From: Acidobacteriota bacterium
GTDB lineage: Bacteria; Acidobacteriota; Terriglobia; Bryobacterales; Bryobacteraceae
Assembly (NCBI GenBank): GCA_025354525.1
Contig: JANXMS010000418.1
Span: forward strand, 1 to 43,938
Length of the DNA stretch: 43,938 nt
Direction of reading: 5' to 3'
In this document: positions 1-43,938 of the stretch, in pieces
Numbering within the stretch: the first letter of the stretch is position 1
Layout of the letters: each line of letters opens with the position of its first letter
The notes under the pieces: model-generated
What the model saw: only the letters and a program-made list of their open reading frames with translations
Databases searched by the model: none
What the model was told of the DNA's origin: nothing
Translations under genes and position numbers: made by a program

Positions 1-69
1 CACCACACCCAAACTGATGTAGTCTGTGATTCGACTTCCCGCAGGCAACTGGGCAATGGTTCGCGACAT
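1..69 (-). CDS. IS4-like transposase, N-terminal fragment (runs off the left edge)
   Basis: The first 23 codons of a minus-strand gene are visible, starting at ATG 69 and leaving the window at base 1. The peptide begins MSRTIAQLPAGSRITDY and continues with ISLGVV. This resembles the N-terminal domain of IS4-family DDE transposases, which opens with a leucine-rich segment around 'SLGVL'. An AGGAGAG ribosome-binding site lies about 9 nt upstream of the start. The IS end must lie between here and roughly base 170, but no terminal inverted repeat can be verified because the other end is outside the window. The family call rests on a short stretch and is from memory of the family, so it is moderate only. 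Confidence 0.5.
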   Translation of the reverse strand, partial: MSRTIAQLPAGSRITDYISLGVV

Positions 70-185
70 CCTAAAGCTCTCCTGTTCTAAAACAGAATAG
101 CATCAGAATGTTTCTTAAATGACGAGTATTGGGTTTAGACCCTCGGCTGACATGGATCTTGGCAAAGCTTAGCACCGTAGGGTAA

Positions 186-216
186 CGCAGGGTGGGCACA
201 AAATCCGGCACAGTGA
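186..216 (+). repeat. Left copy of a 31-bp imperfect direct repeat shared with the integrase 3' end
   Basis: Bases 186-216 match 17776-17806 at 27 of 31 positions, including the exact block AATCCGGCACAGTGA. With a 2-bp gap the similarity continues for about another 20 bp. The right copy lies inside the last codons of the integrase. The left copy has an in-frame stop just before it (TAG at 170-172), so it is not part of an intact gene. It may be the remnant of a related integrase 3' end, or a subterminal integrase-binding site of this element. Confidence 0.6.
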
Positions 217-300
217 AACGATGATCGCAGATACCCAGAACCTTCGCGGTTGTCTCTGCGACGAGTCCCGGGTTGGTATCGAGACTTCCGGAGCCCCTAC

Positions 301-414
301 AGTGGCTTCGTCCGTATTTTATTTGTCTTTTTCCGGACCGATCTCGTATAACTCCCGTGTTTGCATAATAAGTTCAGAAAAACCAGCTCGAAAAAGTGGC
401 TTCGTTTGTATTTT
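301..414 (+). repeat. Pair of 20-bp direct repeats
   Basis: Bases 301-320 and 395-414 share AGTGGCTTCG followed by a two-base difference and GTATTTT, 18 of 20 identical, 94 bp apart. The function is unknown. Position in the junction region suggests integrase arm-type sites or debris of element turnover. Confidence 0.5.
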
Positions 415-940
415 TGTCAATGCGCGGCCTTCGGCTGCCCGCCCGGCGTGCTTCTGCCTGTTTCTATTCGACATGCGATTTGTCTCCCATGTTCAAAATA
501 CTTGGCGACGGCGAAAGAACTGATTCGTGCCGCCTCTCCAAAATGCTCCAAAGCGCCGTCCCTATTGGAGCTGAGGCCCACGAACTTTATTTTTTTGTGT
601 TGTGAACGAGGTAGTCGAGGACGAAAAATAGCGCGGTTCCCTGTGGAGAACCTGTCCTGCCTTGACGGGCTCCGGGGTTGAGGGGCCGAGAGGATGTAGA
701 GGGCGGAGGCGTCGATGGCCAAATTCAACAAATTGTTGGATTTCAATGCTTCGGCGACTTGCATGAATCGACGGATTCCGCGCCTTCACAGGAATCCGTG
801 GCCGTCAAAGCGGCAGATTGTGCCGATTTCAGGTTGGACGCCGCAGACTGCCCTGGATTTCTTGCACGTGGCGGGGTCTTCAAATGCCGCAATTTGCGGG
901 ATGTCAGCGACCGAGCCCTTCGGCAGCCAAATTGGCGAGT

Positions 941-1010
941 TTCAAAACCGACAACGTTGTCGAATTTGAAAACAGACACCGTGTCGGGTTTGAAAACGGA
1001 AACGGTTTCC
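941..1010 (+). repeat. Three tandem ~24-bp repeats, each with its own palindrome
   Basis: The boxes TTCAAAAC (941), TTGAAAAC (966) and TTGAAAAC (990) are each followed by a different palindrome. These are GACAACGTTGTC (950-961), GACAC-C-GTGTC (975-985) and GGAAAC-G-GTTTCC (998-1010). The pairing is kept while the sequence changes, which suggests selection on symmetry, as in protein-binding or structured sites. No gene is assigned here. Confidence 0.6.
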
Positions 1011-1082
1011 GATTTGGGGGCAGGGGAGCAATCAGTGCACCCGGTAATGAACACGTGCGGCCTCGAGTAGGATAGTCAATTC

Positions 1083-1784
1083 ATGGGCACCCGCGTAGAC
1101 AATGAATTGTGGGCAACAAGGAATGCTGCCTTGGGCGACTTGGAAGTTGCGCTGAAGCCGGAGTCGGAAATGGTGCAGGAGGTCTTCCAGGTACTGCGTC
1201 TGATCCTTCACGATCTTGACTCTTTTTTCCAGCCCGCTCCGGGACTGCCCTTGCTCAGTTTGCTAACAGGCATCAAGGGGAGAAACCTCCTCCATGCGTC
1301 CTACGGTCTGTCGCTTGATGGGCTTGCGCAGGAAGCAGGAGCACTGCTCCGCCCGCTACTTGAGGCGGTGGAATTGCTCGTATATTTGCGCACCGTTCCG
1401 GGCGCTATCGAACAGGGCGAATCCTTAACTCTGCCGAGCGCGGGAGTACGCGCAAAGGAAATTGGCGGCGATTTTCACAAGTTGCGCGACCACCTCAACA
1501 AACACGCATGTCACGTAAATCTCACGGAGGAGTCCCTTCGGCACCTCTTCGATGCTTCCGCCGGTCGGACGCGAATTCAGCAACCGCATCGAATTGATGT
1601 TCTCCGCCAGAACCTGCTTTCCTTAACTGCGTTTGGCACCAGCCTGGCCGTGGAGACCTCCTCATGCTTTTCGGAGTGCGCTTTAGTAAGCGGCAAGGCC
1701 CGACATACAGCCGAGGCTCATCGAAACAAGGTCGTTCGTCTCGCGGAAAAGGCACCGGCAGTCTTCAAAGTAGCGCTCGACTAA
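1083..1784 (+). CDS. Hypothetical protein, 233 aa
   Basis: A soluble, leucine-rich, mostly helical protein starting at ATG 1083 with AGGAT 9 nt upstream. Residues 60-110 (including LLRPLLEAVELLVYLRTVP) and the pattern of conserved-looking Arg/Glu/His recall bacterial proteins of the DUF5677 type, but this resemblance is weak and from memory. No signal peptide or membrane helix is visible. It converges with the XRE repressor, with only 8 bp between the two stop codons. It may be element cargo or an old host gene fragment; no function is proposed. Confidence 0.6.
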   Translation: MGTRVDNELWATRNAALGDLEVALKPESEMVQEVFQVLRLILHDLDSFFQPAPGLPLLSLLTGIKGRNLLHASYGLSLDGLAQEAGALLRPLLEAVELLVYLRTVPGAIEQGESLTLPSAGVRAKEIGGDFHKLRDHLNKHACHVNLTEESLRHLFDASAGRTRIQQPHRIDVLRQNLLSLTAFGTSLAVETSSCFSECALVSGKARHTAEAHRNKVVRLAEKAPAVFKVALD

Positions 1785-1792
1785 AACTTCGC

Positions 1793-2209
1793 CTACCCCT
1801 TCGTCCCCCGCTTCCCCTTCTTCGCCGCCGCGTCATATCCCAGCCCTGGATTAATCTCCACGCAAAGCCCCTGAATCTCGCCGAGCACGCCCGGGAAGTC
1901 CACCGGGGTGCCCTCAGCGTGCGCCTCGCGCGCGGCGTCGGCCTTCGACCAGATGGCGGTGATGTGTTCGAGCCCGATGTCGCTTAGCTCGGCGGCGGCG
2001 TCCCAGAACACCCTCGCTAGGTCCAGGCGGTTGGATTGGGCGGCGAGACGGCTAAGACCTACGAGTACATTGGTGTCGGGCCTCGTACCGGATTCGTAAC
2101 GGGCGACCGAGCTCACCGCTAGCCCCAGCTTAACGGCCAGTTGTTGTTGGGTGACGGTGATCGCTTTTCGGAGATCTCGAATGTGTTCAGCGAAACTCAT
2201 TTTTGCCAT
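1793..2209 (-). CDS. XRE-family HTH transcriptional repressor
   Basis: A 138-aa protein with a Cro/C1-type helix-turn-helix at about residues 10-65 (IRDLRKAITVTQQQLAVKLG, then SVARYESG). The C-terminal half is helical and may dimerise. It is divergent from the small HTH gene at 2303, and the 93-bp gap holds two palindromic operators, one ending 3 nt from this start codon, so autoregulation is likely. In phages and satellites the repressor in this position keeps the element silent. There is no obvious Shine-Dalgarno sequence before ATG 2209; ATG 2200 is an alternative start. The inducing signal, host SOS or a helper-phage protein, cannot be read from the sequence. Confidence 0.8.
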   Translation of the reverse strand: MAKMSFAEHIRDLRKAITVTQQQLAVKLGLAVSSVARYESGTRPDTNVLVGLSRLAAQSNRLDLARVFWDAAAELSDIGLEHITAIWSKADAAREAHAEGTPVDFPGVLGEIQGLCVEINPGLGYDAAAKKGKRGTKG

Positions 2210-2211
2210 TG

Positions 2212-2265
2212 ACTACTCAGCATGAGTAGTTTACTTTGGATTGAACTACCCACTAGTGAGTAGTT
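2212..2265. promoter_or_regulatory. Two palindromic operators in the divergent control region
   Basis: Operator 1 (2212-2230) is ACTACTCA-GCA-TGAGTAGT, perfect 8-bp arms. Operator 2 (2244-2265) has 11-bp arms with one mismatch: AACTACCCACT followed directly by AGTGAGTAGTT. Both share the ACTAC(T/C)CA half-site, so one dimeric repressor, most simply the adjacent XRE protein, should bind both. Operator 1 sits against the repressor start codon. Operator 2 lies upstream of the HTH gene at 2303. Confidence 0.75.
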
Positions 2266-2302
2266 GGCGTGCATCCTAGTGATTGTAAGCCATCGGAGGA
2301 TT

Positions 2303-2488
2303 ATGGGAAAGCCTTACCTGACGCCCGAAGATTTGCGCGAGCTCTTGCCGTACTCGCTTCCGGTGATCTACCGAGAGTTGAAAGCGGGCACCATACCATC
2401 GATACGGTTGGGGCGGCGCTACATGATCCCTACCGCCGCCTTCGATGCCTGGCTCGCCTCGTGCGGCCCGCCCCGCTCCGCCGCCTAA
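2303..2488 (+). CDS. AlpA/excisionase-like small HTH protein
   Basis: A 61-aa protein. The pattern YLTPEDLRELLPYSLPVIY followed by GTIPSIRLGRRYMIPTAAFDAWL is the winged helix of MerR-like excisionase/AlpA proteins: recognition helix, then a GRRYxIP wing and a helix. ATG 2303 is chosen because GGAGGA immediately precedes it; an upstream start at 2264 overlaps operator 2 and lacks a binding site. Proteins of this class switch on integrase or excision genes or act as directionality factors. As the first gene opposite the repressor it is a good candidate for the element's early activator. Confidence 0.75.
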   Translation: MGKPYLTPEDLRELLPYSLPVIYRELKAGTIPSIRLGRRYMIPTAAFDAWLASCGPPRSAA

Positions 2489-2624
2489 CGTCGGCTGTCC
2501 TCTCCAGCTTTAAGCCGGTATTGACGACGGACCCTCCATGTCCCAATTTTCAGCAATCCAATTGCAAGCGAACCCGCGCCCGTTGCGGCCGCAAACCGAA
2601 ACCCAACCTAATACGGAGAATACG

Positions 2625-3041
2625 ATGCCAACGAAAGTAAGCAAGGTGGCTGTAGACGCGAGCGCTGCACTCGTCGATAGCGTTGCGCCCGACGAATCCA
2701 AAAGGCCGATGAACCCCGAGGAACTAACGGCGTGGCAGGCAAGCTTCGAATGCAAAATGGGGTGTCACATTCACCGGCAGCATTATTGTTTATCCGGCCG
2801 GGCCGGGCTTAGCCGCGATCGCGAACGCAAGGCCAAAGCGATTCTGGAGGAGATAGGCGAGTTCGTGGACTACGACGATATTTGTATTCTCGGCATGGCG
2901 CTGGACCTGTTGAAAACCGTTCGAGGCGGGCCCATAACCGAGCCGCTGGATGATGGCGATTTCATCGGTTCATTGATGGCGGTGTTAAACGACGACGAGA
3001 GCAAAGTACGCGCCGCTATCGAGCAGCCCGTTCTGACGTAG
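2625..3041 (+). CDS. Hypothetical element protein, 138 aa
   Basis: An acidic soluble protein of unknown function beginning MPTKVSKVAVDASAALV. ATG 2625 has CGGAGA 6 nt upstream and is preferred over ATG 2538, which lacks a site. The middle part holds two Cys and two His (CKMGCHIHRQHYC), a possible metal-binding knuckle. The C-terminal half is acidic and helical. It lies in the early plus-strand run between the AlpA-like gene and the DUF1376 replication gene, so a role in early element functions is possible but unproved. Confidence 0.6.
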   Translation: MPTKVSKVAVDASAALVDSVAPDESKRPMNPEELTAWQASFECKMGCHIHRQHYCLSGRAGLSRDRERKAKAILEEIGEFVDYDDICILGMALDLLKTVRGGPITEPLDDGDFIGSLMAVLNDDESKVRAAIEQPVLT

Positions 3042-3153
3042 ACGACGAGCAGGAAGTTCATCTCGCTTCCCGACACATTCACCCGCGTACCCTCCGCCCG
3101 GCTGCGGTCGGAGTATTGCGCCCAACCACACCAACGAAAATGAGAATTTGAAC

Positions 3154-3813
3154 ATGTCAAAAGCACGGAAATCTATCGGCCTCTTGGCCGCAGCGGTTGG
3201 CCAAGCTACGCCGCTCCAACAGACGGTCGAGCCACTCGAACCCCTCTTCGGCATTGGCGAGCCATGGCCAGAGCCAAAATATCCGGAAGCCAACGACTGG
3301 CGTCTGTTGACCTACTCGGAAGACGGGAACCTTGAGGAACTAATCCTCACACAATCGGAGCACGCTGCGGGCCGTGCGCTCATTGCAGAGCGCCGAGCGG
3401 CTCAATCGAATGGAATATCCGCGTTCGCCGTCTCACCCCGCGCTGCGCTGCCGAAGTTCGGCACCGCTGAACCTGAAAGGCCCAGAATTGAGTCCCCTTT
3501 CGACATCCCCGACCGGCCGCCCCAATTGGGTTGGGACTTGACGACGATGGGCGAAAAGCTTGCAGATGGCGCTCTGAAAGCCGCTCTAGACCTCGAGCTG
3601 GCGTATTTCAAGGCCAATGCCCACGAACTTGACGTCTTTTCGGTAATTGAGGCTATCCGGTTGGCGCGACGGACCTGGGGACCGGACGGCTACCAACGCG
3701 GTAATTTCATTGCCGCGTTTTGTCGCGTCCTCGGCTTTGACGGTCAAAACGGATCAATCCCTGCTGACAGGATATCCATCGTGGACGCCGACAGCATCAG
3801 CGAATCCCAGTAG
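3154..3813 (+). CDS. Hypothetical element protein, 219 aa
   Basis: A soluble protein of unknown function starting MSKARKSIGLLAAAVGQ. ATG 3154 was chosen over an upstream in-frame TTG at 3148 because GAGA lies about 8 nt before it. The centre is proline-rich (ESPFDIPDRPPQLGWD), which suggests a linker between a basic N-terminal segment and a helical C-terminal domain. No catalytic motif is visible. It is co-oriented with, and upstream of, the replication gene. Confidence 0.6.
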   Translation: MSKARKSIGLLAAAVGQATPLQQTVEPLEPLFGIGEPWPEPKYPEANDWRLLTYSEDGNLEELILTQSEHAAGRALIAERRAAQSNGISAFAVSPRAALPKFGTAEPERPRIESPFDIPDRPPQLGWDLTTMGEKLADGALKAALDLELAYFKANAHELDVFSVIEAIRLARRTWGPDGYQRGNFIAAFCRVLGFDGQNGSIPADRISIVDADSISESQ

Positions 3814-3855
3814 CCCTCCAGGGGCCGCCTCACCGCGGCCCTACCCAGGAACCCC

Positions 3856-3963
3856 ATGCCACTCGACAAGTACCTTTCTCCCGAAGCCATCGCCGCGCCT
3901 CTCTCTATACGGGAATCCGCCCCCCATCGCCGCCGGCCGTTCTTCCGAGAGAGGGTCCGATGA
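3856..3963 (+). CDS. Short ORF coupled to the DUF1376 gene
   Basis: A 35-codon frame (MPLDKYLSPEAIAAPLSIRE...) with AGGA about 5 nt before ATG 3856. Its TGA overlaps the ATG of the next gene (ATGA), so its translation could feed ribosomes to the replication gene. It is arginine-rich at the end. It could be a genuine small protein or a leader peptide; there is no homology evidence. Confidence 0.4.
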   Translation: MPLDKYLSPEAIAAPLSIRESAPHRRRPFFRERVR

Positions 3964-4982
3964 AATCCTTCCTCTTCGACGTCGACGCTTGGCTCTCCTC
4001 AACCGCCGTTTCAGCCATGACGGCGGACGAGGAGCGCGGATACTTGCGCCTGCTCCTGCATGCCTGGAAACAGCCGGATTGCGGCCTTCCTGACGACGAT
4101 GGAACCTTGGCTACCCTGAGCCTCATCGGAGCCCGCTGGAAGCGCTCAGCGGCCAAGCTGCGGGCTTGCTTCCAGTCACGCGAGGGCAGGCTGTACAACC
4201 GGCGTCTGCTCGAAGAGTGGGAGTACCAGCGCCGTTACCATTCCGAGCGGGCGACGGCGGGGGCGAAGGGCGCGGCGAAGCGCTGGGGGAACCGGTCGGA
4301 ACCGGATAGCTCAGCTATAGCTGAGCCATTGGCTAAGCTATCGAAAAACGTCGAAAATCGATGGCTGTTCGATGCAAGAGCGAAGAGCGAAGAGCGAAGA
4401 GCTACAGCGGCGGCGAATAGTCCGAGCAGTCCATCGCCGCCGCTCGATGCCGATTTGGCTCAGATTGCCGAGGCTCTGCATGGCTGCATGGCTCCGGGCG
4501 CTTTGCCGCCGGACGAAGCCATCGTTCGGCAGATCGCCGCCGCCGTGCCGCATGCCAGCGCCGAGGACGTGGCGGAGTGGGCCCAGCGTTTCCGCCGCCG
4601 CCGCAAGCCGCCGGAGAGCTACGGGTTCTTCGCCGCCATCGTGGCCGAGGAACTATCGCCGAAGCGCCTGGCGCTCATCAGGACAGCTCGGCCAATGCCG
4701 GAGGACCCGAAGGCAGAGGAGGAGCAGCGGGCAGCGCTGGAGCGGGATCTGGCCGCCGAGGCGGAGGAACGTTTGCGGGTTGACGCAGAGATTGCACGGC
4801 GGGAGGCTGCCGGGACGCTTGAAGCCGATCTGAAGCGGCACGAGGGCGAGGCGAGGGCGGCTGATCCGTTGTGGGATCGGAAGCCGGTGGGGTTGCGGCG
4901 GGAGGTGGCGTTGGCGGGGGTGCGGGGGGAGTTTACCCGTGAACGCCTCAGTCCGCTAGGGCTTCTGGTTCTCAATCGTTAG
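3960..4982 (+). CDS. DUF1376 (YdaU-like) replication protein
   Basis: A 340-aa protein. Residues 1-100 carry the DUF1376 pattern: FDVDAWLSSTAVSAMTADEE, then RGYLRLLLHAW, a 'GLPDDDGTLATLS' loop and RLYNRRLLEEWE, followed by the typical linker GAKGAAKRWGN. Such proteins stand in the place of phage replication initiators (YdaU, lambda O-like) and are often found beside a helicase or loader gene. The C-terminal part (about 230-300) is Glu/Arg/Ala-rich helix. An 18-bp perfect palindrome and a 7-bp triple repeat fall in the linker. The last 27 bp overlap the convergent gene 4956-5801, so the 3' end may have been altered when the minus-strand cassette arrived. Confidence 0.8.
   Translation: MKSFLFDVDAWLSSTAVSAMTADEERGYLRLLLHAWKQPDCGLPDDDGTLATLSLIGARWKRSAAKLRACFQSREGRLYNRRLLEEWEYQRRYHSERATAGAKGAAKRWGNRSEPDSSAIAEPLAKLSKNVENRWLFDARAKSEERRATAAANSPSSPSPPLDADLAQIAEALHGCMAPGALPPDEAIVRQIAAAVPHASAEDVAEWAQRFRRRRKPPESYGFFAAIVAEELSPKRLALIRTARPMPEDPKAEEEQRAALERDLAAEAEERLRVDAEIARREAAGTLEADLKRHEGEARAADPLWDRKPVGLRREVALAGVRGEFTRERLSPLGLLVLNR
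4309..4402. repeat. 18-bp palindrome and 7-bp tandem repeat inside the DUF1376 gene; candidate origin
   Basis: GCTCAGCTATAGCTGAGC (4309-4326) is a perfect palindrome. It is followed by a locally A-rich stretch (about 4340-4360) and by GAGCGAA repeated three times (4378-4398) plus GAGC. In lambda-type systems the replication origin lies inside the initiator gene, in the linker between its domains, and this cluster sits in exactly that position here. That parallel is inference. Confidence 0.45.
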
Positions 4983-5801
4983 GCTGATTCGACCACCTTC
5001 CTGCGTGTAGGAGATTCTAGCCGGGGAGAGAGAAAGTGTCGTATTGGTGCTCTGCGTTGCTAGGTGTCCTGAGTCCTTGGACTCCGCGGACGAAGCGGTT
5101 TCGTCCGCCGGATCGTTTTCTTCAATATCCTCTACGAAATACTTTTGGTAGAAATCGATATCGAAGAGGTTTGCGGTTTGGACGTCTTTCAATGGAATGG
5201 TCACGACGAAATCTTCGGAATCGCGAGCAGGGTCGTTCAAGGCGTCTGAATAGAACGTTGTCGGGACCGCTTCCAGCGTGTCCTTATCGCGGTATCCGCT
5301 CATTAGCGGCAGAATTCGAAAATACAGTTCATGCGGGCTTAGGTTGGGCGCTTCGGCCACAAGACCTACATACCACTTGCGGTTTAAGAGAGAGATAGAG
5401 ATTAAGTCGCCTTCCTGATCGGCGCAGTAGAGGAATCTCGTAAGTGTATTGCCGTGCCGGTGGACTTCCCATCGCTTCGCGGTTTCTCTGTCAACTACGA
5501 CATTGATGGCGAGAGCTAAAATCGGGCCAAGGAGCACCGCCCACGCTGCCGTATCCGCGTGCTCCCACGGAAAGAGTTTTGGCCATTTTTCACCAGCCCA
5601 GATCCCAATATCCATGCAACCTGTCCAGTGAACAACCAATCGTGCGAAAACGCCGAGCACGGTCCCGGCGATTGCCGACTCAACCAGCAGCCGATATCCA
5701 TCCACCCTTTGCGCGTGAAAGCGAAAGAAATTATTCAGATGAAGGAAGAGAAATCCGCCAAGCAGCGGGAAAAGGAGCAGATTATATGGCATCCTCGCCA
5801 T
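4956..5801 (-). CDS. Membrane protein of unknown function, 281 aa
   Basis: Three hydrophobic helices are visible near the N-terminus (about residues 5-22, 41-60 and 86-105). A soluble domain follows with the segment LNRKWYVGLVAEAP and then RILPLMSGYRDKDTLEAVPTTFY. The latter recalls a family of inner-membrane hypothetical proteins (possibly DUF6338-like; from memory, not verified). The C-terminal tail (about 230-281) is acidic and Ser/Thr-rich. ATG 5801 is used; ATG 5792 is possible. It overlaps the preceding small gene by 20 bp and is the last gene of the minus-strand cassette headed by the tape-measure-like gene. Cargo function, such as phage exclusion, is conceivable but unsupported. Confidence 0.6.
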   Translation of the reverse strand: MARMPYNLLLFPLLGGFLFLHLNNFFRFHAQRVDGYRLLVESAIAGTVLGVFARLVVHWTGCMDIGIWAGEKWPKLFPWEHADTAAWAVLLGPILALAINVVVDRETAKRWEVHRHGNTLTRFLYCADQEGDLISISLLNRKWYVGLVAEAPNLSPHELYFRILPLMSGYRDKDTLEAVPTTFYSDALNDPARDSEDFVVTIPLKDVQTANLFDIDFYQKYFVEDIEENDPADETASSAESKDSGHLATQSTNTTLSLSPARISYTQEGGRISLTIENQKP

Positions 5802-5979
5802 TCGTGGTGTGCGTCCGCCGCTCCGATTCGGCCTTCCGAACCAATTGCGCGACCTTCACTTTGGCCACTTTCTCAAGCATTTCTTGAACCCTTGGCTCAC
5901 GGATTAGCGCACGGGTGTTGACGATTGTCCGTCCATCGAACGTCACCCGAGAAGTCTTTTCCTTTGACATGGTTTTCAT
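5782..5979 (-). CDS. Small protein between tape-measure-like and membrane genes, 65 aa
   Basis: The peptide begins MKTMSKEKTSRVTFDGRTIV and is basic and helical in its second half. ATG 5979 has GGAG 7-9 nt upstream, better than an upstream in-frame ATG at 6012. It is 85 bp downstream of the tape-measure-like gene and overlaps the next gene by 20 bp, suggesting one transcript. The function is unknown. Confidence 0.55.
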   Translation of the reverse strand: MKTMSKEKTSRVTFDGRTIVNTRALIREPRVQEMLEKVAKVKVAQLVRKAESERRTHTTNGEDAI

Positions 5980-6064
5980 ACTATACTCCAAAGCCATACA
6001 GCGTGGCTCCATACATTAAGCGTAGTTCCCAAGCCATCAAAAGAGCAACCGGCTGGTCCAACGA

Positions 6065-9000
6065 TCAGATCCCCAAAACCACTTCCTGCGCGGTCCGGTT
6101 AATTCCGTGTCCTTCAAGCATCGCCTGGCGAACCGCGTCGGTGAACATCTCGCGGTTGTCCATAAAGCTGCGGTTGTCGAGGGTGCTGAGATTGACCTGC
6201 ACGTTGATGCTCCGCAAATCCCCCCGCGAGTTGTAGTCAAACCCACCGCCGCGCGTGTCGAAAGCGTAATCGAGCGGCTGTGTTTCGTTGTAGCGGGAGT
6301 CAGATACGAGCCGGTCCAGCGCCCGGTCTCGGTTCTTTTTGGGATCACCGATCAAGGCAGCCGTCGCGACAAGCGCGAGCGCTATGCCTGCCATGATTGG
6401 GGCGGCAGGGCCGCTAGCGGGAGACAGCGCAATAATCGTCGCCGCCGCACCGGCGATAGATGACGCGCCCATTAAGTTTCCCTGCGCACCACCAGCCTTG
6501 AATCCGTTTATCGCGCCCAATGTCCCCGCCAATGCCGCGCCCGCGTAGCCGACGCCCTTGTTGAGCGCGGAGACCTTGGGGGATACTGAAAAATTCTGAC
6601 CCGCGTTCAGCACCGACGTCCCCGGCACGCTCGAAACTTGGCTCATGTCGCGACCGAACGAGCCCGTTACGTTGAGAGCATCGAAGCCGGGAAGGGAGCT
6701 AGCTGCCATCGTGCCCGAGCCCGTGCCCGATCCAGCGAAGAACGCCGAAGACGGGATGAACGCCGCCGGATTGCTCCGCGTGAACGCCGACAATACCCCG
6801 CCAATGCTCGACGCAGCCCCACCACCGCCGCGCACGAGCAGCGCAGCAGTATTCGCCGTCGTCGCCGCCGTGTTCGCGTCTGTGGCCGTCTTCAGTGGGT
6901 CGCCAGAGTTCTGGGGGTCGAAGAGCGTGCCGCCGAGGACGCTGCTGCTCAGCCCGCTCGCCTTGCCCAGCCGCCCCAGGAAGCCCCCGGCGTCTTTCGC
7001 CAGCTTCTCCGTTAAATTCTGCGCGACGATGCGGCCCTGGCCGAGTACGACGGATTTGCCCAGCGCCGTGATACCACCAGCGCCACCTGACACCAATGCA
7101 TCGAAGGCGCGGCCTGTCGCTTCCCGGCCCGCGTCGCGCCGTTTCTTGTCCAGTTCGGCGAGTCCGATAACACGCTCGCGCTCGATCTGGTTTTGCCGGT
7201 CTCGGACGTTGAACATCTCCAGCGACACCGATGCCTCTTCCTCCAGTGCCGCCAGCTTCAGCTTGGCAATGGATTCGATAGCCGCGCGTTCGCCGCCGGG
7301 GCCTGTGAGAAGCTCGAGCTTGCGCGTCAGGAACGAAAGCTCTTGCTGGTTGGTCTGAAGGCGGCGGGAGCGGTCGCGTTCGTCCTTCGCGTTCATGCCT
7401 GCTAGGAATGCGGTCGAGCCTTTAGTGGAATCGTCGCCGCTCGGCACGCCAGGAATCTCGAAGACGCCAGGGGCTGCCTCGCTCGACCTGCGGAGGGTCG
7501 GAGCGTTCGAGCCTAGGCCGCTGGTGATAAATTGATCGACGCCCATCGCGGCCTTGCCCCGCGCTAGGCTCCGAAACGAGCTGCCCTCGTTCAGTATTCC
7601 GTTTACCCGCTCGCGTTCCGCGTCTTTTATTTGGTTGGCTTGGCGTTCATCGAATAACCCGCCGATGCTCGAAATCTGCGACGGGCGGAGGTCCTTATTC
7701 TTGCCCTCGCGGATAGCCTTTCCTCGGTCGCCGATCTCGTCCGAAATGCTCTTGTACGAGCCGCTCAGGATCCTGCCGGAAAAGAGAGCGAAGTCGTGGT
7801 CGAACTCGCGCTGCTGGTTTGCTATCTTCTCGCGCAACGCGTTCTCGATGCCGAGCGCTTTAATGCGAGCTTCGATCACTGATACCGACTTGGTTTCCGT
7901 AGCCACCAGATCGGCAAAACTGGCCTTCTGCGATGTATCCGCATCGAGAAACAGCTTTTTAGCCCGCTCCAGCGCTTTCTCGGATTGTCCAAGCCGGGAG
8001 CGAAGCCCGTCCGCCGTGTTGTCGGGCGCTGAGATTATCGCATTCGCGGCTTTCAAGCTCGCAGAACTGCCAAGCGAACGAAGCGCAAACCCGCCAGTGT
8101 CCTTGTTCGTCAACTGCTCCCCTAGCCGCTTGCGGGCGTCCAAGGTGAACTGTTCGCGGTAATCGAGATCCGTAGGGAGAGGCCGGAATCTCTTTTCGGA
8201 CTTCGGCATGAACGCTGGATTATCGCCAGAAGGATCGAAGTCCGGACCCTGAACGTTTACAAACCCGGCGCTATCCTTTGCCGCCTGCCTAGCTGCCTTC
8301 GCAACGTCTACCGTAAAAATAGCCAGCTTGATCTTGCCGCTTTCAATAAAGTTGCTTAGCCCGTCGCTCAGATCGTCGAACGGGTGGAAGTTCCTTAAAA
8401 TATCCACCATGCCCTGCAACCCTTCTCGCGTGGGGCCGTCTAACTGGGCCGAGAATTCTTCAGCACGCTTGAGCTGTCTGACCAATCGGTCGTCGATTAA
8501 GCTAAGCGCGTCGCCAGCGTTCTTTCCGAATTCCTTTACAGCGACCTTGGATCTGTCAATTGGATCGGCGATGCCCGACAGTCGCTTGTTTAGCGCATCG
8601 ACCTCATCGACGGACTTGTCCGAAATAAAGTCCAAATTTCGGTTGGTCACCTTCGCCGCTCGCTTGATCGCGTAGGATGACCCAAAACTACTGCCGCCCT
8701 CCGCCGCGTGCATGGAGGCATCTAGCACTTTGTCCGCTTGCTCCCTTGCGTTGCGGATTGCGGCCTCGATCACCAGCCCTACCCCTATCGTGGCAGCGGT
8801 GCCCAGCAGCGCCCGAGCCCCAAACGCCGCCGAAGACGCCAGCCGCGTCGCCCGATACGTCGCGAGAGTACGGCTAAGCGCAACGTCAGAGCGCATGGTC
8901 GCAGCGGTGAACTTATCGACAGAGCCAGCAAGAACGTCAAAGATTTCTTTTGTAGCGACAACACCAGCTCCGATGCCTATGATGCTGTTGCGGACGCGGT

Positions 9001-9226
9001 GCCCGCCGCTCTCAGCGGCGGCAGTCAGACGCTTGATAGCCGACTCCTGGTAAGCCAGCGCGTCCCCGGCCTGCTTCGATGTCCGGTCGTACGAATCAGC
9101 CGAGCGCTTCTGCGAGCGTTCCGTCGTGTCGGCTAGCTTATTTACCGCCTTCTCCAGGCGCTGCAGTTCGGCATCGCCGCGCGAAACGGATTCGACGATC
9201 AGTTGGTATTTATCGGTTGCGCCCAT
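6065..9226 (-). CDS. Phage tail tape-measure-like protein
   Basis: A 1053-aa protein with the build of a tail tape measure. It has an N-terminal coiled-coil rich in Lys/Glu/Ala (1-90), alternating helical and Gly/Ala/Ser hydrophobic segments and long helical stretches (about 400-560 and 640-740). A glycine-alanine membrane-like region follows (about 900-990). The C-terminus INVQVNLSTLDNRSFMDN then DAVRQAML resembles the usual end of these proteins. The start ATG 9226 has GAGAGG a few bases upstream and a promoter at 9271-9300. Normally this gene sits among tail genes. Here it has none: no tail tube, chaperone or baseplate gene is near, and it is transcribed against the rest of the element. 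Either a captured tail gene or a satellite factor acting on helper-phage tails is possible. Confidence 0.7.
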   Translation of the reverse strand: MGATDKYQLIVESVSRGDAELQRLEKAVNKLADTTERSQKRSADSYDRTSKQAGDALAYQESAIKRLTAAAESGGHRVRNSIIGIGAGVVATKEIFDVLAGSVDKFTAATMRSDVALSRTLATYRATRLASSAAFGARALLGTAATIGVGLVIEAAIRNAREQADKVLDASMHAAEGGSSFGSSYAIKRAAKVTNRNLDFISDKSVDEVDALNKRLSGIADPIDRSKVAVKEFGKNAGDALSLIDDRLVRQLKRAEEFSAQLDGPTREGLQGMVDILRNFHPFDDLSDGLSNFIESGKIKLAIFTVDVAKAARQAAKDSAGFVNVQGPDFDPSGDNPAFMPKSEKRFRPLPTDLDYREQFTLDARKRLGEQLTNKDTGGFALRSLGSSASLKAANAIISAPDNTADGLRSRLGQSEKALERAKKLFLDADTSQKASFADLVATETKSVSVIEARIKALGIENALREKIANQQREFDHDFALFSGRILSGSYKSISDEIGDRGKAIREGKNKDLRPSQISSIGGLFDERQANQIKDAERERVNGILNEGSSFRSLARGKAAMGVDQFITSGLGSNAPTLRRSSEAAPGVFEIPGVPSGDDSTKGSTAFLAGMNAKDERDRSRRLQTNQQELSFLTRKLELLTGPGGERAAIESIAKLKLAALEEEASVSLEMFNVRDRQNQIERERVIGLAELDKKRRDAGREATGRAFDALVSGGAGGITALGKSVVLGQGRIVAQNLTEKLAKDAGGFLGRLGKASGLSSSVLGGTLFDPQNSGDPLKTATDANTAATTANTAALLVRGGGGAASSIGGVLSAFTRSNPAAFIPSSAFFAGSGTGSGTMAASSLPGFDALNVTGSFGRDMSQVSSVPGTSVLNAGQNFSVSPKVSALNKGVGYAGAALAGTLGAINGFKAGGAQGNLMGASSIAGAAATIIALSPASGPAAPIMAGIALALVATAALIGDPKKNRDRALDRLVSDSRYNETQPLDYAFDTRGGGFDYNSRGDLRSINVQVNLSTLDNRSFMDNREMFTDAVRQAMLEGHGINRTAQEVVLGI

Positions 9227-9529
9227 GAGGACCTCTCTTTGGAGCGCGGAGTAAGTTCGTGCGCCTGTGTATGTTATCCCATGTTAATGAAATAAGTCAA
9301 TTAGACTGAACGGCTTAAGGGGGACGTCGATGGGTGTCTTTCCTGGGACAGGTGTCCTGAATGCGGCACACTGGCTACCTTGGTATAGGACATGAAATAT
9401 TACTCGGGTTGACTAGTGATTGATATTTGACTGTTGCATAATAGAGATAGCCGCCTAGCCTGATCAGCGAACGCCGGATACCCTGTCCGACCGGCGGCAC
9501 AATCCACTCCAGGGGATCGCGAGGGAGCG
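9227..9529. other. Divergent control region between tape-measure-like and 9530 genes
   Basis: A 303-bp gap more A/T-rich than its surroundings, with no gene. It holds a leftward promoter (9271-9300) and, nearer the rightward gene, A/T-rich promoter-like boxes (several TTGAC/TTGAT words around 9400-9435 and TAATAG near 9440) with uncertain spacing. No operator palindrome like those at 2212 or 10405 was seen. Confidence 0.4.
9271..9300 (-). promoter_or_regulatory. Putative sigma70 promoter for the tape-measure-like gene
   Basis: Reading leftward, TTGACT (9300-9295) and TAACAT (9276-9271) are separated by 18 bp, about 45 nt upstream of ATG 9226. The -35 box is close to consensus, the -10 box less so. 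Confidence 0.45.
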
Positions 9530-9934
9530 ATGGAAATAAAGCATTTTTCCTTCAGTCGCAGTGCTGAGTCGTACAACCCAGACTTAGGTGGATTCATTCG
9601 CAAATTGACGCCATTAGCCTTGGCCCGTTTGGAAGCCAAGCGTGCCCGCTTTATGTCTGGATTCATCCCTCGACTTGAAATCGAGGCAAATAGGGGCCTC
9701 CCGAATGATCTTTCGCTTCTGAAGGAATTGAGTGTTCACCACTTTGATGCTTTGGCGGCGGAGATACTTCAAACCTGCAAATCAGACGAGGAATTCAGAG
9801 AAGCTTTGGCTGGTGATATCCCACATTTCGCGCACCATGCAATAGACCAATCGCCTATCCTCTCGAAAGATATGCGTGAAGAACTCGTGAATGCCTTCGC
9901 CATGGCTTGCCTTGGAGAAAACGCCTGGGGCTAG
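9530..9934 (+). CDS. Hypothetical protein, possibly the 5' part of a frameshifted regulator
   Basis: A 134-aa soluble protein with no recognised domain, starting at ATG 9530 after GAGGGAGCG. It ends ...CLGENAWG at a TAG. The next frame (9907-10314) overlaps it by 28 bp, begins only with a weak TTG, and would continue the sequence naturally (AWG then LDVPEDERD) if one base were lost or gained near the GGGG at 9927-9930. So the two may be one gene of about 260 codons with a DNA-binding C-terminus, broken here or read by frameshifting. The alternative is two coupled genes. Confidence 0.5.
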   Translation: MEIKHFSFSRSAESYNPDLGGFIRKLTPLALARLEAKRARFMSGFIPRLEIEANRGLPNDLSLLKELSVHHFDALAAEILQTCKSDEEFREALAGDIPHFAHHAIDQSPILSKDMREELVNAFAMACLGENAWG

Positions 9935-10314
9935 ACGTCCCCGAAGACGAGAGAGACGTGGTTTGGCACGTTGGTGCGATTGTAGGGCAAGCTATCGCTC
10001 ATGCTGGGCTGCGGTGGCGGGCAGAGAGCGCGGAGTACTTTTTAGAGCGGGACACTTGCGGAGAACGCAAAGAGGAAAGCGCAGCGCCCTCAAAGGCGGA
10101 CGAATTCACAACCCCTTCCCGTAAATCGTTTCTATCTCATCATGCCAAGCGATTGGGCTGGAATGCGGGCACTTACGCATACGCTAAACTACTCGACCTT
10201 GATTACAAGGTCTTTGCAGCGTATCGCGATGGAGTGACCAAAAGGCCAGGCCACGATACGCGGGCGAAAATAGCGAAAGCCCTCGGCGTCCCATTGTCCG
10301 AGGTTCCGCATTAG
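9907..10314 (+). CDS. HTH-containing protein, possibly the 3' part of a frameshifted regulator
   Basis: A 135-codon frame from TTG 9907. The C-terminal 65 residues look like an XRE-type DNA-binding domain: KSFLSHHAKRLGWNAGTYA ... RPGHDTRAKIAKALGVPLSE. No ribosome-binding site precedes the TTG, and the frame is closed by a stop just upstream, which favours a shifted continuation of the gene at 9530. It lies directly before the operator at 10405 and the AlpA-like gene at 10452, so it may be the regulator acting there; that is inference. Confidence 0.5.
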   Translation: MPWRKRLGLDVPEDERDVVWHVGAIVGQAIAHAGLRWRAESAEYFLERDTCGERKEESAAPSKADEFTTPSRKSFLSHHAKRLGWNAGTYAYAKLLDLDYKVFAAYRDGVTKRPGHDTRAKIAKALGVPLSEVPH

Positions 10315-10404
10315 CCGCGAAAAGCCGCTTTCCCCGAAAACTCCTCAATTCCCCTGAATTCTCCTGAGTTTCTCCCTGGATTCGAACATATGGGATCGCC
10401 GAAT

Positions 10405-10434
10405 CTGTAGTTGTGCAACAGAGCACAACTACAG
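10405..10434. promoter_or_regulatory. Perfect 12-bp inverted repeat upstream of the second AlpA-like gene
   Basis: CTGTAGTTGTGC (10405-10416), spacer AACAGA, GCACAACTACAG (10423-10434). It ends 17 bp before the AlpA-like start codon, where a dimeric regulator would block or activate transcription. It contains the GTAGTT/AACTAC words also seen in operator 2 at 2244-2265, but in the opposite orientation. An RNA hairpin covering the leader is an alternative reading, although there is no T-tract for termination. Confidence 0.65.
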
Positions 10435-10451
10435 GAAAAGGGGATCTCAAG

Positions 10452-10670
10452 ATGGAAATGAATCGCGACGGCGGGCAGTCAGGCCGCCTTTTGAATGAAC
10501 ACGAAGTGGCCAACCTTCTGGCGCTGTCGGTTGCCACAATGCGGCGCTGGCGGTTGGTTCGCCAGGGGCCGAAATGGGTGAAACTCTCTTCTGCCGTTCG
10601 CTATCGACCGGAAGATGTTTGCGCATATGTAAATGGCCTGTCGGCTTCTTCCACACGGGAGGCCGCGTAA
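10452..10670 (+). CDS. AlpA/excisionase-like small HTH protein (second copy)
   Basis: A 72-aa protein. LLNEHEVANLLALSVATMRR then VKLSSAVRYRPEDVCAYV is the excisionase/AlpA winged-helix pattern. ATG 10452 is chosen for AAAAGGGGA about 8 nt upstream, and because an earlier TTG (10413) lies inside the inverted repeat. It heads the plus-strand run that contains the primase-like, helicase and terminase genes. In Gram-negative satellites an AlpA-type protein activates the early genes, and this gene is well placed for that role. It is distinct in sequence from the copy at 2303. Confidence 0.75.
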   Translation: MEMNRDGGQSGRLLNEHEVANLLALSVATMRRWRLVRQGPKWVKLSSAVRYRPEDVCAYVNGLSASSTREAA

Positions 10671-10674
10671 AACT

Positions 10675-10806
10675 GTGCCGAAAAAGAAAAAGCCCCCCAC
10701 CGTTGCCGCGGCGCGAGGCTCTAAAAACACTTTCAAGCCCCTCCAGAATAGCCGACTGCTCCCGATCCGCGCAAGGGTGATTTCAATGTCGCGGAGGGTT
10801 CGATGA
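10675..10806 (+). CDS. Short basic ORF, 43 aa
   Basis: It begins with GTG 10675 (MPKKKKPPTVAAARGSKN...) and stops with TGA overlapping the ATG of the next gene (ATGA). GGGAGG lies 12 nt upstream, which is far for a start site. The very basic N-terminus suggests nucleic-acid contact if it is made. It could equally be a non-coding spacer. Confidence 0.35.
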   Translation: MPKKKKPPTVAAARGSKNTFKPLQNSRLLPIRARVISMSRRVR

Positions 10807-11006
10807 GCCGCCCGCGCATCAACGGGTTCGACCCGACGACCAAAAAATACAAGCGGCTGCAGAAGCGCATGGACATCGCCAACCTGAATGGCGTCGTGCG
10901 CGTCCTCAAGCGCTTTGGCGATCATGACGCCCTGGCTGCGGCATCGCTGGCGATGTGGTGTATCGCGGGACCTGCGCGGGAGAAGGCAAGGGAGGAGGCC
11001 GAATGA
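10803..11006 (+). CDS. Small basic protein, 67 aa
   Basis: It starts MSRPRINGFDPTTKKYKRL at ATG 10803 with GGAGG 4-5 nt upstream. The N-terminal 35 residues are Lys/Arg-rich, followed by an alanine-rich helix. The stop overlaps the start of the primase-like gene (ATGA), so the pair is probably co-translated. The function is unknown; a helper of replication is suggested only by context. Confidence 0.55.
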   Translation: MSRPRINGFDPTTKKYKRLQKRMDIANLNGVVRVLKRFGDHDALAAASLAMWCIAGPAREKAREEAE

Positions 11007-11582
11007 GAGCGGCTGCGATTGAGCCGCGCATCGCTGATCTTAACATCACCTCCGTCTGGTCAGCGTTGGGAGGAGACCGATTGCGTTCGAATCGCGGACG
11101 GGCCTTCTGGCGCGATGGCGATGGATTTAACGTAGCTCTGGACGCTGGTCGATGGTTTGACCATGCCGTCGGAACGGGGGGGGGGCATCCTGGCGTTGGT
11201 CGAAACCGCTCTCGACTGCGACAAGCGGGCCGCACTCGATTGGCTCTCGCTCAACTTCGGGATCGAGCGAGGCCAAGCAACCTTGGAGCAGCGCCGAGCC
11301 TATGCTCAGAACATTGACCGAGCGCGGTCTCAGGCTGCCGCGCTAATCCGTCGCCGCGATGAGCTTCTGGTCGGTCTTTGGGCCGAAGCTGATGTTCTCT
11401 TCGTTCGATATCACGATCTGGTGGGGCTGGCCTATCAGCGGGAGGACATCGAACTGCTCGGCGACTCCATTGGAGTTTGGCGAACGTTTCAGGGGCTCAC
11501 CCGTCAGTATGAGGCGCTGAAAGAAGCGCCGGGGAATAAACTGGCCCAGATGATCGCCGGTTCAGAGCGGGAGGCCTCATGA
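11003..11582 (+). pseudogene. CHC2-primase-like protein interrupted by a frameshift in a G10 tract
   Basis: Two frames belong together. From ATG 11003 (GGAGGAGG upstream) the first reads MRAAAIEPRIADLNITSVW ... GFNVALDAGRWFDHAVGTGG. The second continues ILALVETALDCDKRAALDWL to the stop at 11582. The joined pattern (core, 'RW.D.A.GTGGGILALVE', then 'AL.WL') is that of the N-terminal domain of CHC2/DnaG-type primases, although the zinc-binding cysteines are missing. The break lies in ten consecutive G (11176-11185); nine would restore the frame and give about 192 aa. Sequencing error, a true mutation or slippage are all possible. The start overlaps the previous stop, and the end overlaps the helicase start (both ATGA). 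Confidence 0.65.
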
Positions 11583-12619
11583 GCGCCAGAACCGAAACGC
11601 AGATCACGAGCGACCTGATGTCGAACCACTCTTTCGGGCCGGAGGCTGCGGCAAAACGCGAGCGGCGGGTGGAGCCGAAGCCCTTGACTATCGTTAGCGG
11701 CTATCAGATCCTTCGAGGCAATTACCCGCCCCCTGTCTTCCTTTTCGAGAACCTGATTCACAACGGCGTGACTATCTTGGCGGGTCGGCCCAAGGTGGGG
11801 AAAAGCTGGCTTGCTCTTCAAATTGCAATAGGTGCCGCGCTGGGTCAGCCCGCTCTTGGCAGGTTCTACTGCCCTAAGCCGCATGGAGTTCTCTATTTCG
11901 CACTGGAGGAATCCGAGGGCAGGACCCATAACTGGCAAAAACGGTTCATCACCGCGGGCGCGCCGAATGCCATCTTTACCGACAACATCGGTATGGTCTA
12001 CGACCTGGAGCCGCTTTCCCGAGGAGGAGTGGAACAGATCGACGCTGCGCTCTCCGCAAAGCAATACGGCCTGGTCATCATTGATACGTTCCTGAGGGCT
12101 CAGGGCGGCATCAGGAAGCCAAAGAACGGCGATCCGCTCCAGGAGGACTACGAGAGTATCAAGCCACTCCAGCAACTCGCGCAGAAGCATAAGACCGCCA
12201 TCTTGTTGATCCACCACAGCCGAAAGATGGGAGCCGAGTACGCGCTCGACCAGATCGCCGGAACGACCGGGCTGACCGCTTCGAGCGACTCCAACTGGAC
12301 ACTGAACCGCACCGCGCAAGGCGTAACGTTGACGATTCAAGGCCGCGATATGGCAGACGCCGAATGGTCCCTACGGTTTGAACAGGATGACCCGTTGACC
12401 TTTGGCTGGAGCGTCGCTGGAACGGCTGATGAGGCGCGAACCAGCGGGGAACGGCGGGCTGTTTTAGATGTCCTGAGAGAAAACGGCGGGCTGATGAAGC
12501 CAGCGGAAATTGCGACCGCGTTGGGACGCAACCGCGCAACTGTTCGCGGCCTTCTGGCCAGAATGCGGTCCGATGCGCTTATCTGTTCCGAGAATGGCGA
12601 CTACCGCTTACCTAAATAA
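11579..12619 (+). CDS. RepA-type replicative helicase / AAA_25 ATPase
   Basis: A 346-aa RecA-fold ATPase. Walker A is GRPKVGKS (69-76), Walker B is LVIIDT (165-170), and LLIHHSRK (209-216) is the third motif typical of RepA/hexameric-helicase relatives. The last 55 residues form a winged helix (LMKPAEIATALGRNRATVRG). Such proteins unwind plasmid, satellite or phage origins. ATG 11579 overlaps the primase-like stop (ATGA), so primase and helicase are a translational pair. Iteron-like repeats begin 4 bp after its stop codon, fitting an origin next to its initiator genes. Confidence 0.85.
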   Translation: MSARTETQITSDLMSNHSFGPEAAAKRERRVEPKPLTIVSGYQILRGNYPPPVFLFENLIHNGVTILAGRPKVGKSWLALQIAIGAALGQPALGRFYCPKPHGVLYFALEESEGRTHNWQKRFITAGAPNAIFTDNIGMVYDLEPLSRGGVEQIDAALSAKQYGLVIIDTFLRAQGGIRKPKNGDPLQEDYESIKPLQQLAQKHKTAILLIHHSRKMGAEYALDQIAGTTGLTASSDSNWTLNRTAQGVTLTIQGRDMADAEWSLRFEQDDPLTFGWSVAGTADEARTSGERRAVLDVLRENGGLMKPAEIATALGRNRATVRGLLARMRSDALICSENGDYRLPK

Positions 12620-12622
12620 CTA

Positions 12623-12712
12623 TAAACACCTTAAACACATACAACAGCCTAAACACCCTCAACAGGGTAAACACCCTCAACAGGGAGCCGTTTAGCCTGT
12701 TGACCCTGTTTA
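12623..12712. repeat. Iteron-like repeats behind the helicase; candidate replication origin
   Basis: TAAACACCCTCAACAGGG occurs twice in perfect tandem (12650-12667, 12668-12685). An inverted copy follows at 12696-12712, CCTGTTGA-CCC-TGTTTA, differing mainly in its central three bases. Two shorter TAAACAC words precede it (12623, 12632). The cluster lies in a 152-bp gap between the helicase and the next gene and is A/T-rich at its left edge. Direct iterons next to replication genes are typical binding sites of satellite or plasmid initiators. Confidence 0.65.
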
Positions 12713-12771
12713 CCTGTTTTAGCTACGCGACGAATCGCCACCCAGCAACCGCAACCCATAGGAGATTCACA

Positions 12772-13038
12772 TTGACCCCCAAAAAACGACTCAAGAAACT
12801 CATTCAGCACGCCCGCAGCCTCGAACTCGAGGCCGAAGCCGTCGAACTCGAACGGCTGGTCGGCGACAAATTCTGGATCGATGGCGACCGAGAACGGGCG
12901 GGACGCTGGGGCGAGCGATGCCGAGGCCGACTCGAAGCGATCCGGCTGCGCCAGCAGGCTATTGCGACCGAGATCGCCGAGCTTCAAGCCCAGCCGGACG
13001 CAGCCATGGAATCAAGGGAGGAGACCTTTGCAGCCTAA
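12772..13038 (+). CDS. Small coiled-coil protein, 88 aa
   Basis: TTG 12772 is the likely start (GGAG 7 nt upstream); an earlier in-frame start at 12700 would cover the iteron region. The peptide TPKKRLKKLIQHARSLELEA continues as an almost unbroken charged helix with heptad-like Leu/Ala spacing. The function is unknown. It is the first of four consecutive plus-strand genes encoding helical proteins, with overlapping or closely spaced ends. Confidence 0.55.
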   Translation: MTPKKRLKKLIQHARSLELEAEAVELERLVGDKFWIDGDRERAGRWGERCRGRLEAIRLRQQAIATEIAELQAQPDAAMESREETFAA

Positions 13039-13456
13039 CGCCCCCGTCACTGCGGTCGACGCGATGTTCGTCGCTCTCGAGCACGCCTTAGTCAGCAGGC
13101 AGAAGGTCGTCGAGCAGCTCGCAGAGCTGACCCCTGCCCTCGACGGGTTGCAGCGGGCCCTCGACGAGTCCCGGCGCTCCTCACCGGCCTCTGATCCACC
13201 CGCTGTTTCAGAGTCGCACCAGCCCTCCGCCGAAAATGCCAAGGCGACGCTCGCGACGCTAGAGGGATACATCGCGCTTCTAGGAACTGAACTCACCCAT
13301 CTCGACGCGGTCCTGACGCGCGAGTTCCCCGGCATTGAGCGTGTGTTCCTTGAAGCCTATGGCCACCAACTCAGCCTTTACTGGGCCGCCGGTGCAATCG
13401 TGCAACTGGCCGCTACGCCCCCGACCTCGCCCCAACCAACGGAGACGATTCAATGA
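13028..13456 (+). CDS. Helical protein of unknown function, 142 aa
   Basis: TTG 13028 (LQPNAPVTAVDAMFVALEHAL) follows AAGGGAGGAGACC and overlaps the preceding gene by 11 bp; ATG 13064 is an alternative. Residues about 10-50 and 70-120 are amphipathic helices separated by a Ser/Pro-rich linker. The stop overlaps the next start (ATGA). It is part of the late-looking block upstream of the terminase small subunit. No domain is recognised. Confidence 0.5.
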   Translation: MQPNAPVTAVDAMFVALEHALVSRQKVVEQLAELTPALDGLQRALDESRRSSPASDPPAVSESHQPSAENAKATLATLEGYIALLGTELTHLDAVLTREFPGIERVFLEAYGHQLSLYWAAGAIVQLAATPPTSPQPTETIQ

Positions 13457-13653
13457 CAACGCCCAACGACCTTTCGGTTGAACGCTTCACCGCCGCCCGC
13501 GCCATCGCCAATGCCGAGGCCGAATTGAAGACGCTCCTTCAACGAATTCACCAGAACCCGGCGTGCCCGAAGTTACGCGCACGCCTCGCCGAAGTCCGAA
13601 ACATCCTGGCCGGTCGCCCAAAGATGGGCGCGGCCTTCCACGTCAACCTCTAA
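13453..13653 (+). CDS. Small helical protein, 66 aa
   Basis: It begins MTTPNDLSVERFTAARAIAN. ATG 13453 overlaps the previous stop (ATGA), indicating coupled translation. It is one predicted long helix followed by a basic tail. The function is unknown. Confidence 0.5.
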   Translation: MTTPNDLSVERFTAARAIANAEAELKTLLQRIHQNPACPKLRARLAEVRNILAGRPKMGAAFHVNL

Positions 13654-13670
13654 CCCCCAAGGAAACCAAC

Positions 13671-14450
13671 ATGAAACTATTCAAACGAGAAACCCCCTTC
13701 GAAAGCACCGTGGCCGCCGTCCGCGCCACGATTGCCGAACGCGCGCACTTGACCGCGTTGATCGAAAACGCGCACGGCGAACTGGCGGGATGCCAGGCCA
13801 AGCTCGACAGCATTCGCGTCGGGCTGGAAGATGCGGAGGTCGCCGCCGTCCTCGGCACCGGTGGATCGACTGATGGTCTCCGCACTGAGCTCGCCGGGCT
13901 GTACGCTGCAGGAGACGCCATCGAAGCGCGCATCACTGGTTTGAAGCGCCGCCTCGCGGAGTCCGACACTCAATTGGAACGCAGCCAAGCGACCCTCCAG
14001 GTTGCCCGCGCCGCATGGAATCTCCAGCAAATTGTGGCCTTCGAAGAGCGCTATCTGAAAGTGGTTGACGAGTTCCGCGCCATCACCCGCCAAGCGCTGG
14101 CGCTAGGGGTGGCTCTCGGTGAAGATGCCCTCCAGGTCGCCGCCTGCGGTAATTGCGCCTTCGGCCTGATGGGCGGGGCGAGCATCCTGGAAGAGACCCG
14201 ATACGCCCCTTACGCCGCCGCAGACAGCTCGCCCAATTGGGAGGCCGACGCGAGGGCCAAAGCTTTTTTCGAGGCGAACAAAGGGCCGCGCCTCATCGAT
14301 CAGGAGTTGAGTAAGTTGATTGCAGATACACGCTCCCGGCCCGCGCGGGAAGCATGGCGGGCGAAGGAGAACGCGGTGCGTGAAAAAGCGGAACGTACCA
14401 TCAGTGACTACAAATTGCAGGAAAGCCAAGACGCTCGGCGGATTGCCTAG
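13671..14450 (+). CDS. Coiled-coil protein, paralogue of the 15706-16584 gene
   Basis: A 259-aa protein starting MKLFKRETPFESTVAAV at ATG 13671, with AAGGAAA upstream. A long coiled coil covers about residues 15-130. A compact region follows with a Trp/Asp core (SPNWEADARAKAFFEANKG), then a charged helical tail ending ARRIA. The gene at 15706 has the same N-terminal signature, coiled coil, W.(A/R)DA.A..FEAN core and tail, so the two are paralogues on either side of the HEASH and terminase genes. Scaffolds and capsid-size determinants are often coiled-coil proteins, but any such role here is speculation. Confidence 0.65.
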   Translation: MKLFKRETPFESTVAAVRATIAERAHLTALIENAHGELAGCQAKLDSIRVGLEDAEVAAVLGTGGSTDGLRTELAGLYAAGDAIEARITGLKRRLAESDTQLERSQATLQVARAAWNLQQIVAFEERYLKVVDEFRAITRQALALGVALGEDALQVAACGNCAFGLMGGASILEETRYAPYAAADSSPNWEADARAKAFFEANKGPRLIDQELSKLIADTRSRPAREAWRAKENAVREKAERTISDYKLQESQDARRIA

Positions 14451-14453
14451 GCC

Positions 14454-15089
14454 ATGTGGATTCGATTCGGCGGTGACGATCAACGCGTGAGGACTTCGTA
14501 CCACGAGGCCAGCCACGCTTGCATGGCGAGGCTCCATGGGCTGCCGGTTTACGAATGCTCAATCGTTCCGGGCCCTGGAACCCTCGGCCATGTGGCGTTG
14601 CGCGCCAACAGCCGACTGCCCGAACCAAAATCGCCGTACTGCCCATTCCCGCGAGGGTCCCGAACTCCGCTCGATCAGTACTGCACGACGGCGACCGAGA
14701 TCGAATACATGAAGGCCCGAGTGAGAACGTCTCTCTCGGGCGCGCTTGGAGAAGCCCGTTCCTCGTTGGGCCGCCCGCGTTGGGGGAGCGACCGTCGCGG
14801 GGCTGCTCTTGCCGCCTTGATCACCCTTGGCGGACGGTGGCAACGATCCGTCGATGTTCTTCGGACTGAACTTCCCATCGTCCGCCGTCTCATCGCCGAT
14901 CACCGGCTCTATGCGGGGATAGATCGGCTGGCCCGGCACTTGCTCCTGGAGCCCGTCGTGGGGCAGGAAGTCGTTGATCGCTGCATGAACGGAATCGATT
15001 GCGAAGCCGTTCTTCGAGACGCATGCGAGCCCATCGACAACGGAGAGCAAGGCTTAGCACCCCCCGGGGGCATTCGGGTCCTTGGCTAG
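14454..15089 (+). CDS. M41-like HExxH putative zinc metallopeptidase
   Basis: A 211-aa protein. HEASH (residues 17-21) within TSYHEASHACMARLHGLPV matches the active-site helix of FtsH-type (M41) peptidases. The next strand, ECSIVPGPGTLGHV, also follows the M41 pattern. A later SGALGEARSSLG ... GSDRRGA segment sits where that family has its third zinc ligand. It lacks the AAA ATPase domain and membrane helices of FtsH, so it is a stand-alone peptidase domain. It lies 3 bp after the coiled-coil gene and 80 bp before the terminase gene. The substrate is unknown; maturation of an element or helper protein is conceivable. Confidence 0.65.
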   Translation: MWIRFGGDDQRVRTSYHEASHACMARLHGLPVYECSIVPGPGTLGHVALRANSRLPEPKSPYCPFPRGSRTPLDQYCTTATEIEYMKARVRTSLSGALGEARSSLGRPRWGSDRRGAALAALITLGGRWQRSVDVLRTELPIVRRLIADHRLYAGIDRLARHLLLEPVVGQEVVDRCMNGIDCEAVLRDACEPIDNGEQGLAPPGGIRVLG

Positions 15090-15169
15090 CCAAATACTAC
15101 AAAGGTAGAGTCTCTGTCCACGAGGGGCAGTCACTACCCCCAAAAAGCACTTTCCGCTTATAGAGCCAT

Positions 15170-15709
15170 ATGAGAACTAAATCCATTACGAAAAAGACCG
15201 GCCTCACTCGGCAAGGCGTCAATTTCAAACGCCGGAGAGGCGAGTCAGACGCCGAGATCATCGCAGGCCATGGCACGTCCGACGCCTCCGGCGAAACGCT
15301 AGCCTCCGCGCAACTCCGAAAAGAGAAAGCTCTCGCCGACCTCCGTGAGCTCGAAGTAGCACAGAAGTCCGGCTCCCTTGTTTCCCTTGACCACGCCGTG
15401 CTTGCCGGTGCCGCGATGGCGCAAATGACGCGGCAACGAATGTCGACGATCCCTGGAGCGTTGGCCGGAGTTCTCGGCGCAACAACCGACGAGCGGGAGA
15501 TTCGCACTATCCTAGACGCCGAGATTTCTCGGCAACTCGAACACCTCTCAAACGATTTCCTTTCCGCTGCTGACGAAGGCATCGCGGACGGAAGGTCGCC
15601 CCAAGGAGCGCCTGAAGACGATGAAACGCACGACGCTAAGCCCATCACTCCCAAGCCCAAAAGTAAACCCCAGCCCGCCACCGGCGGCCCACACAAAGGA
15701 AAATCATGA
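15170..15709 (+). CDS. Phage terminase small subunit, Nu1-like
   Basis: A 179-aa protein. The N-terminus has a helix-turn-helix-like segment (KKTGLTRQGVNFKRRRGES). The central part shows the Nu1 signature: LRKEKALADLRELEVAQKSG then SLVSLDHAV, an ...RQRMSTIPGAL helix and a terminal ILDAEISRQLEHLSNDF helix. The tail is acidic then Pro/Lys-rich. Small terminases choose the DNA to be packaged (cos or pac recognition) and recruit the large motor subunit. No large subunit is encoded in the window. In phage satellites a private small subunit redirects the helper's motor to satellite DNA. Its stop overlaps the next start (ATGA). Confidence 0.75.
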   Translation: MRTKSITKKTGLTRQGVNFKRRRGESDAEIIAGHGTSDASGETLASAQLRKEKALADLRELEVAQKSGSLVSLDHAVLAGAAMAQMTRQRMSTIPGALAGVLGATTDEREIRTILDAEISRQLEHLSNDFLSAADEGIADGRSPQGAPEDDETHDAKPITPKPKSKPQPATGGPHKGKS

Positions 15710-16584
15710 ACTTGTTCAAAACCAAGACCCCGATTGATTCCGCCATCGCGGAGATTGAAAACGCCATCGAACAGCGAAGCCAGCTGCAACGCCTCCTGGT
15801 CGCTGCCGAAGCGGATAGCGAGCAGGCCCAGGCGCAGGCCATCGCCGCCCGGTCCCGGTTGGATGCCGAGGAGGCCGAACTCGCCCTCTCTGGCTCACCC
15901 GGTCCCAGTGGGAGCAGCCGGGCGATTACGGAAGCTGAAGTTCGGCTGGCGTCGGTTGAAGCGCGGATGCGGGGGCTCAGCGTGAAGCTGGCCGAGAACC
16001 GCGAGGCGCTGGCCCGGCAGCAGGGAGGACTCACGGCGCTGCGGCGGGACTGGAACCGCGAGCGGATCGCCGAACTGATGCCGGAGTATCTGAAGGCGGC
16101 GGCAGCCTTTGCCGCGGTTAACCGGAAGATGTACGCCCTTGCTCTTGCGGTAAATGACGAGACCGCGAAGAGCGCTTGCCAGGTCGCGGCGGCACTCTCC
16201 CCTGAAACCGGCGTGTTCCTTTTGCAAAGCCCGGCGGACATGGTGGCGGATGGCTATCCCGACGGATGGCACCAGAATTGTTGGTCGCCGGACTGGAAGC
16301 GAGATGCGAAGGCCGTGGCTGTTTTCGAAGCAAACGCGACGCCGCTTCAACTTGCCGAGAAGGTGACGGCGGCACTGGAGGACATCCAGAACGAGGAGCG
16401 CCAGGTTCGGGAAGCCGAAGCCGAGGCGGCCGCCCGCGCGAAGATGAGTCCCGGCCAACAATTTGCTACCGATCAGGCCGAGAGTGCGCGGCTGGCCCGC
16501 GAGCGGGAGATGTCTCGTGAAGATCGGCTGTGGCACGAGGCTCAGCAGAAACGGCGTGAGTTTGAAAGTCGGCGGGTGGCGTAG
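15706..16584 (+). CDS. Coiled-coil protein, paralogue of the 13671-14450 gene
   Basis: A 292-aa protein starting MNLFKTKTPIDSAIAEI at ATG 15706, with AAGGA upstream, and overlapping the terminase stop (ATGA). A coiled coil spans about residues 15-125. The core is SPDWKRDAKAVAVFEAN and the tail, rich in Glu/Arg/Ala, ends SRRVA. These features mirror the 259-aa protein at 13671. It adds a Cys/Trp segment (GYPDGWHQNCW) before the core. Translational coupling to the terminase small subunit hints at a packaging or particle-assembly role; this is inference. Confidence 0.65.
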   Translation: MNLFKTKTPIDSAIAEIENAIEQRSQLQRLLVAAEADSEQAQAQAIAARSRLDAEEAELALSGSPGPSGSSRAITEAEVRLASVEARMRGLSVKLAENREALARQQGGLTALRRDWNRERIAELMPEYLKAAAAFAAVNRKMYALALAVNDETAKSACQVAAALSPETGVFLLQSPADMVADGYPDGWHQNCWSPDWKRDAKAVAVFEANATPLQLAEKVTAALEDIQNEERQVREAEAEAAARAKMSPGQQFATDQAESARLAREREMSREDRLWHEAQQKRREFESRRVA

Positions 16585-16667
16585 CAGCCAGACGGGGAGG
16601 AGGGCGGCCTCCCCGATTTGGCCATAATCGTTGACGGTGGTTGAGATCACCCGAAGGAGTAATGCAG

Positions 16668-17855
16668 ATGGCAGTCTACAAGCGCGGGAACATGTGGTGG
16701 TACCGCTTTGTTTGGAACGGCGACGAGATTCGCCAAAGCTCGAAGCAGACCAACAAACGAACCGCAGAAAAGATGGAGGCCGCCCACAAGAACCGTCTTG
16801 CCTTGGGCGAAGTCGGCATTCGGGAAAGGGTGAAGATCCCCGCTTTGAAGCAGTTCGCGGAGAAGGACTTCCGGCCCTTTATTCGCCAGCACTGCGCGGA
16901 CAAGCCGAGGACACTCGCCTACTACGAGGGCGGGCTTGCTTCCTTGCTGGCCGTTCCGACGCTGGCGAATGCCCCTATTGACGCGATCCGGCAGGAGCAG
17001 ATTACGGCATTCGTTTCGGTACTTCGAGAGAAGGGCTTCGAGGTCTCCAGCATGAACCGGAAGCTAGAAGCCCTCAGGCGGATGTTCAAGTTAGCAACGG
17101 AATGGGAGAAGGTGGGAAAGGTTCTCCCCATCGTCCGAATGCTCCCGGGGGAGAAGAGACGGGAGCGGGTACTCACGGGCGAGGAGTGGGCCGCCTATCT
17201 CGCGGCGGCCGTCGCCATCGGCGACGATGCGCTGACGGCCTATGCACGGGCGCAGGCTGGCATTCGGGCGACGATGCGGGGCGAGACGCCAGCAGCTCCC
17301 CGCGATCCCTATATACTGCGGGATGCAGCGCTTTTGCTAATGGAATGCGGTCTCCGCCCCGAGGAGTGTCACCGGCTGCGGTGGTGTGAGATTTCCGAAG
17401 GGGCCCTTCGCATTGCGCATGGTAAGACGGAGAACGCGCGGCGGGTGATTCCGTTGAACGAGCGATCCGCGAGCGCGTTGGAGATGCGGCGGACGATTAC
17501 GGGTGGGTCGGAGTGGGTATTCCCCGCACCAACCAAGAGCGGCCACATGGAGCAGTCCAGCATTAAAAAACAGCACGCCGCGGCGTGCGCGAGCGCACAG
17601 ATCACTTTCTTGCCGCCGTACACGTTCCGCCACACTTGTCTGACCCGCTGGGCGGCGCATATGGACCCTTACACGTTGGCTTATCTTGCTGGCCATAGCG
17701 ACTTCACCACGACAAAGCGGTATGTTCACCCGCAGAAAGAGCAAGTACTCGAAGCCATGCGAAAGGCGAGCGAAGCGCAGAGTCCGCACAGAATCCGGCA
17801 CAGTGACGATTCACGGCAGATTCCCGATACCCTCGAAAAATCCGTAATCCATTGA
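16668..17855 (+). CDS. Tyrosine recombinase/integrase
   Basis: A 395-aa phage-type integrase. ATG 16668 (MAVYKRGNMWWYRFVWNG) is chosen because AAGGAG ends 8 nt before it. An N-terminal arm-binding domain (1-60), a SAM-like core-binding domain (about 70-150) and a catalytic domain follow. Catalytic residues are Arg230 (GLRPEE), Lys253, Arg321 in PYTFRHT, His343 (AGHSD) and the nucleophile Tyr352 (RYVHP). The usual box-II His is Tyr here, as in many related integrases. The gene stops 16 bp from the 3' end of tRNA-Arg, which is the expected attachment site. The last codons contain the 31-bp sequence repeated at 186-216. Confidence 0.9.
   Translation: MAVYKRGNMWWYRFVWNGDEIRQSSKQTNKRTAEKMEAAHKNRLALGEVGIRERVKIPALKQFAEKDFRPFIRQHCADKPRTLAYYEGGLASLLAVPTLANAPIDAIRQEQITAFVSVLREKGFEVSSMNRKLEALRRMFKLATEWEKVGKVLPIVRMLPGEKRRERVLTGEEWAAYLAAAVAIGDDALTAYARAQAGIRATMRGETPAAPRDPYILRDAALLLMECGLRPEECHRLRWCEISEGALRIAHGKTENARRVIPLNERSASALEMRRTITGGSEWVFPAPTKSGHMEQSSIKKQHAAACASAQITFLPPYTFRHTCLTRWAAHMDPYTLAYLAGHSDFTTTKRYVHPQKEQVLEAMRKASEAQSPHRIRHSDDSRQIPDTLEKSVIH
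17776..17806 (+). repeat. Right copy of the 31-bp imperfect direct repeat
   Basis: It lies within the last codons of the integrase and matches 186-216 at 27 of 31 positions. See the left copy for interpretation: remnant of a related integrase 3' end, or a paired recombinase-binding site near both element ends. Confidence 0.6.
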
Positions 17856-17871
17856 TTGCGGATGACTTAAA

Positions 17872-17948
<77 letters not shown>

Positions 17949-18015
17949 ACAAACGTCGTAACAGAAATTAGTATAGCACGCCAGAGTGGCTTTGGGGCCG
18001 TCTGTCGACCTTTTT

Positions 18016-19113
18016 TCAATCGGCGATCCGGCCATCCTCGCGCAGCCGCAACGTCCGGCCACCCCATTCCACCGTGCTCCCCCAAAGGCCGTTCACCCAG
18101 ATCGCCGCCCCCCACAAATCCCGGAACGGCACCAACCCAATCAGCCAAAGCACGTTCTTGTCCTCTAACCCTACCAAACCCGCCACCACGGCAACGTTGA
18201 TCCGCATCGCCACCAACAATATCGCCATCCCCCAGTTCCCCGTCGCCAGTGCGACCAGCGCCCATACCGTCGCAAATGTCACCGGAATTCCCAGATACCC
18301 AATCACCCCGCCCCGCGAAACCCGAATCGTCCGCGCCCAACGCAACTGGTGCCGGTGGGCCGCCCCCCAAGTCTTCGCCCCTAAACTCGTCTCCACCACG
18401 GCCGTACTCAAGTGGATCCGCTTCCCCAACTTGCTCACCTCCAGCCCCAGCTGGTAGTCGTCGGCAATCTTGTCGGCCAAAATCTCGAACCCACCCAGCG
18501 CCTCCAAATCCGCTCGCCGCAACAGCAACGTCGCCCCCATCGCAAACTCAGCCACTCCCACGAGCGGTGCCACCAACGCACTCGGCGCAAAATCCGTCGC
18601 GACGCCCAACGCTTCCATCATCCCCGCCACATGCTCGGCTCGCCCGCGATACAACGCCGTCACCAAACCCACGCCAGGCTGCTCCAGCCCACCCATAATG
18701 ATTCGCAGGTACTTCGGCGGCGCTAAAATGTCCCCGTCGTTCACCAGCAGCACCTCGTACTGCGCTGCCTTCGCCAGGTCGATCAATGCCCCTACCTTTC
18801 GGTTCGGCGAAATCGTCTCCCGTTCCAGTAGTCGGATTCGCCGCTCTGGAAACTCGGCGATCAATCGCCGAATCTCCGGGATCGCCGGATCCTCCGGGCT
18901 CGCCACCGAAAACAAAATTTCAAAGTGCGGGTAGTCCTGCGTCGCGTGCGACCGTATCGCCGCATAGAACCCAGGATCGGTCCCGCACACCGGCTTCAGA
19001 ATAGAAATCGGCGGAAACGCCGTCGGCTCCGGATCGGTCTGGAAAAGGCGCTTGCTGCTAGCGATCAGAGCGATCAGCTGATAGGCAAGGGGCACCCATA
19101 GGACATACTCCAT
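18016..19113 (-). CDS. hpnI: HpnI-type hopanoid glycosyltransferase (GT21)
   Basis: A 365-aa ceramide-glucosyltransferase-like enzyme. Family knowledge: HpnI adds N-acetylglucosamine to bacteriohopanetetrol at the inner membrane. It has an N-terminal membrane anchor (1-20) and the GT-A domain with VNDGDI (D126/D128). DDYQLG (D218-219) and the (Q)xxRW motif HQLRW (255-259) follow, then C-terminal hydrophobic segments. ATG 19113 is the natural start; the longer open frame upstream lies over the EamA gene. The start overlaps the EamA stop (TGATG). Operon context with hpnJ supports the name. Confidence 0.85.
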   Translation of the reverse strand: MEYVLWVPLAYQLIALIASSKRLFQTDPEPTAFPPISILKPVCGTDPGFYAAIRSHATQDYPHFEILFSVASPEDPAIPEIRRLIAEFPERRIRLLERETISPNRKVGALIDLAKAAQYEVLLVNDGDILAPPKYLRIIMGGLEQPGVGLVTALYRGRAEHVAGMMEALGVATDFAPSALVAPLVGVAEFAMGATLLLRRADLEALGGFEILADKIADDYQLGLEVSKLGKRIHLSTAVVETSLGAKTWGAAHRHQLRWARTIRVSRGGVIGYLGIPVTFATVWALVALATGNWGMAILLVAMRINVAVVAGLVGLEDKNVLWLIGLVPFRDLWGAAIWVNGLWGSTVEWGGRTLRLREDGRIAD

Positions 19114-19469
19114 CACAGCGCGATCAGGTAAACGCCGCAAGCAACCAGCGCCGTGCCGGCCCAGCGCGTGGCCGTTACCCTCTCCTTCAGCAACAATCGC
19201 GCTAGGATCGTCTCGGCCACCAAACTCAGCGCCGTGGCCGGTACCGCAAAGCTCAAATCGGCCACCTGGAGCAGCGCGAGAAAAGCATAGAATGAGACTG
19301 CCAGAAACACGACAGACGCGATCAGCGGTAGCTTCGACAACAGCGTCTTCAGCAAGTGGCCAATTCCGAAATTGGTCATCTCCCCCTGCCGCTTCATCTC
19401 CCAACTTTGCAACAAGTCGCTCACGACCGTCGACACCACGATAATCGCGACATAGATCCAGGCGTTCAT
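19113..19469 (-). CDS. EamA/SMR-like half-size transporter (second of a pair)
   Basis: A 118-aa protein of four predicted membrane helices (about 4-22, 40-62, 70-90 and 98-117). It has the EamA/DMT look, for example SFAVPATALSLVAETILARL and the closing RWAGTALVACGVYLIAL. ATG 19469 overlaps the preceding gene's stop (ATGA). Half-size EamA proteins such as ArnE/ArnF act as pairs that flip lipid-linked sugars. With a sister gene beside it and hopanoid enzymes on both sides, a role in moving a hopanoid-linked intermediate is an attractive inference, not shown. Confidence 0.7.
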   Translation of the reverse strand: MNAWIYVAIIVVSTVVSDLLQSWEMKRQGEMTNFGIGHLLKTLLSKLPLIASVVFLAVSFYAFLALLQVADLSFAVPATALSLVAETILARLLLKERVTATRWAGTALVACGVYLIAL

Positions 19470-19858
19470 CGTTCCGTCTTCGGTGCCGTCAGGCCCACCA
19501 ACACCGTTCCGCCGACGATGCACACGGTTCCCGCCCACCGCAGCGCGCTGATCTTTTCGTCCAGAAACACGGCCCCCATAATGGCATTCAAAACGAAGCC
19601 CACCGAAGTGACCGGAATCACATAGCTCAAATCCGCCCAGCTCAACAGCGCCATCCGTGAAAGCACCCAACCCGCCAGCAAGCCAATCCCGACGAGCACC
19701 CAAGGGTTGAACACCACCAACACAAACGAAAGGGGGCTGCCGTCGAGCGCAGCCCCGTGTTTCATGCCCCAACTGAGCGCGAAGTTCCCCAGCACGTTCG
19801 TCACAACGACGATGCTGGCGAACAGTCGCGTCTTCCGGACTAGCCGATTACTTGACAC
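19466..19858 (-). CDS. EamA/SMR-like half-size transporter (first of a pair)
   Basis: A 130-aa, four-helix EamA-type membrane protein (MSSNRLVRKTRLFASIVVV...). The conserved tail is AIMGAVFLDEKISALRWAG. It starts with GTG 19858, overlapping the hpnJ stop by 11 bp, and its stop overlaps the next gene, so hpnJ, both EamA genes and hpnI form one translationally coupled run. The closest functional parallel by size and pairing is ArnE/ArnF; the substrate is unknown. Confidence 0.7.
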   Translation of the reverse strand: MSSNRLVRKTRLFASIVVVTNVLGNFALSWGMKHGAALDGSPLSFVLVVFNPWVLVGIGLLAGWVLSRMALLSWADLSYVIPVTSVGFVLNAIMGAVFLDEKISALRWAGTVCIVGGTVLVGLTAPKTER

Positions 19859-21302
19859 CGGCGAGCGCGGCTTCTTTCTGTTCCTTCACGAACTGCTTCC
19901 GCTTGCTCCGCAAAGCCATATATTCCCGGGCTTCTTTGTACAGCCGCTTGCGTTCGGTCGAGTCGAAAATCGACTTCCGCACAATCCGCCAAGCCGCTTT
20001 CGGCCGGAAGTAGTATTCGCTGTAGAACCGCTCCACCGATTCCACCAACTCGCCACGGTCAAGGCCGGGGTAGATGATGTTCGGCAACTGGTGACCCTTC
20101 TCGTCGGTCATCGCGTCCAGCGTGATCAGGTTGTTCTTCTTCACATAGTCGAAGAACTCGGTCCCGGGGTAAGGATGCGCCAGCGAAACCTGAATGGTCT
20201 CGCAGTCCAGTTCCTTGGCGAAGTTGATCGTGTTCCGGATCGAATCCCGCGTCTCGCCGGGCAGGCCAACGATGAAGTCAGCGTGAATCGTCAACCCCAA
20301 TTTATGGGCGTTGGCAGTGAACCGGCGCGCCATGTCGATCGTCGCGCCCTTCTTGATGTTCTTCAGAATCTGCTGATCGCCCGACTCGTAGCCGACGATC
20401 ATCAACCGGCCACCGGCGTCTTTCATCGCCTTCAGCGTGTCGAAATCGGTCGTTACGCGGGACGTGCAGGACCACGTGATCCCCACCTTGCCCAATTCGT
20501 TGCAAAGGGCAATCGTCCGCGCCTTCTGGTAGTTGAACGTGTCGTCGTCGAAGAAGACTTCCTTCAAGCCGGGGAAGTTATCCTTCACCCAACGGACTTC
20601 ATTCACGACATCGTCAACCGAGCGCAACCGCCACCGATGGCCGGAATGCGTCTGCGGCCATAGGCAGAACGTGCACTGCGCCGGGCAACCCCGCGACGTG
20701 TACAACGCCACGTACGGGTTATGCAGAAAAGGCACGTTGTACCGGCGGAAATCCAAGTCCCGCTTATAGACCTTCGTCGCCCAAGGCAACGCATCAAGGT
20801 TCTCGATCACCGCCCCATCGGCGTTGTGCATGAACGAACCATCGGGCCGCCGAAACGAAACCGACGGAATCTCCTCGAGCGGTGTGCCCGTCGCATAGGC
20901 CACAATCGCGTGGTCGAACTCTTTCCGGACGATGAAGTCGATCGCCGGAGCGATCCGCAAAGACTTTTCCGGTTCCACTGTAACCGGCGGCCCGACAAAA
21001 GCGACTTTCAACTTGGGGTTGAGGTCCTTCATCATCTCGGCCATCTGCACGTCAACGTGGAAGCCGGGCGTTGAAGTGAACAGAACCAACAGCTCAAATT
21101 CCTTCGCCATCTCGACCGTTTGTTCGATCGAAATCCCGTGCGGAGGAGCGTCCACCACTTTGCTATCGGGCAGCATGCCGGCGGGATAGCAGAGCCATAC
21201 TGGATACCAGTAAGACTCGATTTCGCGCGTAGCAGGCCAGCGCGAGCTGGCACCACCGTCAAATCCTTCAAAAGAAGGAGGATTTAGAAAAAGCGTGCGC
21301 AT
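19848..21302 (-). CDS. hpnJ: HpnJ hopanoid radical SAM enzyme
   Basis: A 484-aa B12-binding-domain radical SAM protein. The N-terminal Rossmann-like domain (1-170) precedes the cluster motif C206-PAQ-C210-TF-C213. Downstream elements follow the HpnJ family, such as DFIVGLPGETRDS and the closing YYFRPKAAWRIVRKS. HpnJ is linked to conversion of the glucosaminyl hopanoid into the cyclitol ether form. ATG 21302 has GAGG and TTAGG upstream. It is the first gene of the hpnJ-EamA-EamA-hpnI run, with the LolA-like gene 72 bp upstream on the same strand. Confidence 0.85.
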   Translation of the reverse strand: MRTLFLNPPSFEGFDGGASSRWPATREIESYWYPVWLCYPAGMLPDSKVVDAPPHGISIEQTVEMAKEFELLVLFTSTPGFHVDVQMAEMMKDLNPKLKVAFVGPPVTVEPEKSLRIAPAIDFIVRKEFDHAIVAYATGTPLEEIPSVSFRRPDGSFMHNADGAVIENLDALPWATKVYKRDLDFRRYNVPFLHNPYVALYTSRGCPAQCTFCLWPQTHSGHRWRLRSVDDVVNEVRWVKDNFPGLKEVFFDDDTFNYQKARTIALCNELGKVGITWSCTSRVTTDFDTLKAMKDAGGRLMIVGYESGDQQILKNIKKGATIDMARRFTANAHKLGLTIHADFIVGLPGETRDSIRNTINFAKELDCETIQVSLAHPYPGTEFFDYVKKNNLITLDAMTDEKGHQLPNIIYPGLDRGELVESVERFYSEYYFRPKAAWRIVRKSIFDSTERKRLYKEAREYMALRSKRKQFVKEQKEAALAGVK

Positions 21303-21374
21303 AGAACCTAACCTCTACGGTACGGCAACCCGCACCGAAATAACAACTGACGTTCAGTAAACTGTGCCAACCGG

Positions 21375-22067
21375 TCAGTGACTGGTCGCTACGGCCACTT
21401 CAGCGGCAGGCGGTTTGCCACCCGGCTGAAAGTTCGAGTAGTTGATGACCAGTTCTGCCTTTCCTGCGATTCGAGTCTCAATCACCGACTCCACTCGGGT
21501 CGGCAGCGCGACTCCCTTATGGACCGAGTAGTACCGCTTGAAGCTGACCTTCTTCAAGAACACCGGCGACGGAGACTTCGAAAACTCCCCCGCCTCCCGG
21601 ATCGGCAAGGCCAATTCCTCGTCGATCCAGAGCTCACCTTTATACAGTCCAACCCGCTTTTTCCGCGGCGCAACTTCATAGACATGCACCCGCCGCCCTT
21701 CCTGCTCGGTCATCCGCTTGAACTTGAACTTGTAGTTCTTGTCGTTGATGCCGGAGTCGAGGGGTTTCGTGCTGTTCTCCTGCTCCCCCGACAGATACCG
21801 GGCGATCACGTGCTTCTTCACCGTGTCGTCTCCGGTGATCGATTTCACCACAAACGCCACGTGCCCGTTCTTGGCCACGTAGCGCAAGCCCGTCAAATGG
21901 GCAACCTTTCCCAGCTTCGGCAGACGAGCATCGAAGTCCATCTCCATCTGCAAATCGCGCGTCTGGTCGGCTTGCCGTCCGTTCGCTTCGAAATAACGCT
22001 GCAAGATGTCTTGCGCGGAAAGTGCAGGAATTAGCAGGAGGACGGTGAAAATAAGTCGAAGAACCAA
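21375..22067 (-). CDS. LolA/LolB-like secreted outer-membrane lipoprotein-sorting family protein
   Basis: A 230-aa protein with a signal peptide (VLRLIFTVLLLIPALSAQ, cleavage after Ala-Gln). The body is a beta-rich domain in the style of outer-membrane lipoprotein-sorting proteins: ILQRYFEANG at the start, KGELWIDEELALPIREAG in the middle and PTRVESVIETRIAGKAE near the end. It starts with TTG 22067, with GAGG 6 nt upstream. The likely site is the periplasm or inner face of the outer membrane. It may bind a hydrophobic ligand, and proximity to hopanoid genes makes a lipid-handling role reasonable but unproved. Confidence 0.65.
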   Translation of the reverse strand: MVLRLIFTVLLLIPALSAQDILQRYFEANGRQADQTRDLQMEMDFDARLPKLGKVAHLTGLRYVAKNGHVAFVVKSITGDDTVKKHVIARYLSGEQENSTKPLDSGINDKNYKFKFKRMTEQEGRRVHVYEVAPRKKRVGLYKGELWIDEELALPIREAGEFSKSPSPVFLKKVSFKRYYSVHKGVALPTRVESVIETRIAGKAELVINYSNFQPGGKPPAAEVAVATSH

Positions 22068-22138
22068 ACGCTACCTCAAACAAAGATACCTTCCCAGTGT
22101 AGCAACCGCCACTCCCGCGCTGAGCGCTATCCTGGGCT

Positions 22139-23581
22139 ATGCGATTCATCGGTGCCGCCAGCTTGTTCGGCCTATTCGTGCTCGGCTGGATCGTCGCGGG
22201 CTGGTGCGGCCTCCATCAGGACGAAGCACTTTTTCTCAAAGCGATCGACGATCCGGCCGGTTGCGCCTTCTCCATCGGCAAGGGCAACATTGCTCTGATG
22301 ATCATGCCCTACGTGGGCACGTTGAAGGCGGCGCTGTACCTTCCGTACTTGAAGATCGTTCCGGTCACTCCCTTCGCGCTTCGCTTGCCCATGCTCTTCT
22401 CCCTCGTCGCCATCGCCGGCCTGTCGCTGCGTTTCTGGCTGGGCCTCGGCTCCTTCTCGGCGGTCCTCCTCACCGCAATCCTCTTCATCGCCCATCCGCT
22501 TTTTGTTTTGCCGATCGTGATGGATTGGGGGCCGGTCGCCCTGCAACTCCTGCTCAGCACGCTTCTGCTGTTCGCAGTCCGGGGCACTGCTCACCTCTGG
22601 GTAGGAATCCTGGCGGGCCTGATGGTCTGGGATAAGGCCGTCGCCATTTGGGTTCTGGCGGCAGTGGTTGTCTCGGCGGCGATCTTCTATCCAGCTCGCG
22701 CGCGCCGCTTTTTCCATTGGCGCGTCGCGGTTGGATTCCTCCTCGGCGCAGCCCCTTATCTCTACTTCCGCTGGCAGGTCCCTCACGCAATGAGCGACCT
22801 GCGAACGGAACTCGTGTCGGATGAACTCTGGCCCAAGTTGTTTGCGGCTCGCCACTCCCTCGATGGCTCCGCCATGCTCGGCTATTTGTTTCCGGTTGAC
22901 CCTCCACCCACGCTCCACGGCATCGTGGCCAGCGTAGCGTTGCTGGCGGTGGCCGGCATTGCTGTGCGCCGTCGCCTGCCGGCTTTCTTCTGGACCGCGA
23001 CGGCGATGGCTCTGGGAGCTATGATGCTGACCGGCGGCGCCGGCGGCTCGATCCATCATCACGTGCTGGTGTGGCCTCTGCTGGCCGCCGCCGCTTGCAC
23101 GACTCTTGCCGCGCTCCCTCAACCGCGCTGGGCCGTTGCTATCGCCTTCGCCTTCTTGGCATTTTCACAACTCTCCGCTTGGGTGCCCTATTTTCAAGCC
23201 GCCGCAGTAGGCCCGCGCCGCGAATGGACCGACGTCACCTCCCAAGTCGCCGCCGAACTCGCCCGCCCCGGTGCCTGTCCCGGAGGGGTTTTCGCGCTCG
23301 ACTGGGGCTTGACCGATAACCTAACGGCTCTCGGTCGCGGTCGCTATCGCGTGCTGATGGGCGCGGACGACTGGTGGCGTCCCGAGCTTCCCCCGGAGCA
23401 GCGGACTCGCGCCGCCGCTCGCGCCGCGGATTCACAAACTTGCCTGCTGGAATGGGCCGATGGCCCGCCTTACTTCCCCGGTGTCCGCGCCGCTGCCGAT
23501 GCCGCTTTGCGCGAACGCACGAGCCGCGTCTTTCTTGATCGCCGCCAGCGCCCCATCATTCGTCTATTCGGTCCGGCCTAA
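22139..23581 (+). CDS. GT39/ArnT-like membrane glycosyltransferase
   Basis: A 480-aa polytopic protein of about ten hydrophobic segments. After the first helix it shows HQDEALF (D28/E29), the acidic loop characteristic of polyprenyl-phosphate-sugar-using GT-C enzymes (ArnT/PMT type). The C-terminal 130 residues form a soluble extracytoplasmic domain. It is transcribed away from the LolA-like gene, and its stop overlaps the convergent GT39 gene by 4 bp. The acceptor and sugar are unknown. It differs clearly from the two tandem GT39 genes that follow. Confidence 0.65.
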   Translation: MRFIGAASLFGLFVLGWIVAGWCGLHQDEALFLKAIDDPAGCAFSIGKGNIALMIMPYVGTLKAALYLPYLKIVPVTPFALRLPMLFSLVAIAGLSLRFWLGLGSFSAVLLTAILFIAHPLFVLPIVMDWGPVALQLLLSTLLLFAVRGTAHLWVGILAGLMVWDKAVAIWVLAAVVVSAAIFYPARARRFFHWRVAVGFLLGAAPYLYFRWQVPHAMSDLRTELVSDELWPKLFAARHSLDGSAMLGYLFPVDPPPTLHGIVASVALLAVAGIAVRRRLPAFFWTATAMALGAMMLTGGAGGSIHHHVLVWPLLAAAACTTLAALPQPRWAVAIAFAFLAFSQLSAWVPYFQAAAVGPRREWTDVTSQVAAELARPGACPGGVFALDWGLTDNLTALGRGRYRVLMGADDWWRPELPPEQRTRAAARAADSQTCLLEWADGPPYFPGVRAAADAALRERTSRVFLDRRQRPIIRLFGPA

Positions 23582-25089
23582 GGAACGTCGTAGACGACGA
23601 TCGACTTCCCGGCGCGTTCGAGTTCCGGCACTTGCCGAATCCAATGCCACGGGTCGCCTTCGCCTTTCTGCACCGCGTAGCGAGACGTCAACGCCAGGAT
23701 GCGAACACTCACCGCCACGCAACCGTGGCTTGCTTCCTCCCACCGTGGCACATCCCGAAAGCGTCCTGGATAAAGCTGGTTGCTATCCGCCGTGCCGAAA
23801 TACGTCAACCGGCACGTCGCGATCCCCCGCCGATCCATCAGCCGAACCAGCGACGCCAAGTCCTGCCCCCAATCCAAATCGCTCTCAGCCAAAAACCAAC
23901 TGGGCTCCGGCCGCGCCGCTTCATTGAACGAAGAAATATAGTCGGGATGGGCCAGCGCCGAAGCCACCACCAACCAGGCTGACAGGGGCACCGCCAGCCA
24001 ACGACGGGCATGAATTATGGCCCATCCCGCCGCCAACGACAGCGGGACGTACAGATGCAGCGCGTGACGAATCCCCAGGTTGATGTTCACCGGCAGTAGT
24101 GCCGCTAAAAGCAGTAGCATCATCGCCACGGGCAACCATGCGGCTCTCCGCCACGCCAGCAGAAATAAGGCCAGCGCCGCCAACGGCGTCTTCACGGCCA
24201 GAGCTATGGGGAAGAATCTCCAGTCGCCCCCCACGTGGACATGTCCCAGCAAGAGGCTGAAATGTCCTTCCCGGTTGTGCTTCCTGATCTCTTCGATTCC
24301 CACCCACGCCGGCCAAAGAAACGCTCGCATCCCCGCTATCCGGTCCACAATCCCAGCCGACGCATTCGGCGGTTTGTCAACCGGGAATTCCTTCGCGAAC
24401 CGGTAGGTGCTGGAAAGGACCACCAGTCCCAACGCCACGCTGAGCACGAGCGGCCATCCTCGGCGATAGATCACGACGAGTAGCCCCACCGCCAGCGCCA
24501 CGAATAACAGATTGCTAAACTTAGCCGCCATCGCCAGTCCAAAGGCCAGCCCTGCCCAGACCACTCCCATCCGTGTCGGCGATACCATCCACGCCTGCGC
24601 CCGCTCCACCGCCCAAGCGAAGGTCGCCATCGCCGCCAGGTCGGTGGTCGCCAGCCCCGCATGGCCCAACACCGGCGGCAACATGCTGAACACCCCGACC
24701 GCCGCGACTCCCGCGTTGGGCCCGTACAGCCGTCTTCCCAGCAGCCAAATGGCCGCGCAACCCAGCCAGAAAAACGGCATCGTGCCGGCTCGCGCCAAGG
24801 CGAGATGCCGCCAGTAGTGCCCCCGCTCGTGCAGCAGGAAGTTCCCTTCGGCCACCGAATCTCCGTGGCCGCCCGGACGTACGCCCGCCAGATACGGCCC
24901 TAGGCCCACCAAGATTCTGGCAAGCGGTGGGTGCTGCCTCTCCCGCGTATACTCCTTCGCGGCCCACCACTGCACCCCGCAGGCGACGTGAAATGGCTCG
25001 TCGAAAGTCGCGTTAAAGTGCTGCCACGTGGCCGCAATGCGGATCGAGCCAATTAGGACGAGCACCAGGACCAACCAGTACTGCTTCAT
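23578..25089 (-). CDS. GT39-like membrane glycosyltransferase
   Basis: A 503-aa protein with an N-terminal helix, the acidic loop TFDEPFH (D30/E31) and about ten further membrane helices. A C-terminal periplasmic domain carries the segment SDLDWGQDLASLVRLMDRRG. This build is of dolichyl/polyprenyl-phosphate-mannose-type transferases. ATG 25089 lies 3 bp after the stop of a near-identical upstream gene (the interrupted copy at 25093-26616), so the two arose by tandem duplication. This copy is intact and presumably carries the function. The acceptor is unknown. Confidence 0.75.
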   Translation of the reverse strand: MKQYWLVLVLVLIGSIRIAATWQHFNATFDEPFHVACGVQWWAAKEYTRERQHPPLARILVGLGPYLAGVRPGGHGDSVAEGNFLLHERGHYWRHLALARAGTMPFFWLGCAAIWLLGRRLYGPNAGVAAVGVFSMLPPVLGHAGLATTDLAAMATFAWAVERAQAWMVSPTRMGVVWAGLAFGLAMAAKFSNLLFVALAVGLLVVIYRRGWPLVLSVALGLVVLSSTYRFAKEFPVDKPPNASAGIVDRIAGMRAFLWPAWVGIEEIRKHNREGHFSLLLGHVHVGGDWRFFPIALAVKTPLAALALFLLAWRRAAWLPVAMMLLLLAALLPVNINLGIRHALHLYVPLSLAAGWAIIHARRWLAVPLSAWLVVASALAHPDYISSFNEAARPEPSWFLAESDLDWGQDLASLVRLMDRRGIATCRLTYFGTADSNQLYPGRFRDVPRWEEASHGCVAVSVRILALTSRYAVQKGEGDPWHWIRQVPELERAGKSIVVYDVP

Positions 25090-25092
25090 AAC

Positions 25093-26616
25093 TCAAGGGA
25101 CTATATAAACGACAATCGACGGCCCGGCGCGTTCGAGTTCCGGGAACTGCCGGAGCCAGTGCCACGGGTCGCCCTCTCCGTTTTGCATCGATTGCCGGGC
25201 CATTGGTCCAAGCTTCTCTACACTTACCGCCACGCAGCCTCGACTCGGCACCTGGTCGGGAACCCCGTCCGTAAATCGCCCCGGATATAGCTGATGTTGC
25301 TGTGGCGTGCCAAAGTAGGCCAAACGGCAGGTCGCAATCCCACGCCGGTCCATCAACCTAACAAGCGCAGGGAGATCTTGCCCCCAGTCTAAGTCGCTGT
25401 CGGCTACGAACCAGGCAGGGTCCGGCCTCGCCGCTTCGTTGAATGAGGCGATGTAGTTTGGATGGACGAGCGCTGACGCCAGTATGAGTCAAGCGGCTAA
25501 AGGCACCGTTAGCCAACGGGCCAAATGGACGAGGGACCATCCGGCCACCACCGAAAGCGGAACGTATAGGTGCATCGCGTGACGGAGGCCCAAATTAATA
25601 TGCACCGGGAGGATCGAAGCCAGCAGCAACAGGGCCAAGGCAATCGGCACCCAAGTAGCGCGCCGCCAACCCAAGAAGAACAGCGCCAATACCGCCAGCG
25701 GTGTCTTCACCGCCAAGATTACGGGAAAGAATCGCCAATCGCCGAATTGGTTCACCTGTCCCATCAGTTGGCTCATGTGGCCGTCCTTGTTGTGCGCATG
25801 CACTTCCAGAACGCCTCGAATGATCGGCCCCAAGAACGGCACTCGGACGGACCGCTTCACGAGGTTCTTAATCGGCTCTTGCGGCCTCTCTTGCGGAACG
25901 GGAATATCTTGCGTGTCGTAGACAAACCGATAGGTCCCCGAGAGCACGACCAACGCCAGGAGCCCGCTCAGCAGCAGCGGCCATCCCCTCCGGTGCAAAA
26001 CGATGAAAAATCCAACCACGAGCCCGACGAACATCAAATTGCTGAACTTGGCTGCTGCGGCTAATCCGAACGCCAGCCCGATCCAGGCGAGCCCCCACCG
26101 GGACGGCGCGGTGTACCAGTCATGCAGTCGATCAAGGGTCCAAGCGAAAGTAGCCACCGCTGCCATGTCCGTAGTCGCCAGTCCCGCGTGAGCCAGTACG
26201 GCGGGTAGCATACTGAAAATCCCTGCGCCTGCGAGCCCTACCCAATCGCCGTAAAGGCGTTTGCCCAACGACCAGACGGACCAGCACGCCAGCCAGAAAA
26301 ATGGAAGAATGCCAGCGCGCGCCAGAGTCAAAGTCCGCCAATATTGCCCCCGTTCCCACAGAATCGCGTTCCCTTCATCGTCCATTCTTTCATGGCCGAC
26401 CGACCGCGCTCCCGCCATATAGGGTCCAAACGCCATGGCGATTCGAGCGAGCGGGGCGTGGTGATACTCCCGCGTATACTTATGCTCGGACCACCATTCC
26501 ATCCCGCACGCCAAATGCGACGGCTCGTCGGCCGTGGCGCTAAAGTGCTGCCAGGTCGAAGCGATACGGAGCGAACTGATCAGGATCAACGCCAACAGGA
26601 GCCAGCGATACTTCAT
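25093..26616 (-). pseudogene. GT39-like glycosyltransferase copy interrupted by an in-frame TGA
   Basis: It is a paralogue of 23578-25089 along its whole length: TADEPSH acidic loop, the same helices, and a C-terminus ending ...LERAGPSIVVYIVP. The frame is open from ATG 26616 (MKYRWLLLALILISS) to codon 376, where TGA (25491-25489) replaces the Trp codon of the intact sister (PLSAW). The same frame then continues to 25093 without further damage. A single G-to-A change explains it, so inactivation is recent or the TGA is an error. The start overlaps the DUF2103 stop (ATGA). A truncated 375-aa product lacking the periplasmic domain could still be made. Confidence 0.8.
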
Positions 26617-26924
26617 CCTCCAGCGGAACGCCGCAGTGCGGCGAGCAGCTCCTCCTGGGACAAAGTGGTACTGATGAACAACTCCTGCCGGGCTCCCGCA
26701 CTGAGCGCGATCGCCTTCCACCCATTCAAGACTGGCACCGTGATGTGTACCTTCAACGTCCCGCGCGCATCCCTGACCTTGGAAATCCGACCCGGCACCA
26801 CGGAGCGTATCACGTCGTCGGGGTACTCGCGCAACAACCGCTCCAGCATCTCTCGCACCCCATCAATGATGGAATGCTCGATTTTGAGACGGTTGTTTTC
26901 GGCCCGCAGGCGCATCCGAGCCAT
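26613..26924 (-). CDS. DUF2103 predicted metal-binding protein
   Basis: A 103-aa protein starting MARMRLRAENNRLKIEHS at ATG 26924; ATG 26915 is also possible. The pattern 'SIIDGVREMLERLLREYPDD' followed by VVPGRISKV, LKVHITVPVLNGWKAIALSA and QELFISTTLSQEEL fits the DUF2103 family known mainly from cyanobacteria. The function of that family is not established. It lies between the lipoprotein gene (4 bp away) and the interrupted GT39 gene (4-bp overlap), so it is part of the same minus-strand transcript. Confidence 0.65.
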   Translation of the reverse strand: MARMRLRAENNRLKIEHSIIDGVREMLERLLREYPDDVIRSVVPGRISKVRDARGTLKVHITVPVLNGWKAIALSAGARQELFISTTLSQEELLAALRRSAGG

Positions 26925-26928
26925 CGGT

Positions 26929-28091
26929 TTAAGGCCTCTTTCGAGCGATGAGCAGATTGGACGGGATTCGGTTGAATCCGTACCCAATGTTGAACGCCAG
27001 CGACTTGACGGACGCCTTATCGGCGAACGCCTTCTGCAAATCGGGCTGCACCAGATTGCGGAAAGAGCCGTAGGGTTTGGTGTACTGCCCGTAGAGTTGG
27101 CGGTTCCATTTTGCGGGCTCATAGTACTTGAAGGGGATTCCGGAGTCGTCCTGGACAACAGCAATGCTCCGCTGCAGCACCTGCTCGCGAATCGCCGAGA
27201 AGTCCGCCCGATGCGGCATGTACGACGTTGATTTGAACATGCTCACAATGCGCGCTTGTTGTGCCAGAAAGCCCTTAAAACTCTCATTGGTTGCAAATCT
27301 CGAATTGCCCAAATTGATCGAGAAATAGTAGATCCGGCGCGGGTTCGTCTCCGACTTCATCGCGTAATCGATCGCCACACCTGATCCTTCAGCGACTCGT
27401 CCCGCGCGACCACGGTGCCCTTCGGGTCGAGCATAATTGGCGCCGTGCCAAGAATCTTCGCTCCTGATCGAACCAACTGCACAAGCATAATCGGCAGCAG
27501 CCCATCCGTCACCTGCCCCCGTAACTGCTTGTCCATTTCCTTCGTAATGAAGAAACTCTTGCCCAGTACATCGAACAGGGTCCGACGGACTTCCGGCAAC
27601 TGCGCTTCGAGCGCCGCCGAACTGAGCCTTTTTTCAGTCGGCAACGTTCCGGGCGGTTCCAGCCCCACCATAATGTAGACTGGGTTGTTCGGGTAAAACG
27701 TCAAAAGATGAACGACGTCCGGCCCGCCGAACGGGTAAAATGCCGTCGCCGATTCGATCTCCGCCCCGGTCAACTCGGTCGCCTGAAACGCCGAGATTGG
27801 CGGTTGTCGCACCTTGGCCCAACGCGCAAAGGCCGCGTCAAAACCGGCGGCATGAGCCTGCCATTGTTTTTCGCCCTCCCGCTGCTTAAGCGGGCTTTCG
27901 TTGCGGCCCGGCATGCCGGCCAAGAACCGCGCCGCATCGTCGGCGTAGGGGTTCAGTGGCACCGCGAATCTCGCCGGCTCCTCTTTTTTGGCGGCGCCCG
28001 GAGCTTTCTGCCCACACCCCGCCATCCATAGGCTAAGGCCTATTACCGTAACTGTTGCCGAAACTCGAAACTGCAGAGACACTCCCGCCAT
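26929..28091 (-). pseudogene. Lipoprotein of unknown function split by a frameshift
   Basis: The first frame (28091-27357, 244 aa) begins with a lipoprotein signal (VIGLSLWMAGC, lipobox before Cys). The second (to 26929) carries a conserved-looking C-terminal domain: RRIYYFSINLGNSRFATNES, SMFKSTSYMPHRADF, VVQDDSGIPFKYYEPAKW and a final SNLLIARKR. The second frame has no good start of its own (only GTG 27378), and the reading GSGVAIDYAMKS joins smoothly, so one protein of about 385 residues is the likely ancestral product. The shift lies near 27360-27410. Mutation or sequencing error are both possible. It is probably anchored in the outer membrane or periplasm. Confidence 0.65.
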
Positions 28092-28125
28092 TTTAGATAC
28101 ATAGGACGCCTGCTTGCTTGAATTG

Positions 28126-28142
28126 TTTCGGAATCCCCGAAA
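28126..28142 (-). terminator. Weak hairpin after the LecA-like gene
   Basis: TTTCGG (28126-28131) and CCGAAA (28137-28142) pair over a 5-nt loop immediately after the stop codon of the minus-strand gene. There is no clear T-tract, so it may be only an attenuating or 3'-stabilising structure. Confidence 0.35.
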
Positions 28143-29036
28143 TTATTGTGCTTCGCCCCAGTCGTACGCTGCGGTCGCCGACAATTGGACGGCGTATGTA
28201 CCCAAGTTGTTTTGCCAGTGTCGGTTGTCGTTGATCGCCAAGCCCAGACGCCCCGCCCCTGGTGTTTTATAGACATACGACTTGCCGACGGCAAACGTCG
28301 CGCCCTTCGGGCCCATGCGTGCCACGAGCGCGCCAAACGGATGCCCATCAACTAGGTTCGTCTTGTAGGCCGGGCTGCCGGGCTTCGTCAATCCGTTCGG
28401 GTCGGTGGCCCAGCCGTCGTCTTTCCAGGACAACCGCGTAAACCCGCTGGCGGTCGCCGTCAGATGGGAACCGGCTCGGAGTTCGATGCCACTATCAAGA
28501 TACTCAATCTGCGTCGAATGCCGAAGCGAGTGCACCAGGGTCTGTTTAACAACTCGTTTTTGCTGAACGGCCAAGGCCCGCACGCTGCCCCATGGAATCT
28601 CTCGCGGACCGACCTTCACCGAACCGGTCGGCGTCGCGACCCGCACCATTCGCCCATTCTGCAAACGCAGCAGCCCGAGCGATCGGTCAAACCCATCGGC
28701 CCCGCTGGGCATGATTCGTTCAAACAGCCGATAAAACGGCCGCGGTTCATGTTGGTCGGTGTCCTTGTAGAGATCGAGCAGAGGCGTCAATACGGGCACC
28801 CCGATGGCGACCAGTTGCTCGACTGCCGCGTCCCGTCCGGCGCGATCCTTATCCGCCTGGACGATCGCCAGGGCGTCTTTGATCTGCGTCGCTTCGGCGG
28901 GCGTGGCCGGAGCCGCGCTGTGAAACGACAGAATCTTCGCCACTCCGTGGCCTCCCAACGAAAAAGTGGCGGGGCCTTCGACCGTCGTTCCGTCGGTCAG
29001 TCGTAGCAAAATCGTGGCGGCAGCAAGAAGCAGCAT
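28143..29036 (-). CDS. Secreted protein with C-terminal LecA/PA-IL-like domain
   Basis: About 297 aa. ATG 29036 gives a signal peptide (MLLLAAATILLRL); ATG 29066 is an alternative. Residues 60-130 are a helical repeat-like domain. The C-terminal part reads VDGHPFGALVARMGPKGATF ... GAGRLGLAINDNRHWQNNLGTY, the pattern of PA-IL/LecA-type carbohydrate-binding beta-sandwich modules that are common in Acidobacteria (family knowledge). It probably acts in the periplasm or outside the cell. It is divergent from the DUF4288 gene, whose start is 28 bp away, so the two share a promoter region. Confidence 0.6.
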   Translation of the reverse strand: MLLLAAATILLRLTDGTTVEGPATFSLGGHGVAKILSFHSAAPATPAEATQIKDALAIVQADKDRAGRDAAVEQLVAIGVPVLTPLLDLYKDTDQHEPRPFYRLFERIMPSGADGFDRSLGLLRLQNGRMVRVATPTGSVKVGPREIPWGSVRALAVQQKRVVKQTLVHSLRHSTQIEYLDSGIELRAGSHLTATASGFTRLSWKDDGWATDPNGLTKPGSPAYKTNLVDGHPFGALVARMGPKGATFAVGKSYVYKTPGAGRLGLAINDNRHWQNNLGTYAVQLSATAAYDWGEAQ

Positions 29037-29064
29037 GGCAGCAGTTATATCAGACAATAGAACC

Positions 29065-29496
29065 ATGCGTCTAAAAAAAGACCACGGCTGGTACCTAGCC
29101 GAAGAGGTTCTCGAGATCCGTGTGGAAGGCGACTCTCGCAACGTCGTCCACGTCAACACCCGCCTGCTCCAGGCAAAGGACGGCGAACATGCCTACGCCC
29201 GCGCCACGGAGTTTGGCCAAGAAGCTGCCGACGATTATCTAAACCCGGATGGCCATCGGGTGACGATCACCTTTCGCGGCATTCGCGAAATCGTAGAGAT
29301 GCAAGAGGACCTGACCGACGGAGGGGAGATTCGTTGGGAAGAGTCCGTCAACGTCTCTGAAAGAAAGCTTCGCTCGATGGTGCGGCGGGTGGACGAGGTC
29401 GCCGCCGTCAAGGCGTTTGAGCCCATTGATCATCCAGACTACCGTTGCGGCGAAGTGGTTGCCGAGGCCATGGCCCAACTCGTGAAGCGGAAATAA
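29065..29496 (+). CDS. DUF4288 domain protein
   Basis: A 143-aa protein starting MRLKKDHGWYLAEEVLEIRV. The order WYLAEEVLEI, then a VNTRLLQAKDGEHAYARATEF helix, YLNPDGHRVTITFRGIREIV and a final DGGEIRWEE strand follows the DUF4288 layout. That family is small, cytoplasmic and of unknown function. The conserved 'A..A..KA.ELG' helix is present. The start codon was picked by homology; upstream in-frame ATGs lie over the divergent gene. No operon partner is visible on the plus strand. Confidence 0.6.
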   Translation: MRLKKDHGWYLAEEVLEIRVEGDSRNVVHVNTRLLQAKDGEHAYARATEFGQEAADDYLNPDGHRVTITFRGIREIVEMQEDLTDGGEIRWEESVNVSERKLRSMVRRVDEVAAVKAFEPIDHPDYRCGEVVAEAMAQLVKRK

Positions 29497-29677
29497 TCGC
29501 ATCCTCGCCGTTGCGTGTGAGCGGGGACGATCACGCGCAAGGCGGGTTTCGGCCCTTGGGCTTGTCGCGTTGGAATGGAGTTGGAATCGATCTGTAGGGC
29601 TCCGGAGAGTTTGGGTTTGAACGGGGAAGCGATACCGCGGCTCCTATTCGCGTGCAACACCAAGGAACTAAATAAGC

Positions 29678-29881
29678 CTAGCCGCCACCCACAAAATGCA
29701 CGATCTCCACCTTGGCCCCGGCGGCCAGGGTGGTCTCCGGCCAACGCGTTGGCTTCAAGATGGCACGGTCGAGTTCGACGGCGACACGGGTCGGCTCGAT
29801 CCCCAGCGCGACCAAGAGATCCAACACCGTCGAGCCCTCAGCAACCTCTCGCGCCGCGCCGTTTAAAACAATTTCAAGCAT
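29678..29881 (-). CDS. thiS: Sulfur carrier protein ThiS
   Basis: A 67-aa ubiquitin-fold protein, MLEIVLNGAAREVAEGSTVL, ending FVGGG. The C-terminal Gly-Gly is the residue pair adenylated by ThiF and turned into the thiocarboxylate that donates sulfur to the thiazole of thiamin. Length and the VALGIEPTRVAVELDRAI core match the family. No other thi gene is near, and no TPP riboswitch is seen upstream. It is divergent from the nuo operon, 124 bp from nuoA. Confidence 0.85.
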   Translation of the reverse strand: MLEIVLNGAAREVAEGSTVLDLLVALGIEPTRVAVELDRAILKPTRWPETTLAAGAKVEIVHFVGGG

Positions 29882-29931
29882 AAATGTTTAGATTTTCCTG
29901 CCCTTGTCGGCCAACTTGCCAAAGCGGTTCT

Positions 29932-29961
29932 TTGACTCGCCCTCGCTAAGGTCATTATAAT
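29932..29961 (+). promoter_or_regulatory. Promoter of the nuo operon
   Basis: TTGACT (29932-29937) and a perfect TATAAT (29956-29961) are separated by 18 bp, 45 bp upstream of nuoA. The expected start is around 29968. A small hairpin, GAGGGG/CCCCTC (29967-29983), would then be at the very 5' end of the mRNA. No Shine-Dalgarno sequence precedes the nuoA ATG. Confidence 0.75.
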
Positions 29962-30005
29962 TTACAGAGGGGCCTTTCCCCTCCTCTTCCCACCACCCAT
30001 AACCG

Positions 30006-30443
30006 ATGTTGCCAACGTCACTGCCTGAGTCTTATTTACCCGTCCTTCTGACGTGGATGTTTGCGATTACGAACGCGACGGGGATCATCGTCGTCGGCTA
30101 CGTACTCGGCAAGAAATTCCGCAATCAAGCCAAAGATACGCCGTACGAATGCGGCATTGTGCCCACCGGCAGCGCCAGAGAACGCTTTAGCGTGAAATTC
30201 TATTTGGTGGCGATGCTGTTCATCCTCTTCGACATTGAGGCGGTGTTCCTGTATCCCTGGGCGGTCGTCTATCGCGATCTGAAGATGTTCGGGTTCATCG
30301 AAATGTTGCTGTTCGTTGTTTTGGTCCTCGCCGGGTTCTTCTACATCTGGAAGAAAGGGGTTCTCGATTGGAACCATGCCGAAGGCAAGGATATTCGAGA
30401 GATGGCCCTGCCGAAGGAAGAGGACGTGACTCATGTTGTCTGA
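30006..30443 (+). CDS. nuoA: NADH-quinone oxidoreductase subunit A
   Basis: A 145-aa membrane subunit of complex I with three helices (about 13-35, 65-88 and 95-117). The family signatures PYECG and RFSVKFYLVAMLFILFDIEA are present. It begins the operon behind the promoter at 29932. ATG 30006 lacks a clear ribosome-binding site; ATG 30057 (MFAITNATG) is a possible alternative. Its last 11 bp overlap nuoC. Normally nuoB would follow; here it does not. Confidence 0.93.
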   Translation: MLPTSLPESYLPVLLTWMFAITNATGIIVVGYVLGKKFRNQAKDTPYECGIVPTGSARERFSVKFYLVAMLFILFDIEAVFLYPWAVVYRDLKMFGFIEMLLFVVLVLAGFFYIWKKGVLDWNHAEGKDIREMALPKEEDVTHVV

Positions 30444-30915
30444 AGCGCTGCTTGAGAACGAGACGATTGCCGGACTTGTCGCTGCTCACCCCACTGCTGT
30501 TCTTGGGGGCGTGACGCAGTTTGATGAGATCACCCTGACGATCGAGCCGGGCGAGATCGTCGCCACGCTAGCGTATTTGAAGTACCACCAGAAATTTGAC
30601 CGGTTGTCGACGGTGACCGCGGTGGACCGCTATCCCCTGGATCCGAGATTCGAGATCGTCTACCACTTGCAGTCGGTCGGGCGGAATGTTCGGCTCCGCC
30701 TACGGGCTTCCGTGGCGACGGAAATCGCTTCGGCCACCATCGTTTATTCGGGGGCGAATTGGTACGAACGCGAGGTTTTTGACCTGTTTGGCGTCGTTTT
30801 TACAGGGCATCCGAACCTTGAGCGGATCATGATGCCCGACGACTGGAAAGGCCATCCCCTGCGTCGCGATTTTCCCACCCACGGCTTCAAGTACAGCTAC
30901 GGCGAGCAGCAATAG
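30433..30915 (+). CDS. nuoC: NADH-quinone oxidoreductase subunit C
   Basis: A 160-aa 30-kDa-type subunit of the peripheral arm. The signature YEREVFDLFGV followed by FTGHPNLERIMMPDDW and GHPLRRDFP is intact. It is separate from NuoD, unlike the NuoCD fusion of enterobacteria. ATG 30433 lies inside the nuoA end with GGAAGAGG upstream, so translation is coupled. NuoC normally contacts NuoB and NuoD; its direct attachment to nuoA shows that nuoB was lost or never present at this site. Confidence 0.93.
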   Translation: MLSEALLENETIAGLVAAHPTAVLGGVTQFDEITLTIEPGEIVATLAYLKYHQKFDRLSTVTAVDRYPLDPRFEIVYHLQSVGRNVRLRLRASVATEIASATIVYSGANWYEREVFDLFGVVFTGHPNLERIMMPDDWKGHPLRRDFPTHGFKYSYGEQQ

Positions 30916-30930
30916 AGACCCCCAAGGAAT

Positions 30931-32139
30931 ATGAGCGAAACGATCGTAGAGCATCAAGAGTCCGAAGCCGGAACCACCCGGCGCATGACTCTGAATATGG
31001 GGCCGCAACATCCGTCGACACACGGCGTCTTGCGTGTCGTGCTCGAACTGGACGGCGAGTTCATCCAGAAAGCCCGTCCCGAAATTGGCTACCTCCATAC
31101 GGGGATTGAAAAGCAGTGCGAGGCTCTGAATTGGCAGCAGATCATTACGCTGACCGATCGCGTTGACTATCTGGCGAATCTGTCGAACAACCTCTGCTAC
31201 TCTCTCGCGGTGGAAAAACTGCTTGGTCTGGAGATTCCGCCGAAGGCACAGTGGATGCGCGTTCTGCTCGCTGAACTCACACGCATCGGCAGCCACTTGG
31301 TGTGGCTCGGCACCCATGCCCTCGACATGGGCGCGATGACCATGTTCTTCCTCACTTTCCGGGAGCGGGAAGAGCTGATGAAGTTGTTTGAGATGATCAG
31401 CGGCCAGCGTTTGATGACGAGCTACATTCGCATCGGCGGCCTTGCGCTCGACCCGCCTCGCGGCTGGGAGAAGCTGGTCCGCGCATTTCTCGCTGATTTT
31501 CCTAGCAAAATCGATGAATACGAGACGTTGCTGAACAACAACCCGATTTGGCTGCGCCGCACGAAAGGCATCGGCGTAATTTCGGTGGAGTCGATGCTGG
31601 ATGTCGGCATCACCGGGCCCGTGATTCGAGCCGCCGGAATTCCGCTGGACGCCCGCAAAATGACGCCGTATTCGAGCTACGAGAAGTTTGACTTCGCCGT
31701 GCCGACCTCCACCGATAACGATGTTTATGCTCGATACGCGGTTCGTGTGGCCGAAATGCGCGAGAGCTTGAAGATTGTGCAGCAGGCCATGGACGGCATG
31801 CCGGAAGGGCCGACCCGCGCCGACGCGCACCGCCTCGTTCTGCCGGAACGAGAAAAAATGAAGACGCAGATGGAGGCGTTGATCTACCATTTCAAGATCG
31901 TCACCGAAGGCATTGCCGTGCCGGAAGGGGAAGTCTTCCAAGTGGTGGAATCGCCGCGCGGCGAACTCGGCTACTACGTCGTCAGCGACGGAACCGCCAA
32001 GCCGCTCCGCGTGCACATGCGGACGCCAAGTTTTGGGAACCTGCAAGGCTTGCCCCGGTTGATCGAAAACCGTCAGATTGCTGACGCGATCGCCGTGATG
32101 GGCAGCCTCGACTTCGTACTGGGAGATTGTGATCGATGA
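30931..32139 (+). CDS. nuoD: NADH-quinone oxidoreductase subunit D
   Basis: A 402-aa 49-kDa subunit that forms the quinone pocket with NuoB. The N-terminal GPQHPSTHG (24-32) and the C-terminal RGELGYYVVSDG and LGDCDR end are typical and complete. ATG 30931 has AAGGA upstream. Its TGA overlaps the nuoE ATG (ATGA). The partner NuoB, which carries cluster N2, must come from elsewhere in the genome. Confidence 0.94.
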   Translation: MSETIVEHQESEAGTTRRMTLNMGPQHPSTHGVLRVVLELDGEFIQKARPEIGYLHTGIEKQCEALNWQQIITLTDRVDYLANLSNNLCYSLAVEKLLGLEIPPKAQWMRVLLAELTRIGSHLVWLGTHALDMGAMTMFFLTFREREELMKLFEMISGQRLMTSYIRIGGLALDPPRGWEKLVRAFLADFPSKIDEYETLLNNNPIWLRRTKGIGVISVESMLDVGITGPVIRAAGIPLDARKMTPYSSYEKFDFAVPTSTDNDVYARYAVRVAEMRESLKIVQQAMDGMPEGPTRADAHRLVLPEREKMKTQMEALIYHFKIVTEGIAVPEGEVFQVVESPRGELGYYVVSDGTAKPLRVHMRTPSFGNLQGLPRLIENRQIADAIAVMGSLDFVLGDCDR

Positions 32140-32609
32140 CCTTTTCGCCCGAGCTGGAAGCTAAATTCGCCGACTTGGTGACCCACTATCCGGAAGGCCG
32201 TCAACGGGCGGCGCTGATTCCGATGCTGATGTTCGGCCAGGACGAAATCGGCTCGGTAACGCAAGAAATGATGGACGAGTTCGGCAAGCGTCTGGGGCTG
32301 AGCACGATGCAAGTGGACGAAGTAGTGGGCTACTACTCCATGTTGCACAAGAAGCCGATGGGCAAGTTTCACGTGCAGGTTTGCACGAACGTGGCCTGCA
32401 TGCTGCGCGGCGGGGCTGAGCTCTACGACCACGCTTGTCACAAGTTGGGTCTCGGCCACAAGCAGGTTTCGGCGGATGGCCGGATCTCGCTTGAAGAGGT
32501 TGAATGCATGGGAGCTTGTTCCTGGGCCCCGGCAATTCAGGTGAACTACGACTTCCATCACGAAGTCTCCACCGATCAGTTGGACACGATCCTGGAGGGG
32601 CTGCAGTAG
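32136..32609 (+). CDS. nuoE: NADH-quinone oxidoreductase subunit E
   Basis: A 157-aa thioredoxin-fold 24-kDa subunit of the NADH-dehydrogenase module. The [2Fe-2S] ligands C83, C88 (CTNVAC) and C124, C128 (CMGAC) are all present. A helical bundle occupies residues 1-75. It overlaps nuoD by 4 bp, and its stop shares one base with the GTG start of nuoF. Confidence 0.94.
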   Translation: MTFSPELEAKFADLVTHYPEGRQRAALIPMLMFGQDEIGSVTQEMMDEFGKRLGLSTMQVDEVVGYYSMLHKKPMGKFHVQVCTNVACMLRGGAELYDHACHKLGLGHKQVSADGRISLEEVECMGACSWAPAIQVNYDFHHEVSTDQLDTILEGLQ

Positions 32610-33916
32610 TGAAGCTGTTTAACGAACCGAGTCCTTTAGAAACGCGCATTATCTCATTCCGCTTTGGGTTGGAGAACTCGGCGTCGCTCGATACTTATCT
32701 CGCCCATGACGGCTACAAGGCGCTGCGCAAAGCGCTGGAGATGACCCCCGACGACGTGATCAACGAAGTGAAGGCGTCGAACCTGCGCGGGCGTGGCGGA
32801 GCGGGCTTCCCCACAGGATTGAAGTGGAGTTTCGTCCCGCGCGCCTCGGAGAAACCAAAGTACATCGTCGTCAACGCCGATGAGTCCGAACCCGGCACTT
32901 GCAAAGATCGGCTGCTGATTCAGAACGACCCGCATCAGTTGATCGAGGGCGTTTTGCTTGGGGCGATCGCGGTGGGCGCGAAGAAGGGCTGGATCTACAT
33001 CCGGGGCGAGTACAACTACCTGATCGCCATCATGGATAAGGCGATCGAGGAAGCCTACAAGAACGGCTTCCTCGGCAAGAACATTTGCGGTACCGAGTTC
33101 GAATTCGATCTCTACACCCACACCGGCGCGGGTGCCTATGAGTGCGGGGAGGAATCGGCGCTGCTCGAATCGCTCGAAGGCAAGCGCGGCGTGCCGCGGA
33201 TTCGGCCGCCGTTTCCGGCGATCTCCGGCGCGTTTCAGGCGCCGACCTTGCTCAATAACGTCGAAACTTTCGCTTCCGTCCCCGCTATTCTGCGGATGGG
33301 CGGCGCGGCCTACGCCGATCTCGGCGTGCCCAAGAGCGGCGGCACCCGGATGGTCTGCATGTCGGGCCACGTCAACAAACCCGGCGTCTATGAAGTGCCC
33401 CTCGGCTTCCCGATGATGAAGTTTGTCAACGAGATCGGGGGCGGTATCTGGAAGGGTCGGCAGTTGAAAGCGATCATCCCGGGTGGCTCGTCGAGCCCGT
33501 TGTTAACGGCCGAAGAGTGCGACATTCCGATGGATTACGACTCGATCGCTAAGGCTGGTTCCATGCTCGGTTCGGGCGGCCTGATGGTGATGGATGAGAC
33601 GACCGATATGGTGAAACTCGCGCTGCGGATCATGCGTTTTTATCAGCATGAAAGCTGCGGCTGGTGCATCCCCTGTCGGGAGGGCACAACGTGGCTGAAG
33701 AAGATGCTGCAACGGGTGACGGATGGCCACGGGCAGACGCGCGACATCGATCTGATCGGGGACTTGGCGCAGAACATGTTGGGCCGGACGTTCTGTCCGC
33801 TCGGGGACGCCGCCGCGATGCCGACCATTGCGATCGTCAAGAAGTACCGGAACGAGTTTGAAGCCTACGTAGCGAAGAATCCTTTCGCTGCTTCTGAGCT
33901 CGTCTCGATTTCCTAG
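32609..33916 (+). CDS. nuoF: NADH-quinone oxidoreductase subunit F
   Basis: A 435-aa 51-kDa subunit holding FMN, the NADH site and cluster N3. The start is GTG 32609, with GGAGGGG about 8 nt upstream; an in-frame ATG at 32504 would lie deep inside nuoE. GRGGAGFPTG (61-70) is the nucleotide-binding loop. ESCGWCIPCREG plus a later Cys in RTFCPLGD bind the [4Fe-4S] cluster. It is followed by nuoG after 7 bp. Confidence 0.94.
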   Translation: MKLFNEPSPLETRIISFRFGLENSASLDTYLAHDGYKALRKALEMTPDDVINEVKASNLRGRGGAGFPTGLKWSFVPRASEKPKYIVVNADESEPGTCKDRLLIQNDPHQLIEGVLLGAIAVGAKKGWIYIRGEYNYLIAIMDKAIEEAYKNGFLGKNICGTEFEFDLYTHTGAGAYECGEESALLESLEGKRGVPRIRPPFPAISGAFQAPTLLNNVETFASVPAILRMGGAAYADLGVPKSGGTRMVCMSGHVNKPGVYEVPLGFPMMKFVNEIGGGIWKGRQLKAIIPGGSSSPLLTAEECDIPMDYDSIAKAGSMLGSGGLMVMDETTDMVKLALRIMRFYQHESCGWCIPCREGTTWLKKMLQRVTDGHGQTRDIDLIGDLAQNMLGRTFCPLGDAAAMPTIAIVKKYRNEFEAYVAKNPFAASELVSIS

Positions 33917-33923
33917 GAGAACC

Positions 33924-35999
33924 ATGGCACTCGTCAACGTCACCATAAACGGGGTCTCGGTCCAAGCCGAAAACGGCGCGCTCCTGATTGAAGTCGCCAA
34001 GCAAAACGGCATCGAAATCCCTGCATTTTGCTACTACGAAGGCATGTCGCTGCAGGCGGCCTGCCGTATGTGTTTGGTTGAGGTCGAAAAGGCTCCCAAG
34101 CTGATGGCCGGCTGTACTCTGCCCGTCGCGGAAGGCATGGTCGTCCGAACCGAGTCCGAACCGGTCGTGAAGGCCCGCAAGACGACGCTAGAGTTTCTGC
34201 TGTCGAACCACCCGCTCGATTGTCCGGTTTGCGATAAGGGCGGCGAGTGTGAATTGCAGGACATGACGTTTAAGTACGGGGTTGGCGAGAGCCGATTTAC
34301 CGAAGCCAAACAGCATGTGCCAGAGAAGCAGTGGAGCCCGGTTGTCTTCTATGATGCTCCTCGATGCATACTCTGTTACCGCTGCGTGCGTGTTTGCAGT
34401 GAAGGCATGGGCGTGGGCGCGCTGGGCGTAGCCAACCGCGGCGTCTACTCGGAGATCATCCCTTCGCACGGCGACCATTTGGAATGCGACGAATGCGGAA
34501 GCTGCATCGACATCTGCCCGGTGGGTTCGTTGACTTCCGGGATCTATCGCTACAAGACGCGGCCCTGGGAGATGGAGCACGTCGGCACCGTTTGCACCCA
34601 TTGTTCGAATGGCTGCAAGACGACGCTGGGGGTCCGGAATAACGAAATTGTTCGCGGCAACAATCGGGATCGCAGTGGCATCAACGGCGAGTTCCTGTGC
34701 GTGAAGGGCCGCTATGCGTTCGACTTCAACCACCATCCCGAACGGCTGCAAACGCCGCTGATTCGCAATGGGGACGGCGTGCTGGAAGAAGCCAGTTGGA
34801 GCCGGGCGTTGAAGCTGGTGGCCGAGAAGTTCAAGGCTCTCGCCGGGCCGAAGTTCGGCGTCATTGGCTCGACGCGCACGACGAACGAAGAGAACTTCCT
34901 GTTGCAGAAGTTCGCTCGTACGGCTCTGGGCACGGCGAATATCGACCATCATCGTTCGGGTGACGTCGTCACGTTAGTCGACTCCCTGAGCGGCAAGTCC
35001 GGCCAATTGGCGACCGTTGCAGACGTCTATACGGCCAAAGCGGTTCTCGTAATTGCGACGGACCTTTCGCAGCAGCATCCGCTGCTGGCGAACAACGTCC
35101 GTGCCAACTTCCGGCATCACAAAGCGGCGGTCTATGCCGTGACTCCTGGTCCGGTTCGCGAAGACAAAATTGCGCGGAAGTTCCTGCGGTCGGCCGAGGC
35201 CGATTCGATTGCCGCGGTCGAGCAATTGCGCGAGGCACTCTCGAAAGCCGGGGATCTCGTCATCCTGTTCGGCGACTCGATTCAGGGTGACAAAGTTCGC
35301 CAGCTCGTCGCGTTCGGCGAGTCGCTCGGCATCCCCGTTAAATACGTTTGCCTGGTTGATTACGCCAACTCTCGCGGCGCGATGGACATGGGCATGCTGC
35401 CCGACCTCGGCCCTGGCTACCACGCCACCGCGCCGGGCTTGAGTCTGCATCAGATGCTCGCAGCGACGGACCTTTCCGCGCTCTGGGTGGTCGGGGCGAA
35501 CCCGCTGAAGGGTGGCAAAAAGCTGGCCAGTGTGGGTGCCTTCGTCGTCGTGCAGGACCTGTTCCTAACGGAGACGGCGCAGCGTGCTGACGTCGTTTTG
35601 CCGGCCGGTTCGGCGTACGAAAAGAATGGCACCGTGACCAACGTTTGTGGTCAGGTGCAACGGATCAAGAAGGGCATCGAGACGGTGGGGTCGAAGGCTG
35701 ACCTTGCTATTTTTGGTCTGCTCGCGCGGGGCATGGGCATCAGCCTGGGTGCCGTCGACGCCGACACGATTTTTGCCGAAATCGCGGCCACGGTCCCCGG
35801 CTACAGCCAGTTGCCCATGCCGATTATTCTGACCGGCGGCGCGGCGCAAACGCATCCGGTGAACGGTCGCGTGCCGGCGAGTACTGTCCCGGGTAACATT
35901 TCCAGCGCCCGTGACACCCTATTCACCACTGGTTCGCTCACGCGATATTCAAAGATCCTCAACGAAGTGCTCGAAAAACCCGGAGCCCTCTACCGCTAA
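33924..35999 (+). CDS. nuoG: NADH-quinone oxidoreductase subunit G
   Basis: A 691-aa iron-sulfur subunit. The [2Fe-2S] ligands are C36, C47, C50 and C64. The His-ligated N5 cluster uses H96, C100, C103 and C109. The N4-type motifs CILCYRC and CDECGSC follow. A further CxxCxxxC-x27-C set (CTHCSNGC ... FLC) shows that the off-pathway cluster N7 is retained, as in Escherichia and Thermus. The C-terminal half is the molybdopterin-oxidoreductase-like domain. AGGAGA precedes ATG 33924. The stop shares a base with the nuoH start. Confidence 0.94.
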   Translation: MALVNVTINGVSVQAENGALLIEVAKQNGIEIPAFCYYEGMSLQAACRMCLVEVEKAPKLMAGCTLPVAEGMVVRTESEPVVKARKTTLEFLLSNHPLDCPVCDKGGECELQDMTFKYGVGESRFTEAKQHVPEKQWSPVVFYDAPRCILCYRCVRVCSEGMGVGALGVANRGVYSEIIPSHGDHLECDECGSCIDICPVGSLTSGIYRYKTRPWEMEHVGTVCTHCSNGCKTTLGVRNNEIVRGNNRDRSGINGEFLCVKGRYAFDFNHHPERLQTPLIRNGDGVLEEASWSRALKLVAEKFKALAGPKFGVIGSTRTTNEENFLLQKFARTALGTANIDHHRSGDVVTLVDSLSGKSGQLATVADVYTAKAVLVIATDLSQQHPLLANNVRANFRHHKAAVYAVTPGPVREDKIARKFLRSAEADSIAAVEQLREALSKAGDLVILFGDSIQGDKVRQLVAFGESLGIPVKYVCLVDYANSRGAMDMGMLPDLGPGYHATAPGLSLHQMLAATDLSALWVVGANPLKGGKKLASVGAFVVVQDLFLTETAQRADVVLPAGSAYEKNGTVTNVCGQVQRIKKGIETVGSKADLAIFGLLARGMGISLGAVDADTIFAEIAATVPGYSQLPMPIILTGGAAQTHPVNGRVPASTVPGNISSARDTLFTTGSLTRYSKILNEVLEKPGALYR

Positions 36000-37189
36000 T
36001 GGACTTCATCCTCCTCTCGATTCTGAAGACGGCCATTGCCGCCCCCGTGCTACTCGGGACGCTCGCCTATTTGGTGTGGATCGAACGTAAAGTCCTCGCC
36101 CACGTGCAACTCCGCATCGGTCCTTCCCGCGTAGGGCCGCATGGACTGCTGCAGCCCATCGCCGACGCGATCAAGCTGCTGACGAAGGAAGACTTCATTC
36201 CCAGCTACGTCAACAAGTTCTACTATTGGCTGGCCCCGTGGTTAGCGCTAATGTTCGCCGTCACGGCGATTTCGGTGATCCCGATTGGCCCGGTCGTCGA
36301 GGTCTTCGGCATCAAAACGAACATGGGTCAGGCGGATATCTCGATCGGCCTGTTGTTGATTCTGGGCCTGACCGGCATGGGCGTTTACGGCATCGCGCTC
36401 GCAGGGTGGAGCTCGAACAACAAGTACTCACTGCTCGGCGGCCTGCGGAGTTCGGCGCAGATGATCGCCTACGAATTGCCGATGGCGATGGCGATCGTGT
36501 CGCCGCTGCTGATCGTCAACACGCTGAATCTGCGGGAGATTGTAAACGCGCAAGCCGGGTACACGTTTGGCATTCTGCCGAACTGGAACGTCCTCGGAGG
36601 CGGCCTGCAGATCTTCAGCTTCATCATCTATCTCATCTGCGCTTTCGCCGAAACGAACCGCATTCCGTTCGACCTTCCGGAAGCCGAAAACGAGCTGGTC
36701 AGCGGTTATAACACCGAGTACAGCTCGATGAAGTTTGCGGCCTTTTTCATGGCCGAATACTGCAATATCATCACGGCATGTTCGGTGGCGACGACGCTGT
36801 TTCTCGGCGGTTGGCACCCCATTATTCCGAACGAACTGGGCGGCCAGTTCATTCCGACGCTCGTTTGTGTCTTCTTCGCCGGGGTGCTTTTCTATCACGC
36901 GCTGAACCCGTCCCGGCCTTCGGACCGCTTGTCGATGGGCGCTATCGGCGCGGTCATTCTCGGCCTCGGCCTGATGTTTCAGGTTCCCGGGGTTAAGGAT
37001 TTGGCGCAGCCGCTCTTCTGGTTCGCTTCGAAAGCGGGCTTTCTGATCTTCTTCTTCATCTGGGTCCGGGGCACGGTGCCGCGGTTCCGCTACGACCAAC
37101 TGATGCGTTTCGCTTGGCTGTTCCTGTTCCCGGCGGCGCTCTTGAATCTACTGGTAACCGCGTTCATCGTCGCGCTCAAATCGAACTAA
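35999..37189 (+). CDS. nuoH: NADH-quinone oxidoreductase subunit H
   Basis: A 396-aa membrane subunit with about eight to nine helices, linking the quinone site to the proton channels. The conserved loops are RIGPSRVGPHGLLQPIADAI near the N-terminus and EAENELVSGYNTEYSS in the middle. ATG 35999 overlaps the nuoG TAA by one base. In most operons nuoI follows; here the next gene, 1 bp downstream, is nuoJ. Confidence 0.94.
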   Translation: MDFILLSILKTAIAAPVLLGTLAYLVWIERKVLAHVQLRIGPSRVGPHGLLQPIADAIKLLTKEDFIPSYVNKFYYWLAPWLALMFAVTAISVIPIGPVVEVFGIKTNMGQADISIGLLLILGLTGMGVYGIALAGWSSNNKYSLLGGLRSSAQMIAYELPMAMAIVSPLLIVNTLNLREIVNAQAGYTFGILPNWNVLGGGLQIFSFIIYLICAFAETNRIPFDLPEAENELVSGYNTEYSSMKFAAFFMAEYCNIITACSVATTLFLGGWHPIIPNELGGQFIPTLVCVFFAGVLFYHALNPSRPSDRLSMGAIGAVILGLGLMFQVPGVKDLAQPLFWFASKAGFLIFFFIWVRGTVPRFRYDQLMRFAWLFLFPAALLNLLVTAFIVALKSN

Positions 37190-37190
37190 C

Positions 37191-37691
37191 ATGGACGTCA
37201 TTCTCTTCACTTTCTTTGGCCTCGTCGCGATTGTCGGCGCGGTCAGCTTGGTTATTCAGAAACACCCGATTTCCAGCGCGCTTTCGCTCGTTTCGGTCAT
37301 GGTCGCCCTCTCGGTTTTGTTCCTGCTGCTGGGTGCTGAGTTCATCGCCGCCGCGCAGTTGGTCGTCTACTCGGGTGCCATTATGGTGCTGTTTGTCTTC
37401 GTCATCATGCTGCTGAACGCGGGGGCCGAACGGGAGAGCCGCAAGGCTGGTTTGGCTCAGTTCCTCGGTCTACCGCTGACGGCGGTGCTGCTGGTTTTCG
37501 CTAGCTACGTCATCACGCAGTCGATGTCGAACGCCAAAGCGGTCAAGTTCGGTGCCTTCACCGGCGGCGGTCCGCGCGAGGTTGGCTGGGCGCTGTTCAC
37601 GCAATACCTGCTGCCTTTCGAAGTCACGTCCATCCTGATTCTCGTCGCCATCGCCGGTGCTGTGGTCCTGGCCCGCAAGGAGATCGACTAA
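37191..37691 (+). CDS. nuoJ: NADH-quinone oxidoreductase subunit J
   Basis: A 166-aa membrane subunit with five predicted helices. The segment [20 protein letters not shown] in TM3 is the family hallmark and includes the flexible (pi-bulge) helix region. The start follows the nuoH stop by 1 bp, and the stop shares one base with the nuoK ATG (TAATG). Confidence 0.92.
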
Positions 37692-38029
37692 TGTCCCAAC
37701 TGCTTCCGCCCGGCTTCTTTACGGCCACGGTTCCACTGAACGCTTATTTGATCCTGTCTGCGATTTTGTTTGCCATTGGCGCTTGCGGCTTCCTGTTTCG
37801 CAAGAACATCATCACCATCTACATGTGCATCGAGCTGATGCTCAATGCGGTCAATCTCAGCTTCGTCACCTTCTCCTACCAGTTTGGGAAGGTCGACGGA
37901 CAAATTTACAGCTTCTTCGTCATGGTGGTCGCCGCCGCCGAAGCGGCGGTGGGCCTGGCGATTATCTTGACCATCTTCCGCAACCGCGGCACGCTTCAAA
38001 TCGACGAGATCGACTCGCTCAAAAACTAA
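37691..38029 (+). CDS. nuoK: NADH-quinone oxidoreductase subunit K
   Basis: A 112-aa, three-helix membrane subunit related to MrpC. TM2 carries the conserved Glu in [16 protein letters not shown], part of the E-channel, with a second acidic residue in [10 protein letters not shown] of TM3. It is slightly longer than the usual 100 aa owing to an N-terminal extension. nuoL starts 6 bp later. Confidence 0.92.
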
Positions 38030-38035
38030 TCCCCA

Positions 38036-39889
38036 ATGCAACTTTGGCTTATCCCCATTTTCCCCCTGCTCGGCGCCGTGTTGAACGGCCTGACCGGTCG
38101 TCGTTCGAGTCAAGGCATCCAGTCCGCCATCGCCGTCGGCAGCGTGCTGCTCTCGTTCCTTTGGGTCCTCAAAGTTCTGAGCGGTGCGATGCCGCTGGAA
38201 ACTGAGATCCGCGAAAGCTATTTCACCTGGATTTCCTCCGGTTCGTTCCAGCTTAGCGTTGACCTTGTCCTTGATCGCCTCTCTGCCGTTATGCTGCTGG
38301 TCGTTACCGGCATCGGGACCCTCATCCATATCTACGCCACCAGCTACATGTCGCACGAAGGGGGTTTTTATCGGTTCTTTACCTATCTAAACCTGTTCAT
38401 GTTCTTCATGCTGGTGCTCGTCATGTCCGGCAACTTCCTGCTGCTGTTCGTGGGCTGGGAAGGGGTCGGCCTCTGCTCGTACCTGCTCATCGGCTTTTAC
38501 TTTCTGAAGCAGTCGGCGACCGACGCGGGCAAGAAAGCGTTCATCGTGAACCGCATCGGCGACTGCGGCGTCATGCTGGCCATGTTACTGCTGATCAACA
38601 CGTTCGGTTCGCTCGACTTCCAGACCGTGGCGGCCAAGGTGAAGGGCATGCCGGTTGAGCTTTCGATCGGAATTTTGACCACCATCTGCCTCCTGCTGCT
38701 GCTCGGCGCGGCCGGCAAATCGGCTCAGATTCCCCTCTACACTTGGCTGCCTGACGCCATGGAAGGCCCGACTCCCGTTTCAGCTTTGATTCATGCGGCG
38801 ACGATGGTCACCGCTGGCGTCTACCTTTGCTGCCGCGTCTCCGCACTGTTCGAACATGCGCCGATTGCGAAGGACACAATCGCTTATATCGGTCTGGCGA
38901 CCGCCTTCTTTGCGGCCACTATTGGCTTGGTGCAGAACGACATCAAAAAGGTCTACGCCTACTCGACCATCTCGCAGTTAGGCTTCATGTTCCTCGCGGT
39001 AGGGTCCGGCGCTTATGCCGCTGCCGTGTTCCATTTGGTTACCCACGCGTTCTTCAAGGCGCTGCTGTTCCTCGGTTCCGGTTCCGTGATCCACGCTCTT
39101 GACGGCGAGCAGGATATGCGCCAAATGGGCGGCTTGCGGGGCAAGTTGCCGATCACGTTTTCCACCCTGCTGATGGGTGCGCTGGCCATTGCTGGGTTCC
39201 CGTTCTTCTCGGGATGGTATTCGAAAGAAGCCATTCTGGCGTCGGTTTACGCCAACTCGCCGTGGATGTTCTGGGTGGCTGTGCTCACGGCCACGATGAC
39301 CGCCTTCTACGTCTTCCGAACCATATTTTTGACCTTTTTTGGTGACTATAAGGGCCAGGCTCATCCGCACGAATCCCCGGTCATTATGTGGGTTCCGCTG
39401 GCGGTGCTCGCGGTGCTTTCGGTGGTCGGTGGCTTCGTCTTCAATGTCCCGCACTTCCTGGAAAGCGTTCTTCCCGCGCATGCTCACGACCACGATTTTT
39501 CGCTCGAAGTCATTGGCTCCATCGCGGGCTTGGTCGGCATCGGTTTCAGCTACTTTTTCTATATCGTTAGCCCTGGATTGGGGGATGCTTTTGCCAGCTC
39601 CTTCTCCGGCCTCTACAATCTGGTCTATAACAAATATTTTGTCGATGAAGCCTACGACGCGGCCATTGTCCGCCCGATTGCCCGCACCTCGCGCAACTTC
39701 CTCTGGCAGGTATTCGACCAAGGGGTGATCGACGACGGGATGGTCCACGGGGCTGCTTCCGGCGCGATGGGCCTTGGTGCTCTCCTCCGTCTGCTGCAGG
39801 GCGGCATTGTCCGTAACTACGCGGCTTGGATTTTACTGGGAGCCGTCTCCATTTTCTCGGCTTTAGCGCTGTTGGGAGGTGTCCGATGA
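38036..39889 (+). CDS. nuoL: NADH-quinone oxidoreductase subunit L
   Basis: A 617-aa antiporter-like proton-pumping subunit with about 16 helices and the C-terminal lateral helix. Family motifs seen include GWEGVGLCSYLLIGFY, LPDAMEGPTPVSALIHAATM and KKVYAYSTISQLGFMFLA. It ends 4 bp into nuoM, whose ribosome-binding site (GGGAGG) lies inside this gene. Confidence 0.94.
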   Translation: MQLWLIPIFPLLGAVLNGLTGRRSSQGIQSAIAVGSVLLSFLWVLKVLSGAMPLETEIRESYFTWISSGSFQLSVDLVLDRLSAVMLLVVTGIGTLIHIYATSYMSHEGGFYRFFTYLNLFMFFMLVLVMSGNFLLLFVGWEGVGLCSYLLIGFYFLKQSATDAGKKAFIVNRIGDCGVMLAMLLLINTFGSLDFQTVAAKVKGMPVELSIGILTTICLLLLLGAAGKSAQIPLYTWLPDAMEGPTPVSALIHAATMVTAGVYLCCRVSALFEHAPIAKDTIAYIGLATAFFAATIGLVQNDIKKVYAYSTISQLGFMFLAVGSGAYAAAVFHLVTHAFFKALLFLGSGSVIHALDGEQDMRQMGGLRGKLPITFSTLLMGALAIAGFPFFSGWYSKEAILASVYANSPWMFWVAVLTATMTAFYVFRTIFLTFFGDYKGQAHPHESPVIMWVPLAVLAVLSVVGGFVFNVPHFLESVLPAHAHDHDFSLEVIGSIAGLVGIGFSYFFYIVSPGLGDAFASSFSGLYNLVYNKYFVDEAYDAAIVRPIARTSRNFLWQVFDQGVIDDGMVHGAASGAMGLGALLRLLQGGIVRNYAAWILLGAVSIFSALALLGGVR

Positions 39890-41367
39890 ACATCCTCGCG
39901 GTGCTCCTGATCCTGCCGCTGCTTGGTTTTGTGGCCGCGCTCGTGCTGCCCGCTTCGGTGACCAAACGGTTTGCTCTCGCGTTTTCGCTCTTCATTTTCG
40001 CCGTCTCGTTGTTGCTGATCGGCACGGTTCAAATGCGCCCCGCCGCGATGAGTTGGGTGACGGACACGGCGTGGATCGACACCCCGGCGATTCGCTTTCA
40101 CATCGGCCTGGACGGCACCAGCCTCTGGCTTGTGATCCTGACCACATTCCTTGTTCCGATTGCGGCGTTCCTATCGCAGAGGACGATCCTGCATCGACCG
40201 AAAGAGTTTTTTGCGTATCTGCTGTTGCTTGAGTTCGGCTTGATCGGAGTATTCTCCTCGCTCGACCTGTTCCTCTACTACGTCTTCTGGGAAGTCGTGC
40301 TGGTGCCGATGTACTTCCTGATCGGCATTTGGGGCGGCCCTAGCCGGATCTACGCTGCCACGAAGTTTTTTGTCTATACGATGGCCGGCTCGATGCTGAT
40401 GCTAGTGGCGATTCTATTCATCTATACGAAGGCCGGCACCTTCGACCTGCCCGCGATTCTCATCCAGCTAGAGATGGGCAAGATCAGCTTCAGCCCAGCC
40501 GAAGAGCTTGGTCTGTTCCTGGCTTTCTTCCTGGCCTTCGCGGTAAAGGTTCCGATCTTCCCGCTGCACACTTGGTTGCCCGATGCTTACGCCGAGGCAC
40601 CGACTGGGGTTACGCTGCTCATGGCGGCGGTGCTATCGAAGATGGGCACCTACAGCCTGCTTCGCTTCAACCTGAATCTCTTCCCCCGCGCTTCGCACGA
40701 CTGTGCGCCCTGGATCGTCGCCCTGGCGATCATTGGCATTGTCTACGGGGCGCTCGTCGCTCTCGTGCAGCCGAACATGAAGCGCTTGGTCGCTTACTCT
40801 TCGATCAGCCATTTGGGCTTCGTCGTCCTCGGCCTTTTCTCCGGCAACCAGTTCGGCCTCGACGGCGCGGTCTATCAAATGCTCTGCCATGCCATCTCCA
40901 CCGGCGCGCTGTTCATCCTGATTGGCTACCTGGAAGAGCGGAACAAGTCGCTGGAGATCGCCGACTTCGGCGGCATCGCGACGCCAGCGCCGAACTTCGC
41001 GGCGGTCTTTTTGGTCGCGACGCTGGCTTCAATCGGCCTGCCTTTGCTCAACAATTTCGTCGGCGAGTTCCTGATTTTGCAGGGTGCCGCGCAAGCCAAC
41101 ATATGGTGGGCGGCGTTTGCGGCGCTGGGTGTCGTGCTCTCGGCCTGCTATATGCTTTGGTTCTACCAGCGGACGTTCTTCGGTGAGGTTAAGGTGCAGA
41201 TGGCCGACCTCGCTCCGCGGGAGTGGATCACGATTACCCCGCTCCTTGTCCTGATGCTGTGGATGGGCATTTTCACCCAGACCTGGCTCCCGGGCATCTC
41301 CGCCTCGAATAAACTTCTCCTTGATCGGCCCATGCCCAAAACTGTAGCCATGGAGGTGACCAAGTGA
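39886..41367 (+). CDS. nuoM: NADH-quinone oxidoreductase subunit M
   Basis: A 493-aa antiporter-like proton-pumping subunit with about 14 helices. The motifs FWEVVLVPMYFLIGIWG, FPLHTWLPDAYAEAPTG and KRLVAYSSISHLGFV are present. ATG 39886 is chosen, with GGGAGG 7-8 nt upstream. The stop overlaps the GTG start of nuoN (GTGA). Confidence 0.94.
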   Translation: MNILAVLLILPLLGFVAALVLPASVTKRFALAFSLFIFAVSLLLIGTVQMRPAAMSWVTDTAWIDTPAIRFHIGLDGTSLWLVILTTFLVPIAAFLSQRTILHRPKEFFAYLLLLEFGLIGVFSSLDLFLYYVFWEVVLVPMYFLIGIWGGPSRIYAATKFFVYTMAGSMLMLVAILFIYTKAGTFDLPAILIQLEMGKISFSPAEELGLFLAFFLAFAVKVPIFPLHTWLPDAYAEAPTGVTLLMAAVLSKMGTYSLLRFNLNLFPRASHDCAPWIVALAIIGIVYGALVALVQPNMKRLVAYSSISHLGFVVLGLFSGNQFGLDGAVYQMLCHAISTGALFILIGYLEERNKSLEIADFGGIATPAPNFAAVFLVATLASIGLPLLNNFVGEFLILQGAAQANIWWAAFAALGVVLSACYMLWFYQRTFFGEVKVQMADLAPREWITITPLLVLMLWMGIFTQTWLPGISASNKLLLDRPMPKTVAMEVTK

Positions 41368-42827
41368 ACGCCTCGGCTTTCTATCCGACCTCGACCGACA
41401 TTCTCCGTTTCCTGCCGGAGTTGATCCTGACGATTGGCGGCGTCCTGCTGCTTGTGCTTGAAGCCCTGACCGGCGATCACAAAGACAAGTCCAGCCTCGG
41501 CTATGTCTCCATCGGCGTTGTACTGGCGGCGATGTTCGCGGTGCCGGTGGCGTTTGCCCATCCGGGCGTATCTTTTAACGGCATGATCATATCGGATGGC
41601 TTTGCGGCTTTCTTCCGCATGGTCACGCTGGTGGTTGGGTTGTTCACTCTGTTGTGCTCGACTTCGTACCTGACCCGTGAGAAATCGAACTCGGGTGAGT
41701 TCTACTTGCTGGTGCTCTTTTCGCTGGCCGGCCAAGGCATTATGGCCTCTTCGAACGAGTTGATCATGGTGTTCCTGGGCCTGGAGATCGCCTCGATTTC
41801 CAGCTATGTGCTGGCTGGATTTCTGAAGGACGACAAGCGGGGCAGCGAAGCGGCTTTGAAGTATTTCCTGCTCGGCTCCTTTGCGACCGCCTTCTTCCTT
41901 TACGGGATCTCGTGGATCTACGGCGTGACCGGGGTGACGAACCTATCGGCCATCCGCGATGCACTGGCGAAGGGCACGGAAGCGCCCTTGATGGTGGTTG
42001 CGGCAGCCGCTCTGATGCTGGTTGGTTTGGCCTTCAAGGTCTCTGCCGCTCCGTTTCAGGTTTGGGCGCCGGACGTCTATCAAGGGGCCCCCGCGCCGAT
42101 CAGCGGCTTCCTTTCGGCTGGTCCGAAGGCGGCGGCCTTTGCGATTTTCATCCGGATCTTCCAAACCTCGTTTGATTCGCTTTCGTCCCGCTATGAGCCG
42201 ATCTTGTGGGTCCTGGCGCTGGCGACGATGATTGTCGGCAATTTCTCGGCGCTGTGGCAGTCGGACGTGAAGCGCATGTTGGGCTATTCGTCGATCGCTC
42301 ATGCCGGCTACGTGTTGGTGGCAGTGACGACGCATTCAAACATCGGTACGGCGGGAGTGATGTTCTACCTCGCCTCGTATGCTTTGATGAATTACGGCGC
42401 TTTTGCCGCAGTTACCCACATCTCAGGGCGGGGCGAAAAGCATGTCCACTTGGACGACCTCAAGGGCCTAGCTTCGAAGCAACCGGTGCTGGCTGCTTCG
42501 TTGACGATTTGTCTGCTGAGCCTGACGGGCGTCCCTCTCACCGCTGGATTCTTCGGCAAGTTTTACATCTTCAAGGCTGCGATTGACCATCATTTTTATT
42601 GGCTGAGCGCGTTGGGGCTGCTGAATTCGGCTGTGGCGGCCTATTATTACCTACGCGTGATCTCGGCGATGTACATGCATGAGTCGAATACGACTGAGCA
42701 CGCTGAGCCTGTCCCGGCGGGAATTCAGGTGACGATGTGGTGCAGCGCGGCGGGGATCTTGACGCTGGGCGTATTCCCCGGCTTGGTGCTCGACTACGCG
42801 AACCGCTTCGCGACGTTCGTCAAGTAA
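41364..42827 (+). CDS. nuoN: NADH-quinone oxidoreductase subunit N
   Basis: A 487-aa antiporter-like proton-pumping subunit with about 14 helices. The motifs GLEIASISSYVLAGF, FQVWAPDVYQGAPAPISGFL and KRMLGYSSIAHAGYVLVA are present. It starts with GTG 41364 inside the nuoM end. It is the last gene of the operon; the tandem repeat array begins about 18 bp after its stop. Confidence 0.94.
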   Translation: MNASAFYPTSTDILRFLPELILTIGGVLLLVLEALTGDHKDKSSLGYVSIGVVLAAMFAVPVAFAHPGVSFNGMIISDGFAAFFRMVTLVVGLFTLLCSTSYLTREKSNSGEFYLLVLFSLAGQGIMASSNELIMVFLGLEIASISSYVLAGFLKDDKRGSEAALKYFLLGSFATAFFLYGISWIYGVTGVTNLSAIRDALAKGTEAPLMVVAAAALMLVGLAFKVSAAPFQVWAPDVYQGAPAPISGFLSAGPKAAAFAIFIRIFQTSFDSLSSRYEPILWVLALATMIVGNFSALWQSDVKRMLGYSSIAHAGYVLVAVTTHSNIGTAGVMFYLASYALMNYGAFAAVTHISGRGEKHVHLDDLKGLASKQPVLAASLTICLLSLTGVPLTAGFFGKFYIFKAAIDHHFYWLSALGLLNSAVAAYYYLRVISAMYMHESNTTEHAEPVPAGIQVTMWCSAAGILTLGVFPGLVLDYANRFATFVK

Positions 42828-42842
42828 GCTTTCGTTTCTGAG

Positions 42843-42864
42843 GGCCGGGTCTGATGCCCCGGCC
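42843..42864 (+). terminator. GC-rich hairpin after nuoN
   Basis: GGCCGGG (42843-42849) pairs with CCCGGCC (42858-42864) over an 8-nt loop, 16 bp after the nuoN stop. No T-run follows, so intrinsic termination is uncertain. The same position recurs as a different hairpin in each unit of the following array. Confidence 0.45.
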
Positions 42865-43733
42865 TGACAGCCACAGTGGGGGGGCGTGGGTCGAGGCTGG
42901 TGATGATGGGCGAACTGCGTGATTCAGGGGGTGGGTACCCGGCGCTAAAAGCACGTCGAGATGGGAGAACGTCGGGTCGAAACTTCTTGTGGCTTTAACC
43001 GCTCCGCGTGTCGGGTCTGGTTGCCCCCGCCTTTCAGCCACCGTGCGGGGGCGTGGGCCGAGGCTGGTGATGGGCGAACTGCGTGATTCAGGGGGTGGGT
43101 ACCCGGCGCTAAAAGCACGTCGAGACGGGAGAACGTCGGGTGGAAACTTCTTGCGGCTTTAGCCGCTCCGCGTGTCGGGTCTAGTTGCCCCGCCTTTCAG
43201 CCACCGCGCGGGGGCGTGGGTCGAGGCTGGTGATGGGCGAACTGCGTGATGCAGAGGGTGGGCACCCGGCCCGAGAGCACGTCGAGACGGGAGAACGTCG
43301 GGTAGAAACTTCTTGCGGCTTTAGGCGCTCCGCGTGTCGGGTCTAGTTGCCCCCGCCTTTCAGCCACAGTGCGGGGGCGTGGGTCGAGGCTGGTGATGAT
43401 GGGCGAACTGCGTAATTCAGGGGGTGGGCACCCGGCGCTAAGAGCACGTCGAGATGGGAGAACGTCGGGTCGTAACTTCTTGCGGCTTTAGCCGCTCCGC
43501 GTGTGGGGTCTAGTTGCCCCCGCCTTTCAGCCACCGTGCGGGGCCGTGGGTCAGGGCTGGGGATGGGCGAACTGCGTGATGCAGAGGGTGGGCACCCGGC
43601 CCGAGAGCACGTCGAGACGGGAGAACGTCGGGTAAAAACTTCTTGCAAATTCAGCCGCACCGCGTGTCGGGTCTAGTTGCCCCGCCTTTCAGCCACCGTG
43701 CGGGGGCGTGGGTCGAGGCGGGGGATGGGCGAT
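42846..43733. repeat. Tandem array of 162-167-bp units (five full, one partial)
   Basis: The anchor CAGCCAC recurs at 42868, 43035, 43198, 43361, 43528 and 43690, giving periods of 167, 163, 163, 167 and 162. Each full unit holds GGCGAACTGCGTGATTCAG, GCACGTCGAGA, GAGAACGTCGGGT and AAACTTCTTG in the same order. Most units carry a GC hairpin such as GCCCCCGC (43023-43030) / GCGGGGGC (43045-43052) around a 14-nt loop. Reading frames across it are repeat-driven and not gene-like. The function is unknown. Confidence 0.85.
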
Positions 43734-43813
43734 AAGGCAACTGAGAGTGCATCCCAAGACGCGGAAGATCGCGCGCAGTCGCCGAGCTGCGTGGCGTATT
43801 GCGGATTCCGAGC

Positions 43814-43928
43814 GATGTCGATCAGCATTCCGAACTGATGTCGATCACGATTCCGAAGTGATGCCGATCACTGTTCCGAACTGAAGCCGATTACTTCTAC
43901 GGCTGTAGTTCGGAACGCTGATCGGCAT
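43814..43928. repeat. 23-bp direct repeats with one inverted copy; probable IS21-type element end
   Basis: Three contiguous 23-bp units (43814-43836, 43837-43859, 43860-43882) share GATG(T/C)CGATCA and TTCCGAA(C/G)T. A degraded fourth starts at 43883. An inverted copy lies at 43907-43928 (AGTTCGGAACGCTGATCGGC...). Multiple short repeats of this kind mark the ends of IS21-family elements, where they bind the transposase. No transposase gene is inside the window, so the family call is inference. Confidence 0.6.
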
Positions 43929-43938
43929 GGGATTGGAG

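Follow-up and report, generated by a model that had tools for sequence, protein, structure and literature searches.

The window analyzed here, a 43,938-nucleotide stretch of the genome of a soil-dwelling Acidobacteriota bacterium (G000, contig C58), carries at ~142-17868 an integrated element of ~18 kb adjoining a tRNA-Arg(acg) gene (17872-17948, minus strand) that is the integration target. A tyrosine integrase gene (16641-17855, plus strand, with a possible start at 16662; Phage_integrase 1.6e-19, phrog_1 3e-44) stops 16 bp before the tRNA gene, in agreement with a first-pass annotation that had noted an integrase beside the tRNA-Arg 3' end. The 3' part of the tRNA gene constitutes the attR core (17869-17916), which is identical at 47 of 48 bp to its attL partner on another contig of the same genome (C511:11935-11982), outside the window. 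Near either end of the element lies a copy of the repeat GCACAAAATCCGGCACAG, proposed as an integrase arm site (196-213 and 17786-17803, both plus strand). The exact 12-mer occurs only at these two places in 1-18200, and the end-repeat spacing is 144 bp versus 132 bp in the relative G006. The empty sites that the annotation suggested seeking at this tRNA do exist, as the locus is empty in the relative G001, and in G006 it is occupied by a different island.

The left end of the island is interrupted by the right end of a multi-copy insertion sequence (1-133, plus strand; IS4-like by eye), and both broken ends, on C511 and on C58, bear IS. We infer that a single IS bridges the two contigs, an arrangement that fits the empty site in G001, the different island in G006 and the end-repeat spacing; the IS flanks, which agree at only 5 of 6 bases, speak against it. 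A continuation from C511 into C206, which shares the last 141 bases of C511 identically, is possible in the assembly graph; C206 starts with a shortened IS followed by genes that look chromosomal, and by eye offers no phage genes. In G000 no contig terminates in the right IS end on one side and in the left IS end on the opposite side; C38 turns up in both IS-end searches, through a single identical terminal-repeat stretch. Together with attL on C511 and the empty site in G001, this counters the idea of a prophage cut by the contig end. Head genes left of position 1, which the first-pass annotation regarded as the mark of a prophage, would thus be absent if one IS closes the gap, as far as the assembly reaches.

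An XRE-type repressor-like gene (1793-2209, minus strand; HTH_3 4.9e-9; 37% to a gene of G600) and an AlpA-like gene (2264-2488, plus strand; HTH_17 1.4e-11, phrog_66 6.1e-6; 56% to G600) diverge as described earlier, and between them lies one 22-bp palindrome (2244-2265, unstranded), an operator candidate, rather than paired operators. The second AlpA-like gene (10413-10670, plus strand; phrog_66 8e-8, with Pfam HTH_17 at only 0.002, under the cut-off) has relatives in sibling islands. Replication functions are represented by a DUF1376/primosomal-type gene (3960-4982; PF07120 4.7e-10, phrog_9327 1.2e-6), a primase N-terminal-like gene (10955-11582) and a RepA/DnaB-like AAA helicase gene (11579-12619; AAA_25 6.9e-27; 48% to a G004 island gene), all on the plus strand, and 2.4 copies of an iteron-like 18-bp repeat follow the helicase (12642-12685, unstranded). 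Helicase and repeats stand as first reported; the primase gene is present in split form, its frame changing at ten consecutive G residues (G10, 11176-11185). Its two halves line up one after the other along a single intact 190-aa protein of G013, and because of the split this copy of the element may be defective. The XRE/AlpA pair is most closely related to genes of G600, and the block of AlpA, primase, helicase and integrase to genes of G004 and G013, which strengthens the earlier suggestion of two nested satellites; in this element two satellite modules have probably fused.

The small terminase of the first-pass annotation is borne out by a terminase small subunit (TerS) gene at 15170-15709 (plus strand; phrog_57 2.8e-17). 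This TerS has no relative in IMG/VR, in solved structures or in the 18 other genomes of the genus, and matches three INPHARED records at E 3e-3 to 4e-3. Among the remaining ORFs, one shows no family match (1083-1784, plus strand), one encodes a moron-like membrane protein also present in prophages (4956-5801, minus strand; phrog_3630 9.8e-25; 32 IMG/VR loci), and one is weakly peptidase-like (14454-15089, plus strand; PF02163 0.019, PF01434 0.064, both under cut-off). Two all-helical proteins (13671-14450 and 15706-16584, both plus strand) are paralogues with 32% identity. The AlphaFold2 model of the latter (pLDDT 72, pTM 0.47) retrieves nothing from the PDB at E<=0.001 (best E 0.12) and so gives no function from structure, and the protein has no relative in IMG/VR or in 60 relatives. 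Of 108 listed ORFs, the PHROG and Pfam scan covered 104, all of at least 60 aa; the other four run beyond position 17800, into or through the tRNA gene. As the first-pass annotation had stated, no large terminase (TerL), portal, capsid or tail-tube family was found among them, within the best 25 of 36 PHROG families, the other 11 ranking after E 0.0017.

That inventory was right about the tail tube and missed one tail gene, an intact gene for a tape-measure protein (TMP) of 1053 aa (6065-9226, minus strand), which lies on the strand opposite to TerS and integrase. Neither PHROGs nor Pfam labels it, or its closest phage relative, as a tape measure; it was identified through its relatives. It is 64% identical (670/1039) to the 1043-aa TMP of the uncultivated phage contig L082, where the gene sits in a virion operon. 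The DNA homology between the two spans window positions 6064-9226, that is, the ORF plus one base, and stops at the gene ends. Divergence shows a third-position excess (300/227/573) and a dN/dS of 0.30/1.50. With PHROGs and Pfam, no neighbour of the TMP gene was recognised as a tail chaperone or hub (best 25 of 36 PHROG families; chaperones are divergent). The TMP has no relative among INPHARED phages, and at E<=1e-8 relatives occur in 2 of 396 genomes of the phylum, one being the window itself. C-terminal matches in genomes of the genus fall in frames of 170-245 aa and are not full TMPs.

In 8 of 19 genomes of the genus, G000 included, a tRNA gene adjoins an integrase of this family, taken at 50% identity or more. 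The integrase and its tRNA setting recur, and the gene content varies. The G006 island at tRNA-Arg(acg) encodes its own TerS (phrog_4102 1.2e-34) and also has an ORF that resembles a scaffold gene (phrog_206 1.1e-5). Islands with this integrase family in G004 and G014 combine AlpA and integrase genes with a primase or helicase gene, and no ORF in them is a convincing TerS. Two further islands from the same order, in G032 and G600, bear a TMP and show no head genes. The G032 island is att-bounded, 14.2 kb long, with its integrase at tRNA-Leu and an xis-like gene; its TerS (phrog_51 7.5e-33) and TMP (phrog_3779, tape measure, 4.1e-15) genes overlap by 34 bp, and the TMP is a relative of that in the window. 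One end of the G600 island is visible, with an integrase, XRE and AlpA genes related to those in the window, a weak TerS-like ORF and a lone TMP whose sole PHROG match is weak and to another family. Neither TMP has a relative in IMG/VR. TMP carriers therefore number three islands against many siblings without one, and the TerS proteins of G000, G006 and G032 belong to three different PHROG families. A tree test on nine rows (G562 and G351 left out; the G048 row being two adjacent ORFs joined end to end) rejected a single clade for the three satellite TMPs (p-AU 9e-7), and satellites therefore probably captured TMP genes more than once, to judge from this phylogeny.

PICIs are expected to have an attachment site with flanking repeats, an integrase, an AlpA-type regulator and primase/replication genes, and to lack structural or lysis genes except those for packaging or remodelling; they rely on a helper phage for their induction and for packaging into particles, and interfere with it; the P4 core comprises psu, delta, sid and others. 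Here the att pair and the G001 empty site are present, as are integrase, AlpA-type regulators and replication genes, the primase frame being split. Capsid, portal, TerL and tube genes are lacking (best 25 of 36 PHROG families), yet a tape-measure gene is present. The gene content is that of a satellite, with a full-length TMP as the only virion family (best 25 of 36 PHROG families). The element is quite likely a phage satellite, and the original satellite reading holds for architecture, att pair and empty site, its omission being the TMP. It resembles Gram-negative PICIs such as EcCICFT073 in having integrase, AlpA, primase/replication genes and its own att and no capsid genes, and differs in its TMP and two AlpA-like modules; 'Acidobacteria' occurs 0 times in that paper (PMC6092414). 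Like cf-PICIs, some of which carry putative tmp genes according to a figure legend (PMC12987554, Extended Data Fig. 10), it has TerS, and unlike them it has no capsid-forming genes among the 104 ORFs (PHROGs and Pfam; best 25 of 36 PHROG families).

The closest known parallel is provided by the PLE satellites of Vibrio cholerae, which build their own TMP into chimeric tails with the helper ICP1 and whose transfer drops 96-99.9% without it (PMC12987554). The present element likewise encodes its own TMP, together with a small terminase and in Acidobacteriota. PLEs in addition have a tail chaperone gene, and PLE11 a baseplate hub (PMC12987554). The PLE helper is contractile-tailed, whereas the L082 operon is of non-contractile type by eye, and the TMPs of PLEs group together inside a single satellite family, in contrast to the probably separate captures in Acidobacteriota.

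Could TerS and TMP instead be chance survivors in a decayed prophage or a prophage/island mosaic that mobilizes nothing? The split primase, the IS at the left end, the phage-type moron gene and the two regulatory modules would suit such decay. However, the TMP is intact and its phage DNA homology stops at the gene ends; the same TerS and TMP pair recurs, in overlapping frames, in the att-bounded G032 island; G600 has a lone TMP, and the three TMPs do not form one clade; and the G006 island at the same site also bears a TerS. Given the inferred join of C511 and C58 through one IS, no large terminase, portal or major capsid gene lies between the atts (best 25 of 36 PHROG families). We consider decay unlikely. 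An ordinary integrative island carrying phage-like genes as cargo and moving otherwise, for example by generalised transduction, would accord with the G004 and G014 islands, but three TerS families in G000, G006 and G032 are hard to explain without phage packaging, which makes this account very improbable.

It is also conceivable that the element is a satellite whose TMP serves defence, as a decoy spoiling the tails of an invading phage or by excluding related phages. In the window the TMP gene forms a unit of its own on the opposite strand, as would befit a defence gene, and a passage of PMC11364771 counts in favour of this reading. A decoy, however, needs no full-length TMP, and the overlapping TerS-TMP-xis gene string of G032 suggests late expression with packaging, so that a defensive role appears improbable.

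We lean toward a PICI-like satellite that would insert its own TMP into the tails of a helper, a model built on the att pair, empty site, integrase, two AlpA-like genes, XRE gene, replication genes, TerS and TMP. Counting against it are the split primase, the strand of the TMP gene, the lack of a chaperone or hub hit among its neighbours, the silence of PHROGs and Pfam on its tape-measure identity, the small number of TMP carriers, the imperfect support for the contig join, and the failure to find a capsid relative of L082 in the 19 genomes of the genus. A helper siphophage related to L082 would supply capsid, portal, large terminase, tail tube and tail tip; the AlpA/XRE switch would answer to it, primase and helicase would replicate the satellite, and TerS would direct packaging. 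The satellite TMP may then replace or compete with that of the helper during tail assembly, and satellite DNA would exit in chimeric-tailed particles, with the satellite TMP determining how long the tails are and how DNA enters. Since that TMP is nearly as long as the one of L082, tail length is expected to be unchanged, and the predicted effect is instead a changed entry step, or evasion of a TMP-directed block. Whether the TMP is used in the satellite's own particles we judge evenly balanced. The split primase and the terminal IS make it doubtful that the present copy is still fully active.

The closest known relative of the TMP is encoded on IMG/VR phage contigs, 3300017784_002398 and 3300017777_001797 (L082/L066, L065), which are fragments with capsid and tail genes. 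The L082 capsid gene matches phrog_1005 at 3.6e-91. By tblastn, these contigs have no gene besides TMP in common with the island, and the window TerS has no match in the L082-type fragments (0/2). Relatives of the L082 capsid occur in 0 of 19 genomes of the genus and in 4 of 81 relatives overall. G000 itself was considered and rejected as the source of the helper, having only one TMP match, with no second, and no L082-type capsid gene. The complete-looking prophage on contig C10 of G032 has a putative TMP unrelated to the satellite TMP at E 1e-3.

The first report of satellite TMPs, in 2026, concerned PLEs; PLE-like elements and cf-PICIs supplied putative cases. In our literature search, no paper named phage satellites in Acidobacteriota, which now gain a set of att-bounded satellite candidates. 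Tentatively, and at somewhat less than even confidence, we propose that Acidobacteriota satellites repeatedly and independently took siphophage TMP genes and build chimeric tails with TMP as the lone structural gene, next to TerS. Satellite TMPs in a distant phylum, next to TerS and from different phages, would turn a single curiosity into a testable rule, namely that satellites may gain by owning the inner ruler of the tail. If so, exchanging only the TMP would be a strategy that satellites use generally, across phyla and tail types, perhaps altering DNA entry or escaping TMP-directed defences. Elsewhere, TMP relatives in G489, in G457 and at two places in G496 have neighbour genes that by eye resemble a prophage tail operon, and the relative in G562 lies on a 3578-bp contig, too short to judge its context.

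Judged from its sequence, the island beside tRNA-Arg(acg) (17872-17948, minus strand) has a well-supported satellite architecture. Its surprising part is a predicted tail tape-measure protein (TMP), which recurs elsewhere; what the island and its TMP do is something that we infer. The G000 assembly comprises 633 contigs and is 97% complete, with the window making up all of contig C58 (43,938 bp). A second contig, C511, repeats at 11935-11982 the 3' part of the tRNA gene (47/48 bp identical), and up to this att copy it holds chromosomal genes, ligase-like and transporter-like (named by eye). The right-flank gene (18016-19404) is present in 14 of 19 genus genomes and adjoins tRNA-Arg(acg) in 13 of these 14 loci. 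The first-pass annotation had proposed looking in relatives for empty sites and changing cargo at this tRNA; an empty site and a different island were found there. In the relative G001, 19 bp separate the tRNA from the end of the C511-type ligase and transporter genes, an empty site. On a single G006 contig, the C511-type left genes are followed by one extra gene, an att copy, an island, the tRNA and the right-flank genes known from the window; that island is a different one (9.6 kb), with an integrase 58% identical to that of the window. G004 retains an integrase remnant, and the other 10 loci have neither the transporter nor a window-type integrase within the available stretch, which in one lacks the tRNA and in another extends only 38 bp past it. 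Thus, the empty site and the G006 gene order place C511 and C58 on the two sides of a single insertion.

The left end of a multi-copy insertion sequence (IS) terminates C511 and its right end opens C58. Because the flanks match at only 5/6 bases (TTTAGG/TTTAGA), a target duplication is not proof of a join. The island also has an end repeat, GCACARAATCCGGCACAG, at 196-213 and 17786-17803, whose 12-mer ATCCGGCACAGT matches exactly at only those two places within 1-18200 and nowhere in the remaining 25.7 kb of the window. G006 has a weaker copy 132 bp inward of its attL; in G000 the end repeat and attL are 144 bp apart once one IS is subtracted, and this similar spacing supports a join of the two contigs through one IS. 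However, the G004 copy lies outside its attL, several sibling islands have no copy near attL, and the final 141 bases of C511 also occur in contig C206. Copies of an IS with CCCAATACTCGTCA ends are found on C511, C564, C495, C557, C463 and other G000 contigs, several sharing longer inverted flanks that end in AAACTAAA, perhaps a preferred target. Near the left end of the island, a 25-bp unit is repeated about three times (932-1016).

The left module consists of XRE, a first AlpA and a DUF1376 replication gene, and the right module of a second AlpA, primase pieces, an AAA helicase, 18-bp repeats and, ahead of the integrase, two helical paralogues between which lie a weakly peptidase-like ORF and the small terminase (TerS). 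The first-pass suggestion of two nested satellites gains support. Similarity to the right module is seen in islands of G004 (AlpA 35%, helicase 48%) and G013 (AlpA 50%, primase halves 64% and 43%), and the left-module XRE and AlpA resemble those of G600 (37% and 56%), making a fusion of two satellites plausible; no internal att copy was seen within the island. A single G013 protein of 190 aa aligns with both primase halves, through its residues 4-59 and 57-187, and the frame changes at a G10 homopolymer (11176-11185); mutation, phase variation and assembly error are the possible causes. The helical paralogues (13671-14450 and 15706-16584), on either side of TerS, have diverged to 32% identity; neither has a relative in 60 other genomes, nor does the second in IMG/VR. 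A membrane protein (4956-5801) belongs to the phrog_3630 family, scattered across many bacterial prophages.

In the sibling islands without a TMP, TerS recurs as a passenger but is not always present. The G006 island carries a serine recombinase and a replication gene alongside TerS (phrog_4102, 1.2e-34) and a scaffold-like ORF (phrog_206, 1.1e-5), and that of G019 a weak TerS-like ORF (phrog_641, 5.7e-4), while no convincing TerS was found in the G004 (8 kb) and G014 (8.5 kb) islands. The G019 island lies at tRNA-Pro (locus L054, G019:C232), where a minus-strand block at 5257-8651 holds the weak TerS-like ORF and an HNH endonuclease.

The window TMP (6065-9226, minus strand) has no PHROG or Pfam match and no relative in INPHARED. 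In IMG/VR, a full-length relative occurs on two near-identical contigs (63% by tblastn; 670/1039 aligned residues identical), accompanied there by a major capsid gene (phrog_1005, 3.6e-91) and, on both sides of the TMP, tail-like genes in order (named by eye). DNA homology spans window 6064-9226, that is, the ORF plus one base. A dN/dS of 0.30/1.50 and changes by codon position of 300/227/573 point to long purifying selection on the pair, not assignable to a branch.

TMP searches matched 12 of 61 relatives, mostly over short C-terminal stretches, and two of 396 phylum genomes at 1e-8, one being G000; the G032 TMP matched six of 200 order genomes. In G032, a genome of the same order, the 14.2-kb island (C6:181339-195652), at tRNA-Leu with a 24/24-bp att repeat, encodes an integrase, two AlpA-like proteins (phrog_66), TerS (phrog_51, 7.5e-33) and a TMP (phrog_3779, 4.1e-15) among ten ORFs scanned, its first 3.6 kb being gene-called only. 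The TMP starts within the TerS gene, and a xis-like gene starts within the TMP gene. In this TMP the PHROG match falls in residues 204-291 and the likeness to that of the window in residues 650-1036, so both lines of evidence lie in one protein but in different stretches of it. G600 contig C30 runs from chromosomal genes through an integrase, XRE/AlpA, a ParB-like gene, a weak TerS-like ORF (phrog_57, 0.0035) and a coiled-coil ORF to a 1197-aa TMP, after which the contig ends, with the right att beyond view. In a nine-row tree the window TMP pairs with that of the IMG/VR phage contig L082 (100/100). Constraining the three satellite TMPs together, or those of the window and G600 alone, was rejected (p-AU 9e-7 and 1e-5, respectively), values that long branches caution against overreading.

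For PLE-like elements and cf-PICIs, a figure legend (PMC12987554, Extended Data Fig. 10) records putative tmp genes; PMC6092414 and PMC11389934 also belong to the literature on known systems. Among titles and abstract starts of open-licence literature, we found no description of Acidobacteria phage satellites with a tape measure. A G032 satellite protein (locus L084:3831-5078) shares 70% identity over its last 40 residues with a small gene of the same genome (C10, near 288372-288491), which belongs to the tail cluster of a prophage that looks complete; this likeness could reflect a helper link or an exchanged tail part.
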